Positions 1 through 64,000 of a stretch of 64,000 nt of DNA are shown piece after piece (the stretch's first letter is position 1; every line of letters starts with the position of its first letter). The position numbers and the translations under genes are program-made. The DNA comes from a virus, in IMG/VR virus record IMGVR_UViG_3300033571_018919, positions 62,001 through 126,000 of that record. The stretch is one strand, 5' to 3'. Below the pieces are notes generated by a model that was not told where the DNA came from, made no database searches, and was given only the letters and a program-made list of their open reading frames with translations.

Positions 1-63
1 AGAGATACTAATAATGTTCTTTATGCTTGGGGTCAGGATACATCAGGACAATTAGGTTTTTAA
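1..63 (+). CDS. 3' end of an RCC1-repeat protein (partial)
   Basis: An open frame runs from the window edge to a TAA at 61-63. Its 20 residues carry a typical RCC1 repeat core (LYAWGQDTSGQLG), the same unit that fills the next gene. The stop is directly followed by the ATG of the giant gene at 64. The gene is therefore the tail of a neighbouring RCC1-type fibre or adhesin gene; its size and 5' end lie outside the window. It could also be the N-terminal part of one larger gene that has been split. Confidence 0.7.
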   Translation, partial: RDTNNVLYAWGQDTSGQLGF

Positions 64-3000
64 ATGCCAACGAATTCACCAGTTTTATTAGGAAACAAAT
101 TACCATATAATTTACCAGAGCCTCAAAAAGTTGACAACAATAGTTGGACACAAGTTAGTGCATTTAACGACTTTACAGTAGGGTTGAGGTCTAACAGTAT
201 CTTGTATGCATGGGGCACAAATAATTCTTACCAAATTGGTGATGGTACTACACTAAACAAATCAACACCAACTCAAATTTCAAATAGTAGTTTCTTAGTG
301 GTAAGTGCGGGCTTTGATCATAGTGCTGCGATTACCACTAACAATACACTATTTGTTTGGGGAAACAGTGCTAGTACTTTTGTTCAAACTATTAATTTCT
401 CATGGACTAAAGTTGCAAGTTCAGGTAACCACACATTAGCTATTCGTAATGATAATACATTATGGACTTGGGGATTAAACACCGCAGGTCAATTAGGTGA
501 CGGTACAACTATTAATAAATCAAGTCCAGTACAAATTGGTTCAGGTACATGGAATGATATTAGTGCAGCAGTAAGTCATTCTGTAGCAATTGACAGTGAT
601 TACAAACTTTATGTTTGGGGTCAAAACAATGCCGGACAAATAGGCGACAATACATCGATTAACAAATCTAGTCCCGTTCAAATAGGTTCGAATAGTTGGC
701 TACAAGTTGCATCTGGTAATAGTTATACTGTTTCAATAAACTCATTAAATGAAATGTTTGCGTGGGGTTTAAACACAAGTTATCAACTTGGGGATAGAAC
801 AGTTATTAACAAATCTAGCCCTGTACAAATAGGTTCTACTTTTAGTTGGTCAAGTGTCAGTGCAGGCGTAGATCATAGTTTAGCAATAACAACCGATAAT
901 CAATTATATATTTGGGGTAATCCAGCTGGTGCAGGTATACAAGAACCAACTACAATATATTCATGGACGCAAGTAACCGCAGGTAATATTTACACAACTG
1001 CTATTAGAAGTGATGGCAGTCTTTGGACATGGGGTAGGAACACTGAAGGACAATTAGGTCAAAACAATGTTATACTTCAAAGTAGTCCTGTACAGGTAGG
1101 TAATAGTAGTTACACACAAGTATCAGGCAAATGGAGTCATACAAGTGCAATTAAAGCTGACAGTACAATAATAGGATACGGTAGCAATACATACGGGGAG
1201 CTTGGTGATGGCACAACTATTGCAAAATCAAATCCAGTTACATTATCTTCTAGCTTTACAAACACAAGCTGGACTTCAGTTAGTGCAAGTGTAAATCACA
1301 CAGCAGCAATTAGAAATGATGGTAGAATTTATATTTGGGGTTTAAATACATCAGGTCAATTAGGTGACAATACTGCAATAAGCAAATCAAATCCTGTTAG
1401 TTTAGCAAGCCCATTTGACACAAGTAGTTGGACACAAGTAGATTTAGGAAGAGACTTCGCCCTTGCAAGAAGATTAGATGGTAAATTATATGCATGGGGA
1501 TTTAATGATTTAGGACAATTGGGAATTGTAAATTCTACTTTCCCAATTGGTGGCGATACTTTAAACAGAAGCAATCCAGTATTAATCAGTGATAGTAGTT
1601 GGATTCAAGTAAGTGCAGGCTTTGATCATAGTTTAGCTATACGCTCGGACAATACATTGTGGACATGGGGTAGCAGTGTGGCCATAGGATTAGTGACAGA
1701 ACCAATGTCATGGCTCGCTGTGTCAGGTGGTGCAACACACACATTAGGTATAAGAGATAATGGCACGTTATGGACATGGGGTACTAATGATCAAGGTCAA
1801 TTAGGCAATTCAACAACTGTTATACGCTTAAGCCCAGTTCAAATCGGATTAACTAGATGGGCAAGTGTAAGTGCAGGTAGTAGTTATTCTCACGCTATTG
1901 ATCAAGCTGGTTTATTATATGCATGGGGTTTAAATTCAAGTGGACAGTTAGGCGATAATTCATCGATTAATAAATCAAGCCCAGTACAGATAGGATCTAG
2001 CAGCTGGATAGAAGTAACTGATGGGGTTAATCATACACTAGCAATTGATGCAGATGGTAGATTATATGGATGGGGTCAATTTACTAGTGGTCAAACAGGT
2101 GTATACGACGAAATTTATTCTTGGACACAAATCACTAGTGGATTGGGATTACGCACAGATGGTACCTTATGGGCTTGGGGGCAATTAACAGGTGATGGTA
2201 CTACAATTATTAGGTCTAGTCCAGTACAGATAGGGTCAAGTGATTGGTCCTCAATAGCGCCTATATTTTCTATGATTGATCCAAAAGCTGCATTAAAAAC
2301 AAACGGTACGCTTTGGATGTGGGGAACTAATGCACTAGGACAATTAGGACAAAATGATACCATTAATAGAAGTTCACCTGTACAGGTTGCAGGAAGTTGG
2401 AATCAAATAAGTGTGCAATCTGGTCATGCTGCTGCAAGAAATGTAAGCAATATTATCTATACTTGGGGCAAAAATGAAGCAGGCCAATTAGGTGATGGCA
2501 CTACAATCGATAAATCAAGTCCTGTTTTATTGAGTGGTGCGTTTGGTACTACTAGTTGGACATCTGTTAGTGTTGGCTGGTCTCATACCGCAGCTTTAAG
2601 AAATGATAACATAATTTATATTTGGGGCTGGAACAATCAGGGGCAGTTAGGTACTGGTCTTACCACAAGTAGATCCAATCCAGTAACTTTAGACGGAGCA
2701 TTTGCTACAAGTAGTTTTGTAGCTGTAAGCAGTGGTGCTTTACACACACTTGCCGTCAGATCCGATAGTAGACTAGTAGCATGGGGATATAATTTAGAAG
2801 GTTCTTTGGGTGACAATACAACTATTAATAAGTCAACACCTGTAGTAATTGGAACTAGTAGTTGGTCAGTAGTTACCGCTGCACGAACTAATAATCTAGC
2901 AGTCACTACAACAGGCACACTTTGGTTTTGGGGTGCTGATGGAGGTAGTGGCTCATCAGCTCAAAATGCCACTATTAACAGAAGCGCGCCAACACAAATA

Positions 3001-6000
3001 GGAGCATTAACTAATTGGGCATCAGCCGGTGTAGTTTCAGCAATAAACAATTTAGGTGTGGCATTTGTTTGGGGCTCGGGTGGATCAGCCAACACTTCAA
3101 ATACCTACTTACTTAATACAACAGTTGACGCATCAAGCCCCGTGCAAGTTGGCGGATTTAGATGGCCCCCTACGAAATACTATAGTCCACAACAAGTAGG
3201 AACAAGTAGTTTTTCTTTAGTAAGTGCAGGTAGTTCTTATTCAATGGGTATTAACGCAGAGGATTTATTATATGGCTGGGGAGTAAACAATTCAGGTCAG
3301 CAAGCAGATGGAACTACAGTAGCAAAATCAAGTCCGGTACAAATCACAACAAGTAGTTATATTAGTGTAAGTGCTGGATTCGATCATGTACTTGCTATTG
3401 CAAGTAATGGAACATTATGGACATGGGGAAATAGTGCAGCTATAGGATTAGTAGTTCAACCTCAATCGTGGTCAGAAATATCAAGTGGCAGTAGTCATAC
3501 ACTAGCAATACGTAGTGATGGTGCATTATTTGCCTGGGGTATCGGAACATCCGGTCAATTAGGTAACACTTTAGCAATTTCAAATTCAAGCCCAGTGCAA
3601 GTAGGAACAAGCAGTTGGAGTCAAGTTAAAGCCGGAACCAACGTTAGTTTAGCAATAGACACAAATAATCGATTGTTTGGATGGGGACTTAATACTTCAG
3701 CACAACTTGGCATCGGTGTAATTACAAATAGATCAAGTCCTGTGCTAATAACTTCTGGAAGTTGGATAGGATTAGCAGCCGGTGGCACACATACATTTGC
3801 AATTGATTCAACTAATAAACTTTATGGCTGGGGAAATAATGATTCAGGTCAAATCATACCATATGGAAGTTATTTTCCAACAGGCTACAGTCCTGTAAGT
3901 GCAGGTGGAGGATTCTTTGCTGCGATAAGAACATCTGATTCAGGATTATTACTTTGGGGTAGAAATAACTTTGGTCAATTAGGTCAAGGAAATACAATTG
4001 ACAGATCCAATCCTATACAGTTAGGTTCAAATAGTTGGAAACAAGTAGCAGCAGGTACAAGTTTTATTTCTGCTATTAGAAGTGACGACACATTATGGAC
4101 ATGGGGTTTAAACACCTCAGGTCAATTAGGAGATAACACATCAATAAGCAAATCAAGCCCTGTGCAAGTTGCTGGCTCATGGCTTTCAATATCAGGTGGT
4201 GCGACCCACGCATTAGGTGTTAAAATAGATAATACTCTTTGGAGTTGGGGTTCAAACGATGTTGGGCAATTAGGTGATAGTACCGTAGTAAATAAATCTA
4301 GTCCAGTACAAATTGGTACTAGAAGTTGGTCAAGTGTAAACGCTGGAAATAGTTATAGTTTAGCAATCGATACAACAGGTATCGTTTATGGTTGGGGTTG
4401 GAATACAAGCGGTCAATTAGGCGACGGCACAACTACGAATAGAAATTCTCCAGTATTACTAGCATCACCTTTTAATACTACTTCATTTTCTCAAGTCACT
4501 GCTGGATTTTCACATTCCTTAGGATTTACTACTTCTGGTTTATTATATTCATGGGGAGGTAATAGTGTAGGAGAATTAGGTTTAGGTCTTATTACTAGTA
4601 GATCAAACCCAACACAAATTACTCAATATTCTGGATTATTGCCTCAAAATGGTAGTTGGTCTTTTATTTACGCAGGACAACAAATTTCTACTGCTATCAA
4701 CAATAATAATTTATATGTTTGGGGATCAGGCGCTAGTGGACAATTAGGATTAGGCGATACTATTAATAGATCAATACCGGTACAAACAGGTATAGGATAT
4801 AGTTGGAAAGCTGCTGCACTAGAAGTAGCAACCAATTTGGGTGCAGGATATTTAAGGTCAGATAATTCAGTTTGGGTTACTGGAAATAATACATTTGGTA
4901 ACTTAGGCAATAGCACAACTGTTAATAGGTCTGCACCTGTGATAGTTGGTTCGACAAGCATATCAACTCCAGTACAAGTGGGTACAAGTAGTTGGAGTCA
5001 AATTAGCGCAGGTGCAAGTTACAGTGCAGGTATAGATAGTTTAGGAAAACTATATACTTGGGGATTAAATAATACCTATCAATTAGGTAATAATACAACA
5101 GTCGATAGAAATGACGTTATCAATCAATTAACTAATAGTAGTTGGACAAGTGTAAGTACTGGTTTGAATCACGTTTTAGCTATAGCATCAAATAATAGTT
5201 TACATGCATGGGGATCGGCTGCGGCTGTTGGATTGTCTAATGTCACCGCACTATCATGGAGTACAATTGCAAGTGGTGGACAATCATCACACCTTGCTGC
5301 TATTAGAAGTGATGGTGCATTATTTACTTGGGGTTTAAACACTAATGGCCAATTAGGTGATGGTACAACAATAAACAAATCAAGTCCAACACAAATAAGC
5401 GGAACTATTAGCTGGACTTCGGTAGCAGTAGATTTATCAAATACAATGGCTATCAGATTGGGCGGCACTTTATTTGTTTGGGGAGGTAACGCTAGTGGTC
5501 AGCTAGGATTAAGTGATACTATTAATAGATCAAATCCAGTATTGTTAGATTATAATAGTTGGAGTCAAATATCTGTAAACACATCTCATACAGCAGGTAT
5601 TAGAAGTAATCAACTGTATGTATGGGGAAATAATGTAAGTGGTCAAATTGGTGACAATACAACCATCAATAAATCAAGTCCTGTACAGGTAACTGGTAGT
5701 TGGAATTCAGTTAGCGCCGGCGCTCAATATACTATAGGTATAAACAATTCTAGTTTATTATTTGTTTGGGGCGTCAACGCTGCCTTCCAATTAGGTACAG
5801 GTAACACGGTTAGCAGATCAAGTCCTGTACAGATTGCAACAGGAACTAGTTATTCAATAATTTCTGCAGGACCAACACATGCGGTTGCAATAGATACAAC
5901 TAGTAAGCTATGGACATGGGGACAACAATCAAGCGTAGGGATTGATGTTAATTCATGGACTCAGGTTAGTATAGGTAATCAGTTTGTTCTAGCTATAAGA

Positions 6001-9000
6001 AATGACGGAAGATTATTTGCTTGGGGAGTCAATTCGTCTGGTCAATTAGGATTGGGTGATACGATACTAAGGTCTAGTCCTGTATTAGTGGGTAATAATA
6101 GTTGGTCGGCAATTTCAGCGGCTATTGGTGGAAATAATAGCGCAGGTATTGCAAGCGACGGTAAATTATTTACTTGGGGTAATAATAATACGGGACAATT
6201 AGGTGATGGCACAACAATAAACAAATCGAGTCCAGTACAGATTTCCTCAGGATCAAGCTTTAGTCTTGTTGCAGCAGGCCCAGGATTCCTGTTGGCTGCA
6301 TCTACTAATTATGCATTATTTACTTCAGGAGGTAATAGTGTTGGACAATTAGGTGATGGCACAACAATAAACAAATCTACTCCAGTACAAATAACTGATC
6401 CGTCAGTTCAAAGTTGGATTTTTATAAGTGCAGGAACTAGCTATAGTGGTGGCATAGATAATTTAGGAAAGTTATATACTTGGGGAACAAATTTCCTTGG
6501 TATTTTAGGTCATGGCGACACAATTAATCGTTCAAAACCAACTATAGTATCAGGATCGACTAGTTGGTCTAAAGTAAGTGCAGGTGGTGTTAACACATTA
6601 GGTATTACTAATTTAGGAGCACTATATGCATGGGGACAGAATAACGTAGGACAAATAGGTGATGGCACTACTATAAACAAATCTAGCCCAGTACAAATAG
6701 GTTCAAGTAGTTGGTCCGCAGTTGCAGCTAGTGATAGTGTATCTATGGCTATTAGGTCAGATAATACTCTATGGACTTGGGGGCATAATAGTGTAGGACA
6801 ATTGGGTATAGGTCTTACTACAAATAGATCAAGTCCGGTGCAAGTTGTAGCTGGCGCACAATGGTCTTCAATAGCTAGTTCTGGTAATAATACTATGGTA
6901 GCTATCTCAATAGCTACTGGAACTAGTAATAAACTTTACTTGTGGGGCTTCAATGCCTCAGGACAATTAGGTACAGGAGACACAGTAAATCGTAGTAGCC
7001 CCACATTACTAGCAGGAACTACAGGAACTGTTATACCAACTAAAATTTTAAATTATCAAAGCTTTAGCCAAGTAAGCACTGGTATATCTTACACTATAGC
7101 TAAAAGAGCTAATGACAATGTTTTAATGGGATGGGGTATTAATACTTCTGGACAGTTAGGAGATAATACCGCAACACAAGCAAGAAGGAGTAATCCTACA
7201 TTAATTGGATATAGAACTTTTGTAGACGCATCAGAAAATAATATTACCTCAGTAACATTCACTGGCTCACCAAAAAATGTTGATTTTAGTCCTTTTGCAA
7301 ATCAGCCATATAATACTGTCACTAGTGGTGGTAGCACACAATTTAGTGGATTAGGTGATGTCATTAACTGTGGCACAAACTCAGTATTTGCATTTGGTAC
7401 AGGTCCGTTCTGTATTGAGTTTTGGTGCTATAATAATATATTGAAAGCTGTAGCAGCAGTAACAACCAATCCATCTGTCACAAGTGTTACAGATTCATTC
7501 ATTGTGGGATGGGACGCCGCTGGTTCATATAACGTAGTGGTAGGAAATACTACATTTGCTTCTTCTCCGGGATTTATAAAGACTAATGTTTGGCAACATA
7601 TTGTTTGTTGTCGTGATAGTTCCAATAATGTGGCTGTGTTTATTGATGGTGTGCGAGGATCTCCCGGCGTCGTTGCTAGCAACTTAGTCAGAACAACATT
7701 AGGAATAGGAGATTTCCCTACAACCCCATCTCAAAATATTGATGGGTATTTGTCAAATGTACGTCTAGTTAAAGGTAGTTCAGTATATGATCCTACATTG
7801 TCAACGTTAACTGTACCAACTTCTCCTTTAACTGCTATAGCAAACACTGTTTTACTGACATGTCAAACGTTTGGAACCGCATACACAGGTAATATATCTG
7901 CTTTGGGATCAACAAGTGTATTTGGAAACTCAAATAGTCAGTTATATGTAACTGGTTTAGCAGCATCTGGTCAGTTAGGTGATAATACAACTATTAACAA
8001 ATCTAGTTCAGTACAGTTAGGTACAGGATACGTAGGTTTAAACACTAATTACAATACACCTACATTAATTTCAAATCAATCATGGTCTTCAGTAAGTGCA
8101 GGCACTAGTTATAGTTTAGCACTGAGAAATGATAATAGTTTGTTTGCTTGGGGACTTAATAGTTCAGGACAGTTAGGTGTTTCAAATGCAGTTGCAAGAG
8201 GATTCCCAACTCAAATAACAAATAATAGCAGTACGTTTACAGATAACAGTACAAATAATTTTACGATTACACCTAACCTTTATGCACGAATGGTGAATTT
8301 TACACCATTTGCAACAGTGCCATATGATACAAGTGTATATGGTGGATCAGGATCTTTTATATCAAATGATACATATGTAAGCATAGCTAGTAATGCAGCA
8401 TTCGACTTGCCGGGCGATTTTACTATTGAACTTTGGTTTTACCTAAATTTCCCACCGGTTGCCAATAGTGTAATGTTATTAGATCGTTGGGTTACAGGAG
8501 TCGCAGGAAGTTACCAATTATATTACAGAGGCACTGGAAGATCAATCACATTCCTTGTGGATAGCGCAACAGTATTATTACAAGATCCTTCACCTGATAC
8601 AATTTTACCAAACGTTTGGTATCATGTTGCAGTTGTTCGTAATGGGGTCGGATCAAATAATGTAACATTGTATATTAATGGTTTACCAAAAATTTCTGCT
8701 ACTTATACAAGTTCTCTAACAACTAGTAATACATTATACTTAGGGACTCAAGGTTCAACTCTCACCGCTGATTTAGATGGGTATTTGTCTAATGTGAGAA
8801 TAGTTAAAGGAGTTGCGGTATACACAAGTAGTTTTGTTGTGCCAACAAGTCCGTTGACCGCTATATCTGGTACTAGTTTGTTGACATGTCGTGATATAGG
8901 TTCAACAACAATATTCAATAAGTTTTCAGCAGGAGCAGCACACACTTTAATTAGAAATAGTGCTAGTACACAGGTATCTGCATTTGGGCTTACTACATCT

Positions 9001-12000
9001 GGACAACTTGGTTTAGGTGATACAATTAATAGATCAAGTCCTGTTATAGTAGGTAGTGGTACTCAAATCAATACTTACACAAATAGTCCTGTTCTAGTAA
9101 CACCAGGTACTAGTGGATATACACAAGTATTTGCTGGACAAAGCTTTAGTGTTGTAAAAAGAACTGACGAAGTTTATGTGTGGGGACTCAATAGTTCAGG
9201 TCAATTAGGTGACAATTCAATTATTAACAAATCAAGTCCTACGTTACTAAGTGCTGGCACAAACTTACAAATTGTGGATCAAAGTAATAGTGGCTTCTCA
9301 ATTTTACGAAATGGTACTGGATACTCTACTACAGTAGTACCATTTGCAGGCGCGATATCTGGTTATTTTGGTGGTTCTCCTAACGGATTGCAGGTTGTAA
9401 ACGCAAATCAATTAGATTTTGGAGTAGGTGATTTTTGTATGGAATGTTGGATATATCCAACATTATCATATTATCCTCTATCTGGTGTCTTCATGTCACA
9501 TGGACAGTATAATGGATCAGGCTACTATATAGGTATGTCATGCTATCAAGGAAACATTAGAGTAGCTATAAGTAATCCCAATACAACACTTACTACTACT
9601 GTAGGTGTGACTCCGTTTACCGCTAATACGTGGTATCATGTTGCAGTTATTAGAAACCAGTCTACTGTATTACCCTCAACAATGAATATGTATGTTAACG
9701 GTACAATTATTGGTTCTATAACCAATACAAATAATTATGATTCAGTAGCAAATGAAGGAATAGGTTCTGCTTTTGCAGGAAGTGGGGCAAGGTCACCATA
9801 CTATTATTTTACTGGATACATTAGCAATGTTCGTATTGTCAAAGGAAATTATGTTTATGGTGGTAATGGTGCCGTTGGTAATTTCACGCCTCCAACAAGC
9901 CCATTAGCAAAAACACAATCAGCAGGTACAAATATAAATGCTATAACAGGTAACGAAACTTCCTTATTGATTTACAACACACCTAGTTCGGTAACAGAAG
10001 TAAGTGAAGGTTTCAATTTAATTAGTGCTGGTTATACACATGTTACTTCTGTATCAAGCAATAATAAATTATATGCATGGGGATTAAACTCTAGTGGACA
10101 ATTTGGTACTGGTAATGCAGTAACGTATAGTTCTCCTGTGCTTGTCGGTAATAGTCAAATAATTAATACTGGTACATTAAGTCCGGTGCAAGTGAATTTT
10201 GGATTGCCGAATAGTTGGGCTAGTGTTGCAGCAGGACAATCATTTAGTATGGTTCGTGCATTTGATGGTAGTGTTTATGTTTGGGGATTAAATTCCTCAG
10301 GACAATTAGGACAAAGTGATTCGATTAATAGATCGAAACCAACGTTGGTTGGTGGTCAATTAAATGCTGTATTGGATGTTAGTTCAGCAGCAAATACAAT
10401 TACTAAATATGGAACCACATATACTACAACAACTGTACCAACTGCAGGAAGTGTTGCCGGATATTTTAATGGTGTTAGTGATTATCTAAGATGTGATGCT
10501 GCTTTATCTGGTCTGACAACTACTACTGCTCAATTTACAATTGAAGGATACGGTAATCCATCAACTTACAGTGGTTTTGCAAACGGTAGATTTATGATTG
10601 GCATCAACTCAAAAAGTTCAGGAACTAATAATTTATTAATAGGCGTAGATAGAATCTATTATAATGGAACAGAAATATCAAGTCTTAGTTTGCCATTAAA
10701 CACTTGGACACATTTTGCGGCTACTTTTGATGGGACGACATTCAGATACTTTATAGGAGGTGTTGAATCGTATTCAGAAGTTGCTGCACCTCAAACAGCA
10801 TTTAGTAATAATGTATTTTTAATAGGAACAGAGGCTGATGCTGCCGACGGAGGAACGTTAGGTAATTATTTACAAGGATATTTGTCAAATATTAGAGTAA
10901 CACCTCAAGCGTTGTATACAGGTACATTTACGCCTCCTACTGGTATTTTGACAACATCAAGCGTAGGGACTTCAGGTCCAAATGTTGCTGCAAGTTTATC
11001 AGGAACAGTTTCGTTCTTAACATATACGACAGCTGCCGCTACAATCGATGGGGCACAACCGTTTTATCAATCGTCTATAGCTGCAGGCGCAACTCATTCA
11101 ACAACTGTAAATGATTTTAATATTCTTTATGCATGGGGAGCAGGAGGGTCTGGTCAACTTGGAACAAATGCGATTAATAATTTATCAAGTCCGGTAGTGG
11201 TTGGTGGACAAACGAATGCTGATTTTAGAAGTCCAATATTAGCGGCATCAGGTAGTTGGTCAAGTGCAAGTGCAGGTGCTAGCCATAGTTTAGCAATAAA
11301 GGTCGATAATACATTGTATGGTTGGGGACTTAATAACGCGGGTCAACTTGGATTGAATAATACAATTGATAGATCAAGTGTTACACAAATTGATACAACA
11401 GATGCTTATGCTTCTGTGAGTGCGGGTAGCAGTACATCAATGGTAATTAAGTTAAATAATTTGCTTTATGCAACAGGTTTGGGTACTTCAGGGGTATTGG
11501 GTACAAATACTGCAATTAATAGAAGTAGTTTTGTTCAAGTTGGGTCAAATAGTTGGACTTTAGTATCAACTGGACTTACGACTTCAATGGGTATTGATTC
11601 AAATAACCTCTTGTATAGTTGGGGAGCAACAACACTAGGTCAGTTAGGCTTAAGCACAACTACTCCTGCTAGAAGTAACCCAACATTAGTACAAGGTATT
11701 AATCATCAAACAAAATCACCAACTTTAGTTGCAGGAAGTTGGAATGCAATTAACGCAGGATTATCACATACTGCTGCATTAAGAAATGCACAACTTTATA
11801 CATGGGGACTCGCAACTTCAGGCCAAATTGGAAATAATTCTGTTACAAACAGATCAAGTCCAGTTTTAATAGGAGCCGGACTAGTAACAATTGTAGATAT
11901 AAGTTCTTTTAGTAGAACCATATCTACTAGTGGTAGTCCATACTCACAAAACATTGTAATACCTTTTGCAAATACATCCTCAACTAGTTTTGATGGGAGT

Positions 12001-13641
12001 TCAGATAATGCATTCTTTGCTTTAACCTCCTCCTACTGGGATGCAGACTTCACTATTGAATTTTTTATAAAAACTACGGACACAAAGTCACCTGCAGTAA
12101 TTTTTAGTAATTGGTTTGACTCTAGCTTTTTAGGTGGTTCTTTTTCTTTGAGTATCTTCTTAGGACAAGTTCGTGTTTCTCATTATCAAAGTAGTGGAAC
12201 AAATCAAACACAATTTATATCCACAGCAACATCTGTTAACGACAATAATTGGCATCATGTTGCATTTACTCAAGTACAAGGTATTAGTACTAAAACTTTT
12301 CGTATTTTTATTGACGGAATATTAAGTGCGTACAATGTTCAAACTACTTGGACGCAAGGAAGTTCAAACCCTAACAGCTACATTGCGTCACAAAATCCAG
12401 GAACATTTGGTGTAGCAAGTAGATATTTTAATGGATATCTTTCTAACTTTAGATTAGTAACTTCAGTAGTTTACTCTACTAGTAGTACGACTATTGGAGC
12501 AACAATATTTACGCCTCCATCAAATGCTTTAACCAATATATCAGGAACTCAAGTATTAATTATGGTTCAACCTGTTACTGGTTCGGGTGGCTACAGTTCT
12601 ACATTTGCAGGTTCGGCAACTACTTATGCTATTCGTGATGACGGTAACTTATATGCATGGGGTTTAGGAACTACAGGACAAATAAGTGGCTATGAACAAG
12701 CAATTAATAGATCCAATCCAAACCAAATAGGTAATAATTATCTTAGTGTCAATCAAAGCAGTCCGGTTTTAATTGCTAGTGGTAGTTGGAGTAAAATAGG
12801 TGCTGGTGCTAGTGTAAGTGCAGCTATACGCAGTGATGGGTTGCTATTTACTTGGGGTTTGAACACATCAGGCCAAATGGGTGATAATACAGTAATTGCT
12901 AAATCAAGTCCTGTACAAATTGGTAATAGTAGTTGGGCACAAGTAAGTGTAATTGATAACCATATGATAGCTTTGGATACTGCTAGTTCAGCATATACAT
13001 GGGGATTAAATGCTAGTGGTCAATTAGGTGATGGTACTACAATTAATAAAAGCAATCCTGTGTTATTGGGTAGTTTTACCACAATCGCCGCCGGTTCCTC
13101 ATTTACAGGTGGTATTACTAATACAGGTGCTTTGTTCATGTGGGGTGTAGGTGCACTCGGGGTTCTTGGCAATAGTGCAACAATTAATCGTTCAAGCCCA
13201 ATACAAATAGGAACAAGTAGTTGGACAGCTATAGCAGCAGGAGCAAGCGTTGCTAGTGCAATCAGAAGTGACGGTAGCATATTTAATTGGGGAGCAGGCA
13301 CTTTAGGTCAATTAGGTCAAGCATATTCTATTATATCACGTTCAAGCCCAATACAATTAGGAAATGAGTATGCGGTTGCTAACGTGTACATACCAACAAA
13401 AATTGATGGTGAGTTGGGTACAACGTCTTGGTCTTCAGTGAGTGCAGGAAATTCATATTCAGCAGGAATTTCAAATAATAACTCTTTATTCTTGTGGGGA
13501 TTAAATAACGCCGGCCAAATAGGACTGAATGATACTATTAATAGATCAAGCCCAACTCAAGTAACCGGTACTTATTCGGAAGTTAGTGCTGGTAATTCGT
13601 TTACAGGCGCTAGAGCTATTATATATCCAACATCACAATAA
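64..13641 (+). CDS. Giant RCC1-repeat / LamG-like tail fibre or adhesin protein
   Basis: The 4525-residue product consists almost wholly of RCC1-type beta-propeller repeats of about 50 residues with the core LYAWGxNxxGQLGDGTTxNKSSPVQIG; I estimate about 60 units. Five LamG/concanavalin-like lectin domains interrupt them at roughly residues 2386-2600, 2725-2946, 3067-3309, 3433-3659 and 3940-4169. Each has the FTIE(L/F)W strand, a W-x-H-V/I-A segment and a conserved GYLSNxRxVKG ending. No signal peptide or membrane segment is visible, which fits a virion protein assembled in the cytoplasm. RCC1 propellers and LamG domains bind proteins or glycans, so receptor binding by a long fibre is the likely role. 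The upstream gene also ends in an RCC1 repeat. No frameshift is seen over 13.6 kb despite strong repetition. Confidence 0.8.
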   Translation: MPTNSPVLLGNKLPYNLPEPQKVDNNSWTQVSAFNDFTVGLRSNSILYAWGTNNSYQIGDGTTLNKSTPTQISNSSFLVVSAGFDHSAAITTNNTLFVWGNSASTFVQTINFSWTKVASSGNHTLAIRNDNTLWTWGLNTAGQLGDGTTINKSSPVQIGSGTWNDISAAVSHSVAIDSDYKLYVWGQNNAGQIGDNTSINKSSPVQIGSNSWLQVASGNSYTVSINSLNEMFAWGLNTSYQLGDRTVINKSSPVQIGSTFSWSSVSAGVDHSLAITTDNQLYIWGNPAGAGIQEPTTIYSWTQVTAGNIYTTAIRSDGSLWTWGRNTEGQLGQNNVILQSSPVQVGNSSYTQVSGKWSHTSAIKADSTIIGYGSNTYGELGDGTTIAKSNPVTLSSSFTNTSWTSVSASVNHTAAIRNDGRIYIWGLNTSGQLGDNTAISKSNPVSLASPFDTSSWTQVDLGRDFALARRLDGKLYAWGFNDLGQLGIVNSTFPIGGDTLNRSNPVLISDSSWIQVSAGFDHSLAIRSDNTLWTWGSSVAIGLVTEPMSWLAVSGGATHTLGIRDNGTLWTWGTNDQGQLGNSTTVIRLSPVQIGLTRWASVSAGSSYSHAIDQAGLLYAWGLNSSGQLGDNSSINKSSPVQIGSSSWIEVTDGVNHTLAIDADGRLYGWGQFTSGQTGVYDEIYSWTQITSGLGLRTDGTLWAWGQLTGDGTTIIRSSPVQIGSSDWSSIAPIFSMIDPKAALKTNGTLWMWGTNALGQLGQNDTINRSSPVQVAGSWNQISVQSGHAAARNVSNIIYTWGKNEAGQLGDGTTIDKSSPVLLSGAFGTTSWTSVSVGWSHTAALRNDNIIYIWGWNNQGQLGTGLTTSRSNPVTLDGAFATSSFVAVSSGALHTLAVRSDSRLVAWGYNLEGSLGDNTTINKSTPVVIGTSSWSVVTAARTNNLAVTTTGTLWFWGADGGSGSSAQNATINRSAPTQIGALTNWASAGVVSAINNLGVAFVWGSGGSANTSNTYLLNTTVDASSPVQVGGFRWPPTKYYSPQQVGTSSFSLVSAGSSYSMGINAEDLLYGWGVNNSGQQADGTTVAKSSPVQITTSSYISVSAGFDHVLAIASNGTLWTWGNSAAIGLVVQPQSWSEISSGSSHTLAIRSDGALFAWGIGTSGQLGNTLAISNSSPVQVGTSSWSQVKAGTNVSLAIDTNNRLFGWGLNTSAQLGIGVITNRSSPVLITSGSWIGLAAGGTHTFAIDSTNKLYGWGNNDSGQIIPYGSYFPTGYSPVSAGGGFFAAIRTSDSGLLLWGRNNFGQLGQGNTIDRSNPIQLGSNSWKQVAAGTSFISAIRSDDTLWTWGLNTSGQLGDNTSISKSSPVQVAGSWLSISGGATHALGVKIDNTLWSWGSNDVGQLGDSTVVNKSSPVQIGTRSWSSVNAGNSYSLAIDTTGIVYGWGWNTSGQLGDGTTTNRNSPVLLASPFNTTSFSQVTAGFSHSLGFTTSGLLYSWGGNSVGELGLGLITSRSNPTQITQYSGLLPQNGSWSFIYAGQQISTAINNNNLYVWGSGASGQLGLGDTINRSIPVQTGIGYSWKAAALEVATNLGAGYLRSDNSVWVTGNNTFGNLGNSTTVNRSAPVIVGSTSISTPVQVGTSSWSQISAGASYSAGIDSLGKLYTWGLNNTYQLGNNTTVDRNDVINQLTNSSWTSVSTGLNHVLAIASNNSLHAWGSAAAVGLSNVTALSWSTIASGGQSSHLAAIRSDGALFTWGLNTNGQLGDGTTINKSSPTQISGTISWTSVAVDLSNTMAIRLGGTLFVWGGNASGQLGLSDTINRSNPVLLDYNSWSQISVNTSHTAGIRSNQLYVWGNNVSGQIGDNTTINKSSPVQVTGSWNSVSAGAQYTIGINNSSLLFVWGVNAAFQLGTGNTVSRSSPVQIATGTSYSIISAGPTHAVAIDTTSKLWTWGQQSSVGIDVNSWTQVSIGNQFVLAIRNDGRLFAWGVNSSGQLGLGDTILRSSPVLVGNNSWSAISAAIGGNNSAGIASDGKLFTWGNNNTGQLGDGTTINKSSPVQISSGSSFSLVAAGPGFLLAASTNYALFTSGGNSVGQLGDGTTINKSTPVQITDPSVQSWIFISAGTSYSGGIDNLGKLYTWGTNFLGILGHGDTINRSKPTIVSGSTSWSKVSAGGVNTLGITNLGALYAWGQNNVGQIGDGTTINKSSPVQIGSSSWSAVAASDSVSMAIRSDNTLWTWGHNSVGQLGIGLTTNRSSPVQVVAGAQWSSIASSGNNTMVAISIATGTSNKLYLWGFNASGQLGTGDTVNRSSPTLLAGTTGTVIPTKILNYQSFSQVSTGISYTIAKRANDNVLMGWGINTSGQLGDNTATQARRSNPTLIGYRTFVDASENNITSVTFTGSPKNVDFSPFANQPYNTVTSGGSTQFSGLGDVINCGTNSVFAFGTGPFCIEFWCYNNILKAVAAVTTNPSVTSVTDSFIVGWDAAGSYNVVVGNTTFASSPGFIKTNVWQHIVCCRDSSNNVAVFIDGVRGSPGVVASNLVRTTLGIGDFPTTPSQNIDGYLSNVRLVKGSSVYDPTLSTLTVPTSPLTAIANTVLLTCQTFGTAYTGNISALGSTSVFGNSNSQLYVTGLAASGQLGDNTTINKSSSVQLGTGYVGLNTNYNTPTLISNQSWSSVSAGTSYSLALRNDNSLFAWGLNSSGQLGVSNAVARGFPTQITNNSSTFTDNSTNNFTITPNLYARMVNFTPFATVPYDTSVYGGSGSFISNDTYVSIASNAAFDLPGDFTIELWFYLNFPPVANSVMLLDRWVTGVAGSYQLYYRGTGRSITFLVDSATVLLQDPSPDTILPNVWYHVAVVRNGVGSNNVTLYINGLPKISATYTSSLTTSNTLYLGTQGSTLTADLDGYLSNVRIVKGVAVYTSSFVVPTSPLTAISGTSLLTCRDIGSTTIFNKFSAGAAHTLIRNSASTQVSAFGLTTSGQLGLGDTINRSSPVIVGSGTQINTYTNSPVLVTPGTSGYTQVFAGQSFSVVKRTDEVYVWGLNSSGQLGDNSIINKSSPTLLSAGTNLQIVDQSNSGFSILRNGTGYSTTVVPFAGAISGYFGGSPNGLQVVNANQLDFGVGDFCMECWIYPTLSYYPLSGVFMSHGQYNGSGYYIGMSCYQGNIRVAISNPNTTLTTTVGVTPFTANTWYHVAVIRNQSTVLPSTMNMYVNGTIIGSITNTNNYDSVANEGIGSAFAGSGARSPYYYFTGYISNVRIVKGNYVYGGNGAVGNFTPPTSPLAKTQSAGTNINAITGNETSLLIYNTPSSVTEVSEGFNLISAGYTHVTSVSSNNKLYAWGLNSSGQFGTGNAVTYSSPVLVGNSQIINTGTLSPVQVNFGLPNSWASVAAGQSFSMVRAFDGSVYVWGLNSSGQLGQSDSINRSKPTLVGGQLNAVLDVSSAANTITKYGTTYTTTTVPTAGSVAGYFNGVSDYLRCDAALSGLTTTTAQFTIEGYGNPSTYSGFANGRFMIGINSKSSGTNNLLIGVDRIYYNGTEISSLSLPLNTWTHFAATFDGTTFRYFIGGVESYSEVAAPQTAFSNNVFLIGTEADAADGGTLGNYLQGYLSNIRVTPQALYTGTFTPPTGILTTSSVGTSGPNVAASLSGTVSFLTYTTAAATIDGAQPFYQSSIAAGATHSTTVNDFNILYAWGAGGSGQLGTNAINNLSSPVVVGGQTNADFRSPILAASGSWSSASAGASHSLAIKVDNTLYGWGLNNAGQLGLNNTIDRSSVTQIDTTDAYASVSAGSSTSMVIKLNNLLYATGLGTSGVLGTNTAINRSSFVQVGSNSWTLVSTGLTTSMGIDSNNLLYSWGATTLGQLGLSTTTPARSNPTLVQGINHQTKSPTLVAGSWNAINAGLSHTAALRNAQLYTWGLATSGQIGNNSVTNRSSPVLIGAGLVTIVDISSFSRTISTSGSPYSQNIVIPFANTSSTSFDGSSDNAFFALTSSYWDADFTIEFFIKTTDTKSPAVIFSNWFDSSFLGGSFSLSIFLGQVRVSHYQSSGTNQTQFISTATSVNDNNWHHVAFTQVQGISTKTFRIFIDGILSAYNVQTTWTQGSSNPNSYIASQNPGTFGVASRYFNGYLSNFRLVTSVVYSTSSTTIGATIFTPPSNALTNISGTQVLIMVQPVTGSGGYSSTFAGSATTYAIRDDGNLYAWGLGTTGQISGYEQAINRSNPNQIGNNYLSVNQSSPVLIASGSWSKIGAGASVSAAIRSDGLLFTWGLNTSGQMGDNTVIAKSSPVQIGNSSWAQVSVIDNHMIALDTASSAYTWGLNASGQLGDGTTINKSNPVLLGSFTTIAAGSSFTGGITNTGALFMWGVGALGVLGNSATINRSSPIQIGTSSWTAIAAGASVASAIRSDGSIFNWGAGTLGQLGQAYSIISRSSPIQLGNEYAVANVYIPTKIDGELGTTSWSSVSAGNSYSAGISNNNSLFLWGLNNAGQIGLNDTINRSSPTQVTGTYSEVSAGNSFTGARAIIYPTSQ

Positions 13642-13661
13642 TTAATTTTGGCAAAGATATA

Positions 13662-13694
13662 TCTCTCTATAAATATCTAACGTTTATAGAGGGA
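13662..13694 (+). promoter_or_regulatory. Inverted repeat overlapping a late promoter box
   Basis: TCTCTCTATAAA (13662-13673) pairs with TTTATAGAGGGA (13683-13694) over 12 positions with one G-U, around a 9-nt loop. One arm contains the TATAAATA box and the other arm contains the ribosome-binding site of the next gene. There is no following T run, so a terminator is unlikely. It may be an operator, or an RNA hairpin hiding the ribosome-binding site in readthrough transcripts. Confidence 0.5.
13668..13675 (+). promoter_or_regulatory. T4-type late promoter box TATAAATA
   Basis: A perfect copy of the T4 late promoter box lies 26 nt before the ATG at 13702. A purine-rich ribosome-binding site (AGAGGGA, 13688-13694) lies between them, so this unit has a conventional leader. 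Confidence 0.65.
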
Positions 13695-13701
13695 AAATTT
13701 T

Positions 13702-15417
13702 ATGCATCCAATTGATCAACTATTGGCATATCAATTAGAAGGAAAACAAAAAGAAGCTTGGGAAATCTCTGAGAGAATGGAAAGTGAAGGCCCAGAAAAT
13801 TGCAAAGATCCAACAGGTAAAGTAAATCCAGAAACATGGATACGTCACAGTTTTAATCGTGGTTGGTTTTTATTACAACAAGGCGATTATCAAAAAGGTT
13901 GTCAACAATTAGAAAATGGAAGATTCATCAGTGTATATGGAAGTGGTCCACTAAAAACTGATGCACCTATTTATAATCCACAAGAACATGACATTGTAGG
14001 CAAATCAATAATAATTTCATTAGAGGGTGGTTATGGTGACGAGATTATTCATGCACGTTTCGCAACAAGTTTCAAAAATAAAGGTGCTAGTAAAGTATAT
14101 CTAGCAGCCGCGCCCGAATTAGTAAGTGTTTTTAAAAGAATTGAAGGTGTTGATGACGTTATATTACGCAATCAGGCACACACGGTTCAACACGATTATT
14201 GGGTTCCTGGCTTTAGTGCGGGTTGGGTAGTCGGACATACTTTTGATGATTTTCCGGGTAAACCTTACATGAGCCCACTTCCTGCAAGTGTCGATATATG
14301 GAAAAATTTAATTAACAGTGAAAAAATAAAAGTTGGTATACGTTGGGCAGGTAATCCTAAATTTGAACATCAGCAGTTTAGAAAGTTTCCCGAAGCTTTC
14401 ATGACCAACCTTGCAAAATATAAAGAACTTCAAATTTACAGTTTACAACGTGATCATAATATTATTCAATTACCAGAAGGTGTAACTGATTTACAACACT
14501 TCTTACTAAGTTGGGAAGATACGATGGCATGTATTGCTAACTTAGACATCGTTATTACTAGTTGTACAAGTATCGCACATATAGCCGCAGCTATGGGCAA
14601 AGAAACATGGGTGACACCTCCGATTCTACCATATCATACTTGGGCGTATGGAAGTCCTGAAAACACAACTAGTCCTTATTACGAATGTGTTAAGTTATTT
14701 AGACAAGAAGAATCAGGAAAATGGAATACAACATTTCAAAAATTATACAGTGCATTAGAAGAAAAATTCAATTTAGAACATGTAGAAATGCCAAATGAGG
14801 ATAAAGTATTAAAACGTTTGAATTTAGGTTGCGGTATTAATAAATTTGACGGGTATCTAAATGTTGATAACAGTGAATTAGTTAAGCCAGATCAAATAGT
14901 TGATTTAAATGTTACTCCTTGGCCATGGAAAGATAATGAGTTTGGTCATATAGTAGCCAAAGATGTACTAGAACATTTAGGAGATACACCTAAAGACTTT
15001 ATGAACATCTTAAAAGAGATGTATCGTATCAGTGATAACGGAGCGGTATGGGAAGTACAAGTACCACATTGGCGCTGTGATATAGCAGTTGATGATCCTA
15101 CACATAGACGAGTGATAACGTTAGGTACTTTTATGCTATTAAATCAAAAGAAAAACTTTGAACGTATGAAAGAAAATCAAAGTGATTCATTATTAGCATT
15201 TGAACATGATATTGATTTAGAAGTATGTGATGTTAATTTTGAATATTTACCACATTGGAGTGAAAGATTAAAAAGAGGTGAAATTTCTGAAGAAGAATTA
15301 AATTATGCTTTGAACACATTTAATAATGTTGCTTTAAGTATGAGATTACTAATTCAAGTAAATAAACCGGGTCGGGTGTCAATAGGCGAAATAGAATCTT
15401 TTATAGCCAATAAATAA
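13702..15417 (+). CDS. Glycosyltransferase-like / SAM methyltransferase fusion protein
   Basis: The 571-residue protein has two parts. Residues 1 to about 360 resemble tetratricopeptide-linked glycosyltransferases of the heptosyltransferase type: a helical N-terminus, SLEGGYGDEIIHARFA, then VGIRWAGNPKFEHQQFRKFP and ITSCTSIAHIAAAMG. From about residue 370 a class I methyltransferase begins with LNLGCGINKFDGYLNVDNS and contains an FGHIVAKDVLEHL segment typical of Methyltransf_11-like enzymes. It opens a run of sugar genes and its stop overlaps the next start (TAATG). Transfer and methylation of a surface sugar is the likely role; the substrate is unknown. Confidence 0.7.
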   Translation: MHPIDQLLAYQLEGKQKEAWEISERMESEGPENCKDPTGKVNPETWIRHSFNRGWFLLQQGDYQKGCQQLENGRFISVYGSGPLKTDAPIYNPQEHDIVGKSIIISLEGGYGDEIIHARFATSFKNKGASKVYLAAAPELVSVFKRIEGVDDVILRNQAHTVQHDYWVPGFSAGWVVGHTFDDFPGKPYMSPLPASVDIWKNLINSEKIKVGIRWAGNPKFEHQQFRKFPEAFMTNLAKYKELQIYSLQRDHNIIQLPEGVTDLQHFLLSWEDTMACIANLDIVITSCTSIAHIAAAMGKETWVTPPILPYHTWAYGSPENTTSPYYECVKLFRQEESGKWNTTFQKLYSALEEKFNLEHVEMPNEDKVLKRLNLGCGINKFDGYLNVDNSELVKPDQIVDLNVTPWPWKDNEFGHIVAKDVLEHLGDTPKDFMNILKEMYRISDNGAVWEVQVPHWRCDIAVDDPTHRRVITLGTFMLLNQKKNFERMKENQSDSLLAFEHDIDLEVCDVNFEYLPHWSERLKRGEISEEELNYALNTFNNVALSMRLLIQVNKPGRVSIGEIESFIANK

Positions 15418-16100
15418 TGTTAAAATTAGACTATAGTTATAATCTATCAATCGAATCAGCCTACATCATCACTTTAAAAAATCATCCAATAAGTGAAAAA
15501 ATGTCAGCGAGGTGTCAACAAAGCCTCGCTGCATTAAATATGCCATATAAAGTATGGGATGCATTTGACGGTACTTCAGGCACAATTATTGAACCTAACC
15601 ACAGCAAAGATGCAAGCTGGACTAGTTGGATTAAGTGGGTAGATAAAGAGTTAAGTATCACTGAGGTAAGTGTTGCATTAAGTCACATTAGCTTGTGGGC
15701 ACGTTGCATTGAACTCGATCAACCTATTATAATACTTGAGCATGATGCAATTATGCTTAAAGAAATTAGAGATCATCCTGTAACAGGTGTCATTCATTAT
15801 TTGGGTAGTTATGAACAGGCTAAGAAAGGTTGGCCTGTACTTATTACGCCTCCCCATGCGACCAATGGTAATAATTATCATTTTATATGCAGGGCACATG
15901 CGTACAGTATTGACCCATGGTCAGCAAAAAATGCACTATCATATGTAATTAAATATGGCATTTGCGAATCCTTAGATATCATGTTGCGCAGTGATATTAT
16001 ACCTGCAATTCAATTGGGATTATATGCATATGATGAAAGCGATATTGCAAATACTACAATTGTTGGTCGTAAGAAAACGATGGATGGCAAGGAACGTTAA
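15417..16100 (+). CDS. Glycosyltransferase family 25-like protein
   Basis: The 227-residue protein starts with SAYIITLKNHPISEKMSARC and AALNMPYKVWDAFDGT, the usual opening of family 25 (LPS biosynthesis) glycosyltransferases, followed by an acidic motif in IIILEHDAIM. It overlaps both neighbours by one base, so it is translationally coupled. It probably adds a hexose to a lipopolysaccharide-like or virion glycan. Confidence 0.7.
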   Translation: MLKLDYSYNLSIESAYIITLKNHPISEKMSARCQQSLAALNMPYKVWDAFDGTSGTIIEPNHSKDASWTSWIKWVDKELSITEVSVALSHISLWARCIELDQPIIILEHDAIMLKEIRDHPVTGVIHYLGSYEQAKKGWPVLITPPHATNGNNYHFICRAHAYSIDPWSAKNALSYVIKYGICESLDIMLRSDIIPAIQLGLYAYDESDIANTTIVGRKKTMDGKER

Positions 16101-17398
16101 TGTATTCCATTGTAATACCACATTTAAGTGATAGCAAATATATAGATACGTGTATAAAATATATTAAAGAAAATAGTAAGTATGATCCTGAGATCATACA
16201 AATCGTAGATGAAATAGACGTATATTATGCTTTTAACAAAGGCGTCTATCAAGCTAGTAATGATATCGTAGTATTAATGAATGATGATATGATTGTTAGT
16301 GAAAATTGGGATGAGTTTATTCCGTTATTTTTGGCAGAAGATACTTTTCTAACATTTAACGTAGTAGAAGCTAATCCAGGAAAAATGGATGGTCCTGAGT
16401 GTATAAAATACGATTGCGGAGATAGTTTAGATAATTTTAACTATGAAAAGTTTGACCGTTTTGTAAAAGAAAATAAAGATCAAATGCCAATCATACAGTT
16501 TAATACGATTGGTTGGTATATGCCTTTTGTAGTAAATCGTAAAAGTTTCGTGTCATATCCAAACATTGACAAATTCCCTTTATATGCCAATGATGTGACA
16601 CTTTTTCATTCAGTTTTACCTAATTTGGGATATAAAGTTGCATTATTGAATAGTTTCGTGTATCATTTCAGTAGAAAGGGTACCCAACAGTTTTATAAAG
16701 AGAAGATTATGAAAAAACGAGCCATATTTACATATAGTAATCATCAAATAGATGAGAAGATTTCTTATTTACAAAAACAGATGATTAGTAGATACAACAC
16801 AAACAAGTTGTGCAAGTATGAATATTTGCACTATAAAAAACCTGATGGAGAAATGACACCCGATCAAGTGATTGAATATGGACTCGATAAATTATTTTAC
16901 GTAGATAATTATCATACTATCCTAATGTTAGATATAGATTGTGTACCATTAAGTACTCATGCACTAGAATATACATTTGAACGTGCGGAACAGGGAGTTT
17001 TAATTGGTAATGTTCAACGAAGTAATCATATAGAAAACAACAAACATATATATCCAGCTCCTAGTTGTATCGCATTAACAAAAGAAATGTATGAAAAATT
17101 AGGTAAACCAAGTTGGAAACCTACAAACAGGGGCGATATAGGAGAAGAACTTTGTTATATTGCAGAGGAAAAAGGCATAGAAATAGAAATGTTTATGCCC
17201 AGCAAGTACGAAGAAATACCATATTGGAATACAGATGAACGCAAGCCTTGGGACTTGCGTGATGGTGATCCGCAATTTGGTATAGGAACTACGTTCGTAG
17301 ACAAAGATGGCAATGAAATGTTCTATCATTTATTTCAAAGTAGATTGAATGTGTTCAATCATTTGTTCTTCCTTAAATGTGCGAGTGTGATGCTATGA
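16100..17398 (+). CDS. Two-domain glycosyltransferase (family 2-like)
   Basis: The 432-residue protein has an N-terminal GT-A domain (residues 1 to about 200): YSIVIPHLSDSKYIDTCIKY, then VVLMNDDMIVSENWDEF, where NDDM is the nucleotide-sugar/metal motif. From MKKRAIFTYSNHQ (about residue 204) a second GT-A-like domain follows with its own acidic motif ILMLDIDCVP. It lies in a coupled row of sugar genes. Two transfer activities, or one active and one structural domain, are both possible. Confidence 0.65.
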   Translation: MYSIVIPHLSDSKYIDTCIKYIKENSKYDPEIIQIVDEIDVYYAFNKGVYQASNDIVVLMNDDMIVSENWDEFIPLFLAEDTFLTFNVVEANPGKMDGPECIKYDCGDSLDNFNYEKFDRFVKENKDQMPIIQFNTIGWYMPFVVNRKSFVSYPNIDKFPLYANDVTLFHSVLPNLGYKVALLNSFVYHFSRKGTQQFYKEKIMKKRAIFTYSNHQIDEKISYLQKQMISRYNTNKLCKYEYLHYKKPDGEMTPDQVIEYGLDKLFYVDNYHTILMLDIDCVPLSTHALEYTFERAEQGVLIGNVQRSNHIENNKHIYPAPSCIALTKEMYEKLGKPSWKPTNRGDIGEELCYIAEEKGIEIEMFMPSKYEEIPYWNTDERKPWDLRDGDPQFGIGTTFVDKDGNEMFYHLFQSRLNVFNHLFFLKCASVML

Positions 17399-18078
17399 AA
17401 AGTACGAGGGATATATTTTGGAAGTTAAAACTAAAATGTCACAAGTGGGAAAACTATTTTGACATTTATGATAAAATAATGCCCAAATATAAAAACACTC
17501 ATCCTAAAATTTTAGAGGTTGGTGTAGCACACGGTGGCTCTTTAGAACTGTGGATTAACTATTTTGAAAATGATTTAGATTTGTACGCAGTTGATATAAA
17601 CAAAGATTTTTTAGGATACAAATTTGATGAAGTAGAAGTTAATTATAGCTGTGTGGATCAAGGTAGTCAGGAACATTGGGATGCATATTTAAAAGACGAT
17701 AAAACATTTGATATTATCATCGATGATGGAAGTCATATGATGAATGATCAAATTGTAACATTATTGAACTTATTTCCTAAATTGAATAACGGTGGTATGT
17801 ACATAATAGAAGATACTCATACTAGTTATTGGAGTGACTGGGAGGGTGGTTTACATAAACAGGGAACATGTATAGAGTTTTGCAAACAACTAATTGATTT
17901 ATTACACTCACCTCATATTTCACAGTCAGCACCTCCCGAACTTGCTAGAGTGTTTAAAGATTTAAAATCTGTAAACTTTTATAATAGTATGATTGTTTTA
18001 GAAAAAGAGCATGTAGAGCATCCTGCAAAACCTGCACACAATGAAGAAAGCTGGCACCCCGATTTTAAATGGGGCTAA
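17395..18078 (+). CDS. Class I SAM-dependent methyltransferase
   Basis: Motif I is ILEVGVAHGGSLELW, followed by DLYAVDIN and FDIIIDDGSHMMNDQI. The DDGSH motif and the later IIEDTHTSYW are typical of the sugar O-methyltransferase / cephalosporin hydroxylase group, which often uses Mg2+. I choose the ATG at 17395 because it overlaps the previous stop as ATGA; an earlier in-frame ATG at 17377 would add six residues. It probably methylates a sugar made by the surrounding transferases. Confidence 0.65.
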   Translation: MKSTRDIFWKLKLKCHKWENYFDIYDKIMPKYKNTHPKILEVGVAHGGSLELWINYFENDLDLYAVDINKDFLGYKFDEVEVNYSCVDQGSQEHWDAYLKDDKTFDIIIDDGSHMMNDQIVTLLNLFPKLNNGGMYIIEDTHTSYWSDWEGGLHKQGTCIEFCKQLIDLLHSPHISQSAPPELARVFKDLKSVNFYNSMIVLEKEHVEHPAKPAHNEESWHPDFKWG

Positions 18079-19472
18079 ACATGGTAAATTTATTAGTAGT
18101 ATTACAAAGTCATAGTAAATCTAATAATCAAAAACAGATTACTAGATATATGTCTAACGATAAAGCTGAAATCAGCTATCGTTGCATTAAATCTTTGATA
18201 AAATCATTAAATCATGTTTTAACAGAAAAGCCTAACGAAGTTAGAATTACACTTCAAATATTAGATGATCATAGTGACAGTAGTTTTTTAGATAAGCTTC
18301 AACAATTGATGAAGGACTGTAAGTTTGAGGTAAATCTAAAACATTTAGACACCTATGGAATAATGCCTAGTATTTTAGCGTGTTATGAGTATGGCAGAGA
18401 CCATGGAAAAGATTTAGTTTATTTCGCACAGGATGATTATCTTTACTATGAAACTTGTATTTTTGAAATGATTGATGCGTATTTTAGGTTTACAGAAAAA
18501 TCAAAACTTCCTGTATGCATTTATCCTTTTGATGATCCTTATAGATATGGTATTCCAGTCGATAGACAACCAATGGTTACAGTACATTTAGGAATAAAAC
18601 GACACTGGAGAACAGCGTTTGGTACAGCAAGTTGTTTTATGGTAGACCATGCTACACTAATAAAACATTTTGATTTATTTGACGCTATGGGAAATCACCC
18701 TGTTAATAATATAATGGAAGATTCAACTATTAACAGATTGTTTAGTGAACGAGGATGTCTACTTTTTACTCCCATACCTAGTTTAGCCCTACACGCACAA
18801 GCTGACACAGAAAAAGATCCTTATATCGATTGGAAAGAATTATGGGATCAATTCGCCGAAGATACTAAACAAAATTATAAACATTTATTTCAAACTGATA
18901 AAAAAATTGTTTTAAATTTGGGAGCCGGCAGCACTTCGGTTCATAGACAAACACTATTGTTTAAAGATTACAAAGAATTAACAGTTGATGTTAAAATAGC
19001 TGAACCAGATATAGTTGATGATATTGTGACATTGAACAATATTCCAGATGAGACTGTAGATGCTTTTTGGGCCTGCCATGTTGTGGAACATGTCTATTAT
19101 CATAAATTACCAAAAATGTTTAATTCTATGGTAAGAGTATTAAAAAAAGATGGATTTGGTATTATTCGTGTACCTGACATAGGATCAATCGCACATATGA
19201 TTGAAGATGATTTGTTTACACCTGTCTATGATAGCAGTGTCGGACCTATATGTCCGATAGATATTTTATATAGTTCACGTGTCTTAGTTGAAAAGTACGG
19301 AGAACCAATGGCACATAAAACAGGATTTACATTAAAATCTATGAATAGTATCTTACAGGACTTAAATATAAAAGCTTTCACCAATAAAGTTAATGGTGAA
19401 ATCGTAGCAATTTTGTTCAAGGATGTAAGTCCTGAACATTTATTTTCAAACCCTAATTTTAAATTTATATGA
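18069..19472 (+). CDS. Glycosyltransferase-like / methyltransferase fusion protein
   Basis: Residues 1 to about 260 resemble a family 2 glycosyltransferase (VNLLVVLQSHSKSNNQ, RITLQILDDHSD, LVYFAQDDYLYYE). Residues from about 280 form a Methyltransf_11-like domain (KIVLNLGAGSTSVH, FWACHVVEHVYYHKLP, GFGIIRVPDIG). The architecture mirrors the protein at 13702, with a different transferase half. A second possible start, ATG at 18081, would avoid the overlap with the upstream gene. It overlaps the downstream gene by 4 nt. Confidence 0.6.
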   Translation: MGLNMVNLLVVLQSHSKSNNQKQITRYMSNDKAEISYRCIKSLIKSLNHVLTEKPNEVRITLQILDDHSDSSFLDKLQQLMKDCKFEVNLKHLDTYGIMPSILACYEYGRDHGKDLVYFAQDDYLYYETCIFEMIDAYFRFTEKSKLPVCIYPFDDPYRYGIPVDRQPMVTVHLGIKRHWRTAFGTASCFMVDHATLIKHFDLFDAMGNHPVNNIMEDSTINRLFSERGCLLFTPIPSLALHAQADTEKDPYIDWKELWDQFAEDTKQNYKHLFQTDKKIVLNLGAGSTSVHRQTLLFKDYKELTVDVKIAEPDIVDDIVTLNNIPDETVDAFWACHVVEHVYYHKLPKMFNSMVRVLKKDGFGIIRVPDIGSIAHMIEDDLFTPVYDSSVGPICPIDILYSSRVLVEKYGEPMAHKTGFTLKSMNSILQDLNIKAFTNKVNGEIVAILFKDVSPEHLFSNPNFKFI

Positions 19473-19864
19473 AAAAAATATTTATAAACGGCACATTCGA
19501 CATTTTGCATAGAGGCCATTTAGAGTTATTGAACTATGCTAGAAATTTAGGAGATGAATTAAGCGTAGCTATAGATAGTGATGCCCGAGTCAAAAAACTT
19601 AAAGGTAAAGACAGACCAATTAATAGTCAAGAAGAAAGAGCATTGATGTTAATAAATCTAAAAGCAGTAGATAAAGTGTATCTGTTTGATACTGACAAAG
19701 ATTTAGTAAAATTAATTAGTGAACATGACGTTATGGTTAAGGGATCCGATTATAAAGATAAAAAAATAATTGGACAAGATGAATGCAAAGAATTAGTATT
19801 TTTTGAATATATAGATGGATACAGTACAACAGAAAAAATTCAAGATATTACTACTAGGGGATAA
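19469..19864 (+). CDS. HldE C-domain-like nucleotidyltransferase (heptose-1-P adenylyltransferase-like)
   Basis: This 131-residue protein is a cytidylyltransferase-fold enzyme with INGTFDILHRGHLELL (the HxGH motif as HRGH) and a C-terminal GYSTTEKIQDI in place of the usual STT(x)I(x) tail of RfaE C-domains. Bacterial HldE adenylylates heptose-1-phosphate for LPS cores. Here the domain is separate, and precedes the kinase domain instead of following it. The two genes overlap by 50 nt. Confidence 0.75.
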   Translation: MKKIFINGTFDILHRGHLELLNYARNLGDELSVAIDSDARVKKLKGKDRPINSQEERALMLINLKAVDKVYLFDTDKDLVKLISEHDVMVKGSDYKDKKIIGQDECKELVFFEYIDGYSTTEKIQDITTRG

Positions 19865-20567
19865 TGGTATTGATCAATATCAATATGGAACGGTGACGAG
19901 AATTAGTCCTGAAGCTCCTGTACCTGTATTGAATTATACACATACTGTAACCAAACCTGGCATGGCAGCTAATGTTAAGGACAATCTTGAAAAACTAAAC
20001 TGCCAAGTTGAATTCATTCATGGGATAAAAACGTCTATTAAAACTAGAGTTATAGATAGCAAAACCAAACATCATTTAATTAGGATAGATCAGGATTCTC
20101 CGAGTAAAGTGATTAAGATAGATTACAAAAGCCTATCACAATATGATGCAATAATAATCAGTGACTATAATAAAGGATCAATTGAATATGAAACAATCGA
20201 AAAAGTTCGTGAAAACTATGATGGTCCTATTTTTGTTGACACAAAAAAAACAGATTTAGTTAGATGTGAGGGATGTTATGTCAAAATCAATCAATCAGAG
20301 TTTGAGGCAGCAAAAACATATCCCACAGATTTAATAGTTACGAACGGAGATAAAGGTGTTAAATATAAAAATCAAACATTTAAAATTCCTAAAATAGAAG
20401 CTTTTGATGTTTGTGGAGCCGGAGATACGTTTTTAGCATCTCTTGCTTATAAGTATTGCGAAACTAAAGATATTATTGCTTCCATAAATTTTGCTATAAA
20501 AGCAGCAAATGTCACAATCCAGCATATAGGTGTTTACAGTCCAACATTAGAAGAAATAGAAAAATAA
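19815..20567 (+). CDS. HldE N-domain-like PfkB sugar kinase
   Basis: The 250-residue protein has the HldE kinase opening (KILLLGDNGIDQYQYG, then TRISPEAPVPVLNY), a changed PGGAANV motif (PGMAANV), the IIISDYNKGS strand and the PfkB signature AFDVCGAGDTF with the catalytic Asp. It is shorter than the roughly 315-residue kinase half of bacterial HldE. The predicted role is phosphorylation of a heptose-7-phosphate at O-1. It starts inside the adenylyltransferase gene in another frame, so the pair is probably translationally coupled. Confidence 0.75.
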   Translation: MDTVQQKKFKILLLGDNGIDQYQYGTVTRISPEAPVPVLNYTHTVTKPGMAANVKDNLEKLNCQVEFIHGIKTSIKTRVIDSKTKHHLIRIDQDSPSKVIKIDYKSLSQYDAIIISDYNKGSIEYETIEKVRENYDGPIFVDTKKTDLVRCEGCYVKINQSEFEAAKTYPTDLIVTNGDKGVKYKNQTFKIPKIEAFDVCGAGDTFLASLAYKYCETKDIIASINFAIKAANVTIQHIGVYSPTLEEIEK

Positions 20568-20568
20568 T

Positions 20569-20946
20569 ATGACAAGACTAGAAGGTTATGTAGAAAAAGG
20601 TTGGGGCCATGAATTAATATGGGCTACCAACGATCAGTACTGTGGGAAGTTATTGAAATTTAACACAGGTGCAAAATTTAGTATGCATTTTCATGCTAAA
20701 AAAGATGAATCTTGGTATGTATTAGATGGGTCGTTTATCGTTAAAGTTATTGACACTAACAATGCCAACATGCACGAATGTAAACTTGAGCAAGGTATGA
20801 CATGGAGAAATCTACCATTAGTGCCTCATCAAATAGAGTGCATTGAAGCAGGAACTATTATTGAAGTTAGTACTCCAGATAGTGTAGAAGATAATTTTAG
20901 AGTAATGCCAGGAGACAGTCAAAAAAATGAATATATTCCAAACTGA
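20569..20946 (+). CDS. Cupin-fold protein, sugar isomerase/epimerase-like
   Basis: This is a 125-residue single cupin. The metal-binding set is visible as MHFHAKKDESWYVLDG (H-x-H-x4-E) and VPHQIE. Such small cupins resemble the C-terminal part of type II mannose-6-phosphate isomerases. It directly follows the kinase gene and is the last recognisable member of the sugar set. Isomerisation of a sugar phosphate or nucleotide sugar is an inference from context. Confidence 0.6.
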   Translation: MTRLEGYVEKGWGHELIWATNDQYCGKLLKFNTGAKFSMHFHAKKDESWYVLDGSFIVKVIDTNNANMHECKLEQGMTWRNLPLVPHQIECIEAGTIIEVSTPDSVEDNFRVMPGDSQKNEYIPN

Positions 20947-21361
20947 CTACGACACAAGATTACAGGATTGGTATAATCTTAAACAATCGTCTAGGGAGTT
21001 AGATATACTTGAAAAGTGTGTAAAGATTGATAATTGGTGGCAAAAAGCACCTTTAGTAAACCGTTATTTACATACAATGGATACAGATTCTTGGCCTGAT
21101 CCTTGGGAACTTTTGGTAGAAAATACCTACTGTGAAGTTGCAAGAGCGTTAGGAATGTGTTATACTTTATACATGACCGGCGTTAATGATATAGAAATGG
21201 TTGAAGCAACAGATAATTTAGGTAATGATGTGGTATTAGTCCTAATCGACAGTGCAAAATATATACTTAATTATTGGCCCGACACGGTAGTAAATAACTG
21301 TCTACAAGACTTTCGTATCAATCGAACAGTCAACATACAAACACTCTTACAAAAATTATAA
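20927..21361 (+). CDS. Hypothetical protein
   Basis: The 144-residue, Trp- and Asp-rich soluble protein has no motif I recognise. It overlaps the cupin gene by 20 nt and ends 10 nt before nrdA, so it is cotranscribed with both. No signal peptide or membrane helix is present. Confidence 0.6.
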   Translation: MNIFQTDYDTRLQDWYNLKQSSRELDILEKCVKIDNWWQKAPLVNRYLHTMDTDSWPDPWELLVENTYCEVARALGMCYTLYMTGVNDIEMVEATDNLGNDVVLVLIDSAKYILNYWPDTVVNNCLQDFRINRTVNIQTLLQKL

Positions 21362-21371
21362 TAGGTAAAAT

Positions 21372-23705
21372 ATGAATAATATCACAGTCATCAAACGCAG
21401 CGGAGAAATAGTACCATTAGATATAAGCAAAATTCAAAGACAAGTGCAATATGGATGCAGAGGAATCGAACATGTTAGTCCTAGCATGATTGAAATTAAA
21501 GCGCAAATAGAATTGCATGACGGCATTAGCACAGAAACAATTGATGAATTATTGCTTAAGGCAATGGTTGATTTGATTGATGAAACAGAAAATCCTGACA
21601 TAAACCATGTCAATTATCAGTATGTAGCAGGAAGACAAAAAGTAAGTATGTTACGTAAAGAGGTTTATGGTATATATTCTCCACCGCCATTGTATGAGAT
21701 TGTAAAGAAAAATATTGAATTAGGAATGTATACTCCTGAGTTGTTAGAATGGTATACAAAAGAAGAATGGGATATTATTGACTTATTCATTGACCACAGC
21801 AAGGACGAAAATTATACCTATGCGGCTATCGCACAATTGGCAGAAAAGTACTTAGTTCAGAACCGTGCTACTGGTCAAATCTATGAAACACCGCAAGTAA
21901 GATATGCTATTGCCGCAGCAACAGCATTTCATAACGAACCAAAGGAGAAACGATTAAAATATGTTAAAGAATATTACGAATGCGCTAGTGACGGGCATTT
22001 CACGTTGGCTACCCCTGTGTTGGCGGGTCTTGGCACAACTACAAAACAGTTTAGTAGTTGTGTCCTTATTAGTAGTGATGATACTCTTGATTCAATTTTT
22101 GCAGCTGGTGAAATGATGGCAAAATATGCTAGCAAACGTGCTGGCATAGGATTAGAGATTGGGCGTATTCGTCCAGTAGGTGCCCCTATTCGTAATGGTG
22201 AAATCAAACATACAGGCATGATTCCTTTCTTAAAGAAATGGTTTGGTGACTTACGTAGTTGTAGTCAAGGTGGTGTGCGTAATGCAAGTTGCACAGTTAC
22301 CTTTCCTGTATGGCATTATCAGTTTGAAGATTTAATTGTACTTAAAAATAATCAAGGAACAGAAGAAACACGTGTTCGTCAAATGGATTATAGTGTAGTA
22401 ATTAATAAAATGTTTTGGAATCGTTTTAAAAACAATGAAAACATTACACTGTTCGATCCTCATGAGGTACCTGATTTATACGAAGCGTTTTATAGAGATT
22501 CAGAAGAATTTGAAAAACTCTATAAAATGTATGAGCATAAGAAAAATATAAAGAAAAAAGTATTACCTGCAGTAGAGATTATCAAAAATGGTATACTGAA
22601 AGAAAGAACAGATACCGGTCGTATCTATATGGTTTTTATTGATAACGTCATAAATCAAGGCCCATTCGATACTAAATTAGATCCTATCTATCAAAGTAAT
22701 CTCTGCCAAGAAATATTGTTACCTACCCGACCATTTCAAAGAATTGAAGATGTGAACGGTAGAATAGCACTTTGCACACTTGGTAGTATTAATTGGGGAG
22801 CATTTAAAACTCCGCAAGAGATGCGCAAAGCATGTAGAGTCTTAGTCAGAAGTTTAAGTAATCTTTTAGGATATCAAGATTTCTTAAGTGTACAAAGCAA
22901 ATTAGCAAATGAAGATTTTGAGCCACTAGGTGTGGGTATTACAAATCTTGCTTATTGGCATGCAAAGCGTAACATGAAATATGGACAGGAAGATAGTTTA
23001 GCAGAAGTAAAACGTTGGATAGAACATCAGGCTTACTACTTGACAGAAATGAGTGTTGAACTAGCACAAGAGCGCGGACCATGTAAATTGAGTGGTCAAA
23101 CATATTATGGTAAAGGCATATTCCCTTGGGAAAGACGCAACAAAGGGGTCGATGAACTCACTAACTTTGCACCTAGTACAAACTTAGATTGGGAAGCATT
23201 AAGAACTAAACTGTTACAATATGGTATTAGAAATGCTACACTAATGGCTATTGCACCTGTCGAGAGTTCCAGTGTTGTACTAAACAGCACGAATGGTATT
23301 GAATTACCAATGGAATTAATTAGTGTAAAAGAAAGCAAAGCAGGTAGCTTTGTACAAGTAGTTCCTGAATATAAGCGTTTAAAAAATCGGTATCAATTAA
23401 TGTGGGAACAAAAAGATTGCGTAGACTATTTGAAAACAAGTGCTGTCTTAGCTGCATACATAGACCAAAGCATTAGTACAAATACTTTTTACAATCCTGC
23501 ATTTTACAATGGTAAAGTGCCAGGCACACTAATTGCTAAAAATTTGATGCTAGCATACAAGTGGGGAATAAAAACAATATATTATAGCCTCATTAATAAA
23601 GTTGGTGCTAAAGCAAATTTAAGTGAAGAACAAAATAACGTAGTATATTTTCAAAGTCCTAAAGAAACAGAGGACGAAGAATATTGCGAGAGTTGCGTTC
23701 TATAA
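21372..23705 (+). CDS. nrdA: Ribonucleoside-diphosphate reductase, alpha subunit (class I)
   Basis: This 777-residue protein matches the usual length of class Ia NrdA. It has an N-terminal ATP cone (residues about 3-95), the active-site Cys in FSSCVLISSDDTLDS, the N-x-C-x-E triad in NLCQEILLPTRP, the second redox Cys in ALCTLGSINW, the tyrosine pair of the radical path in IKTIYYSLINK, and a C-terminal redox tail CESCVL that can be reduced by the glutaredoxin encoded downstream. No intron or intein is seen. It makes deoxynucleotides for phage replication with NrdB. Confidence 0.95.
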   Translation: MNNITVIKRSGEIVPLDISKIQRQVQYGCRGIEHVSPSMIEIKAQIELHDGISTETIDELLLKAMVDLIDETENPDINHVNYQYVAGRQKVSMLRKEVYGIYSPPPLYEIVKKNIELGMYTPELLEWYTKEEWDIIDLFIDHSKDENYTYAAIAQLAEKYLVQNRATGQIYETPQVRYAIAAATAFHNEPKEKRLKYVKEYYECASDGHFTLATPVLAGLGTTTKQFSSCVLISSDDTLDSIFAAGEMMAKYASKRAGIGLEIGRIRPVGAPIRNGEIKHTGMIPFLKKWFGDLRSCSQGGVRNASCTVTFPVWHYQFEDLIVLKNNQGTEETRVRQMDYSVVINKMFWNRFKNNENITLFDPHEVPDLYEAFYRDSEEFEKLYKMYEHKKNIKKKVLPAVEIIKNGILKERTDTGRIYMVFIDNVINQGPFDTKLDPIYQSNLCQEILLPTRPFQRIEDVNGRIALCTLGSINWGAFKTPQEMRKACRVLVRSLSNLLGYQDFLSVQSKLANEDFEPLGVGITNLAYWHAKRNMKYGQEDSLAEVKRWIEHQAYYLTEMSVELAQERGPCKLSGQTYYGKGIFPWERRNKGVDELTNFAPSTNLDWEALRTKLLQYGIRNATLMAIAPVESSSVVLNSTNGIELPMELISVKESKAGSFVQVVPEYKRLKNRYQLMWEQKDCVDYLKTSAVLAAYIDQSISTNTFYNPAFYNGKVPGTLIAKNLMLAYKWGIKTIYYSLINKVGAKANLSEEQNNVVYFQSPKETEDEEYCESCVL

Positions 23706-24352
23706 TGGCGCATTTAGTTGCTAACCTCCCACCAGTGCATTGTTATATTCGTAAAGAATTCCTTTATGATTTTACTAAAGGGTTCGGCGAATATGAACCA
23801 TGCATTTGGATTACAATAAAAAGTATTCGTGGACAAGCGTTTCGTATTGAAGCCTATTTACCTAACTATGGAGCTTTGTATGACAAGTTGCCACTTAATG
23901 CGTTTGTAAGTAGAACAGATAATTTAGATGCCGATAAATTCTTACCCTTAGACACATTACAAATATGGGATTGTTTTAGTTATGATTTTACTGTAATACA
24001 AAAGGCATTTTTAAAAAACTTAACAGCTAAATTTTACGCTAAGGATAAACAATTTTATTCAGGTAATTACTTATTCACAGTTGATCATTGCAGCCCAGAC
24101 ACAAATATAATTGATACAAGTTACAGTGAATATCCTGAGGATCACAAAAGTTTTAATTTTATAGAATTAGACAATGGACAATATGCAGCACAACCAAATA
24201 ACAGATGTATTTTCTTAGATGCAGCAAGTAATCCAAATACATTGTTATTTCCTGATTTTATAGTATGCTCTAAAAAATATGTAGTAGAAACCAATCCTAA
24301 ATGGAGTTTAGGAGACACAAACACAGTTATGTATGAAAAGGTAGAAAAATGA
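23705..24352 (+). CDS. Conserved hypothetical protein between nrdA and nrdB
   Basis: The 215-residue protein starts at the ATG overlapping the nrdA stop by one base (TAATG); a GTG-type extension to 23684 is less likely. It has no recognised domain. Its last bases overlap the nrdB start (ATGA at 24349), so it sits inside the reductase operon and may act with the reductase, but nothing in the sequence shows how. Confidence 0.65.
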   Translation: MAHLVANLPPVHCYIRKEFLYDFTKGFGEYEPCIWITIKSIRGQAFRIEAYLPNYGALYDKLPLNAFVSRTDNLDADKFLPLDTLQIWDCFSYDFTVIQKAFLKNLTAKFYAKDKQFYSGNYLFTVDHCSPDTNIIDTSYSEYPEDHKSFNFIELDNGQYAAQPNNRCIFLDAASNPNTLLFPDFIVCSKKYVVETNPKWSLGDTNTVMYEKVEK

Positions 24353-25449
24353 GTAAACAACAATATGATATAGGTAAAAAGGTAAATTATTTACAAAGAA
24401 ATATGTTTTTGGATATAGAAGGGCCTGTCACAGTGCAGCGTTTTGAAGAAGTTAAATATCCAAAGATTGCAAAGTATGAAGAAACTGCACGTGGTTTCTT
24501 TTGGGTGCCAGAAGAAATTAGTTTGACTAAAGACAAGATAGACCATAAAGAAGCAAGTGATACAGTAAAGCATATTTTCACAAGCAATTTATTACGTCAA
24601 ACAGCACTCGACAGTATTCAAGGTCGTGCGCCTGCACAAGTATTTGGTCCAGTAATTAGTGTACCGGAACTTGAAGCATTAGTGAATAACTGGAGTTTCT
24701 TTGAAACTAATATTCACAGTAAATCATATTCCCACATTATTCGTAATGTATATGGAGTACCAAAAGAAGAATTCAATAAGATACACGACACAAAAGAAAT
24801 TGTTGAAATGGCATCAAATGTAGGTGAGTATTATGACAAACTACATCAACTTAACTGTAGCAAAGAAACAGGAGCTATGGTATCAGAAGATGATCACATT
24901 AAAGCTATTTGGTTAGCACTAAATGCAAGTTACGCACTTGAGGCATTGCGCTTTATGGTTAGTTTTGCTACAAGTCTTGCGATGGTAGAAAATAAAATAT
25001 TCATTGGTAATGGTAATATCATAAGTCTTATTTTACAAGACGAATTACTACATACCGAATGGACAGCATATTTAATTAATCAAGTAGTAAAAGATGATCA
25101 CAGATTTGCAAAAGCAAAACTAGACTGTGAAAAAGAAGTTTATGAAATGTATCTTAGCGTCATTAAAGAAGAAAAACAATGGGCAGAATATTTGTTTAGT
25201 AAGGGCGTAGTAATTGGACTAAACAGCGATATTCTTAAGGACTTTGTTGACTTCACAGCTTTTAATCGGTTGAAAGACATAGGCATTAAATATTTAGAGA
25301 ATCATCCAAAAAGCAGTCCTATTCCTTGGTTCAGTAAGCACGTGAACATAAACAAGAAACAGGTAGCTTTGCAAGAGAATGAATCTACTAACTACGTTAT
25401 TGGAGTTATGTCTGACGAGGTTAGTTTAGAAGAACTACCTGTACTATAA
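24349..25449 (+). CDS. nrdB: Ribonucleoside-diphosphate reductase, beta subunit (class I)
   Basis: The 366-residue protein aligns with E. coli NrdB: FFWVPEEISLTKDKID, TALDSIQGRAP (metal ligand Asp), HSKSYSHIIRN (radical Tyr and ligand His), NASYALEALRF (ligand Glu), LQDELLHTEW (ligands Glu and His), and the C-terminal STNYVIG with the conserved Tyr. One deviation is E-T-N-I-H, where E. coli has E-T-I-H, placing an extra residue between two metal ligands. It provides the radical cofactor to NrdA. Confidence 0.93.
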   Translation: MSKQQYDIGKKVNYLQRNMFLDIEGPVTVQRFEEVKYPKIAKYEETARGFFWVPEEISLTKDKIDHKEASDTVKHIFTSNLLRQTALDSIQGRAPAQVFGPVISVPELEALVNNWSFFETNIHSKSYSHIIRNVYGVPKEEFNKIHDTKEIVEMASNVGEYYDKLHQLNCSKETGAMVSEDDHIKAIWLALNASYALEALRFMVSFATSLAMVENKIFIGNGNIISLILQDELLHTEWTAYLINQVVKDDHRFAKAKLDCEKEVYEMYLSVIKEEKQWAEYLFSKGVVIGLNSDILKDFVDFTAFNRLKDIGIKYLENHPKSSPIPWFSKHVNINKKQVALQENESTNYVIGVMSDEVSLEELPVL

Positions 25450-25470
25450 AAAATAATAAAGGGGAGAAGT

Positions 25471-25701
25471 ATGCAGGCAGTAGTATGGAGCAAGTACCAC
25501 TGTCCTTTTTGTGACCAAGCAAAAGCATTATTAGAAGCAAAAGGGATAGAGTACGTAGAAAAGAAAATAGGAGATGGGTACACTAGAGAAGATTTACTAG
25601 AAGAAGTACCTACTGCAAGAACAGTACCACAAATTTTCGTAGATGGAAAACTCATAGGTGGGTTTACAGAACTAAAGAAAATGCTAATTGAAAGCAAATA
25701 A
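25471..25701 (+). CDS. Glutaredoxin
   Basis: This 76-residue protein has the dithiol active site CPFC at residues 11-14 after a hydrophobic strand, the cis-Pro motif TVPQIF, and IGGFTEL for glutathione binding. A ribosome-binding site (AGGGGAG) lies just upstream. It follows nrdB, so the likely main task is reduction of the reductase; a role in Fe-S trafficking is possible but a CPFC site is not the usual CGFS type. Confidence 0.9.
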   Translation: MQAVVWSKYHCPFCDQAKALLEAKGIEYVEKKIGDGYTREDLLEEVPTARTVPQIFVDGKLIGGFTELKKMLIESK

Positions 25702-25994
25702 TGGAACTAAACAAAATTTACACATTTAAATTAAACTCAGGTGAAGAGATAATTGCTAAAATAGTAGGCGACGGTCCTAAGTTTATCGTAATACAAAACC
25801 CCGTTTCAGTAGCCCCAAACGGTAAGGGAATCGGATTAATTCCTAGCTTATTCACTGCTGATATTAACGGTGAGGCCAAGCTAAATATTAATAGTGTTAG
25901 TGTGTATGCAGAGACCGACGAAAGCATACAAACTAAGTACATTGAGATAACTACTGGAATAAGTATTCCAGATAAAAAGATTTTAGTAGGATAA
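25701..25994 (+). CDS. Small conserved phage protein, possibly LSm/SH3-like barrel
   Basis: The 97-residue protein starts by one-base overlap with the glutaredoxin stop (TAATG). The N-terminal NKIYTFKLNSGEEIIAKIVG and following strands look like a small beta barrel. I do not recognise a defined family. Position between glutaredoxin and the PAAR gene gives no clear function. Confidence 0.55.
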   Translation: MELNKIYTFKLNSGEEIIAKIVGDGPKFIVIQNPVSVAPNGKGIGLIPSLFTADINGEAKLNINSVSVYAETDESIQTKYIEITTGISIPDKKILVG

Positions 25995-25999
25995 ATTAA

Positions 26000-26281
26000 A
26001 TGCCAAAACTTAGTCGTGTAGGAGATACAGATCAGCCCGGAGGTGCGATAGTCCGTGGTGCTCAAACTGTTATCTGTAATGGAATTAAAGTAGGACTGCA
26101 TGTCAGCCCCATTACACCTCACGCCCCTTGGGGAACCCCGCACCCTCCCCATCATAATGCAGTCACAACAAACGGTAGCCCAACTGTATTCGCAGAAGGC
26201 GCACCTGTACTCAGAGTAGGATCTGGAAACAGTTGTGGACACAGTATTGTGAAGGGGAGTCCAGATGTTTTCGTGCCATGA
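26000..26281 (+). CDS. PAAR-motif spike-tip protein
   Basis: This 93-residue protein is a complete PAAR domain: MPKLSRVGDTDQPGGAIVRG, then repeated short strands with Pro/His/Gly turns (TPHAPWGTPHPPHHN) and a final GSGNSCGHSIVKGSPDVFV. In T4-like phages such proteins cap the central baseplate spike and bind a metal through His/Cys. It overlaps the next gene as ATGA. Confidence 0.85.
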   Translation: MPKLSRVGDTDQPGGAIVRGAQTVICNGIKVGLHVSPITPHAPWGTPHPPHHNAVTTNGSPTVFAEGAPVLRVGSGNSCGHSIVKGSPDVFVP

Positions 26282-28314
26282 GTTTAACACCGTTAAAAGT
26301 TAATACATTAGGAGCATTAGTACAGAATCAAGGATTATACATAAATCCAGAATCTGTAGGGTACATGGGTTCGAGTACTGCTCTTAATAATTACACTAAA
26401 GGTTCTTTAATAAGTTTAAACAGTTTAGGTATTTTAAGTGATGCTATACGACTAGCATTTACTAAAATTGGCAGTGGCGTTACTTCAAGCACTTATAACA
26501 ATCTTATTTCTATTGGCTCCGCAAGTATACCTATATTAGGGTTATCTAAGCCATCAACTTATACAAATACATATACAGGCGAGATAACTAGTTATGGTTG
26601 GCTTAGACTGTTTCCTTATCAAGCTCACAAAGAATTCTATATTAACAACGGAAGTTACAGTGATTTCTTAGCAACATTTAACAGTTCGTATGGCACTTTT
26701 GTTTTACAAAATGAAACTATAAATGCTCTGAATAAATCTACAACATATTTAGATGGCATCTACAGTAATATGAATGATTTAATTACTGGTGATATTACTG
26801 GAGTAAGTTTAAGTACATTTTATTGGGGACAAGATTTAATTAGTTTAGGTAAAGCTTTAGACTTATTATACATTGATAAATTTGGAAATCCACAAAATTT
26901 ATTAATGACATTATATAAAAATCAGGCACTAACTACAGCGGTAAATACCTGTCTTTTAAGTGCCGGCTTAACGTCAACTGATATCGCAAGTTTAAGCAAT
27001 GGTGTTCCTGCTACAACGGAACAACTAAAATTATTGTATGCTGCATTTTCTTTAATTATTGGAAATGATTTAAGTGATGTTTGTGTGCCATTGAATTGTC
27101 AAACACAAGGATTAGAAACTTTAGCTGATTTATTGGATCCTAAAAAGTTATTTCCAAACAGTTATGCAACACTCACATACCCCAAATATAACAGTATACC
27201 ATTACCAACAAATAGTAAAACATACTTTTTAATTTATTCAGGAAATGAAGTTAACGTAGACAATAGTACAAACATTGGGCAACGACTTTTAAACATTATA
27301 CCACCTGAAATTGCTTATGCCGCAGATGCATTTGCAATAAGTATGATGCAAATTAAAAACATAAAAACAACTAGTATTGAAAAATTTAGTCAAGTAGTTA
27401 CTAATTTAGAAAATGTAAGCGATTTACAAAATGTAAATGGAACTAACATTCCTACTAATACCGGTTTCGCTAATGCAGCTATCACACAAATAGCAAAAGG
27501 TTCGGGAAAAAATAACCTTTACACAATGTGTGATTTTTTTGGTTCTATGACTAGTTTACATTACAATTGGAAATTATTAAATGATAGTTTATCGGGTTTA
27601 ATTTCCGTTTCACTTGCATCAATATACACAAACATGTATAGTTTACTTGCTGGACCCGGTCCATATACTAATTTGCAAAATTTTATTACACAAGCCAATA
27701 ATGAAATTATAAATATTTTGGATGCGAATCTAAGTAAAGGTAGTGCAATAAATGCGATTTATAATGATTTTGGAACTAAGTTAACCAAAGAAGAAAATGC
27801 AAGAAGTTTGGCTTTAGGAAATTTAACGGAATTACAAAGTAGTGTTAATGACACTGTTTTGTTTATTGATAATCTGCAACAGTATGCAAATAATACTGAA
27901 ATTGAAGGTGCTGCGCAGGTACTAGAAAATATAGCAGATATAACAACAGAAGGAGGAAATAATTTAATTGCGGCCATGCGTGAGGCGAGAAACGCACAAA
28001 GGTTAGGTTTAGCTGGGTTAACTCAAGATAATCAAATTCTTGTAGGAACAACTTTAGCTTTGCCTAGGGTATCAGGATCAACATTGAATGAATCCCCTAT
28101 AGAAGGATACCCCAATAGCGACACTCTAAATGATATTCCTATCATTACGGGTGCTGCAACAGTTTTAGGAAGCCTAGCAGGCTCATCTGAAACTACGTTA
28201 GTACCAGACAATCTCAGTATATTAGTCCAACCATCGGACAAGTCTGTACTAGCACCAGACATAGCAGTAGAAGAGGTAACTCTTTGTAACTGTGATTGCT
28301 GGGATCTTTTATGA
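26278..28314 (+). CDS. Probable virion structural protein
   Basis: This 678-residue protein is rich in Ser, Thr, Asn and Leu, with a C-terminal CNCDCWDLL tail. The ATG at 26278 overlaps the PAAR stop (ATGA) and is preferred over an upstream in-frame start inside the PAAR gene. A predicted helical stretch lies near residues 480-580. It shows no signal peptide and no recognised enzyme motif. Its place after the spike-tip gene suggests a baseplate or tail component. Confidence 0.55.
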   Translation: MSLTPLKVNTLGALVQNQGLYINPESVGYMGSSTALNNYTKGSLISLNSLGILSDAIRLAFTKIGSGVTSSTYNNLISIGSASIPILGLSKPSTYTNTYTGEITSYGWLRLFPYQAHKEFYINNGSYSDFLATFNSSYGTFVLQNETINALNKSTTYLDGIYSNMNDLITGDITGVSLSTFYWGQDLISLGKALDLLYIDKFGNPQNLLMTLYKNQALTTAVNTCLLSAGLTSTDIASLSNGVPATTEQLKLLYAAFSLIIGNDLSDVCVPLNCQTQGLETLADLLDPKKLFPNSYATLTYPKYNSIPLPTNSKTYFLIYSGNEVNVDNSTNIGQRLLNIIPPEIAYAADAFAISMMQIKNIKTTSIEKFSQVVTNLENVSDLQNVNGTNIPTNTGFANAAITQIAKGSGKNNLYTMCDFFGSMTSLHYNWKLLNDSLSGLISVSLASIYTNMYSLLAGPGPYTNLQNFITQANNEIINILDANLSKGSAINAIYNDFGTKLTKEENARSLALGNLTELQSSVNDTVLFIDNLQQYANNTEIEGAAQVLENIADITTEGGNNLIAAMREARNAQRLGLAGLTQDNQILVGTTLALPRVSGSTLNESPIEGYPNSDTLNDIPIITGAATVLGSLAGSSETTLVPDNLSILVQPSDKSVLAPDIAVEEVTLCNCDCWDLL

Positions 28315-28392
28315 TAAGTTATTAATTTAACCGCTGTCATTGTGTAAACTAACAACTGTGGGTGTCCAACATCCATGGAAGAAAGGAGATAA

Positions 28393-28929
28393 ATGATGCA
28401 CAATTTTTATAATAAGGTTAGGGCCCTTTTAATGCCCACAATCGTAGTTTTGGGATTTACTACATGTATCCCATTAGCAGCAAGTATGGATAATGTTCGT
28501 CGGCACCATAAGAAAATGGTAAACGTAGAACAAGTGAAGTGTTTAGCAACTAATATTTTTTATGAGGCTCGAATGGAGCCATTAGCGGGTCAAGCCGCAG
28601 TTGCTAGAGTAGTAGTAAATCGAGTTAAACATGGATTTGCTTCTACCCCTTGCAAGGTAATTTATCAGTCAAATTACTTTAACAGGGGAAATGATATGAA
28701 AGTAAAAGTTTGTCAATTTTCATGGGTTTGTGAAAAGCTAGGAAAACCAAAAGAAAATGATCCTCGCTTTAAACAAGCTATGCAAATTGCATATGACGTA
28801 TTGGCACATGACAAGTATAAAGAGGTTGTGCCAAAGTCAACACTTTTCTTCCATGCTACGCACGTGTCACCAGAATGGAAGTATAAAAAGGTTAAAAAAA
28901 TAGGTAACCATATTTTTTACAGTAAGTAG
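28393..28929 (+). CDS. SleB-type cell-wall hydrolase with signal peptide
   Basis: The 178-residue protein has an N-terminal hydrophobic segment (residues about 10-30, TIVVLGFTTCIPLAAS) that reads as a signal peptide, then a Hydrolase_2 domain: CLATNIFYEARMEPLAGQAA, VARVVVNRV, CQFSWVC, and a final TLFFHA and IGNHIFY. The Glu of FYEAR is the expected catalytic residue. A strong ribosome-binding site (AAAGGAGAT) precedes an ATGATG start. It probably acts on peptidoglycan in the periplasm during lysis, perhaps without a holin. Confidence 0.8.
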   Translation: MMHNFYNKVRALLMPTIVVLGFTTCIPLAASMDNVRRHHKKMVNVEQVKCLATNIFYEARMEPLAGQAAVARVVVNRVKHGFASTPCKVIYQSNYFNRGNDMKVKVCQFSWVCEKLGKPKENDPRFKQAMQIAYDVLAHDKYKEVVPKSTLFFHATHVSPEWKYKKVKKIGNHIFYSK

Positions 28930-28953
28930 TCGTTTATATGAATTCTGTAAAAA

Positions 28954-28961
28954 TATAAATA
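28954..28961 (+). promoter_or_regulatory. T4-type late promoter box TATAAATA
   Basis: A perfect box lies 21 nt before the small membrane-protein gene, followed by a ribosome-binding site (AGGAGAAC). It likely drives that gene and the Fe-S assembly genes behind it. Confidence 0.65.
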
Positions 28962-28982
28962 AAGCATAATAGGAGAACTATC

Positions 28983-29099
28983 ATGCTTGAAACACTATTT
29001 TGGTTAGCTGTGGGAATGTTTATAGGATGGAACTTCCCACAGCCTGAATTCGCAAAAAATATACAATCTCGATTGTTAAACAGTTTTAGGAAAGACTAA
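28983..29099 (+). CDS. Small membrane protein
   Basis: This is a 38-residue protein with one membrane-type segment (LFWLAVGMFIGWNF) at its N-terminus and a basic, polar tail. It has its own late promoter box and a good ribosome-binding site (AGGAGA, 9-11 nt upstream), and ends one base before the iscU start, which together support a real gene. The function is unknown. Confidence 0.7.
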   Translation: MLETLFWLAVGMFIGWNFPQPEFAKNIQSRLLNSFRKD

Positions 29100-29100
29100 C

Positions 29101-29481
29101 ATGGCTTATTCGGAAAAGGTTCTAGATCATTATGAAAATCCCAGAAACGTGGGTAGTTTTGATGCTAGCGATCTGTCCATTGGCACTGGTCTTGTTGGTG
29201 CACCTGCTTGCGGTGATGTTTTAAAACTTCAAATAAAAGTAGAAAATGATATTATCACAGACGCAAAATTCAAAACGTATGGCTGCGGGTCGGCGATTGC
29301 TAGTTCGTCGCTTGTTACGGAATGGCTTAAAGGAAAAACGCTTCAGGAAGCTGATGAAATTAAGAACACGCAAATTGCGGAAGAGTTGGCTCTCCCGCCA
29401 GTCAAAATTCACTGTTCAATATTGGCGGAAGATGCTATAAAATCTGCTATTAACGATTATAGGAAAAAGTGTTCGCTCTAA
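29101..29481 (+). CDS. iscU: IscU-like Fe-S cluster scaffold
   Basis: The 126-residue protein has the full IscU set: Cys37 and Asp39 (APACGDV), Cys62 (YGCGSA), Cys105 (KIHCS), and the LPPVK motif (98-102) that Hsc66-type chaperones recognise. Length and opening (YSEKVLDHYENPRNVG) match bacterial IscU. It should assemble 2Fe-2S/4Fe-4S clusters with host IscS. An IscA gene follows within 200 nt, and 13 radical SAM genes lie further downstream, which gives a plausible use for extra cluster supply. Confidence 0.92.
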   Translation: MAYSEKVLDHYENPRNVGSFDASDLSIGTGLVGAPACGDVLKLQIKVENDIITDAKFKTYGCGSAIASSSLVTEWLKGKTLQEADEIKNTQIAEELALPPVKIHCSILAEDAIKSAINDYRKKCSL

Positions 29482-29669
29482 TAGTCATTGCGATTTTAAA
29501 TGGATCGCCAATTAATAAAAATGATGGTAGTTTAGTCATGTATTTTAATACTAGGCAAGAGTGTTTAGATGCCAAAGATAAAATTATAAATTCATGGCAA
29601 ATTACTAGATATCGTGTTTCTGCTTCCTGCATTTATATTAAACCTTATAAAAATGATTACACTAACTGA
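29469..29669 (+). CDS. Small secreted or membrane-anchored protein
   Basis: This 66-residue protein starts at GTG 29469 inside the end of iscU (AGGAAAA upstream can serve as ribosome-binding site). It begins with a hydrophobic stretch (FALIVIAIL) followed by a short soluble part with two Cys. It overlaps iscU by 13 nt and iscA by 17 nt, which supports coupled translation. I do not recognise the family. Confidence 0.5.
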   Translation: MFALIVIAILNGSPINKNDGSLVMYFNTRQECLDAKDKIINSWQITRYRVSASCIYIKPYKNDYTN

Positions 29670-29979
29670 AACTGCTGCAAATAGAATTAAACAGCAAATA
29701 TCTAAACGGGGTAAGGGTGAGGGCATCTTATTGGGCGTTAGAACAACCGGATGCTCAGGTCTAGCTTATAAGTTAGAATATGTAGACCAACCACCTGTAA
29801 CAAGAGACTACATGCAATACACAAGTAACGGAGTTAATATTTGGATAAATGGTAGAGATTTACCATATATTGACGGATTAACAATGGAATATAAAAGAGA
29901 AGGCTTAAATGAGGGTTTTGATTTTATTAATCCAAAAGAAAAAGATCGTTGTGGTTGCGGAGAAAGTTTTAGAGTATAA
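29653..29979 (+). CDS. iscA: IscA/HesB-type Fe-S carrier
   Basis: This 108-residue A-type carrier begins ITLTETAANRIKQQI and has the three ligand cysteines Cys34 (TTGCSGLAY), Cys100 and Cys102 (CGCGESF). The ATG at 29653 fits the family start; a GTG 39 nt earlier is not needed. It would receive clusters from IscU and pass them to target enzymes. Confidence 0.92.
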   Translation: MITLTETAANRIKQQISKRGKGEGILLGVRTTGCSGLAYKLEYVDQPPVTRDYMQYTSNGVNIWINGRDLPYIDGLTMEYKREGLNEGFDFINPKEKDRCGCGESFRV

Positions 29980-29999
29980 AATTTAGTGATACATACTGT

Positions 30000-30872
30000 A
30001 TGACTAAACAAAAATCTAAATCTAAACAAAAGCAATTTGATGTAAATGAACATCTAGATACTCTTAAACCAATATTAGGAACCACAGATACTAAAGTTGG
30101 TGAAATGTTGGTTTACAAGAATGATAACATAATCAGTCTGTCATTAGCATTATATGGCGAGTATTGTCATGCAGAAGTTGACATTATGTCACGCTATTTG
30201 GATAATACTAGTATATATGTTGATGTTGGCACAAACATCGGTTATCATGCCCTCGCAGTGTTTACACAAACAGGATGTCATGTAAGAGGATTCGAACCTC
30301 ACCCTACTCATTTTTCTGTTGCTGCATATAATTGCAGAGATAAACCAATAAGAATTTATAATACGGCAGTGGGAAATAATAATGGTACTATCACTTTACA
30401 AGATTTTGATCCTGAGAGTTTTGGTAATTATGGCGAGATAAAATTTGATAATAGTGGTACAATAAATGCAAGCATTATTAGACTTGATGATTTAGAAGAA
30501 TTAACACATTGTGACTTAATAAAAATAGATGTAGAAGGTTTAGAGCTAGATGTATTGCATGGAGCTACACGACTTTTAAACTCAAGTAGACCTGTTATAT
30601 TTTATGAAGCAATAGATAGAGAAAATTACGAACCTTGCCTAAGCTATTTACGTGATATGCAATATAAACAATATTGGGTTACATGTAGAAACAAACCATT
30701 GGCACCTACTTACAAACAAACAGATGAAAATCCTTTTGAGGCATATGGTGTAAGCAATATTTTAGCAGTACCAGCTGAAAAAGAACAACCAATCGATTTG
30801 GCTCCAGTTGTTGAAGGGGAAAGTTTTTTAGAAATGATTACAAGGTACCAAAATTACAAACTATTGTTTTGA
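30000..30872 (+). CDS. FkbM-family methyltransferase
   Basis: The 290-residue protein has SIYVDVGTNIGYHALAVF (SAM-binding), VRGFEPHPTHFS, and LIKIDVEGLELDVLHGA, all typical of FkbM O-methyltransferases, which often act on sugars. About 40 residues at the C-terminus extend past the domain. It is the first gene of the island and overlaps the convergent neighbour by 19 nt. Confidence 0.8.
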   Translation: MTKQKSKSKQKQFDVNEHLDTLKPILGTTDTKVGEMLVYKNDNIISLSLALYGEYCHAEVDIMSRYLDNTSIYVDVGTNIGYHALAVFTQTGCHVRGFEPHPTHFSVAAYNCRDKPIRIYNTAVGNNNGTITLQDFDPESFGNYGEIKFDNSGTINASIIRLDDLEELTHCDLIKIDVEGLELDVLHGATRLLNSSRPVIFYEAIDRENYEPCLSYLRDMQYKQYWVTCRNKPLAPTYKQTDENPFEAYGVSNILAVPAEKEQPIDLAPVVEGESFLEMITRYQNYKLLF

Positions 30873-31468
30873 TCAGTTATATAGCTAAATTCAATCACAA
30901 AAACTATTCTAGGCTCATCACTTTTATGCTCTGATACTGTATGCCACGCTTTAGTTTCGTGAAATAATAAATCACCCTCTTTAATATTTTGCCATATTAA
31001 ATTTTCTGATTTTATTTCATGATTTCTAGCATGAGCCCACCCATCTTTTACGAATCCAAAGTCTGCACTATTATGCGGGGCTAACGGATAAAAAACTGCC
31101 ATGGCATGGCTATCAGGATCGTGATCATGCACGTTTCCTGAACAGCCCTTCCAAATTTTATTTGTCCAAGCTCTAAAATATTTTATACCGGTTGCATTAG
31201 GATGTCCAAAATAATCACTAACACTTAATGCCTGTTTTTCAAACCACTTCTTAAATGGTTCTATTCCTTCAACATTTTTAAATAAGAAATAATTCTCTAA
31301 TCTAAATGTACTAATACCTACACCGTTTTGATCTTCTAAACAAGGACATAATTTAGGATCAGAAAATAGCTTATCTAAACCTTCAGTAATAGTTGGTCCT
31401 TTATAAATTGCTTCATCATCGCAATGTGTTCTTGCTACTTTATAATCAAATACGTTATATCTTTGCAT
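30854..31468 (-). CDS. 2-oxoglutarate/Fe(II) oxygenase-like protein
   Basis: The 204-residue protein has an Fe-binding type motif in NVHDHDPDSHAMAVFYPLAP (residues 113-132), a late His in ETKAWHTVSEH (His176) and Arg187 in PRIVFVIEFS, the order seen in the 2OG-Fe(II) oxygenase group of PF13759 type. I choose ATG 31468, which overlaps the upstream stop as TAATG, over a GTG at 31477. The substrate is unknown. Confidence 0.6.
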   Translation of the reverse strand: MQRYNVFDYKVARTHCDDEAIYKGPTITEGLDKLFSDPKLCPCLEDQNGVGISTFRLENYFLFKNVEGIEPFKKWFEKQALSVSDYFGHPNATGIKYFRAWTNKIWKGCSGNVHDHDPDSHAMAVFYPLAPHNSADFGFVKDGWAHARNHEIKSENLIWQNIKEGDLLFHETKAWHTVSEHKSDEPRIVFVIEFSYITDQNNSL

Positions 31469-32034
31469 TATTTCCACCTTGGATATTTATTTAAAACTTC
31501 GTAAAACTTATCGGGAAACAATTCCCAAACTGTCTGTTCGTGGCCTCTGTAAAAAACTGTTTTAACCCTTCTCATCATACCTTCTTTTTCCATCAATGGC
31601 GCAAATATATTGTGAACCTTACGTTGCGTTCCAATTTCTGATTCATTGCTTGTAATGTATAATTTAGAATTTTTTGGGGCCCATTCAATGCATTTGGGAA
31701 TTAAAAATTGTGCTGTTGGATTTTGATTATCTGTAATTACTTTTTTTGTGCGTAAAGCAGATCCGTAAGAACCATCTATTTTGTCTGTGAATACGCATGT
31801 CCTAGCAGCTATCCTATAGGAATTAGGGCCCATTACATCATCAAAACTATGAGCAGCTACACTACCTATTGCATCATTTTTATAATACAATATCCAAATT
31901 TGTTTTTCTCTTTCATTGCTAAAGCAATCAACTAATTTTTCTTTGCTTATATTGTTGATAAATCCCCTACGTGAAGCTTCAGCGTAGAATTCAGATAAGT
32001 CTAAATTTTTATCCCATGCAATTAAATTAAACAT
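31468..32034 (-). CDS. Possible GNAT-fold acetyltransferase
   Basis: This 188-residue protein has a strand pattern with IWILYYKNDAIGSVAAHSFD and later PTAQFLIPKCIEWAPKNSKLYITSN, compatible with an N-acetyltransferase fold, but no clear acetyl-CoA loop. The call is weak. It is the first gene of a two-gene minus-strand unit with a late box 5 nt before its ATG. Confidence 0.35.
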   Translation of the reverse strand: MFNLIAWDKNLDLSEFYAEASRRGFINNISKEKLVDCFSNEREKQIWILYYKNDAIGSVAAHSFDDVMGPNSYRIAARTCVFTDKIDGSYGSALRTKKVITDNQNPTAQFLIPKCIEWAPKNSKLYITSNESEIGTQRKVHNIFAPLMEKEGMMRRVKTVFYRGHEQTVWELFPDKFYEVLNKYPRWK

Positions 32035-32039
32035 TTAAA

Positions 32040-32047
32040 TATTTAAC
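32040..32047 (-). promoter_or_regulatory. Late promoter-like box GTTAAATA
   Basis: On the minus strand the box ends 5 nt before the start codon at 32034. It stands back to back with the plus-strand box at 32062, 14 nt away. Confidence 0.5.
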
Positions 32048-32061
32048 ATAAAAAAGTAGCA

Positions 32062-32069
32062 TATAAATA
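32062..32069 (+). promoter_or_regulatory. T4-type late promoter box TATAAATA
   Basis: A perfect box ends 5 nt before the ATG at 32075. If transcription starts about 6 nt after the box, as in T4, the mRNA begins at the start codon. Confidence 0.65.
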
Positions 32070-32074
32070 TAGTT

Positions 32075-32977
32075 ATGCAAACGATCAATTCTGAACTCAT
32101 TAATTCTAATCCTAATTATCAAAAATATTTTCCATTTCTGACTTCTGAAACTTATGTTCCCAAAATTGAACCAAAATTTCATTTAAATTGGGGAAAGGAT
32201 TTTAACGTATTTTGTATTGGTAGTTGCTTTGCTAGAGAGATTGAACTAGAACTACAACATAAAAATTGTAATGTACAAACGTTAGTACCACTGGCCTCTT
32301 TTGAAAATAATGGATTAATGTCGTTGATGAATGAATACAATGCAGGTTCTATAGCCCAACGAATTAAATGGGCGTTTGAATCGAATGATATTGGCGACAA
32401 AAGCATTTATTTAAAAAATGAAAAATATGTAGACCTACTTTTAAATAGTGAAAAGTCACATGATATAGAATGGATTATTGAAAGAAGAAAAAGAATTAAT
32501 GAAGTATATAAAACCCTTCCTGACGCAAATCTCGTAATTATTACTTTAGGATTAACTGAAGTATGGTATGATAAAGAAACTAATTTTTATTTAAATAGAA
32601 TACCACCTTTTAATGTTGATCCATCGAGGTACGAATTAAGAATTTTAGATGTAAAAAATTGTTTTGAGTTATTAAACACAGCACTTAAGAAAATTACAGA
32701 TATTAATATTCCAATAGTCTTGACCATAAGCCCGGTACCCTTAAAGGTTACATTTAGTGGTAAAGATCCTATAATAGCGAATGAAGAAAGTAAAAGCACC
32801 TTACGTTTAGTTGCATCAATGTTATCTGATTCTAATCCTTTAATTGATTATTTTCCTTCATTTGAGACAGTCAAAATAGGAGGATTAGAAAACTACTATG
32901 ATGGCGGAATTCACGTTAAATTTGAATTGGTTGAAGAAATAGTAAATCATATGATTAACCTATATCAAGCCTCTTAA
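32075..32977 (+). CDS. GSCFA-domain protein
   Basis: The 300-residue protein carries the family-naming motif almost literally: FCIGSCFAREIE (Ser50 and Cys51), then NLVIITLGLTEVWYD and IVLTISPVPLKVTF and a C-terminal GGIHVK. GSCFA proteins are SGNH-hydrolase-like, found near sugar and lipid genes; a role in acyl or glycan ester chemistry is likely. The gene overlaps its convergent neighbour by 23 nt. Confidence 0.75.
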   Translation: MQTINSELINSNPNYQKYFPFLTSETYVPKIEPKFHLNWGKDFNVFCIGSCFAREIELELQHKNCNVQTLVPLASFENNGLMSLMNEYNAGSIAQRIKWAFESNDIGDKSIYLKNEKYVDLLLNSEKSHDIEWIIERRKRINEVYKTLPDANLVIITLGLTEVWYDKETNFYLNRIPPFNVDPSRYELRILDVKNCFELLNTALKKITDINIPIVLTISPVPLKVTFSGKDPIIANEESKSTLRLVASMLSDSNPLIDYFPSFETVKIGGLENYYDGGIHVKFELVEEIVNHMINLYQAS

Positions 32978-33638
32978 TAAAATCTTCAGGATAGTTGTTT
33001 CTAAAACTTTGCCAACAAAGTTTTTCTAGTAAAGAAAATGGTTGAGGTTGATCCCAAACTATACCTAATTTTTCTGTGTTCTCTTTTAGTATATTTCGTC
33101 TTGTAGAATAAATGTGGCTTTCAACATCTTTAATACTAAACCATGGCTCAGATTCATGATAAGTAAAAAAATAGTTAATACTTTTTAGTTTACCATCCAC
33201 TACAAAATAACTGCTGGGGTGCATACTATATTTGTATAATCCTAAAGATTTATGAGCCCTAATAATGTTTAACATTTGATCTTGCCAATCAGGTAATACA
33301 CTATCATAATTTTCTGTAACACAACCAGCTCGCTCCCAAAAATCAGGACCGTCTATTTCTAAATAAATCTTTTTATTGATTAAATCAATCTGTTTTATTT
33401 TAGGAACCAAATTAGGATATTCATTAGACATTAAATAGATGTATTGTAATTCTCTAGCCCATTTTTCTTCCATTTTTTCAGGGTCTACTACCTCATTTTG
33501 TCCCTTATGATATTCTGTGTCATTATAATACCACTGTACAAACGTTTTTTTGTCCTCTGAAATAAGGCTTGTGTAAATTAAATTGTTTCTACATTGTCCA
33601 ACATTAGGAACATTATTATAATAATAATTATAGTTCAT
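32955..33638 (-). CDS. Degenerate kinase-like protein
   Basis: This 227-residue protein resembles a kinase/aminoglycoside-phosphotransferase fold: KTFVQWYYN strand, EEKWARELQYIYLM (helix C-like with Glu), KKIYLEIDGPDFWE (hinge), and YKYSMHPSSYFVV where active kinases have H-x-D and HPxN. The catalytic Asp appears missing. A similar arrangement is found at 47588. It overlaps the next minus-strand gene by 11 nt. A pseudokinase or binding role is possible. Confidence 0.4.
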   Translation of the reverse strand: MNYNYYYNNVPNVGQCRNNLIYTSLISEDKKTFVQWYYNDTEYHKGQNEVVDPEKMEEKWARELQYIYLMSNEYPNLVPKIKQIDLINKKIYLEIDGPDFWERAGCVTENYDSVLPDWQDQMLNIIRAHKSLGLYKYSMHPSSYFVVDGKLKSINYFFTYHESEPWFSIKDVESHIYSTRRNILKENTEKLGIVWDQPQPFSLLEKLCWQSFRNNYPEDFIKRLDIG

Positions 33639-34134
33639 CTAAAAATTCTGTAACTTGTAGTACATATCTTGTTGTGTAGCCAATGTTTGCAGACCCATGA
33701 TAAGCATCTTGTTTTGCATAAGCAAAAACATCTCCTGCTTTATAGTTCGTAATTAACTCATCGTTAATTATAAAAACATGCCCTGATTCGTAATCAGTCC
33801 ATGGCATCCAGTATCTCACTACATTTTTTTCTACGTCAGGATCTTGATGCATATTCATATATTGTGCAGGCATCATTTTAACCATCCACCAATAATAATT
33901 ATTGGTAGTTATCCAAGGAGGAACAATATCAAATGGAACATTAGTGTGTTTAAAATACCAAAAATGCACCGCCGTCATATCATAACCAGATTCTGCTGCA
34001 CGTTTATAAACGTTAGTATGATATTGATCTATTGGAATCGAAGGTGGACGCGGTTGTCCTTGAGTGTTTTTAAAGAACTCTATCCACTCAGGTTTCACCC
34101 AATCAATGTAGTTGCCGATATATCGTAATCCCAT
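33628..34134 (-). CDS. 2-oxoglutarate oxygenase-like protein
   Basis: This 168-residue protein has His96-x-Asp98 in NMHQDPDVEKN, a late His146 in DAYHGSANIG and Arg156 (TTRYVLQV), the Fe(II)/2-oxoglutarate arrangement of aspartyl/asparaginyl hydroxylase-like enzymes. A perfect late box ends 5 nt before its ATG. Hydroxylation of an unknown substrate is inferred. Confidence 0.6.
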   Translation of the reverse strand: MGLRYIGNYIDWVKPEWIEFFKNTQGQPRPPSIPIDQYHTNVYKRAAESGYDMTAVHFWYFKHTNVPFDIVPPWITTNNYYWWMVKMMPAQYMNMHQDPDVEKNVVRYWMPWTDYESGHVFIINDELITNYKAGDVFAYAKQDAYHGSANIGYTTRYVLQVTEFLDEL

Positions 34135-34139
34135 TCAAA

Positions 34140-34147
34140 TATTTATA
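34140..34147 (-). promoter_or_regulatory. T4-type late promoter box TATAAATA
   Basis: A perfect box on the minus strand (TATTTATA on plus) ends 5 nt before the start codon at 34134. It is 14 nt from the divergent box at 34162, the same geometry as at 32040-32069. Confidence 0.65.
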
Positions 34148-34161
34148 GAATGATAATAGTC

Positions 34162-34169
34162 GATAAATA
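34162..34169 (+). promoter_or_regulatory. Late promoter-like box GATAAATA
   Basis: This near-perfect box ends 5 nt before the ATG at 34175. No Shine-Dalgarno sequence fits in between. Confidence 0.6.
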
Positions 34170-34174
34170 TTTTA

Positions 34175-34975
34175 ATGATAAGAGGAATTAATAATAAACC
34201 ATATTTTGATATGGAAGCATATATCGATATGGATACATTTGATACACTACAGCCAGAAATTTATCGTGGTTTTGCAGAAGCAAGAGAATTCGCCAAAGAA
34301 GGCACATGGATGACGCCAGGCTTTACATTTGAAAATATGAGTTATCAATTATCATGGAAGCCTATATATCAATCAATACAAGATTTTTTAGCATTACCCG
34401 ATGATGATCCAATTAAACAAGGTGGTATTGATCTATATCGTGACTTTGATAACTTTGAAATAAGAAATAAATTTACTAGGTATGTGAAGATGGCTATGGG
34501 AGGATACGATCCATACATCTATTATTTTTTATGGGAACAAGGCTCATGGGATGATAGAACTGCTCCTAGAAAACTAACACCAGAGGCAAAGTATTTTCCT
34601 AACGTAGTAAATTGGGTAGAAAAAATGACAGGATCAATATTTACTGATATAGGTCGTGTTATATTTTTTCACTGTGAAGCAGATGGAATCCCTTTTGAAC
34701 ACAGAGACCTAGATGCAAAAAATGGCATCAATGTTGTTAAACCTCATCGTAATGAATTTATTCACATTCGTCCTAACACAAAAAAAGCTTTTTATATTTG
34801 GGACCCTGAAAAGAAAAATAAAATTTACATTAATACTAGAGCTGCTTGGTGGAATGATACAGATTGGCACGGCGGAGAACGTATTATGGAACAAAGTTAT
34901 GCTCTAAGAATTGATGGCACATTTACAGATGAATTTCGTAAAAAATTAGGTATAAGTAATTTAGAATATTATTAA
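34175..34975 (+). CDS. 2-oxoglutarate oxygenase-like protein
   Basis: The 266-residue protein has His176-Arg-Asp178 in PFEHRDLDAKNG, a strand EFIHIRPNTKKAFYIWD, a late His232 in DTDWHGGERIM and an Arg in YALRIDG. This is the usual H-x-D...H...R order of Fe(II)/2-oxoglutarate enzymes. It stands alone between two minus-strand units and ends with a 4-nt overlap with the convergent radical SAM gene. Confidence 0.6.
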   Translation: MIRGINNKPYFDMEAYIDMDTFDTLQPEIYRGFAEAREFAKEGTWMTPGFTFENMSYQLSWKPIYQSIQDFLALPDDDPIKQGGIDLYRDFDNFEIRNKFTRYVKMAMGGYDPYIYYFLWEQGSWDDRTAPRKLTPEAKYFPNVVNWVEKMTGSIFTDIGRVIFFHCEADGIPFEHRDLDAKNGINVVKPHRNEFIHIRPNTKKAFYIWDPEKKNKIYINTRAAWWNDTDWHGGERIMEQSYALRIDGTFTDEFRKKLGISNLEYY

Positions 34976-36096
34976 AATTTGTCAATAAGATCCGGAACCA
35001 TATCAAACAAATCTAATTTTCTTTCTTCGGCTAGTCTTAAAGAATTTATTTGAAAAGCCTTCCATTTTTCATCTGACGATTCTTTTTTATAAAGATATTT
35101 TATACTATCATCAAACGGATTACTATTTTTAGCCCAAATACCAGTAACAGAATCTCTCCAAATTTTTAATTTTTTCTCAAGACCCTTTTTATACTCATTT
35201 GGAATAATTGATATTTCTTGCCAATTTGGATTATTTAAAAAATCAAAATCAAATACTATATTTGGAAATTTATGCTTCATTTCAACAACAAAGTCTCCTA
35301 AGGTCCATATATTATAGCAATTTATAACAGTATGGCACATCAAAATTATATTGGGAAAGTTCTCCCATCTTTCGTAGTATTTTCGAATATTGTTTTCTAC
35401 TGTTTTATTATCTGTAGGCCATCTATACCACTCATTTACTGATCCTAAACCATCAACGCTTAAAAAATAATGAACAGCTTTGCATTTTTCTAATAATGTT
35501 AATAATTTGTCATTTGGAAAAATAGTACAATTTGTTGTTAATGTAAAGGTTAAATTTTCTAATTTTGTTTTTTCTAATAAAGATATACACTTATCTTGTT
35601 CTAATAATGGTTCTCCTCCTACAATTTTTAACACACTCAATTTTTGTAAATCTAATTGTGCGTAATTAAAATTTGTTGATACTTTTTGAGGTTGTATCAA
35701 TATTCTTTTGTGTTTAAAATCTTCAGCACCCCATTTAGATGAAAGTTGTGAATCACAATGCACACATGCAAGATTGCATGTATTACTGAATCCGATATCT
35801 AAAAATTCTAATTGGACATCTTTTGGTTCTTTAAACCATTCAAGAAACATTTTTCTATTACTAGTAGATCCTAATTTTTCTGAGTTATAGCATTTTTGAC
35901 AGCCCTCAATCGGCCGTCCCTCTAACATATTTTTTCTAATATTTTCCCAACTCTCACTATTTAAAAAATCTATTTTGACGGTTGATTCTTTTAAAAATTT
36001 TTCATTTGGAGAAAAACTACAACATGGTCGTACAGAATCATCTGGAAAAACTGCTGCTGCCAACCACGGCGCTGTACAAATAGTAGAGTTAGTCAT
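34972..36096 (-). CDS. Radical SAM protein with N-terminal SPASM/twitch-type domain
   Basis: The 374-residue protein has the radical SAM motif CNLACVHC (Cys107, 111, 114). In front of it is a cysteine set C7...C25-C26...C66-x2-C69 (TAPWLAAAV, RPCCSF, GCQKCY), which matches the N-terminal twitch/SPASM-like domain of a family seen in phages and bacteria, an order reversed from classical SPASM enzymes. It contains LKIVGGEPLLEQ (GGEP SAM-binding motif). The substrate is unknown. The start overlaps the upstream SDR gene by 4 nt. Confidence 0.85.
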   Translation of the reverse strand: MTNSTICTAPWLAAAVFPDDSVRPCCSFSPNEKFLKESTVKIDFLNSESWENIRKNMLEGRPIEGCQKCYNSEKLGSTSNRKMFLEWFKEPKDVQLEFLDIGFSNTCNLACVHCDSQLSSKWGAEDFKHKRILIQPQKVSTNFNYAQLDLQKLSVLKIVGGEPLLEQDKCISLLEKTKLENLTFTLTTNCTIFPNDKLLTLLEKCKAVHYFLSVDGLGSVNEWYRWPTDNKTVENNIRKYYERWENFPNIILMCHTVINCYNIWTLGDFVVEMKHKFPNIVFDFDFLNNPNWQEISIIPNEYKKGLEKKLKIWRDSVTGIWAKNSNPFDDSIKYLYKKESSDEKWKAFQINSLRLAEERKLDLFDMVPDLIDKF

Positions 36097-36650
36097 GTAG
36101 TTTGATAAGATTTTTCAGCAAAGTTTTTTAACTCTAGGGTTTCTTTTAAAGTAAATTCAATCGAAAATATTTTTGGTATTTTTAACCACAAATCAATAAC
36201 ATCATTTATTTCACTAAAAGTGGTAATATATTTTGAATCTACTTTAATTGGCAAGGTTGCATTTTCGCAAAAGGATAATTTTAGGTATAATATATTGCAT
36301 ACGTTTTTATCTGAATTCTTAGATAATTTTTTACACTGGTTTTCTAATTGTAACTTATTTTCATATTCAATATCTAATCGGGAATAATCAGCACTTACTG
36401 ATCCTAATACTATCATATTACCTACCTGTGTATAAAGACTATTTAACAAATTAAGCTGTCCATTTTTACTACAAGCACAGTTTACAAATATGTCACACTG
36501 ATTAGCTTGGTCTATTATTTTATCGAAATCATTATTGATATCATATCCATTTGATCTTGACATTCCTTTGACTTCAAATCCCTTAGAGATAAAATGATTG
36601 TATATTGATTTTCCTATTCCATTTGTATGCCCTGTAACAATGCATTTCAT
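36093..36650 (-). CDS. Short-chain dehydrogenase/reductase-like protein
   Basis: This 185-residue protein starts with the NAD(P)-binding CIVTGHTNGIGKSIYNHF, followed by DIFVNCAC (NNAG-like) and LGSVSADYS (catalytic Ser). The usual YxxxK is seen as YENK, one residue short, and the protein is shorter than typical SDRs, so activity is uncertain. It is placed between an aminotransferase and a radical SAM gene in one operon. Confidence 0.6.
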   Translation of the reverse strand: MKCIVTGHTNGIGKSIYNHFISKGFEVKGMSRSNGYDINNDFDKIIDQANQCDIFVNCACSKNGQLNLLNSLYTQVGNMIVLGSVSADYSRLDIEYENKLQLENQCKKLSKNSDKNVCNILYLKLSFCENATLPIKVDSKYITTFSEINDVIDLWLKIPKIFSIEFTLKETLELKNFAEKSYQTT

Positions 36651-36651
36651 A

Positions 36652-37839
36652 TTAAATATCCTTTAAGGAATTAAATACACGGTCTGATAATGTCTGAAAA
36701 TATTCATCATCAGCAATAGTTGGAGCAACTAAACTTATGTTTTTTGCTTCTAACGCCCATCCACCTAATCCGGTTATACCATTTTCTAAAAATTTATTAA
36801 CATCAATTTTTTTAATAGTATTCGCATAAAAAATTAAACCTTCACAATAAAATTTTTCTATCCAACCTTTTTTGACTAGAGAATTACCAAAATCTTTTAA
36901 GTTTGACTCTATTTCTATAATTTTATTTGTATCAAATAAATCTAATACTCCTAACGCTGCCCCAACACCTGCCATATTTGGTTGCCAAGTATGGCTGTAA
37001 TAATGACTATTTTTTATAACTTCGGCAATCTTTTGATTTGTACATGCGCAACTAAGAGGACTAAATCCTCCTGTAAAGGCTTTACCTAATACTGTAATGT
37101 CAGGCTGTATATTAAATTTTTTGAAACTAAAGTATTCTCCTAATTTTCCTACCCCGCCCATTACATCGTCTAGTATTAAATTTATTTGATATTGATTACA
37201 TATTTGTTTTAGAGTTATATGAAAATTCTGACTCCATGGCATTATTCCATTTAACCATGGAATAGATTCATATATAATCGCACCAATATTAGGATTTAAA
37301 ATAATCTGATCTACTACTTGCTTTAATAAATTACTTTCTTGTTCTTCTCTGCTTATTTCATTTTGCCAATTAGGTGCATCAAGAACAATAAATTTATCCA
37401 TATATTCTTCTTTTCTCATTGCACGTTCAATGTAGGTAGTTCCATGCCAACCAGGGGAAAAACATATCACTTTATTTTTGTTTACACCTAAATTTCTCCA
37501 ATAAGTATCATTCATAGCAATAGCACATTCAACTCCATCGCTTCCGCTTACTGCCCAAGCAAGCGCAGAATAATCACCTTCAGTACATATCTTTTCAATT
37601 ATTTCATTATTTTCTTTGCAATATTCATTTGGTTTACAGTGAACGTAGGCAATTTTGTCTTGTAATTCTCTCATACGTTGCTTGATGTGAGTGTTATCAA
37701 ATCCAAAAATAAATGCTGTGTTGCCCATGTGAGCATCTAGTAGTTTACCAATGCTGGTGTGAACATAATATTTTTCAGTTTTGTAAACTTCTATTTGTTG
37801 TTTTTCTGTAAGAGGAATGGTTAGTTCTTGAAAATTCAT
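36652..37839 (-). CDS. Class III PLP-dependent aminotransferase
   Basis: The 395-residue protein has GNTAFIFGFDN near residue 45, WAVSGSDGVECAIAMN (PLP phosphate site), CFSPGWHGTT, LILDDVMGGVGK (Asp binding the PLP ring nitrogen, about residues 224-225) and the Schiff-base Lys253 in TVLGKAFTGGFSPLS. It resembles glutamate-1-semialdehyde aminomutase-like and related sugar/acyl aminotransferases. It likely transfers or moves an amino group on an intermediate of the island pathway. Confidence 0.85.
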   Translation of the reverse strand: MNFQELTIPLTEKQQIEVYKTEKYYVHTSIGKLLDAHMGNTAFIFGFDNTHIKQRMRELQDKIAYVHCKPNEYCKENNEIIEKICTEGDYSALAWAVSGSDGVECAIAMNDTYWRNLGVNKNKVICFSPGWHGTTYIERAMRKEEYMDKFIVLDAPNWQNEISREEQESNLLKQVVDQIILNPNIGAIIYESIPWLNGIMPWSQNFHITLKQICNQYQINLILDDVMGGVGKLGEYFSFKKFNIQPDITVLGKAFTGGFSPLSCACTNQKIAEVIKNSHYYSHTWQPNMAGVGAALGVLDLFDTNKIIEIESNLKDFGNSLVKKGWIEKFYCEGLIFYANTIKKIDVNKFLENGITGLGGWALEAKNISLVAPTIADDEYFQTLSDRVFNSLKDI

Positions 37840-39305
37840 TTTTTCAGCTTTTCTATCTTGTAGTTTAAAATTAGTTTTTGTCGCTTTTCATTAAAAGCCT
37901 CAATAATTTCTTGATTGTAATTTCTTTCAATTACATCTTTTGCGCTCATTCCCGAAGCAACAAATTCCATAAATTCATATTTGCCAGAATTTCTATACTC
38001 TACCCAGTGAGTTTCTTTTCGTGCTTCTGCAACCTCATTGTTTAGTTTACTAGCTAACTGCACAGCATCGGAAAAGTTCATTAGATCGTTTGTCCAAAAT
38101 CCATAAATACTATTTGGTATTACTTGTAAGGTGTATCCATGTTTACTATACTCTCTGTCAAATTCGCTCATTCTTGTCATAACATTGGTTCTTATTATTA
38201 ATGGAAAAAAGGTCCAACGGTTAAAATATTGATCATTTTGATTCAAAAACCATTCATGAGTTTTTTGTATATCTTCAGCAGTTTCATGTGGTAAACCAAC
38301 AATTAATCCTGTATGAGTCCAAATATCTGCCTTCTCTTTTAATGTTTTTATGGCCTCTAGTTGTTTATTTAAGTCACCTGCTTTTCCTATAATTTTTCTT
38401 GTCTTATCTTTCAAACTTTCTATTCCAAAACTGGTTGAGATGAGACCAGTCTCAACAAGTATGTCAATCATCTCAGGATATCTTGCTAATAAGTCTGCTC
38501 GTAAAAATGCAGAATACTTAATTTTTACGTTACTTTTTTGAATTGCATTTGCTACTGACTCAAGTTTAACTATGTTATCATTAAAGGTATCATCTTGAAA
38601 TGAATAGGTTGTAACGCCATACATTTCATAATTTCTTTTTAATTCATCGGCTAAATTTTCTTCATACCTAATGTAATCGTTTTTCTTTTTACCCAATAAA
38701 GGATATTGGCAATATTTACATTTAAAAATACATCCTCTGCTTATCTCAATAGGTAAAACACAAGCATCAACCAAATCAGATTTTTGCCATTCAATGGTTA
38801 AATCTGTATCATCGTTCTTGTAAGATTTTTCAGCATCTATTGCAACAGTGCCTTTATATTCTACCCAATTTAGATTATCTAAACGTTTTTTGGTTAGATA
38901 ATCTAGGTAGTGTGATATAGCTTCTTCAGCGTATCCCCAAATTATTCTGTCAACATATTTGGTTTCTAAAAAATTATCATCACCCTGAGATAGGGTAGTT
39001 TCAGTACCGCCAATCACAGTTTTGACATGAGGGTATTTTTCTTTTATAGTTTTAAATAAAAAATTAACTTTGTTAAACTTATTAAAAAAAGTAATACTTA
39101 CACCCACAAATAGTGTTTTGTCTCCGATGTATTTTTCGAGTAATTGCTCAATTTCATTTTCAGTAAACTTGCTAAAAAAATCTATAACTTCTACCTCATA
39201 GTTTTTTTTCTTTAACCAAGTACGTATTCTGAATGCTCCGGCTGGTCTCAATATTAAATCGTCATCAGCCATACCAGTAAATATTAGTCCGTGATATAGG
39301 CTCAT
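37836..39305 (-). CDS. Radical SAM protein with N-terminal B12-binding-like domain
   Basis: The 489-residue protein has an N-terminal Rossmann-like region (residues 1-150: AFRIRTWLKKKNYEVEVIDF, LFVGVSITFF, KTVIGGTE) as in cobalamin-binding radical SAM enzymes, then CIFKCKYC (Cys192, 196, 199) and an elongator-type TIM barrel (IKYSAFLRADLL, GLISTSFGIESL). It could be a methylase or ring-forming enzyme, as B12 radical SAM enzymes are. The start overlaps the next upstream gene by 4 nt. Confidence 0.85.
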   Translation of the reverse strand: MSLYHGLIFTGMADDDLILRPAGAFRIRTWLKKKNYEVEVIDFFSKFTENEIEQLLEKYIGDKTLFVGVSITFFNKFNKVNFLFKTIKEKYPHVKTVIGGTETTLSQGDDNFLETKYVDRIIWGYAEEAISHYLDYLTKKRLDNLNWVEYKGTVAIDAEKSYKNDDTDLTIEWQKSDLVDACVLPIEISRGCIFKCKYCQYPLLGKKKNDYIRYEENLADELKRNYEMYGVTTYSFQDDTFNDNIVKLESVANAIQKSNVKIKYSAFLRADLLARYPEMIDILVETGLISTSFGIESLKDKTRKIIGKAGDLNKQLEAIKTLKEKADIWTHTGLIVGLPHETAEDIQKTHEWFLNQNDQYFNRWTFFPLIIRTNVMTRMSEFDREYSKHGYTLQVIPNSIYGFWTNDLMNFSDAVQLASKLNNEVAEARKETHWVEYRNSGKYEFMEFVASGMSAKDVIERNYNQEIIEAFNEKRQKLILNYKIEKLKK

Positions 39306-40396
39306 CGTTTAAAAAATATTCCCTGATTGTCACTAACTAATTTTTGTCCTTGCCACCAACCTTTTTTCCAACCATCTCTTAATATTGCTTGTATTAAAAA
39401 AGTGCCACGGGTGTTTGGAATAAAAGATGCCCAAGGACCCATGTACATGTAACTTGTATCAACCGAATTTACATCTGCCCAATGAATTACTTGTATAAGG
39501 CTTTTTTCTAAAACAGTGCCGATATGATAAGGGTTACTACCATAATTAGGATGTCTGTGATAGCTTAAATTCTTTTCTTTAGCAATTTCTGAAATCCAAT
39601 CATAAATTTCGCTTGCGAATATTTCTCTTTCTCTTTCAAATTCCACACCTATCATTGCCGGCGATCTAATACAGTAGTTAGTAGCTTGTATACCTTTTTC
39701 TTCTATCCAAAGAATCTTGTCAATTGCATGTCTTACTTGTTCTCTACTTTCTACTGTGAATGATACTTGTGCTAATGCTATGCCTTCTTCAATTACATTC
39801 GTGAGTGCAGATGACACGTTTTTCCAAACCTTTTCTGAATGATACTCTGGATGATGAATACTCATGCATACGCTTGAAAGTTTGACTTTTGCTAATTCTT
39901 TTACGTAATCTTTATTTTGTAATTTTACTCCATTGGTGTATACAGTAACAAGCTTGTGAGATTTACCGTAGGGAATACTTTGTATCTTTGCTATAAGTTC
40001 AGGTAAATCTTTTCTCATGGTTGGTTCTGCTCCTGCAAGACAAACAACCTGACCAGGTGCAGCCTTGGCAGTGGTTACTATCCACTCTAATGATTTATCT
40101 TGTAAAGTGTTATCAGGGTCGTGATAGCAATGTTTACACTGAACATTGCATTTATCGGTAACTTCTATAGTCGATACATTATTGTAAATATCCCAACATG
40201 GATTATCAGGATCTTTTTGCGTTATACTATCCCAAAATTCATATGATTTTTCAACCATTGCCTCTTGATATCCATGCGAAGGGCAGGTTTTGGTAATATA
40301 GGCTGAACCGTCAGTTCTATATTCAATTTGAGCTGGTAGTTCTCTATAACATACTTTACACAATCCGGTAGTAAAGTAAGAATTTACTAATTCCAT
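39302..40396 (-). CDS. Radical SAM protein, Tes/MJ0619-like architecture
   Basis: This 364-residue protein begins with a Cys-rich rubredoxin-like segment (C13-x2-C16, ELPAQIEYRTDGSAYITK, C38-P-S-H-G), then CNVQCKHC (Cys83, 87, 90) and VVCLAGAEPTMRKDLPEL. The N-terminal pattern recalls tetraether lipid synthase and MJ0619-type pterin methylating enzymes. A close paralogue lies at 41959, with the cysteines at identical residue numbers. The substrate is unknown. Confidence 0.8.
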   Translation of the reverse strand: MELVNSYFTTGLCKVCYRELPAQIEYRTDGSAYITKTCPSHGYQEAMVEKSYEFWDSITQKDPDNPCWDIYNNVSTIEVTDKCNVQCKHCYHDPDNTLQDKSLEWIVTTAKAAPGQVVCLAGAEPTMRKDLPELIAKIQSIPYGKSHKLVTVYTNGVKLQNKDYVKELAKVKLSSVCMSIHHPEYHSEKVWKNVSSALTNVIEEGIALAQVSFTVESREQVRHAIDKILWIEEKGIQATNYCIRSPAMIGVEFEREREIFASEIYDWISEIAKEKNLSYHRHPNYGSNPYHIGTVLEKSLIQVIHWADVNSVDTSYMYMGPWASFIPNTRGTFLIQAILRDGWKKGWWQGQKLVSDNQGIFFKR

Positions 40397-40409
40397 AATT
40401 TTTCCTAAA

Positions 40410-41039
40410 CTATTTTGTTCCGTAAAACCACAAGAAAGTCAAATCTTTTCCAGTATTTTTGACTTCAAATGTGATGTTTTTAAATCCAATTTCTTCAAAT
40501 ATTAATTTGTATTTTTCTACAGAAGTATGAAAAACTGGTAATGGATAACCAAGATATTCAAAATAATTTTCAAATTCTTCATGTCCTGTAAATTCCTTAC
40601 ATCCTAAAGTTACGTATACAGGCATGTTATGTTTTACCATTTTATAAAACAATTTAAATGATATAATTTGTTTTTCCATAGGCAAATGCATGATTGAGTA
40701 AAAACAAGTTATTAAATCAAATGTGTTTTCAGGAAAGGATAATTCACAGGTATCACACAAAACAGTTTTGGCATTCGGAGCGTGTTTATTTACATATTGT
40801 AATGCTTCACCTGCAATATCAGATCCAGTGACTTCGTGCCCTAAATCATGAAAAAATTTAATTACAGGATATCCAGTCCCGCACCCCGCATCTAAGACTT
40901 TACTTGTTTTTGGTAATTTTGCAGCTAGCCCTTCTAATTGCTCTGTGTTATTAAAGTAAGTGTCTCTTTCAATGTCATGAAAAGATGAAAATTTATTATA
41001 TACACTTGATAGTTCATCGGTTATCTGAAGGTAATTCAT
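40410..41039 (-). CDS. Class I SAM-dependent methyltransferase
   Basis: The 209-residue protein has SKVLDAGCGTGYPVIKFFHD (motif I), EVTGSDIAGEALQYV (motif II) and DLITCFYSIMHLP (motif IV). It is the first gene of a minus-strand operon that ends at 34972, with an AATAAATA late box 5 nt before its ATG. It may methylate a product of the neighbouring radical SAM enzymes. Confidence 0.75.
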   Translation of the reverse strand: MNYLQITDELSSVYNKFSSFHDIERDTYFNNTEQLEGLAAKLPKTSKVLDAGCGTGYPVIKFFHDLGHEVTGSDIAGEALQYVNKHAPNAKTVLCDTCELSFPENTFDLITCFYSIMHLPMEKQIISFKLFYKMVKHNMPVYVTLGCKEFTGHEEFENYFEYLGYPLPVFHTSVEKYKLIFEEIGFKNITFEVKNTGKDLTFLWFYGTK

Positions 41040-41044
41040 CGTAA

Positions 41045-41052
41045 TATTTATT
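41045..41052 (-). promoter_or_regulatory. Late promoter-like box AATAAATA
   Basis: The box lies in the 32-nt gap before the methyltransferase and ends 5 nt upstream of its start at 41039. It would start a minus-strand operon of six coupled or close genes running to 34972. Confidence 0.55.
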
Positions 41053-41071
41053 TCTTAATTTTAATAGGTTT

Positions 41072-41962
41072 TTATTCTAATGTGTATTCAATTTTATAAA
41101 ATTTTAATTCTTTCAAAAATCGAGTTGAATCTACATAATCTCCCATTAAATACGATCCGGTTTTGGTCAAGTTTAAGTCTTGAAGTATTGCTGAAACAAC
41201 TAAACAAGCAGAGTAATAATATCCTGAAAATGTTTTAATTGTTAATTTTTGATTTTCTGATTGTATTATTATTTTAGAATATTCATCTCCTAAATTTATC
41301 TCATCCATTTGCATATAAAAACCTGCAGTGTTTATATTTGAAAAATTTTCTTTTGCTACTTTAAGTTCATAATTTGGAATAGGATTTACATATCCGATAT
41401 CAAATTTTTTTTGTTGGCTTGTACTAGTAGGAATCCAATTACCATCTACTAAGGTACAATCTAGAATTTGGTTGCTTTCATGTATTGTTAAGTATTCATC
41501 TATGTTTTGCTGAGATAGGTTTCTATTACTCCAACAAGTTTTAAAATGAGCTAGAATACTTAATTCATTTTCTACTTTTAACATTTGAAGAAATGGTAAA
41601 AATGAAGTTGCCCCGCAATCAAAGACATAGGTATTTTTTGAAAATTTATATTTTTCAAGAAGATTATAATTTATTTGAGCAGGAGAGTGACAATCAAAAA
41701 AACTAGTGTCAGCTTTTTCTATTTTTTTTAATAAATTTTCTTGATAGTTAATATTATTAGTGCAATTAATTACTAAATTAAAATTACTGTAACCGTCAAA
41801 ATTTTCAATCGTGTCACACACATACTCTACATTTTCTTTTGACTGCTGTTTAAGTAAATTTTCGTTTTTTCCTAATATGGTTACATTTAATCCTTTGTCA
41901 CATAGTAGTTTTAATATTTCTTTACCTAAATTTCCGTAACTACCTAGCAACAATATTTTCAT
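41072..41962 (-). CDS. Saccharopine dehydrogenase-like NAD(P)-binding protein
   Basis: The 296-residue protein begins MKILLLGSYGNLGKEILKLL, a Rossmann nucleotide-binding motif, followed by LNVTILGKNENLLKQQ, LVINCTN and a Cys-Gly strand FDCGATSFLPFLQML, the general order in saccharopine dehydrogenase-like reductases. It overlaps the Tes-like paralogue by 4 nt and is the last gene of the operon from 48247. The role is probably oxidation or reduction of an amino- or keto-compound. Confidence 0.6.
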   Translation of the reverse strand: MKILLLGSYGNLGKEILKLLCDKGLNVTILGKNENLLKQQSKENVEYVCDTIENFDGYSNFNLVINCTNNINYQENLLKKIEKADTSFFDCHSPAQINYNLLEKYKFSKNTYVFDCGATSFLPFLQMLKVENELSILAHFKTCWSNRNLSQQNIDEYLTIHESNQILDCTLVDGNWIPTSTSQQKKFDIGYVNPIPNYELKVAKENFSNINTAGFYMQMDEINLGDEYSKIIIQSENQKLTIKTFSGYYYSACLVVSAILQDLNLTKTGSYLMGDYVDSTRFLKELKFYKIEYTLE

Positions 41963-43056
41963 ATGTTTTTTGAAAAACTTAAAGTGTTTACTTGTTTTGA
42001 GTCAGAAACAAGACGTTGCCCTTGCCACCAACCACGCTTCCAACCTTCTCTTAAAATAATTTGTAAATGCAAAGTAGCAAGTGTTACTGGAACAAAATCT
42101 GCCCAAGGACCCATATTCATCCAAGACAAATCAACATTTTTTACACTCGCCCAATGAATTACTTGTAAGAATAAACCATCTAACAAATATGCAATATGAT
42201 AAGGATTACTGCCACCATTTGGGTGTTTTTCAAAACTAAGATTTTTTTCTTTGGCAACTTGTTCTATCCATATTACAATGTCGCTAGCAAAAATTTCTTG
42301 ATCGTCTATAGCAGTGCCTATCTCAGCAGGACTACGAATACAAAAATTACCTGGTATTCTATTTTGAGATTTAAACCAAAGCATTTTGTCAATTGCATAT
42401 CTAACTTCATCAATGTTTTCTACAGTAAATGATACTTGTCCTAATCCTATGTTAGTGTTATGTACTACTAATTCTACTCCGGTGGATATTTTTTCCCACA
42501 ATTGCTCTTTATGGTATTCTGGATTATGAACGCTGAGATTTATTGTTCCTAATCCTGCCGCTTCTAATTTTTCAACATAACCGGGTTCTGCAAGTTTTAT
42601 TCCGTTAGAATAGAGCCCAATCATTTTATTAGATTTTTCTTTAGCTTCTGTTATTATTTCGAACAAATCTTCTCTCATTGTGGGTTCAGCTCCCATTAAA
42701 CATACATTATTAAATGGAGCACTTATTATTTTGTTAACTATAAAATCTTTTGGTTTATCTTTAATTTTATTATCTGGGTTATGATAACAATGTTTACACA
42801 TAACATTGCACCTATCAGTAATGTCAATACACACAAGTTGATTATAACCCATAGTTGTGGGATTATTAGGATTAAATTGAGGGGCTGATTCCCAAAATTC
42901 ATAAGATTTTTCTACTACGAATTCTTCATATCCATGATTAGGGCATGTTTTAGTAATGTAGGCTGCGCCATCACTTCTATACTCAATCGTCGCAGGTAAT
43001 TCTAAGTAACACGTACTACATAAGCCGCGAGTTGGATATGATTTTATTATTTCCAT
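41959..43056 (-). CDS. Radical SAM protein, Tes/MJ0619-like paralogue
   Basis: The 365-residue paralogue of the protein at 39302 shares the Cys-rich N-terminus (C13, C16, C38-P-N-H-G), CNVMCKHC at the same positions (83, 87, 90), and NVCLMGAEPTMREDLFEI. Both end with a W-rich RxGWKxGWWQGQ(R/K)LVSD segment. The two copies flank a methyltransferase and a dehydrogenase, suggesting successive or alternative reactions on related substrates. Confidence 0.8.
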   Translation of the reverse strand: MEIIKSYPTRGLCSTCYLELPATIEYRSDGAAYITKTCPNHGYEEFVVEKSYEFWESAPQFNPNNPTTMGYNQLVCIDITDRCNVMCKHCYHNPDNKIKDKPKDFIVNKIISAPFNNVCLMGAEPTMREDLFEIITEAKEKSNKMIGLYSNGIKLAEPGYVEKLEAAGLGTINLSVHNPEYHKEQLWEKISTGVELVVHNTNIGLGQVSFTVENIDEVRYAIDKMLWFKSQNRIPGNFCIRSPAEIGTAIDDQEIFASDIVIWIEQVAKEKNLSFEKHPNGGSNPYHIAYLLDGLFLQVIHWASVKNVDLSWMNMGPWADFVPVTLATLHLQIILREGWKRGWWQGQRLVSDSKQVNTLSFSKNI

Positions 43057-43613
43057 TATTGTTCCTTAATAATTCCAAAAAAATTGAATAGATATTTAGG
43101 TTTAAATCCGCAGTTTATGCCGCCATGCCAATTAGTTCTTGATGGCCACTTGTAAACTGCACCTTGGTCTTGAAAATACATACAATGATCTTCTATCATT
43201 ACTGCATGTCCTACAGTAGGTTTTGATATATGACATGTAAATCTAGCTGTATTTAGTGTTTCATAATAAGCTTCATTATCATTGCAATCCCAATGCCATG
43301 GTGTCATGTAACCAGGATTAATTCTACTAATCCAACAACTTAATGGATCTACATTTACGTAATCAGCAAATATAGTGACAATTTTTTCATCAAAGTGTAC
43401 TTCGGGAAAAAACATATCCCAGCCTGCGTTACCGCCATCTTTTATAAGCTTGAAACCAGCTTCTTCCCAAAGTTTCGCCATTTCTTTTATGCCTATAATT
43501 TCATCCGTACCTTTGTGTCTAGGTCCTATGTATCCTGGTTCTTTGTTATCTAAGACAGAAATTATAGAATCCCAGTCAATTAAGTGTGAAATATTTCCAA
43601 TAAGTTCAGCCAT
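43056..43613 (-). CDS. 2-oxoglutarate oxygenase-like protein (aspartyl hydroxylase type)
   Basis: The 185-residue protein has His107-x-Asp109 in TPWHWDCND, a long strand with HAVMIEDHCMYFQDQG, and a late His163 in NWHGGINCG. It is closely similar in layout to the protein at 45081 (WISxxxPG...PWHxD...MIED...WHG..NCGFKxxYLxxFxG). It sits between radical SAM genes with 1-nt or small overlaps. Confidence 0.65.
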   Translation of the reverse strand: MAELIGNISHLIDWDSIISVLDNKEPGYIGPRHKGTDEIIGIKEMAKLWEEAGFKLIKDGGNAGWDMFFPEVHFDEKIVTIFADYVNVDPLSCWISRINPGYMTPWHWDCNDNEAYYETLNTARFTCHISKPTVGHAVMIEDHCMYFQDQGAVYKWPSRTNWHGGINCGFKPKYLFNFFGIIKEQ

Positions 43614-45084
43614 TTTTTAATTTATCTATCAAGGGGGTAAAATAATCAGTTATTGGATTATCAATTGTTCCTAACTTATAATCTACGTTATCTTTTCTAG
43701 GACCTCTTGCAGTCCAAACTTTATGATTTAATTCTGTCGCTAACTCATGCGCCCGTGCATATGTTAAAATATCTGTCCCATCATTTTTAATCCAGTGTGT
43801 AGGTTTGTTTTTGTCAGGAATGGTATATCCAAATTTTTCTGGGTCTTTATCTATTTCACTTGGATGAATCGTAGATCCTTCATAATAAGGATGAATTATT
43901 AATCCTAAAAATGATGCACCGTAATTAACAGGACAATCGTCTTTGGAAAACCAATCTGCTTGTTCTCTAACAAATGCTTCATCCTCTTCGGGAAGACCAA
44001 CTATATAACCGCCATTGATTGATACTGTATCTCCCCAGTGTTCTTGCATTTCATATAAAGCCTGCTTTCTTCTAGATGGATTCATTCCTTTACCAGCAAA
44101 TTTACCAGCAGCTGGATGAAATGATTCTATTCCTATATAACAAGATGAAAGTCCTCCTTCTTTGAGTAAAGGTATTTGCTTTGGTTGTGTTGCGATAATG
44201 TCTGCACGAATGTAAGCTTTTGTTTGTAGATTAAAAGGCAATTTGTTTCTTACTCTCGCCATCATTTCTAATTTTTCAATTGAGTCGTTAAAGGTGTCAT
44301 CTGCAATAAAATATTTCGTAGTTCCAAACTCATTATAATTTCTAATTAGTTCGTTATATATCGTATCTTCTGTTTTTGTATATCCAGCTACATCCTTTTG
44401 TCCAATGAGAGGGAACGAACAAAAATTGCATTTAAATTTACATCCTCTTGCTATCTCTAAATTTAAAATTTCATTAGCGTTTATTTGGTCATATTTTGTA
44501 TAGATAGTTGAACAATAATTCCAACCCCAATCACGAGAATTTGAATTGATATCGTGTTGTATTATCTTAGGCCATAATCTTTTTTGGTCTTTTAATAAAT
44601 CAATTGTTTGATTTTCTCCTAAACCATTTATAAAATAATCAGCAGGAAAATCTCTGTAAAATTCAATTTTTGGTCCGCCTAAAATTATTTTAATTTTTTT
44701 ATTTTTTTCTTTTACAACATTCGTCCAATCACTAACTTCTCCCATAACTGCACTATATGTTAAACTATCTTTGCTAATCGTAGGACTTTCACCTGATTCT
44801 GTAAACCAGGCAATATTACAAGAACTAAATCTACTATTTTTTACGAAAGGGGTTCGATATGGCCACCAAGTTGTGGAAAAACCAACCATTTTAGTGTTAT
44901 CGCCTATTGCCAAATTGCATATAGTTTTCCATGTGTCTAAAGTTAGAGCAGAAGAAAAATCAACTACTAAAGTTTTAAACCCGTTAGATCGTAAATGACT
45001 AGCAAGCCTGTGTGCTCCATATCCTCTAGACCAAGTAGGAAATGTCGCCGTATCAGTGACTAATATTACATCAAAGGTATTCAT
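43606..45084 (-). CDS. Radical SAM protein with N-terminal B12-binding-like domain
   Basis: The 492-residue protein has an N-terminal Rossmann-like part (AHRLASHLRSNGFKTLVVDF, MVGFSTTWW, KIILGGPKIEFY) followed by CKFKCNFC (Cys215, 219, 222) and LQTKAYIRADIIATQPKQIP. Architecture resembles the protein at 37836. It overlaps both neighbours by 4-8 nt. Confidence 0.85.
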   Translation of the reverse strand: MNTFDVILVTDTATFPTWSRGYGAHRLASHLRSNGFKTLVVDFSSALTLDTWKTICNLAIGDNTKMVGFSTTWWPYRTPFVKNSRFSSCNIAWFTESGESPTISKDSLTYSAVMGEVSDWTNVVKEKNKKIKIILGGPKIEFYRDFPADYFINGLGENQTIDLLKDQKRLWPKIIQHDINSNSRDWGWNYCSTIYTKYDQINANEILNLEIARGCKFKCNFCSFPLIGQKDVAGYTKTEDTIYNELIRNYNEFGTTKYFIADDTFNDSIEKLEMMARVRNKLPFNLQTKAYIRADIIATQPKQIPLLKEGGLSSCYIGIESFHPAAGKFAGKGMNPSRRKQALYEMQEHWGDTVSINGGYIVGLPEEDEAFVREQADWFSKDDCPVNYGASFLGLIIHPYYEGSTIHPSEIDKDPEKFGYTIPDKNKPTHWIKNDGTDILTYARAHELATELNHKVWTARGPRKDNVDYKLGTIDNPITDYFTPLIDKLKNG

Positions 45085-45599
45085 ACGTAGCCTAAAAAAT
45101 GATACAAGTATTGTTTTTTAAAACCACAATTAGAAGCACCGTGCCAATCTAAAAAGTTATTCCATTTAATTATAGTATTTTTTGATTGCATGTAGTAGGA
45201 TTTATCTTCGATCATTAATAATTGACCATAAGCCGGATCATGTATAAAACAAGTATATCTAACAAGTTTTCCTAATTTATTATATTCACTTAAATTGTCA
45301 TCAACGTCTTGGTGCCATGGTGCATTTTTTCCCGGTCTTAGACAGCTTATCCAAGAACGGATAGGCTTACAATTTACAATTTGTGAAAATTTATTTTCAA
45401 CCTCTTTATTGTAATGTAAATTTGGATAATAATTTATCCACTCAACTTGCACCGATGTATATTTTGCAGATTCCCATAAAGTAGATATTTCATTAAATTC
45501 TCCCTTTTCGTTTTTATAAAAATCTAAACCAATCGTTCTTACCTCTCCTTGCATTTGAGATATTTCCAAAACTACATCGTCCCAAAAACTGTCATTCAT
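45081..45599 (-). CDS. 2-oxoglutarate oxygenase-like protein (aspartyl hydroxylase type)
   Basis: This 172-residue protein has His96-x-Asp98 in APWHQDVDD, the LLMIEDKSYYMQ strand and His153 in DWHGASNCGF. It is a paralogue of the protein at 43056; the pair brackets a B12-type radical SAM gene. The substrate may be a peptide, sugar or lipid; nothing decides. Confidence 0.65.
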   Translation of the reverse strand: MNDSFWDDVVLEISQMQGEVRTIGLDFYKNEKGEFNEISTLWESAKYTSVQVEWINYYPNLHYNKEVENKFSQIVNCKPIRSWISCLRPGKNAPWHQDVDDNLSEYNKLGKLVRYTCFIHDPAYGQLLMIEDKSYYMQSKNTIIKWNNFLDWHGASNCGFKKQYLYHFLGYV

Positions 45600-47595
45600 C
45601 TTTTTTTCCTGCTCTCGACATTTGAAACAATTTCATTTTAATTCTCTCATTTGTGTCTTTTCTAAATGTTGCAAAATTTCTATACATACTGGATTTGTTT
45701 TTCCATTCGACATCAATAGCTTTTGTAACTAAACTTACGGTTTCTAATTTAGGTAATATTTTTTTGTTACCTTCTTCTTCCCATATGTCCCAACGATATT
45801 TGTTATCCCAAATGAGTTCTTCAGGCACTGCAAATGTACTATTTTTACAGTAAAGTAAGCAATCCTCAAGTAAATCATCTATTATTTCAACAAACTCACA
45901 TCTTAAAGATTCATATATTTCATCACGATTAGTACACCACAGCCAAGCATAAGAAGCATAAACAGTCCAAGTTCCTTTAATCGGTCCTATTTCAAATTGC
46001 CTCCATGACTTATTCCAAAACTTACCTTCAGCTATAGGGGTAAGGTATTCATCATAAATTGGCTTATAAAAATTATCAACCTTAGATAGTGCGGTGAAGA
46101 TTTTTTTGAAAACAACGTCTAACGGAACTTCTTTAATATGAAATAGTATGTCAATAAATGGAGTAAGCATTGCCATATTCATTAATACTAAGTTCATGTC
46201 ATTCATAAAAAACATTTCTTTCCAATCTTCAACAGAGTAGGAATAACAACTGATTGGAATATGAAGTGTATTTTCTTTGGGAAAGTTTTTTGATCTATAC
46301 AATTGTAAGGCGTTTGATTCATTGTCATTTAGTAAAGACATTGATTCATCTATTGCGATTGGTGCTAATTTCATATCAAATTTAGCTAAGTAATCGGGAT
46401 TACCTATAGGTGCATCAGGTAAAACATATAATGGGACATGATGAGTATGAGGTTTAATACTATTCATGAGTGAATATTCTATGGCTGTTTCTTGATAGAA
46501 TGTTTCTACTTTCATACCAGGCAAACCTAAAATAAGTTCAACAATCACATCAATGTCATATTTTTCAATTAAATATTTTGCTAGGCTTACATTTTCTTCA
46601 GGTGTAACATCTGTTCTTTCGATATTTTCTAATATCTTTTCATCAATTGTTTGTAGACTTATTTGATATAATGTTACAAGACCTGATTGAATCAAAGGTT
46701 CTAATACTGCTTGCCTTTTGGCAGATTTAGTTTTCGCTAATCCGGTTATACCTACGAATTTCATATAATCATTTTGTTGAGCCAGTAAATTTGCAATATC
46801 GGGATCTCTTTTTAAGATACCAAAGTTTGCATCAGTAAGCCAAACAGTATGAACATTTAACTCTCTAAAGAAAGAAATATCATCAACAAGACTTTCCATT
46901 TCTTTTACAATAACTTTAGTGTTTGTGCCTCCTCCCCATTCACAATAGGTACATTTATACATACAACCCCTATTTGTTTCGTACATAGCACCTAAAATTT
47001 TGTTTTTACTTTTAGCATATTCTGCAATTTTTCTAGCATGATCAATGTTTGCTCTTATAATATCTGGTGGATATTTAAACTCTCTTTTGTCTCCTTCCGG
47101 ACCGTAGCCTTTTCTTGAATAACTACCTCTTACCTTAAGCCAATTGATTTCGTTTTCTACTAACATATCTAACATGTCAGTTATAAAAAATTCACCGTAT
47201 TCAACTGGTCTAGAAACAACATCAAAATAGGGATGATTTTTAAACCATAAAAAAGGTTGAGTGTAGGTTGTGTGTTGGTGAGGACCGCCTAGCGATAAAA
47301 TTGCATTTGGCTTACGTTCTTTAATTGCGTTAGCAACTACCTTTACTATTTCCCAATTCCACATGTAACTACTAAATAAGTAAACATCAGCATCTTTACT
47401 TACGGCATCATCAACAATGTCATCTACCGAATATTGTTCATAGTCTGTAACAGGTGGTATCCATTCCCATTGTTCAACGTGTTTTCCATTTAATTCATAA
47501 TATCTTTTAAATTCATACCACATGAGTGGCAAATACACATGACTCATTTGCCATGTATTATAATGAAAAATAAATATTTTTTTCTTGTTATCCAT
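45592..47595 (-). CDS. Large radical SAM protein with B12-binding-like domain
   Basis: The 667-residue protein, the largest of the set, has an N-terminal Rossmann-like part (residues 1-130: ADVYLFSSYMWNW, AILSLGGPHQHTTY), the motif CMYKCTYC (Cys211, 215, 218) and a barrel with VTLYQISLQTIDEKILENI and VIVELILGLPGMKVETF. The last 250 residues are an extra helical region with unknown role. It starts inside the end of the kinase-like gene (8-nt overlap). Confidence 0.85.
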   Translation of the reverse strand: MDNKKKIFIFHYNTWQMSHVYLPLMWYEFKRYYELNGKHVEQWEWIPPVTDYEQYSVDDIVDDAVSKDADVYLFSSYMWNWEIVKVVANAIKERKPNAILSLGGPHQHTTYTQPFLWFKNHPYFDVVSRPVEYGEFFITDMLDMLVENEINWLKVRGSYSRKGYGPEGDKREFKYPPDIIRANIDHARKIAEYAKSKNKILGAMYETNRGCMYKCTYCEWGGGTNTKVIVKEMESLVDDISFFRELNVHTVWLTDANFGILKRDPDIANLLAQQNDYMKFVGITGLAKTKSAKRQAVLEPLIQSGLVTLYQISLQTIDEKILENIERTDVTPEENVSLAKYLIEKYDIDVIVELILGLPGMKVETFYQETAIEYSLMNSIKPHTHHVPLYVLPDAPIGNPDYLAKFDMKLAPIAIDESMSLLNDNESNALQLYRSKNFPKENTLHIPISCYSYSVEDWKEMFFMNDMNLVLMNMAMLTPFIDILFHIKEVPLDVVFKKIFTALSKVDNFYKPIYDEYLTPIAEGKFWNKSWRQFEIGPIKGTWTVYASYAWLWCTNRDEIYESLRCEFVEIIDDLLEDCLLYCKNSTFAVPEELIWDNKYRWDIWEEEGNKKILPKLETVSLVTKAIDVEWKNKSSMYRNFATFRKDTNERIKMKLFQMSRAGKKDE

Positions 47596-48247
47596 ATATC
47601 TTTTTGTGTATGTCTGTTAAATTAATTGGCCATTTTCCAAAATGTGTCAATCCTGATTTAAACAATAACTCTACATTTACTTTACTTTCAATTGTCGCTT
47701 TGCTAAATCTGTCAGTATCAAATCCTATGATACTTTTTACATTTTCAAGTTCTACAAATGGGTTTTCTTTTTCAACGGTAGCATAAAAATCTATACAATG
47801 CATTTGACCATTAGTATCATAATAATGACTATGAGGATAAATCGTTGCTTTTAAATATCCTAAATTTACTTGATCGTAAATTATTGTACTTATATCTTCG
47901 TACCAATTTTCGTTTAAATTTTTATGTTTAAAAATTAAATCATTGCAGGTATTACCATACCATTTTATGAAAATTTTATTATCTTTAATATCTAATACTT
48001 CGGGTGCATATGGTTTTGATTCAAAAATTTTTAAATATTTACACTCACGTTCAAACATAAATTCAATATGATTTTTATCATAACACAATCTTACCTGTTT
48101 AGATTGATATTCATTTGGGTAAGAAAAATTCATGCAAAAAACATTGCCCTCAGGATTAATTCTGGGTTCATAACACATTTGAGTTGTTGTTAGCTCACCA
48201 GTGGACTCATGAGTTTTATAATATAAATTCCAGTTTTCTAAATCCAT
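47588..48247 (-). CDS. Degenerate kinase-like protein
   Basis: This 219-residue protein is similar in outline to the product at 32955: FEFMFERECKYLKIF-like helix C, NKIFIKWYG hinge, then YPHSHYYDTNG and MHCIDFYAT where active kinases have the catalytic and DFG loops. Key acidic residues look altered. It is the first gene of a seven-gene minus-strand operon, with a GATAAATA box 4 nt upstream. Confidence 0.35.
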   Translation of the reverse strand: MDLENWNLYYKTHESTGELTTTQMCYEPRINPEGNVFCMNFSYPNEYQSKQVRLCYDKNHIEFMFERECKYLKIFESKPYAPEVLDIKDNKIFIKWYGNTCNDLIFKHKNLNENWYEDISTIIYDQVNLGYLKATIYPHSHYYDTNGQMHCIDFYATVEKENPFVELENVKSIIGFDTDRFSKATIESKVNVELLFKSGLTHFGKWPINLTDIHKKIYG

Positions 48248-48251
48248 CTGG

Positions 48252-48259
48252 TATTTATC
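48252..48259 (-). promoter_or_regulatory. Late promoter-like box GATAAATA
   Basis: The box ends 4 nt before the ATG at 48247 and heads the operon 48247 to 41072. One base separates it from the divergent box at 48261. Confidence 0.6.
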
Positions 48260-48260
48260 G

Positions 48261-48268
48261 TGTAAATA
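48261..48268 (+). promoter_or_regulatory. Late promoter-like box TGTAAATA
   Basis: The box is less perfect and ends 10 nt before the ATG at 48279, the one exception to the 4-5 nt rule in the island. Confidence 0.4.
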
Positions 48269-48278
48269 GCTCTTAGAT

Positions 48279-49673
48279 ATGAAAGATAAAATTCAAAATT
48301 ACATTAAACTAGTAGAAGAAAAAACAGGAACACCCACATTTTGCGCACTACCTTGGATACACTTAGCAACTAGGCCTAACGGCGACGCAAGACTTTGCTG
48401 TGTAACGAACGCAAGCGGAGCCACAACCGGTGACCACACGGTTGGGCTTGTGAAAAAAGAAAATGGCAAGCCGGCTAATTTTGGAAAAGATTCTTTATTA
48501 GACGCATTTAATAATGATTATATGCGTAGTGTTAGAACAACTATGCTAGCAGGTAATATTCCAGCCAGTTGCACAAAATGCTTTGAAGAAGAAGAAAACG
48601 GCGTAGTAAGTAAAAGGTTATGGGAACTGTATGAATGGAATAGGGACGGGTTAGATTTCAATCAATTAATTAGAGATACGATGGAAGATGGCACTGTACC
48701 TCCAATTATAAGGTATATGGATTTACGTTTAGGGCACACATGCAATTTAAAATGTGTAATGTGTAGTCCACATGATTCTAGTCGTTGGCTTCAAGATTAT
48801 GACAAAGTAATGAATCGTACTACAAGTCAAGTTGTTAAGTTTCAATTAAACTTTGATGCCGAATCATTTAACAATGTTTGGTACGAAAAGCCTACATTTT
48901 GGGATGAAGTGTTTGAACAGATACCAAACATAACACAATTATATTTCGCAGGTGGCGAACCGCTGATGATTAAAGAACATCGTAAATTTTTAGATGAAAT
49001 AGTTAAGCGTGGTTATGCAAAAAACATTAGTTTACGATATAACAGTAACGGAATATTTGTTAATGAAGATATTATAAACGTTTGGAAAGAGTTTAAACAA
49101 GTTAGATATGCTTTTAGTTTAGATGCTATTTTTGATAGAAATCATTATATTCGATATCCGGCTAATTGGGACGAAATTGAAAGTAGTTTGCGTCTAATGG
49201 ATAATACACCTGAACATATTCATTGTGCGATTGCATGTGCTGTACAAGCACTTAACATTAAACACATAGTAGAATTTGCTAAATGGAAAATAAGCCAAAA
49301 TTTTAAAAAAATCAATAAATTTAAATTAGATGAATATGAAACTGGTGGTGGAATAATTAACTTGCACTTATTGTACATCCCTACATTTTTGAGTGCTAGA
49401 ATTTTACCAAAAGAGGATAAGTTAGAAATTAGAAAACTTATTTTAGATTTTAAACAATGGCTATGGAAAAATTACACACAGGATGATAATTTTTGGCACA
49501 TTAATCCATATGGTTGGAAAAGATGGGAAGCTATTTTAAAATTCGTTGAAGCAGAAGATCATTCTCATTTATTAGATGACTTTAAAGAATATATTAAAAA
49601 TTTAGACGCTGTAAGAAATTTAAATTCTAGTCAAATTTTTCCTGAGCTTTCGCATTTATTTGATCAAGTATAA
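48279..49673 (+). CDS. Radical SAM protein with N-terminal SPASM/twitch-type domain
   Basis: The 464-residue protein has an N-terminal cysteine set C22 (FCALPW), C40-C41 (RLCC), C98-x2-C101 (SCTKCF) and then the radical SAM motif CNLKCVMC (Cys155, 159, 162) with LYFAGGEPLMIKEH. Same class as the proteins at 34972 and 52218. It ends in a 47-nt convergent overlap with the SGNH-like gene. Confidence 0.87.
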   Translation: MKDKIQNYIKLVEEKTGTPTFCALPWIHLATRPNGDARLCCVTNASGATTGDHTVGLVKKENGKPANFGKDSLLDAFNNDYMRSVRTTMLAGNIPASCTKCFEEEENGVVSKRLWELYEWNRDGLDFNQLIRDTMEDGTVPPIIRYMDLRLGHTCNLKCVMCSPHDSSRWLQDYDKVMNRTTSQVVKFQLNFDAESFNNVWYEKPTFWDEVFEQIPNITQLYFAGGEPLMIKEHRKFLDEIVKRGYAKNISLRYNSNGIFVNEDIINVWKEFKQVRYAFSLDAIFDRNHYIRYPANWDEIESSLRLMDNTPEHIHCAIACAVQALNIKHIVEFAKWKISQNFKKINKFKLDEYETGGGIINLHLLYIPTFLSARILPKEDKLEIRKLILDFKQWLWKNYTQDDNFWHINPYGWKRWEAILKFVEAEDHSHLLDDFKEYIKNLDAVRNLNSSQIFPELSHLFDQV

Positions 49674-50403
49674 CCTTCGCAAATTTTCTATGCCAATTAG
49701 GACTAGGACTAGCACCGTCTCTAGCCGTGTCATTGCCAACAGTTTTCTCATCAGTTGAATCCATATACAAATTATACGGTACTGTATATAAGTCTACGTT
49801 ATACACTTGACGGACTAACTCTACCATATGTGTATTTTTGTCTCTATTGTACTTGCAAGATGTTTTATCAATGCCAAAAAAATACCCATCATACGGTGGT
49901 TTTGAATATGCAGTAACTGCCTCATGATGGTGGTCTAAGAACACTTCTCTACGCACATCTTGTGGCCACATAATAATAACACTTAGTTTTTTACATTTTG
50001 GTAAAAAATATGGTACTGTGCAAGATACCATTCTAGCAATTGTATCTGGTGCAGCTTTAGCAATTGCTAAATTAAGTATTCTTATATTTGGCAAACTGCG
50101 TTCGATGACTCTAAGAAATATATCACGATCGGCTATTCCTGTTCCAGCTGTGGAACTATTCCCAAACCCCAAAAATAATTCATCATATTGATGATATGAT
50201 TCTTCAAATTCTTTTTCTCTATAACCTAAAGAGTTTACAGTGTAAACAATATCATCACTATCAAATCTTGCATTTTTAGGATTATCAGGGCTCTCAGGAA
50301 ATAGATTGCTTGCCCATTTAAATGTAGTGCCCGCTACTTTTTCCATAGGACTGGCTGCGATCCATGCGGGAGGAATATGAGGATAAAAATATTTATTAGC
50401 CAT
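49627..50403 (-). CDS. SGNH/GDSL-like hydrolase
   Basis: The 258-residue protein has LGYREKEFEE then FLGFGNSSTAGTGI (nucleophile block with Ser), NIRILNLAIAKA, VIIMWPQDVRRE and the final ARDGASPSPNWHRKFA, which gives the Asp-x-x-His-like dyad. Such enzymes add or remove acyl esters on glycans. It overlaps the following radical SAM gene by 8 nt. Confidence 0.65.
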   Translation of the reverse strand: MANKYFYPHIPPAWIAASPMEKVAGTTFKWASNLFPESPDNPKNARFDSDDIVYTVNSLGYREKEFEESYHQYDELFLGFGNSSTAGTGIADRDIFLRVIERSLPNIRILNLAIAKAAPDTIARMVSCTVPYFLPKCKKLSVIIMWPQDVRREVFLDHHHEAVTAYSKPPYDGYFFGIDKTSCKYNRDKNTHMVELVRQVYNVDLYTVPYNLYMDSTDEKTVGNDTARDGASPSPNWHRKFAKVILDQINAKAQEKFD

Positions 50404-51304
50404 TTTTTACCTTTGTTAATGGAATGTCAGACGCACAAGTACAAAAATCCCTAGTGCAAATTATAGGGTCTATGGGTAATTTAAAATCATCTTTGTATAT
50501 ATTTCCTAAACTACCTCCAACTCTACACGTAGCACGATGCACTTCACCGTCCCAGTTAATCATCAAACTTTCTAAACCTGCGTTACAGCTCCAACCCTTA
50601 TATTTATTAAAGTGTTTTTTAATAATATCATTGGCGTGCATTTTAATATTGTCATCAATAATACTATTGGGTTCAACAGTAGCATCTTTACTTAATATCC
50701 AATCTAAATCATTTTGATCGTAGCGCATATCATCAAATATATTATGATCATCATTTGTCCAACGAATTCTACGAATCGTGTACGGTACGTTGTAAACCTC
50801 TAACCTTTGAGTTGCGATTCTAACTTCTTTCATTTTATCAGGATGAGCCATAATATTAATCATACAAGGTTTGCGCATGCCTGGCTCTACATCACTTGCT
50901 GCGTAACGTAATATTGTGTCTAATACTCTTTTCCAGTCTTTTTCAAAATGCAGACTAAACACAATATGATTTACTGGCAATCTAAAATAATAAATCGGAC
51001 TTCTTGTTCCATTAGTTGTTACATTTATCCATTTAATGTCTTTGTGAACGCAATATTGAACCAATTCTTCAAAATCAGGATGTACTGTAGGTTCTCCGCC
51101 TGTAAAACTAAGTCGTATAGGCTTACCCAATATTACTAGTTTGTCTACCGTTGCCTTTAGTACCTCTATGTCAGTGTGCGGGCTATTATTGTCATGTATA
51201 CTACTAGGACAATAACTACAATCATAGTTACAACGTTTACCTAAGTTCCATTCAACCTTAATGCTGTCTTGATGATGCCAACGACTTGTTATTTTTTGCA
51301 TCAT
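50396..51304 (-). CDS. Radical SAM protein (GWxC-type)
   Basis: The 302-residue protein has CNYDCSYC (Cys25, 29, 32), IRLSFTGGEPTVHPDF and a C-terminal Cys region with GWSCNAGLESLMINWDG, THRATCRVGG-like cysteine and FCTCAS. The same C-terminal plan occurs in the proteins at 56783 and 59410. Starts at ATGATG overlapping the preceding stop as ATGA. Confidence 0.87.
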   Translation of the reverse strand: MMQKITSRWHHQDSIKVEWNLGKRCNYDCSYCPSSIHDNNSPHTDIEVLKATVDKLVILGKPIRLSFTGGEPTVHPDFEELVQYCVHKDIKWINVTTNGTRSPIYYFRLPVNHIVFSLHFEKDWKRVLDTILRYAASDVEPGMRKPCMINIMAHPDKMKEVRIATQRLEVYNVPYTIRRIRWTNDDHNIFDDMRYDQNDLDWILSKDATVEPNSIIDDNIKMHANDIIKKHFNKYKGWSCNAGLESLMINWDGEVHRATCRVGGSLGNIYKDDFKLPIDPIICTRDFCTCASDIPLTKVKNG

Positions 51305-52221
51305 AATATTGATCTTATTTGAGCATGGTCAATCGACATTTCGTGATATTTATTGTCATTATAAAACTTTAAATTTTTGACAGTTACATTATCACCTAAG
51401 ATATCTTTATTCCACATCAATTTGCATAGATGATTTGGTATATACCAATCTCCAACATTATTGTGGTAATCTAAAAGAGTTTGATCAATTATTAATTTAC
51501 CTAATACATATCTACCTAATGATAGTTTGTTTAAGTCATGCAATGGGATATTAAATTTGCACTGTTTTGCCCACCGGTAAAAGAAAATTTCACTAGCCTT
51601 TGGAAAATTATATTCGGGTTTAAAAAATAACAAAGTTTCTGAACTAATTGTATTTTGGGCTGCTAACTCTGTATAATCATCATCGTCCGTAGACAAGTCT
51701 AACCAATCTTTGCCTAAAGTGCCGTAACCTAAAATTAAATCGCCCCACTTATTATTAGATTCTAGCCATATTTTATATTCTTCTTTTATGGGTATGTATT
51801 GTTCACTATTTGCAGAATAGAATACTATATTCGAATTGTATTCAGAATATTTACTGTTAATCTTATTTTCTAAAACATGTATTAATTTATTCAATGTAGA
51901 TAATGTATCGTCATTGGATTCGTTAGTTAATTTGACTAGTAAACTATGCGTTTTATTTAAATCAGTTTTGGTAAAATTTTTAGGAATCTCTTTAATATTA
52001 ATTGTTGTACAGATGTCATTTGCTAATCTTAATACCTTGTCAGTTGGCGTATTCATTTGAATACCTGTATTATATTCACTAGTTTCTAATTGTATCTGTT
52101 GCCATATATGCTGTACAGGATTATCAATGAGTTGATAATTCAATTTTAGATCACCTACACGACAACTTATAGTTATTTCTAAGGTGTTGTAACCTTCTAT
52201 ATTTTGAAAAATCTCTTTCAT
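51301..52221 (-). CDS. Hypothetical protein between radical SAM genes
   Basis: The 306-residue soluble protein has no recognised motif. Its middle holds ILGYGTLGKDWLDLS and its end a KYHEMSIDHAQIRSIL helix. It is coupled to radical SAM genes on both sides (4-nt overlaps), so it is probably a partner or substrate carrier, but this is inference only. Confidence 0.55.
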   Translation of the reverse strand: MKEIFQNIEGYNTLEITISCRVGDLKLNYQLIDNPVQHIWQQIQLETSEYNTGIQMNTPTDKVLRLANDICTTINIKEIPKNFTKTDLNKTHSLLVKLTNESNDDTLSTLNKLIHVLENKINSKYSEYNSNIVFYSANSEQYIPIKEEYKIWLESNNKWGDLILGYGTLGKDWLDLSTDDDDYTELAAQNTISSETLLFFKPEYNFPKASEIFFYRWAKQCKFNIPLHDLNKLSLGRYVLGKLIIDQTLLDYHNNVGDWYIPNHLCKLMWNKDILGDNVTVKNLKFYNDNKYHEMSIDHAQIRSIL

Positions 52222-53480
52222 ATGTAATCCTTAAATTCCGGAGTCACCTCTAAAAAACTCTGTTTTCTAGTATTATCCAATCGCATATTGAAATTAATTG
52301 TATCTACCCAAAGATGGCTCTCATCTTTTGCTGTTAGAAAGTTCAAAACGCCATTTATTTGATTTAATGTCAACTCATATAACATCGGGTGTTTTTTAAC
52401 CATTTTAAAATCTTGCAGTCTTTCAGATACAAGTTTAAGTTTAGAACTAGCAATGTTTTTTAATTGCTCAGGTAATACTTGTATACTTAAACAATTTGGA
52501 TATCTAACCATATTAGTATAGAAAACAATTTCTAACTCATCTAAGAAATACTCAATCATTTCGTCTAATATTAATATGTTAGATATTTGAACAGCTACAG
52601 CTCCTACTATTCGATTAATATTAGTAATACTTTGAACTTCTTTAATATTCTTAATTAATATATCCCACTCAGCATTACCTCGAATGTATTCATAAGAATC
52701 TTTCATGCCATCTATACTGACATTTAATGCAACGCTTTTAAAATAAGGCCAATATTCATATATATTACGATTTCCCTTACCTAACATTGTTAAATTTGTG
52801 GCGTATTTAATTTCAATTTGATGTCCATATGGTTTGAGCATATTTAATATGCGATAATGCTGCGGATCCATCAAAGGTTCACCTCCTGCAAACTCTACTC
52901 GCCTAAAGTATGGTAAATTTTTTTCTAAGCTAGACCACCAATTGGGATTGTCTTCAAATTTATCTAATAGCGGCTTGTTTTCTAAATTATGATCTTCCAC
53001 TAATTGATATATAACTTTACCGGATTCTTTATAAAAGTCTTTAATTTCTGCCCAGTCATTCCAGCTAGTGCTATCGCCGGGATGACACATCCTGCATTTT
53101 AAATTACATAGATTATTCAGCTTTAATTCCATAGTAGGAATTTTAAAAGGCATGGTCATTGTCGGATGAAGATCATCAAATGCATTTGGGTAAAGTTTTA
53201 TACGGGCTTCTGGTATCTCACCCTTAATATGTCGTTGACGTAAACTTTCTACACCTTGGTCTTCTAAGCTGAAGCAAGGTTCGCATTCTGGTGGACGTTC
53301 TCCGGACAAAACTTGAGAACGTATTCTTCTCATCGTATGGTTATTCCATATTTCTTCTAAAGTATTATCCTGTATATTACCAATTGGATGACTGCGGCAA
53401 CACACTTGTATGGCGCCATCTTCTCTTGTTGCTAATCCGGTAAAAGGATGCATACAAAATGTTTTACTATTACATTGCAT
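52218..53480 (-). CDS. Radical SAM protein with N-terminal SPASM/twitch-type domain
   Basis: The 420-residue protein has C9 (FCMHPF), C27-C28 (QVCCRS), C66-x2-C69 (ECEPCF), then CNLKCRMC (Cys125, 129, 132), and VEFAGGEPLMDPQHY. Third member of this class in the window. It overlaps the upstream ATP-pyrophosphatase gene by 11 nt. Confidence 0.87.
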   Translation of the reverse strand: MQCNSKTFCMHPFTGLATREDGAIQVCCRSHPIGNIQDNTLEEIWNNHTMRRIRSQVLSGERPPECEPCFSLEDQGVESLRQRHIKGEIPEARIKLYPNAFDDLHPTMTMPFKIPTMELKLNNLCNLKCRMCHPGDSTSWNDWAEIKDFYKESGKVIYQLVEDHNLENKPLLDKFEDNPNWWSSLEKNLPYFRRVEFAGGEPLMDPQHYRILNMLKPYGHQIEIKYATNLTMLGKGNRNIYEYWPYFKSVALNVSIDGMKDSYEYIRGNAEWDILIKNIKEVQSITNINRIVGAVAVQISNILILDEMIEYFLDELEIVFYTNMVRYPNCLSIQVLPEQLKNIASSKLKLVSERLQDFKMVKKHPMLYELTLNQINGVLNFLTAKDESHLWVDTINFNMRLDNTRKQSFLEVTPEFKDYI

Positions 53481-54204
53481 TACTTATAGCCCAATTTCTT
53501 TCTTTACACCAAAAACATATATCACATGTAGGTACATGTTGATTAGGTATGTATGTTTCATAAGTTATCCCTTCAAATTCACCCTCGCAACTTCTTGTTA
53601 TAGAAAATAAGTCTAATAAGTTTCTTTTTCTATATTGTTGAATTACCCAATGTTTCTCAATAAATCTAAATGGGTGTATGGCATATACATTCATGTGCTT
53701 CATTAAACGCAGGTGTTGATTAAATTCAGTAGGATCAATATCTCTTTCTTTCATCCCATCAAAGTTTTTATTTTTTGGATTTCTCGTAACACCATTATAG
53801 TAAGCACTAATTTTATTGTGATAACAAACATATTCACTATACGCACGTATTTGAATATTATCTCCGCTTACTTTTTTACCATATTCGTCCATAAGCACAG
53901 GACCAGTTGCACCATATTCAATATCCGGTGCAATAAAATTTACGTGTCTAGTCCATTCGAACGTTGGAAACTTCTTTGTTAAGTATTCATATACATTTTT
54001 TGAATCATATTCTTGCCATGGTCTAGTTTTCCACATACGAATATGACTTATGATATGAATTTTCAGATTAGGGTTTTCATTTACTGCAAGTGAACATAAT
54101 AGATATGCTAATAGCGCCGAATCGGCACCACCACTTAAACTGACAGCGATACTAGGCCATTCTTTATCATAGGGTATGTTAACGCCGTCTATGTTATATT
54201 CCAT
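53470..54204 (-). CDS. QueC-like N-type ATP-pyrophosphatase
   Basis: The 244-residue protein has the PP-loop SLSGGADSALLAYLL at residues about 22-36 and a C-terminal zinc-type set TRSCEGEF...TCDICFWCKERNW (C, then CxxCxxC) as in 7-cyano-7-deazaguanine synthase (QueC). QueC makes preQ0 from carboxy-deazaguanine; other N-type enzymes activate carboxylates for amidation. QueD, QueE and FolE are not seen in the window, so the substrate may differ or come from the host. Confidence 0.7.
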   Translation of the reverse strand: MEYNIDGVNIPYDKEWPSIAVSLSGGADSALLAYLLCSLAVNENPNLKIHIISHIRMWKTRPWQEYDSKNVYEYLTKKFPTFEWTRHVNFIAPDIEYGATGPVLMDEYGKKVSGDNIQIRAYSEYVCYHNKISAYYNGVTRNPKNKNFDGMKERDIDPTEFNQHLRLMKHMNVYAIHPFRFIEKHWVIQQYRKRNLLDLFSITRSCEGEFEGITYETYIPNQHVPTCDICFWCKERNWAISNAM

Positions 54205-55048
54205 TTTCTTCTAAATAACGAATTAAAGGTGAAACACCGACTGGCATGCCATTTTTTAATGCTAAATAAATGCTTTTTGTTTCAGTTAAATTAAAGTCCT
54301 TGCAAATTGTCTTATATCTATGTTCATGAGTATTCCAAAGGTAATCAGGTACTAGCTCATCTAAAAAATATGAACCAATCATTACTAATGCCTTATTATT
54401 CATATGGAAATCGTTCATTATTGTAATACTATCGCTATCTTCATTTGACCATCGTAAACCTATTCTGTTCCAACCTAACCCTAATCCTTTACTTAAACTA
54501 ATACCCACCGATTTAATATTTGGGTGATTAAAATCAAATTCTATGTCAGTACATGTTGTAACCCATGCTCCGTCGATATGTACATCAATTTTTTTCTCTG
54601 CACACTCACTGAGTATATCCTGCATATTATTATGTATAGATCCTATTTGTGGAAATGGCATAGCGATAATTAAAGGCACACCATGTATTAAATTTTTTGG
54701 GGTAACAAGGTATGATAAGTTTAATCTACTGTGGTATCTGTAGTCATCAACTAGTGTTTGTACCCGATGGTGCATATAAATGTTATCGATAAATTGAGTG
54801 CATCCGTTAATAATATCTATACGGTTAAATTTTTTCAATCCATATAACGAATTACGTTTAGATTCTGATAACCAATTTACAAATCGAAACTTAAATCTAT
54901 TATAAACCTCATTACTAATGTCTTTGTCCAAACATCCATGCAACACTTGTTGTATTAGAGTGTCAATTTTTTTATCTGTAAGTGGTTGTGGTCTTTCTAT
55001 TTCTAAATACTTACTATCATAATCGGGTGCAATTTTAATTCTATCCAC
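54194..55048 (-). CDS. Short PLP-enzyme-like protein (fold type I)
   Basis: This 284-residue protein starts at GTG 55048. It has IDVHIDGAWVTTCTD (Asp159) and VGISLSKGLGLGWNRIGLRW (Lys187), the Asp and Schiff-base Lys layout of fold-type I aminotransferases/decarboxylases. It is about 100 residues shorter than usual, so either a minimal or truncated enzyme. The late box AGTAAATA ends 4 nt before its start. Confidence 0.5.
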   Translation of the reverse strand: MDRIKIAPDYDSKYLEIERPQPLTDKKIDTLIQQVLHGCLDKDISNEVYNRFKFRFVNWLSESKRNSLYGLKKFNRIDIINGCTQFIDNIYMHHRVQTLVDDYRYHSRLNLSYLVTPKNLIHGVPLIIAMPFPQIGSIHNNMQDILSECAEKKIDVHIDGAWVTTCTDIEFDFNHPNIKSVGISLSKGLGLGWNRIGLRWSNEDSDSITIMNDFHMNNKALVMIGSYFLDELVPDYLWNTHEHRYKTICKDFNLTETKSIYLALKNGMPVGVSPLIRYLEENGI

Positions 55049-55052
55049 TGAC

Positions 55053-55060
55053 TATTTACT
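55053..55060 (-). promoter_or_regulatory. Late promoter-like box AGTAAATA
   Basis: The minus-strand box ends 4 nt before the GTG at 55048. Its outer T is shared with the perfect plus-strand box at 55060-55067. Confidence 0.5.
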
Positions 55061-55067
55061 ATAAATA
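55060..55067 (+). promoter_or_regulatory. T4-type late promoter box TATAAATA
   Basis: A perfect box ends 4 nt before the ATG at 55072 and heads a three-gene plus-strand unit. Confidence 0.65.
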
Positions 55068-55071
55068 TTTC

Positions 55072-55740
55072 ATGCTTTCAAAATTGACTCTTTCTGTAGA
55101 CGTAGATAGTTTAGTAAAACAAGTTAGTGAACTTAATTTTGGTAAAAGTTTATCCATTAATTATACCACAGGAAAATTACTTAATGGTCCTTATCTAACG
55201 AAACCCGAATTTCTAAATACTCCTTTAGGAAATATTTTACAATCTATTGAAAATGTAGGTGAAGCTAGATTATTAAAACTAGAAAGTGGAGAATCTTATA
55301 CTGCACATTCTGACCCAGATGATAGAATACATGTTCCTATCATAACCAATCTATATTCTTATATTATGGATTTGGACAACAATAAAATGTATCATTTGCC
55401 TGCTGATGGATCAGTGTGGTATATGGACACAAGTGTTACACATGTGGCAGCAAACTTTGGAGGTAGAACTAGAATACATTTAAACATTCGAGTGCTACTT
55501 CCTAAATTTAAATCCCCTGGCTACAAATTAACTGTTACAGGAGGCGATTATGATTGGAAACAGGAAGCATATTTTACCTTAATGACTTTTTTTAATAAAT
55601 CTATTAAAGAAAGAATTATTACAGGATTTGAAAAGGTAAACGAAAGAGAAGTTTTATTAAATTGTGATCCAATCGTGCTTAATCCTTACATAAAAAAATT
55701 AGAAGATAAAGGGTTTAGTATATCTTTAAGCGCCACATAA
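55072..55740 (+). CDS. 2-oxoglutarate oxygenase-like protein (aspartyl hydroxylase type)
   Basis: This 222-residue protein has His79-x-Asp81 in YTAHSDPDDR, a late His124 in TSVTHVAANFGG and Arg134 in RTRIHLNIRVLL, the Fe(II)/2-oxoglutarate set of aspartyl/asparaginyl hydroxylase-like proteins. The following radical SAM start is directly adjacent to its stop. Confidence 0.7.
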   Translation: MLSKLTLSVDVDSLVKQVSELNFGKSLSINYTTGKLLNGPYLTKPEFLNTPLGNILQSIENVGEARLLKLESGESYTAHSDPDDRIHVPIITNLYSYIMDLDNNKMYHLPADGSVWYMDTSVTHVAANFGGRTRIHLNIRVLLPKFKSPGYKLTVTGGDYDWKQEAYFTLMTFFNKSIKERIITGFEKVNEREVLLNCDPIVLNPYIKKLEDKGFSISLSAT

Positions 55741-56790
55741 ATGACTTTCTACAATTCTGATTTAAAAATTTTAGATATTGAGCCATCTTCTTTTTGTAAT
55801 GCAAAATGTCCTCAATGCATGAGAGAATCACAAAATGGTTCCTATGATTTTTTTAATCAAGTGAATTTAACTGATACTTTTTTTGAGATTTTTTTTCCTA
55901 AACAAGTAGTAATAAATTTAGAAATAGTTTCATTTAGTGGAAATGTGGGGGAACCTACAATGAATAAACATTTGATTGATATTATCAGGTGGTTTAGAAA
56001 ACAAAACCCTAAAATTTATGTAGAAGTATACACGAACGGCAGCGTACAGAAACCAAAGTTTTGGAGCGAATTAGGAGAAGTTATTGGACATAATGGTAAT
56101 GTGATATTTGCCATCGATGGACTAGAGGATACTAATCATATATACCGTATTGGAGTTAAATGGAACCTGCTAATGCAAAATGCAAAAGCATATATAGAAT
56201 CTGGAGCGAAGGCAACATGGCAGTTTATACCTTTTCTACACAACGAGCATCAAGTTGAGTTAGCTAAACAATTAAGTGCAGAAATGGGATTCGATAAATT
56301 TAAAATTAAAATATCACATAGAGATTTATTAAATCAACAGCAAAATGAAAAAACTAGAGTCTATCCACCAAAAAATCCTATGTATACACATAGCGGAAAT
56401 AAACTAGATTTTACTAATCTTGATGTTACTGAAAACTATTTAAATAGTCTAGATATTAAATGTTATGCCATAGAAAATAGTAACTTATATATTTCTGCTG
56501 AAGGTTTAGTGTTCCCTTGTTGTCACACGGCTAGCATTATACTTTTAGATGATAATATGGTACCTGAACCGTATAGTTGGATTAGGAAAACAAAAAGTCA
56601 ATTTAATCTTAATGAAATTAATTTACATAACAATACTCTAGAACAAATTTTAAAATCAGTTACCTTTAATGAAATTAAAGAGTCATGGAACAAAGACATT
56701 AGCGTAGGAAAAAATGCAATATGTGCAGCGATTTGCGGCAAATGTAAAAATAACAAAAGTCTTATAGAAAATCTATTGCACCATGAATAA
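55741..56790 (+). CDS. Radical SAM protein with C-terminal SPASM-like cysteines
   Basis: The 349-residue protein has CNAKCPQC (Cys19, 23, 26), VSFSGNVGEPTMNKH (SAM-binding, G-x-GEP), and a C-terminal region with KCYAIENSNLYISAEGLVF, PCCHTAS and ICGKCKNN, as in SPASM auxiliary-cluster domains. It is the partner in design to the protein at 57705. Overlap of 8 nt with the next gene. Confidence 0.87.
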   Translation: MTFYNSDLKILDIEPSSFCNAKCPQCMRESQNGSYDFFNQVNLTDTFFEIFFPKQVVINLEIVSFSGNVGEPTMNKHLIDIIRWFRKQNPKIYVEVYTNGSVQKPKFWSELGEVIGHNGNVIFAIDGLEDTNHIYRIGVKWNLLMQNAKAYIESGAKATWQFIPFLHNEHQVELAKQLSAEMGFDKFKIKISHRDLLNQQQNEKTRVYPPKNPMYTHSGNKLDFTNLDVTENYLNSLDIKCYAIENSNLYISAEGLVFPCCHTASIILLDDNMVPEPYSWIRKTKSQFNLNEINLHNNTLEQILKSVTFNEIKESWNKDISVGKNAICAAICGKCKNNKSLIENLLHHE

Positions 56791-57721
56791 ACTAATAAAA
56801 ATAGAAATAGCTAATCCTAATGCATTGCGTATTAATTTTGTAATGACACGTAGTTGCACCTACGAATGTAGATATTGTCCGGATGATCTACATTACGGTA
56901 CACATAGAGATATAAACTTAAATGATTTAAAACTGTTTCTTAGTAGATTTACGGATAGAAATACGGCCGTTCAATTGACAGGTGGTGAATGCACTACTCA
57001 TCCACAATTTGAGGAAGTTATAAAATTAATTAAAGACTTTAATTATAATGTACTAGTGGATTCTAACAGTGTTAGGACATTGCGCTTCTACGATGAAGTA
57101 AAACATTTAGTAGATAATTGGTGCATAACATTACATCCTAGTCAACATAAATTAGATTTAGAAAAATTAAAATTATTATCACAACATTCTTTTCTAGTGA
57201 TTTATGTTATGATGGATCCTAATTATTGGGAGATATCATTAGACTGGTTTGATCAAATATCAAAATTAAAAGATTTAAAAGTAACACCAATCCGAGTTAT
57301 GAACAATTGGGGAGGTGCAAATTTTCACGCTAATTACAGTGACGAACAATTAGAGTATTTGTCAAAGGCAGAATCTAAATGGCTTTTTACTGTTGAACGA
57401 GAAACAGAATTAAGAAAAACTCACATGTGGTTAGCGGATACAGAATCTATAGCAACAGACACTACTGGAAACAGGGTTACACTAGATCCATTTAAAATGA
57501 TACGCACAGGCACAAACAATTTTTATGGTTGGCAGTGTAAAGCCGGTAATGAATCAATATGCATATTTGATGACGGCAAAGCCATATGGGCAAATTGTGG
57601 GATTAAAAAATTTAACCATTACTTAGAGTTGACTCCTGAAATAATGGCTGAACCACTGAAATGTAATTTTTTAGCTTGTTCATGTGCTACTGATATTCGA
57701 GCCTCTAAGTCAAAGAATTAG
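56783..57721 (+). CDS. Radical SAM protein (GWxC-type)
   Basis: The 312-residue protein has CTYECRYC (Cys25, 29, 32), VQLTGGECTTHPQF (here GGEC instead of GGEP) and the C-terminal GWQCKAGNESICIFDDG, ANCGIKK and FLACSCAT. It ends with a 17-nt convergent overlap with the minus-strand radical SAM gene. Confidence 0.87.
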   Translation: MNKLIKIEIANPNALRINFVMTRSCTYECRYCPDDLHYGTHRDINLNDLKLFLSRFTDRNTAVQLTGGECTTHPQFEEVIKLIKDFNYNVLVDSNSVRTLRFYDEVKHLVDNWCITLHPSQHKLDLEKLKLLSQHSFLVIYVMMDPNYWEISLDWFDQISKLKDLKVTPIRVMNNWGGANFHANYSDEQLEYLSKAESKWLFTVERETELRKTHMWLADTESIATDTTGNRVTLDPFKMIRTGTNNFYGWQCKAGNESICIFDDGKAIWANCGIKKFNHYLELTPEIMAEPLKCNFLACSCATDIRASKSKN

Positions 57722-58790
57722 TTTCTATCCACTGATCATTGGGTTGACTTATATCTACATTTTTAAATTCACCGCATACTCTGGCACAGGTAATTAATTT
57801 TTCTTCATTCCATTTTTTGTGCCAAATATTTTGCCAAATTTCAGAATCAATCACATTTTTTATTCCGTTTAGTGCATTAAGTTTTTCTACACCACCAAAA
57901 TCTTCAATTAGTTTAGTGTATTGATTTTTTATATCTTCGCTTACATTATGATTGATATATTCAGGATCATAGTATGTATAGGGTATGGAACTTACCCAAC
58001 AACAAGGAAGTATGGTTTTGTATGCGTCAATGTAGATTTCTTTAAGATTTAAAACATGGCAGTTAATTTTTGCCTCAGCTATAAGTTGTTTATAAGAATT
58101 AATTACCTCTTTTGGCATAAACTTAATAGTAGTTTCAGTTGGGGGTTCAATTGTATGTGTATAGTTTCCTTCTTTATCTACAACATCGTATTTTGGTTCT
58201 ACTAAAAAGCGTGAACTATTTTTTACAACAAATTTTGAGAAACCTAAACTTTTGGCTACTACCCTACATTCTTCTGTTTGATGCTCATTGTGTTTAAATT
58301 TTATAAATGTCCATTCGGCGATTCCCCCTGCATCAATAAAAGCTTTTGCATTTTTTATTACAGTATTGTAATTAGTGCCTATCCTATATAATGAATGCGT
58401 ATCAACTAATCCGTCAAGTGCGAAATGAACACAGTGATCTACAGGAAGTGCCTTAGCTAAATCTATCCACCATGACGGCTTTCTAGCTCCGCCATTGGTG
58501 TGTATGGCAATTCGTACATTTGGATTCACATGTTTGATGTACACACACATTTCTATTAGGTCATCATGCAGCATAGGATCACCAAAATTGCCGCAAAAAT
58601 ATATACATCGGACTAAGTTTAAAATTTCAGGAGAGATGATCTTTTTAAACTCAATTAGTGTCCACTGAGTTAATTTTAAATATGGATTAGGCAACCCACC
58701 GTGATGATTTCTGGCACACATGGGGCACCTTGCCTGACAATTATTAGTTAGCTCTATGTGAATAGATTTTAATTCATTAAATTTAAACAT
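57705..58790 (-). CDS. Radical SAM protein with C-terminal SPASM-like cysteines
   Basis: The 361-residue protein has CQARCPMC (Cys18, 22, 25), IYFCGNFGDPMLHDDL and a C-terminal set with INCHVLNLKEIYIDAYK, PCCWVSS and CARVCGEFK. It is similar in design to the protein at 55741, but on the other strand. Last gene of the operon from 61969. Confidence 0.87.
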   Translation of the reverse strand: MFKFNELKSIHIELTNNCQARCPMCARNHHGGLPNPYLKLTQWTLIEFKKIISPEILNLVRCIYFCGNFGDPMLHDDLIEMCVYIKHVNPNVRIAIHTNGGARKPSWWIDLAKALPVDHCVHFALDGLVDTHSLYRIGTNYNTVIKNAKAFIDAGGIAEWTFIKFKHNEHQTEECRVVAKSLGFSKFVVKNSSRFLVEPKYDVVDKEGNYTHTIEPPTETTIKFMPKEVINSYKQLIAEAKINCHVLNLKEIYIDAYKTILPCCWVSSIPYTYYDPEYINHNVSEDIKNQYTKLIEDFGGVEKLNALNGIKNVIDSEIWQNIWHKKWNEEKLITCARVCGEFKNVDISQPNDQWIETNSLT

Positions 58791-59409
58791 TCGCCTTTCC
58801 TATAATCATGTATCTGTCATACAATGGCAATTCAAGTTTTTTTGCATTATAAACATGTAGTTTGCATTGATCTATAAAATGAGTTAAACTATTGGCAATT
58901 CGTATGTGTTCATCAATTTTGTAATTATTACTTTGTACTACAATCAAACTATTGTGCGGTAAACAAGTTAACCATGTATCATATTGTTCTTGTGTAATGT
59001 GTTCACAACTAGTGTTGATAATAATATCTGCATTACTGTGAATTGCACACATATCCGATGTAATTGCTGTAAATCTTCCTTGCATTTCTTCTTTTTTATT
59101 CATAGTTCTAGCTATTTCTTCACAACTAGGATCTATATCGATGGTACGAATATACTTAATAGAAATTTTACTTTGAAAAAGAAAACTAGCAAGAGTGCCG
59201 ACCCACCCGCCGTGTATGTCAATACTGACAGGAAAATTTAAACTTTTATCTTGTTCTGAACTGATAAAACTTTCTAAAGTTTCAATTAACCACTCTTTGC
59301 TTTGTATCTGTCCTCGCCAAAAGGCGTCTAGTGTACGTTTGGGGTCTTTGCTCTCACGAATGGCACACATCCAATAATGCAAGTGTTCAGTGTCTATATT
59401 CATGTTCAA
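58783..59409 (-). CDS. Methyltransferase-like protein
   Basis: The 208-residue protein has VSIDIHGGWVGTLASFL (motif I-like), YIRTIDIDPSCEEIAR (acidic SAM-binding residue) and ADIIINTSCEHITQEQYD, compatible with a class I methyltransferase. It overlaps the radical SAM gene at 57705 by 8 nt and follows the one at 59410 directly. Confidence 0.55.
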   Translation of the reverse strand: MNMNIDTEHLHYWMCAIRESKDPKRTLDAFWRGQIQSKEWLIETLESFISSEQDKSLNFPVSIDIHGGWVGTLASFLFQSKISIKYIRTIDIDPSCEEIARTMNKKEEMQGRFTAITSDMCAIHSNADIIINTSCEHITQEQYDTWLTCLPHNSLIVVQSNNYKIDEHIRIANSLTHFIDQCKLHVYNAKKLELPLYDRYMIIGKANV

Positions 59410-60423
59410 CTATTCTGTTAACTTGCATTTTGGTATTTTGCTATCTGCCGAACTCACACAGCTAGGGGTTATACACTTTTTTGGCGAGCCAAATAATTTA
59501 AAACCATCAGTTAATGTTCCTAATGGTTGGTCGTGGCAACTATAACTTCTTTTAATTTCATCTCCCCGTATTATAACACTTTGATACCCTGAATTGCAAT
59601 ACCAACCTTTAAAATTATTAAAACCAAAAGAATTAAATCTTTCTGCTTGGTCAAACAAGTACTCATTGTTGTCTTGGTCATACAAGCTTATTTGATATAT
59701 TTCTTGCTCCTTTGCCTTTTGGGGGAACCCATTTTGCATTATTGCAATCATTTCGTTTGTGTATCCATCTACAATTGCACTGGCGGTGTCGTTACTCTGT
59801 GGCTTTAGTGTGACATTGATTCCTTTATCATGAAATCTATTACACCTATCATACAACTCATAAAATTGATCTGGTACCATAACTTGATTAATGGTTACGT
59901 GAACATTTTCTCCCATTAAGAATAAACATTTTTCTGCAAATTCATTTTCATTCGCAAACTCACTATGATAACTTGCAGTAATTGATTTGCGTTGAAATAG
60001 TTCAGTAGACATGCACCAATTTCCCCACCATTTTTTGCTTGGACTTAAATTAGTAGTCATGTGTATACTTTGGTATGGGGTGATACCATCTTCAAGGTAT
60101 TTTAATAAAGATAATAAATGTTTATAAGCAGTTGGTTCTCCGCCACTAAAGGACCAATGAAATTTATTAAATCTATTTTGCCTTGCTTGAGTTTTTATTG
60201 AATCTATTGTTTGAATGTATTTTTGAAAATCCGAATAGTCAGGCGTTTGGCTATTAGCATAAGGCCAACAATAGCTGCACTTATAATTACAGAACCTACC
60301 AAGAATCCAACTAATATTAAAGACATCATCTTTTATTAAAGTTTGTTGACCAAATTTTACTATTTTCTCAAATGGAATTTTTGTAAAATCGATCATACTG
60401 TTCTTTGAGCCAGTCGTAGTCAT
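59410..60423 (-). CDS. Radical SAM protein (GWxC-type)
   Basis: The 337-residue protein has CNYKCSYC (Cys45, 49, 52), FHWSFSGGEPTAYKHLL and the C-terminal GWYCNSGYQSVIIRGDE, SYSCHDQPLG and ITPSCVSSAD. It overlaps the glycosyltransferase-like gene by 56 nt from its first ATG; an ATG at residue 10 would still overlap. Third of its class in the window. Confidence 0.87.
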   Translation of the reverse strand: MTTTGSKNSMIDFTKIPFEKIVKFGQQTLIKDDVFNISWILGRFCNYKCSYCWPYANSQTPDYSDFQKYIQTIDSIKTQARQNRFNKFHWSFSGGEPTAYKHLLSLLKYLEDGITPYQSIHMTTNLSPSKKWWGNWCMSTELFQRKSITASYHSEFANENEFAEKCLFLMGENVHVTINQVMVPDQFYELYDRCNRFHDKGINVTLKPQSNDTASAIVDGYTNEMIAIMQNGFPQKAKEQEIYQISLYDQDNNEYLFDQAERFNSFGFNNFKGWYCNSGYQSVIIRGDEIKRSYSCHDQPLGTLTDGFKLFGSPKKCITPSCVSSADSKIPKCKLTE

Positions 60424-61969
60424 TTATCCTTTTTAATACTTCTGTATCATTCTTGTTAGCCATCGCAAATTCTTTGCCTGCAATAGCTCCGTCAATTGCA
60501 AATTCGCCGTACTTCTTATCTTTGCCTACTGTACACCAAACGTTTAATCTGTCGTTAGTTTCAATTGAGTTTTGTCTATCAATTATTTGACTTGCTAACT
60601 TTACGCATTCTCTAAATGCACTTCGCCATGTATTGAATGGATCCGTATTAAAATTAGTATAATTACTTAGTTTAATTACAGGTTCGTATAAATTACTTAT
60701 ACTTGTAGTCATATCAGGTTTATTAGTTTGCATATGTAACGTGTAGAATCTGGGTAATAGCTTTACACCACCGTACCCATATATTAACCCATTAATTGGA
60801 TTAACGCTGCGCCAAACTCTAACTTTGGCTTGTTCATAAAAAGGTACACTAAAATCAAAAGAAAAATCATCAACTAATGATGCATCGGCATCTACTACCC
60901 AAAAATAATCTGTTTTTGCAATCTTAGCAGCAGCAATGTGTGCTTGATGTATCCCTGCTATGCCGTCAATTCTTTTTGCTTTTGGATATTTTTTAAGTAC
61001 TAGTTCAAAATTTTTTTCAGCGTTTGGTTCACCGTAGCTTATGAATATTACGTCAAATTCACCTGGGTATTTGTATTTTATAAATGTTTCAGGACTTCTT
61101 CTGCTTACAGGAATTTCTTCTTTGTATTCTTTGCTAGCATTTGGTTGAAATACATCTACAATTCTTCCATCATTTGTTATAGAACTTAACGATCTACCTA
61201 ATCGATTACATTCAAACAATATATCATCTTTATATAATTCATACTGAGCTTCAAATAGGTTATCTAAATGTTCAAAATCTTTGATATCCCCTATATTAAA
61301 ATTTTGTTTTGACAATGCGATATATGCTGCCTGCCTGGCGCCCAATATAGCCCAAACTCCATTTTCAACGTCTGTGCCTAAATGCATCCATCTCCAAAGT
61401 CTTTCATAATTTCTCCAGTTGATTTCTGAAATTTCTTTTACGAATATATCATTTTCCATACATAGTTTGATGCCTTCCCTAAACCCACTTCTCCAAGCTT
61501 GCTTTGGACTTGAATTTATGTTTACATCACTTAAACTACGATTTAATTGTAGATAATTTTTAAAATCAAAATCAACACTATTAGGATTGGAGCTGTTTTC
61601 ATGGGTACGCATAGTTTTCAGTTTTTCTACTGGCCAAACTTTGATACCACCGTTACCATACGTATTTCCATTAATGTTGTTTTTACCACTAAAGCTTATT
61701 ACACTGTCGGATACGTTTACGGTATCGACTAGATTCAGTTCAATTTGCAATAAATTATCGTGTACGTAGTTATCACCATCAACAATAATAACGTGACTAT
61801 GATTTTCAACAAGATTTGCAACAGCTTTGTGTGCAGTGTCGCTTCCCTTTATATTGTCAACACGCAGTGCATTTGGACAAATTTCTAGTAAGCGTAAGTA
61901 ATTGGCTTCTTTGTTTTCCTCTTGATAACTTAGAAAAACGACTGGATAATTTTGAATTTTGAATAGCAT
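60368..61969 (-). CDS. Tandem-duplicated glycosyltransferase-like protein
   Basis: The 533-residue protein consists of two homologous halves. Each has a V(V/I)F(L/I)SY strand, a KR(I/V)D or LRVD segment, an acidic motif (IIVDGDN near residue 64; WVVDADAS near 356), a Y-G-N/Y-G-G-(V/I)K block and W-R-S-(G/A)-F-R-E. This suggests GT-A-like folds, duplicated within one gene. An AATAAATA box ends 5 nt before its ATG. Confidence 0.55.
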   Translation of the reverse strand: MLFKIQNYPVVFLSYQEENKEANYLRLLEICPNALRVDNIKGSDTAHKAVANLVENHSHVIIVDGDNYVHDNLLQIELNLVDTVNVSDSVISFSGKNNINGNTYGNGGIKVWPVEKLKTMRTHENSSNPNSVDFDFKNYLQLNRSLSDVNINSSPKQAWRSGFREGIKLCMENDIFVKEISEINWRNYERLWRWMHLGTDVENGVWAILGARQAAYIALSKQNFNIGDIKDFEHLDNLFEAQYELYKDDILFECNRLGRSLSSITNDGRIVDVFQPNASKEYKEEIPVSRRSPETFIKYKYPGEFDVIFISYGEPNAEKNFELVLKKYPKAKRIDGIAGIHQAHIAAAKIAKTDYFWVVDADASLVDDFSFDFSVPFYEQAKVRVWRSVNPINGLIYGYGGVKLLPRFYTLHMQTNKPDMTTSISNLYEPVIKLSNYTNFNTDPFNTWRSAFRECVKLASQIIDRQNSIETNDRLNVWCTVGKDKKYGEFAIDGAIAGKEFAMANKNDTEVLKRINDYDWLKEQYDRFYKNSI

Positions 61970-61974
61970 GACAA

Positions 61975-61982
61975 TATTTATT
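61975..61982 (-). promoter_or_regulatory. Late promoter-like box AATAAATA
   Basis: The box ends 5 nt before the start codon at 61969 and heads the minus-strand operon 61969 to 57705. Confidence 0.55.
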
Positions 61983-62005
61983 AGAAAAAACGGGCAAATA
62001 AGTAT

Positions 62006-62034
62006 TTGACTATATAGATATCTTATTGTACAAT
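62006..62034 (+). promoter_or_regulatory. Sigma-70 promoter TTGACT-N17-TACAAT
   Basis: TTGACT (62006-62011) and TACAAT (62029-62034) are 17 nt apart, the optimal host spacing. It directs transcription rightward into the unit ending at the terminator at 62275-62307. Confidence 0.65.
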
Positions 62035-62040
62035 GTGTAC

Positions 62041-62307
62041 ATTGAAAATGCGTAAAAAAGCTAGATAATTTAAGCTTTTATTATGCCAGGACTAAATAAC
62101 TTTACTATGATGAACTTTACTTGTAAAAATACGATGCTGCATGAAGGGCTATGGTCAGTTTTAGCCATAGAGTCTTTTGCGCCTGTATATCCAACAAGTA
62201 TCCGTGGCACAAATGATAATCAAAGCGGCTACCGGGGAACGGAATAAACAAGTAACATTATAAAAGTTTATACGAACCCTGGAAATTTAAAATCTCCAGG
62301 GTTTTTT
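62041..62307 (+). ncRNA. Unassigned short transcript (ncRNA or tiny gene)
   Basis: A promoter at 62006 and a strong terminator at 62275-62307 define a transcript of about 265 nt. It holds hairpins (AAAAGCT/AGCTTTT at 62056-62079; CTATGG/CCATAG near 62149-62170). A 54-codon frame (62083-62247, MPGLNNFTMMNF...) is open inside, but without a ribosome-binding site, so I favour a non-coding RNA. It matches no RNA family I can recognise. Confidence 0.4.
62275..62307 (+). terminator. Rho-independent terminator
   Basis: The stem CCCTGGA (62277-62283) / TCCAGGG (62295-62301) is followed by six T (62302-62307). Confidence 0.85.
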
Positions 62308-62326
62308 GTTGCAGGAATACAACACT

Positions 62327-62485
62327 ATGATTGACAAAATAACAGAAAATGATATAAAATTCGGTTCGCTTGATAACAAAAAGTGGTATGAAGAACATGT
62401 GTTATCAAAAGAACAACTAGATTTGTTAATAAAAAACAAATTTGATAGGTATAAAAATTATCAAATAGACAAGGTTGATTGCTAA
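62327..62485 (+). CDS. Small hypothetical protein
   Basis: The 52-residue charged protein MIDKITENDIKFG... contains KKWYEEHVLSKEQLDLLI. A possible ribosome-binding site (AGGA) lies 10-11 nt upstream. It follows the terminator directly. Function is unknown, and the gene is only moderately supported. Confidence 0.5.
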   Translation: MIDKITENDIKFGSLDNKKWYEEHVLSKEQLDLLIKNKFDRYKNYQIDKVDC

Positions 62486-62751
62486 TTTTTATACAAGTGT
62501 TTAGAGAGAACGAGGCTCTTAGGTTCACTATAAAAAATCTTTAACGGGCGGACAGTATACATGAAGTATATGGCGAAAACATATATAGTAAGACTACTGG
62601 TTGGAACGTCGATTCTAACATAATGCGAGATAACTCGCATTATTCTAAAGCATACTCAGTGATATAGGGTACAGTCGGGATGCCGTAATGGATCCTTTTA
62701 GATGAGCGGTTCAACTCCGTTAATAGTATGTTTCAGAATAATAATTACAAT
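62486..62751 (+). other. Gene-free structured stretch before the tRNA array
   Basis: I find no credible coding frame. It contains a perfect 10-bp hairpin with ATAA loop (ATAATGCGAG/CTCGCATTAT, 62620-62643) and the tRNA-like element at 62648-62733. Possible processing signals or an unknown RNA. Confidence 0.4.
62648..62733 (+). ncRNA. tRNA-like element of unclear identity
   Basis: A closing stem AAGCATACT (62648-62656) / AGTATGTTT (62725-62733) encloses a T-arm-like hairpin AGCGG-TTCAACT-CCGTT (62705-62721). No regular anticodon arm or 3' CCA is visible and three extra bases separate T-arm and closing stem. It may be a decayed tRNA or another folded RNA. Confidence 0.3.
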
Positions 62752-62827
62752 TGGGGATTCGCCAAGTTGGTAAGGCACCGGATTTTGATTCCGGCATTCG
62801 GTGGTTCGAGTCCATCATCCCCAGCCA
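62752..62827 (+). tRNA. tRNA-Gln (TTG)
   Basis: Full cloverleaf with acceptor TGGGGAT/ATCCCCA, anticodon loop TTTTGAT (TTG), T-loop TTCGAGT, discriminator G and encoded CCA (62825-62827). Confidence 0.93.
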
Positions 62828-62829
62828 TT

Positions 62830-62906
62830 GCCCCAATAACTCAGTGGACTAGAGTACTGTGCTACGAACGCAGGAGTCGGAGGTTCGAATCCTTCTTGGG
62901 GTACCA
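62830..62906 (+). tRNA. tRNA-Arg (ACG)
   Basis: Acceptor GCCCCAA/TTGGGGT (G-U end pair), D-stem ACTC/GAGT, anticodon loop CTACGAA (ACG), T-loop TTCGAAT, encoded CCA. Wobble inosine at A34 would let it read CGN codons. Confidence 0.93.
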
Positions 62907-62912
62907 TTCTTG

Positions 62913-62941
62913 TTGACTAAATACGTTTGCTTGTTTAATAT
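62913..62941 (+). promoter_or_regulatory. Sigma-70 promoter TTGACT-N17-TAATAT for pqqA
   Basis: TTGACT (62913-62918) and TAATAT (62936-62941) are 17 nt apart. A late-type ACTAAATA (62916-62923) overlaps the -35 box. Transcription would start near 62948, about 20 nt before the pqqA start codon. Confidence 0.7.
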
Positions 62942-62966
62942 GAGCGTTCTTATACAGGAGGTAAAC

Positions 62967-63038
62967 ATGTGGACTAAACCTACAGCACAGGATATGCGTT
63001 TTGGTTTTGAAATCACTATGTATATTGCAAATCGCTAA
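62967..63038 (+). CDS. pqqA: Coenzyme PQQ precursor peptide PqqA
   Basis: This 23-residue peptide (MWTKPTAQDMRFGFEITMYI then ANR) matches bacterial PqqA, including the invariant Glu15 and Tyr19 (E-x-x-x-Y) that PqqE (a radical SAM enzyme) crosslinks to build pyrroloquinoline quinone. It has a consensus ribosome-binding site AGGAGGT (62956-62962), its own sigma-70 promoter and its own terminator (63057-63083), so it is a one-gene unit. No pqqB-E is seen in the window; host enzymes would process it. PQQ is the cofactor of methanol and glucose dehydrogenases. Confidence 0.9.
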   Translation: MWTKPTAQDMRFGFEITMYIANR

Positions 63039-63056
63039 TATACAACATTGATGGGC

Positions 63057-63083
63057 AAAAAGGTAGCTATGCTACCTTTTTTT
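63057..63083 (+). terminator. Rho-independent terminator after pqqA
   Basis: The stem AAGGTAGC/GCTACCTT with a TAT loop is followed by a run of seven T (63077-63083). Confidence 0.85.
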
Positions 63084-63085
63084 AC

Positions 63086-63161
63086 GGTAGAGTAGCATAG
63101 CGGCTAATGCGCCACCTTCATACGGTGTTTATCGTCAGTTCGAGTCTGACCTCTACTACCA
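63086..63161 (+). tRNA. tRNA-Met or Ile2 (CAT)
   Basis: Acceptor GGTAGAG/CTCTACT, D-stem GCAT/ATGC, anticodon loop TTCATAC (CAT), T-arm GTCAG-TTCGAGT-CTGAC, encoded CCA. A C-T mismatch closes the anticodon stem. Not an initiator type; elongator Met or lysidine-modified Ile cannot be separated here. Confidence 0.88.
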
Positions 63162-63175
63162 ATAAAGGAAATATT

Positions 63176-63328
63176 ATGCCAATGTATGAAACTACTGTTA
63201 GAACGCCGAGCGGCGAAGAAAAGAAAAGAATTTATGCGGATACACCGCAAGAGGCTAAAAAACTTTTTGAACAATTGTATGGTGGGCCTAGAGCAGTTCC
63301 ATATATACCAAAAATAGTACCAAGTTAG
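63176..63328 (+). CDS. Small hypothetical phage protein
   Basis: The 50-residue protein MPMYETTVRTPSGEEKKR... ends in AVPYIPKIVPS. A ribosome-binding site (AAAGGAA) is 6-8 nt upstream. The last base of its stop TAG (63328) is also the first base of the tRNA-Ala gene. It lies between tRNA genes; the function is unknown. Confidence 0.65.
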   Translation: MPMYETTVRTPSGEEKKRIYADTPQEAKKLFEQLYGGPRAVPYIPKIVPS

Positions 63329-63401
63329 GGGGATTAGTTAAATGGGATAACAACGGCTTTGCAAGCCGTGATTAACAGTTCGATTCTGTTATCCTCCACC
63401 A
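63328..63401 (+). tRNA. tRNA-Ala (TGC)
   Basis: Acceptor GGGGGAT/ATCCTCC with the G3-U70 pair that identifies alanine tRNAs, anticodon loop TTTGCAA (TGC), T-arm AACAG-TTCGATT-CTGTT, encoded CCA. Confidence 0.93.
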
Positions 63402-63412
63402 AAACATTCAAT

Positions 63413-63489
63413 GGTGATGGTAGCTCAGTTGGTAGAGTCCCGGATTGTGATTCCGGTCGTCGTGGGTTCGAGCCCCATCCTTCACCCCA
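63413..63489 (+). tRNA. tRNA-His (GTG)
   Basis: Has the His-specific extra 5' G (63413) opposite C73, anticodon loop TTGTGAT (GTG), T-arm GTGGG-TTCGAGC-CCCAT, encoded CCA. One T-T mismatch is present in the acceptor stem. Confidence 0.93.
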
Positions 63490-63492
63490 AAT

Positions 63493-63570
63493 ACCCTGAT
63501 GGCGAAATTGGTAGACGCACCAGTTTAAGGTACTGGATTGTTGAGAGTTCGAGTCTCTCTCAGGGCACCA
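63493..63570 (+). tRNA. tRNA-Leu-like (AAG) with short variable loop
   Basis: D-arm GCG...GACGC and anticodon arm CCAGT-TTAAGGT-ACTGG (AAG) are leucine-like. The T-arm GAGAG-TTCGAGT-CTCTC and CCA are normal. Variable loop is only 6 nt (ATTGTT), not the long arm of leucine tRNAs, and pair 1-72 is A-C. Confidence 0.8.
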
Positions 63571-63572
63571 AT

Positions 63573-63648
63573 GCCGTTCAAGCTAACCAAGTGGAAGCGT
63601 CTGTCTGAAGAACAGAATGGCCTGGAGCGTTACCAGGGGTCGGCACCA
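63573..63648 (+). tRNA. tRNA-Phe-like (GAA) with aberrant T-loop
   Basis: Anticodon arm TCTGT-CTGAAGA-ACAGA (GAA), acceptor GCCGTTC/GGTCGGC with a T-T mismatch, encoded CCA. The T-stem CCTGG/CCAGG is perfect but the loop is AGCGTTA, lacking TTC, and position 8 is A. It may be a decayed or unusual tRNA. Confidence 0.65.
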
Positions 63649-63652
63649 ATTT

Positions 63653-63681
63653 TTGACAAATATTAAATTATTTGTTATACT
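63653..63681 (+). promoter_or_regulatory. Consensus sigma-70 promoter TTGACA-N17-TATACT
   Basis: TTGACA (63653-63658) and TATACT (63676-63681) are spaced by 17 nt. The predicted start lies at the 5' end of the tRNA-Arg at 63686. Confidence 0.8.
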
Positions 63682-63685
63682 TGAT

Positions 63686-63760
63686 GAGTCCTTAGTCTAA
63701 TGGATAAGATACTGCATTCCGATTGCATTGATGCAGGTTCGATTCCTGCAGGACTTACCA
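63686..63760 (+). tRNA. tRNA-Arg (CCG)
   Basis: Acceptor GAGTCCT/AGGACTT, D-stem GTCT/AGAT, anticodon loop TTCCGAT (CCG), T-arm GCAGG-TTCGATT-CCTGC, encoded CCA. Confidence 0.9.
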
Positions 63761-63762
63761 AA

Positions 63763-63770
63763 AGTAAATA
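63763..63770 (+). promoter_or_regulatory. Late promoter-like box AGTAAATA
   Basis: The box lies 22 nt before the ATG at 63793, with a ribosome-binding site (TAGGAGA) in between. Confidence 0.35.
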
Positions 63771-63792
63771 CTATTTTATATAGGAGATTAAA

Positions 63793-64000
63793 ATGTCTGT
63801 CTTAGCTTTGGATATCACAGGAATCCCTAGACAATGGGTTTCAAACGATATTGCAATCACTTACCATGCAAAAGAGATGGTAGCATGGAGTATTGGTGAA
63901 ATTGTTGCACGTTATCGTGGTGGCATTCAAAATAATGGCAAAATGAGTTATCTTGAAACTCCTAGTATTATTGCCATTAAAGGACATGGTTTTGATCCTA
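63793..64000 (+). CDS. HNH endonuclease-like protein (partial, runs off the window)
   Basis: The 69 visible residues (MSVLALDITGIPRQWVSNDI then AITYHAKEMVAWSIGE and SYLETPSIIAIKG) resemble the N-terminal region of phage HNH endonucleases; the HNH motif itself would lie beyond the window. A ribosome-binding site TAGGAGA is present. The call rests on the opening only. Confidence 0.4.
   Translation, partial: MSVLALDITGIPRQWVSNDIAITYHAKEMVAWSIGEIVARYRGGIQNNGKMSYLETPSIIAIKGHGFDP

Follow-up and report, generated by a model that had tools for sequence, protein, structure and literature searches.

A radical SAM island in a T4-like phage

The window analysed here is a 64,000-nucleotide stretch of viral DNA (positions 62,001 to 126,000 of IMG/VR record IMGVR_UViG_3300033571_018919), in which 13 radical SAM (rSAM) proteins are encoded at 34972-60423. 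In a Pfam search all 13 scored above the curated cut-off for PF04055; these were the only matches to this family in the 127,168-bp record, every one fell within 34972-60423, and none contained an internal stop. The CxxxCxxC motif was present in 13 of 13 products, in 0 of 32 non-rSAM proteins from the window that were compared, and in a mean of 0.07 of 13 composition-shuffled copies. The family match, the motif, and a check of the reading frames, whose coordinates agreed for 13 of 13 genes, confirm a preliminary description of this DNA that had reported 13 rSAM genes with this motif. By CxxxCxxC and PF04055 the proteins are assigned to the radical SAM superfamily, and they are predicted to bind a 4Fe-4S cluster and to cleave SAM.

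G001, a longer contig from the same large, uncultured T4-like phage, has 17 rSAM places, of which 13 lie in one 25.4-kb stretch; among 20,000 random placements, 0 were as dense. The four further rSAMs form a second cluster approximately 134 kb from the island and one gene from a carbamoyltransferase gene, and two of them, as scanned in L122, score 343 and 332 against NF033640 (cut-off 170). The gp23 gene was found above cut-off in the longer contig (E 1.2e-99); as virion genes share its contig, the island is phage-encoded and not host contamination.

The five rSAM designs distinguished in the preliminary description proved to be homology groups as well when the 13 proteins were compared by blastp. 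The N-terminal twitch trio, R1 (34972..36096, minus strand; PF04055 37.3 bits), R7 (48279..49673, plus) and R9 (52218..53480, minus), exceeds the N_Twi_rSAM (NF033640) cut-off of 170 with 225, 382 and 340 bits, respectively; Pfam SPASM is above cut-off only in R9, and the R7 cysteines are invariant in 18 aligned sequences, one bacterial among them. Three proteins had been called B12-binding-like, which the PF02310 cut-off of 32.1 upholds for R2 (37836..39305, minus; 35.5 bits, PF04055 83) and barely for the KedN5-like R6 (45592..47595, minus; 32.5), but not for R5 (43606..45084, minus; 19.7, PF04055 53.3), which is B12-type by its similarity to R2. For the KedN5 family itself, R6 scores 141, far under the NF033712 cut-off of 700. 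The two Tes/MJ0619-like proteins, R3 (39302..40396, minus) and its paralogue R4 (41959..43056, minus; 53% identical), match PF04055 and carry the HMPTM/Tes-type zinc ribbon PF23545 above its cut-off of 27 (43.1 and 36.2), and score well under the cut-off for tetraether synthase Tes (NF045702 68 and 78, cut-off 450). Within the pair described as having C-terminal SPASM-like cysteines, R10 (55741..56790, plus; PF04055 31.2) reaches the SPASM cut-off (23.2 versus 21.5), whereas R12 (57705..58790, minus; PF04055 38.6) shows the cysteines only, which are kept as far as its bacterial homologues. GWxC C-termini were found as described in R8 (50396..51304, minus; PF04055 54.8), R11 (56783..57721, plus; 31.7) and R13 (59410..60423, minus; 40).

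Partner and flanking genes

The island is tightly packed. Accessory genes on its minus strand encode a short SDR-like protein (36093..36650; adh_short 17.6 and NCBIfam SDR matches, all below cut-off), a PLP-type class-III aminotransferase (36652..37839; PF00202 131 bits, equivalog cut-offs not reached), the SAM methyltransferase mt40 (40410..41039; Methyltransf_25 60.9 bits), and a protein that we read as reductase-like, with weak sub-cut-off matches only (41072..41962). Also on this strand are two putative 2OG-Fe(II) oxygenases recognized by motif and lacking Pfam matches (43056..43613 and 45081..45599; 36% identical), a kinase-fold-like protein (47588..48247), an SGNH-hydrolase-like protein recognized by motif with no Pfam match (49627..50403), and a sporadic protein with no Pfam, NCBIfam or PHROG match (51301..52221). 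These are followed by a QueC-like PP-loop ATPase with a four-Cys site (53470..54204) and plp54, a small PLP fold-type-I-like enzyme by motif reading (54194..55048), in which the SLSKGLGLGWNR Lys187 and Asp159 are invariant in 31 aligned sequences and whose profile gave no PDB match. The plus-strand gene at 55072..55740 encodes an Asp/Asn hydroxylase-type 2OG oxygenase (PF05118 27.4 versus 22.6). At the right end, both on the minus strand, lie mt58 (58783..59409), a conserved family read by motif as methyltransferase-like, with no Pfam match and PDB matches at chance level only, and the two-domain GT-A-like protein gt60 (60368..61969).

Adjoining R1 on the plus strand is 2OG-34 (34175..34975), a conserved putative 2OG oxygenase by motif, without a Pfam match, in which His176, Asp178 and His232 are invariant across 27 aligned sequences; its homologue in locus L133 is 23% identical. 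Further left on the minus strand are another putative 2OG oxygenase read by motif (33628..34134; 19% to 43056..43613) and the kinase-fold-like kin32 (32955..33638; profile A4 against the protein kinase TTK in the PDB, E 6.4e-5), a paralogue of the protein at 47588..48247 (22%). Immediately left of the island, on the plus strand, lie genes for a GSCFA-family protein (32075..32977; PF08885 138.7) and an FkbM methyltransferase (30000..30872; TIGR01444 79.3 versus 37.7). The same strand encodes an A-type Fe-S carrier (29614..29979; TIGR00049 92.4 versus 58.8), which is IscA-like but falls short of the IscA equivalog (127 versus 150.6), and the Fe-S scaffold IscU (29101..29481; TIGR01999 218.8 versus 192.4). 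IscU, which probably serves the rSAMs, was present in 8 of the 11 IMG/VR records of at least 100 kb among 31 searched, and was not found in the cultured phages CP21 or K566. Giant tail-fibre-like genes also lie near the island.

A conserved core is co-inherited

We collected 46 loci of at least 20 kb anchored on the QueC-like gene, 38 once identical signatures were removed. At a threshold of at least 40% identity, R7, R8 and R9 were present in 38 of 38 dereplicated loci, followed by R12 (36), mt58 (32), R13 and 2OG-34 (28 each) and plp54 (26), and two gene strings recurred: plp54-QueC-R9-R8 and gt60-R13-mt58-R12-R7. Such recurrence shows that the island is no chance assemblage, and we count R7, R8, R9, R12, R13 and mt58 as its core. 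With R7 as the anchor and any identity counted, 11 dereplicated loci had R12 in 11, R8 in 10, R13 and R9 in nine each, mt58 in eight, and the QueC-like gene in only six. The remaining island genes were sporadic (of the 46 QueC-anchored loci, R6 in 3, mt40 in 0 and the protein at 51301..52221 in 10), and the B12-type and Tes-like rSAMs are accessory. Scattering of the genes in relatives had been named in advance as an outcome that would count against a joint pathway; this objection fails for the core, which is co-inherited, and partly succeeds for the accessory genes, which vary from locus to locus.

R13 homologues 46-52% identical to the phage protein occur in 15 of 143 genomes of the class Bdellovibrionia, adjoining R12 and R7 in 11, whereas a QueC-like profile was matched in only 3 of the 15. 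By our reading, the bacterial copies often sit among ordinary genes and not in a polysaccharide locus, and in two bacterial genomes an ORF with a 26-residue repeat adjoins mt58. In the phage relative G019, gt60-mt58-R12-R7 directly follows sugar-type genes: Ribul_P_3_epim (a neighbour given the name Rpe), SIS, APS_kinase/AAA and carbamoyltransferase are above cut-off and a cytidylyltransferase-like gene is just under it (20.8 versus 21). Families that we read as amidinotransferase-like and sulfotransferase-like, with no Pfam match above cut-off, occur in nine loci each, and in L133 genes read as CysN/CysD/CysC-like and sulfotransferase-like adjoin the cluster.

Predicted folds of gt60 and the QueC-like protein

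Domain 2 of gt60, modelled alone (pLDDT 91.9), contains a DxD-type motif. Its best Foldseek match was SunS (E 8.5e-5), and glycosyltransferases made up all but two of the 50 matches listed; in the VIA list, nucleotidyltransferases stood level with glycosyltransferases (Z ~10-11), the fold being common to both. The Pfam GT2 score was 18.8 against a cut-off of 27; the description of gt60 as GT-A-like follows its predicted structure.

In the QueC-like protein, SGGADS and C206/C227/C230/C233 are invariant in 31 of 31 aligned sequences, and the model (pLDDT 91.9) has a QueC/Cap9/TilS-like fold, with Cap9 as the top Foldseek match and QueC 3bl5 (Z 14.9, 171 aligned, 3.1 A) tied with TilS 1ni5 (Z 14.0). 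No Pfam family was matched at E 0.01, the only NCBIfam match was TilS (22.3 versus a cut-off of 93.6), and the PHROG QueC-like family gave only 18.9 bits (E 0.001). We use the name QueC-like because of the motif and predicted fold.

A candidate glycan pathway and its alternatives

The preliminary description had proposed a biosynthetic pathway for a complex molecule carried by a phage. That the phage carries a biosynthetic or tailoring pathway is well supported, and its core is co-inherited; the island does not contain every rSAM gene of the phage, as four lie at a distance. We consider it about an even chance that the genes form a phage-borne, rSAM-centred pathway building or tailoring an unusual glycan or glycoconjugate, because of the recurring gene strings, the GT-A-like gt60, and the sugar genes beside both the G019 string and the rSAMs of cultured phages. 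The carbamoyltransferase gene near the second rSAM cluster, the location of pelagimyophage rSAM cassettes in the host recognition cluster, the frequent IscU gene and the lack of a conspicuous small precursor peptide among the listed ORFs fit this reading as well. The enzyme families, the co-inherited core, the predicted folds and the neighbouring sugar genes are observations, to which we add an inferred substrate, reaction order, product and target. The GT-A enzyme gt60 would handle a sugar or move it onto an acceptor; R12, R13 and R7 would carry out the central radical chemistry on that sugar or on an intermediate linked to it, and mt58 would methylate. In many relatives the pathway may be extended by an amino group from plp54 and an ATP-driven amide-type bond from the QueC-like protein, with R9 and R8 encoded in the same string. 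B12-type rSAMs would methylate unreactive carbons, the 2OG oxygenases, methyltransferases and SGNH/GSCFA proteins would decorate the product, and the phage IscU and A-type carrier would keep the Fe-S enzymes loaded. The target would most likely be the host envelope or the phage tail. Against the glycan reading, the island has only one predicted glycosyltransferase gene and no recognized sugar-nucleotide biosynthesis genes; the SGNH protein, several 2OG oxygenases, mt58 and plp54 are motif readings lacking Pfam matches; and many SPASM/twitch rSAMs of known function work on peptides. The ordinary gene surroundings of many bacterial copies, the equally high scores of nucleotidyltransferases for the single modelled domain of gt60, the low identity of the rSAMs in cultured phages and the lack of IscU in CP21 and K566 also count against it.

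A rather unlikely alternative is that the island is a true biosynthetic gene cluster whose small, diffusible natural product (a toxin, signal or metallophore) is set free or put to use in infection. Two PLP-type enzymes, a QueC-like ligase, oxygenases and methyltransferases would suit such a cluster, as would the B12-type methylase/cyclase relatives (PhpK, KedN5, ladderane; all below cut-off), the amidinotransferase-like and sulfotransferase-like families, and the CysN/CysD/CysC-like and sulfotransferase-like genes of L133. However, no NRPS, PKS, transporter or resistance gene was recognized in the island by Pfam search, export would presumably gain a lytic phage little, and the relatives' neighbours are sugar genes.

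We rank only slightly lower the possibility that the enzymes hypermodify a protein, such as a tail fibre or one of the host's, in the manner of polytheonamide, whose pathway type combines radical C-methylation, epimerization, hydroxylation and methylation. No conserved small precursor peptide was evident in ORF lists of at least 90 aa, the repeat ORF beside mt58 was seen in two bacterial loci, and a tandem-repeat search of positions 14000-64000 of the window returned two short 13-bp repeats only. In favour are five twitch/SPASM-type rSAMs, the Asp/Asn-hydroxylase-type enzyme, the B12-type rSAMs, the closeness of the tail-fibre-like genes, that same repeat ORF, and the top Foldseek matches of gt60 and the QueC-like model, a peptide S-glycosyltransferase (SunS) and a protein-nucleobase conjugation enzyme (Cap9), respectively.

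A hypermodified DNA or RNA base made by a deazaguanine-like route, suggested by the QueC-like gene, appears improbable. Beyond the QueC-like predicted fold, PP-loop and four-Cys site of that protein, QueD/PTPS matches were found in 9 of 22 IMG/VR relatives searched and in CP21 and K566, but PTPS was not found in G001 or 12 others of the 22, some of which may be incomplete contigs; the protein has no Pfam QueC match, and its gene is missing from 5 of 11 R7-anchored loci and from most of the R13-bearing bacteria. Finally, a role of the rSAMs in defence or counter-defence, as viperins for instance, is highly improbable. PADLOC viperin matches for all five scanned (R7, R8, R9, R12 and R13) speak for it, but they span only part of the viperin model, the best NF038283 score among the 13 is 47 against an NCBIfam cut-off of 180, and viperin is a single-gene system unlike a 13-enzyme set with glycosyltransferase, PLP and oxygenase partners.

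Returning to the glycan reading, we tentatively suggest a wider scheme, in which large phages and Bdellovibrionota may share a common, self-contained rSAM cassette (three dedicated rSAMs together with either a GT-A protein or a methyltransferase), to which many phages would add the PLP/QueC-like amidation string and exchangeable B12/oxygenase modules. Such a cassette could yield a chemically new, radical-edited sugar or glycolipid with which phages remodel the infected-cell surface or their own tail, often with their own Fe-S assembly proteins.

rSAM enzymes come at a high cost and are sensitive to oxygen; there must be some specific gain for a lytic-type phage that has 13-17 of them. The island spans several types (twitch, SPASM, B12 and Tes-like), for whose phage versions we know of no substrate. 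The literature remarks loosely that some phages have many rSAMs; the conserved core makes of this a definite system, one that has a minimal cassette as well as homologues in bacteria and analogues in cultured phages, and whose product and role become testable. If surface or virion sugars are edited, phage-host recognition would involve a chemistry new to it, and the island would supply enzymes for editing sugars at C-C and C-H bonds.

Comparison with known phages and systems

Polytheonamide-type pathways likewise bring together B12 rSAM C-methylases, other rSAMs, a 2OG hydroxylase and methyltransferases; the island differs in its GT-A-like and QueC-like core proteins and in that no precursor peptide was found. 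With the QueC family (QueC, Cap9, QatC) the island protein shares the PP-loop SGGxDS and four cysteines; its predicted fold resembles theirs, with TilS within 1 Z unit of QueC. It has no Pfam match, and its neighbours are rSAM and PLP genes.

rSAM-rich phages have already been published. The T4-like TARA_ERS488813_N000010 has 12 rSAM genes and Fe-S assembly genes, and the proposal that viruses supply their Fe-S enzymes by means of their own Fe-S assembly proteins comes from the same work (PMC5332604); for this and other IscU-encoding marine phages the Fe-S genes are listed, but the available text of that paper describes no defined core, partners or bacterial versions. In Baltic Sea viruses, 261 viral rSAM/SPASM genes were annotated as ahbD, with a function called speculative; in the portion of that report available they are annotated singly as heme synthase, without an island or partners (PMC9301287).

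Among cultured phages, only distant matches were found (in Campylobacter, Vibrio and Pelagibacter phages), lying among glycosyltransferase or sugar genes, and the QueC-like protein, gt60, 2OG-34 and mt58 had no match at E 1e-5 in 50,697 phage records. The T4-related Campylobacter phages CP220, CPt10 and CP21 (Firehammervirus) have 11-12 rSAM genes of unknown function (PMC2853527), and we found 11 PF04055 matches in CP21. They share with the island an interchangeable rSAM module, with amidinotransferase and nucleotide-diphospho-sugar transferase genes and baseplate genes nearby, but their R12 and R13 matches are only ~24% identical; in CP220 the module holds two genes annotated as nucleotide-diphospho-sugar transferases together with genes for an amidinotransferase and a PAP2 phosphatase. 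A GT8 gene lies among the rSAM genes of Vibrio phage K566. Pelagibacter phage Mosig (MT647606.1) has three MoaA-annotated genes, one of which gives a single distant match, to R12, in surroundings that include a carbamoyltransferase, an annotated UDP-Ara4N-type aminotransferase, an epimerase, hydroxylases and tail fibres. The rSAM cassettes of pelagimyophages are described as part of the host recognition cluster, where the region is variable and also encodes tail fibres, a carbamoyltransferase, hydroxylases and sugar/LPS-type functions (PMC7029224). The rSAMs of K566, CP220 and Mosig, at only ~24% identity, may be analogous to those of the island rather than part of the same system.

Identification of a radical SAM island in a T4-like phage

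The preliminary description had placed thirteen radical SAM (rSAM) genes, all with an exact CxxxCxxC motif, in one island at window 34972-60423 (R1 to R13, left to right), and had sorted them into five designs. A profile scan of the whole 127,168-bp record, of which the window covers positions 62001-126000, revealed thirteen PF04055 matches, each over the cut-off and each within these limits, and the motif was found in 13/13 island rSAM products versus 0/32 other window proteins tested and 0.07 of 13 in shuffled copies of the thirteen, confirming the count and the motif. All five designs were recovered as homology groups by blastp within the island, although their domain labels held only in part: a family scan placed three island proteins over the cut-off for N_Twi_rSAM and two for the HMPTM/Tes-type zinc ribbon, while the B12 domain passed in two of three B12-type rSAMs and the C-terminal SPASM domain in one of the two SPASM-design proteins. 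The thirteen-rSAM observation is real and strongly non-random, and it belongs to a wider system.

A longer contig of the same phage, G001 (IMG/VR contig IMGVR_UViG_3300032322_001765, 220,867 bp), extends the record on both sides and matched the three window proteins searched at 100%. As G001 carries a gp23 match (E 1.2e-99), it is a T4-like phage, and the virion genes on this contig together with recurrence of the same block in relatives rule out that the island is a host-fragment artefact. G001 has 17 rSAM places, the thirteen of the island and four at 14.8-19.4 kb. This second cluster (L122:8178-19777) comprises the four rSAMs, two of which show an unusual N-terminal Cys...HPP pattern, close to a 793-aa protein without a Pfam hit and, by reading, a TPR-like protein, with a carbamoyltransferase one gene away; both of the two rSAMs scanned against NCBIfam were N_Twi_rSAM over the cut-off.

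On the left of the window, a giant gene (64-13641) encodes a 4525-aa product in which RCC1 repeats, dozens in number, precede laminin-G/ConA-like lectin domains; this product is probably an adhesin or a very large tail fibre. Ribonucleotide reductase genes at 21372 and 24349 match PHROGs of the aerobic class, and the host is therefore presumably aerobic. Directly left of the island, positions 29101-29979 encode IscU (over the equivalog cut-off) and an A-type Fe-S carrier. IscU was detected in 12 of 31 IMG/VR records searched, including 8 of the 11 of 100 kb or more, and was not found in the cultured phages CP21 or K566 searched alongside; its presence in relatives is consistent with numerous Fe-S enzymes having to be supplied with clusters. 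Seven tRNA genes lie right of the island within about 1 kb (62752-63760).

Core genes of the island are co-inherited in phage relatives

Viral contigs were searched with R3, with the N-twitch rSAM R7 and with the QueC-like PP-loop ATPase (window 53470..54204), giving 4 loci, 37 loci and 80 of 181 loci, respectively, on 107 distinct contigs, and locus ORFs were compared with 45 window proteins. R12, R9, R8, R7 and an Asp-hydroxylase-type protein were matched at E 1e-5 in all 46 QueC-anchored loci of at least 20 kb. Removal of identical signatures left 38 loci, in which, at 40% identity or more, R9, R8 and R7 were present in 38/38, as was QueC, the anchor. The same threshold recovered R12 in 36, the methyltransferase-like mt58 in 32, R13 and the putative 2OG oxygenase 2OG-34 in 28 each, the PLP-type enzyme plp54 in 26, the kinase-fold-like kin32 in 22, the Asp/Asn-hydroxylase-type 2OG oxygenase asph55 in 10, the two-domain GT-A-like gt60 in 7 and a gene labelled u47 in 4; the 10-kb flanks cap several of these counts, and for the twitch paralogues the best-hit labels should be read as approximate. 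With R7 as an independent anchor the picture was more varied: 17 loci dereplicated to 11, and counting genes at any identity gave R12 in 11, R8 in 10, R13 and R9 in 9, mt58 in 8, plp54 in 7, QueC and 2OG-34 in 6 and gt60 in 5. As QueC occurs in just 6 of these 11 loci, the string that contains it is an extension and is not universal.

The commonest neighbour pairs define two gene strings, plp54>QueC>R9>R8 and gt60>R13>mt58>R12>R7. Accessory rSAMs vary across the 46 loci (R3 in 11, R2 in 9, R5 in 8, R6 in 3 and R4 in 1), and the R5-R13 block is mostly kept, at 45-85% identity, in relatives L006 and L067/L073. PF04055 counts ranged from 3 to 17 (median 10) in 48 IMG/VR relatives (50 records once K566 and CP21 are included); as these relatives were chosen, the range should not be extrapolated to phages in general. 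The earlier proposal that the island encodes a pathway is supported by this recurrence of the core genes together, which, like family membership and the predicted folds, is shown by the analysis.

Among GenBank phages, megablast of window 28000-36500 gave no match, and tblastn of R3, the QueC-like protein, gt60, 2OG-34 and mt58 gave nothing at E 1e-5; R7 matched three records at ~25%, and R13 and R12 matched two and four, respectively, at ~24%.

Predicted folds and conserved residues of the core enzymes

The SGGADS motif and four cysteines of the QueC-like protein are invariant in 31 aligned sequences. Its predicted structure (pLDDT 91.9) had Cap9 as the top Foldseek match (E 1.1e-6), and VIA gave QueC 3bl5 as best (Z 14.9, 171 residues, 3.1 A), with TilS tied at 14.0. 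On this modelled fold the protein looks like a QueC/TilS-type PP-loop ATPase; we do not file it as QueC because no Pfam family was found for its sequence and its sole NCBIfam match, TilS, fell far below the cut-off. Domain 2 of gt60 is predicted to be GT-A-like (pLDDT 91.9), plp54 was assigned by reading of a PLP-type lysine motif that is invariant in the alignment, and kin32, which has a paralogue at 47588, matched a protein-kinase-like profile (E 6.4e-5). The rSAM and auxiliary cysteines of R12, R13 and R7 are kept from phage to bacterium.

PDB sequence searches returned no match for plp54, 2OG-34, gt60 domain 2 or R7, and chance-level matches only for mt58 and the QueC-like protein. For R12 and R13 the PDB yielded superfamily-level relatives (Tes and BlsE for R12, anaerobic sulfatase maturase for R13), from which no function was deduced. 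The accessory-family names SGNH, amidinotransferase, sulfotransferase and GT-like protein (424 aa) are readings, and none of these families had a Pfam hit over the cut-off.

Bacterial homologues and the history of R13

A scan of genome contigs identified two QueC relatives, on a contig of a Chloroflexi MAG and on a Bdellovibrionia chromosome contig (L133). The former (PAAV01000055.1, 161 kb) bears two rSAM gene groups and, as it also carries gp23 (E 8.6e-140), is probably a misbinned T4-like phage. L133 groups QueC-like (26%), R9-like (30%), R6-like (27%), 2OG-34-like (23%) and R10/R12-type (28%) genes. CysN-, CysD-, CysC- and sulfotransferase-like genes, all named by reading, flank its QueC-like gene (L133:7575-11278), hinting at a sulfated product of this bacterial cluster; the sulfotransferase-like protein had no Pfam hit over the cut-off. 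On a Bdellovibrionia chromosome, another cluster (G054:C1:745-775 kb) holds a dozen or more rSAMs, mostly twitch-type, with a plp54-like gene and, by reading, an amidinotransferase-like gene.

The R13 profile matched 15 of 143 genomes of this Bdellovibrionia class (best E <1e-140 in each) and 1 of 301 in the Chloroflexi phylum, the gp23-bearing one, while the QueC profile matched 3/143, all among the R13-positive 15. R12- and R7-like genes were found in 11 of the 15 R13 neighbourhoods fetched, R12 only in one and neither in three, two of which are on contigs <6 kb; gt60-like genes occur in five and mt58-like genes in six. The window belongs to a clade of 29 phage rows in the R13 tree (100/100), inside which 0/15 bacterial rows fall. 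Of the rows in this tree, phage rows L050, L072 and L082 are distant paralogues, and L030, L032 and L034 had been entered twice. Recent capture from Bdellovibrionota is therefore not supported, and from this phage-only clade we infer that R13 has long been resident in phages. An old transfer between phages and bacteria may have occurred in either direction, as the tree sets no firm branching order between the bacterial rows and the phage clade.

The pathway may tailor a glycan

Substrate, order of reactions, product and target are matters of inference; glycan tailoring by the island enzymes is the leading reading, at roughly even odds. This is suggested by the GT-A-like protein in the gt60>R13>mt58>R12>R7 string and by the relative G019 (17 rSAM matches on 57.7 kb), in which Rpe, SIS, APS-kinase/AAA-like, cytidylyltransferase-like and carbamoyltransferase genes directly precede gt60-mt58-R12-R7 (L037:998-6814). 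It is also suggested by the rSAM clusters of cultured phages, which sit among sugar-type genes: their neighbours in K566, CP220 and Mosig include GT8, nucleotide-diphospho-sugar transferase, PAP2, carbamoyltransferase and annotated sugar-aminotransferase genes. Baseplate or tail-fibre genes lie near the clusters of CP220 and Mosig. Against glycan tailoring, the GT-A fold predicted here is common to nucleotidyltransferases, and much known twitch/SPASM chemistry acts on peptides. No sugar-nucleotide pathway was recognised in the window island.

Deazaguanine-type DNA modification is kept as a minor alternative, against which PTPS was not found in 13 of 22 IMG/VR relatives, G001 among them. For a RiPP with a small precursor there was no candidate among the listed ORFs of 90 aa or more, a 26-residue aromatic/basic repeat ORF being seen in two bacterial loci only, beside the mt58 homologue (L174:6-842, by TRF; L172:10823-11275, by reading), with no counterpart found by TRF in window 14000-64000; these ORFs are possibly a repetitive substrate peptide or mere DNA repeats. 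A viperin or defence role of the rSAMs was rejected, as matches were partial only.

Comparison with published rSAM-rich phages

Our literature search, which covered few subscription papers and no bioRxiv, found no paper defining this core, the bacterial cassette or the product, and the main text of a 2026 QueC-family paper contains zero occurrences of 'radical SAM' and 'phage genomes' (PMC13329287). Phages rich in rSAM genes are already in print. CP220 and CPt10 encode 11 and 12 rSAM proteins, respectively, and a module of five rSAMs is interchangeable (PMC2853527); 12 rSAM genes, together with Fe-S-related genes, occur in a T4-like genome from Tara (PMC5332604); viral rSAM genes annotated ahbD occur in the Baltic (PMC9301287); and rSAM cassettes differ between the host-recognition regions of pelagimyophages (PMC7029224).
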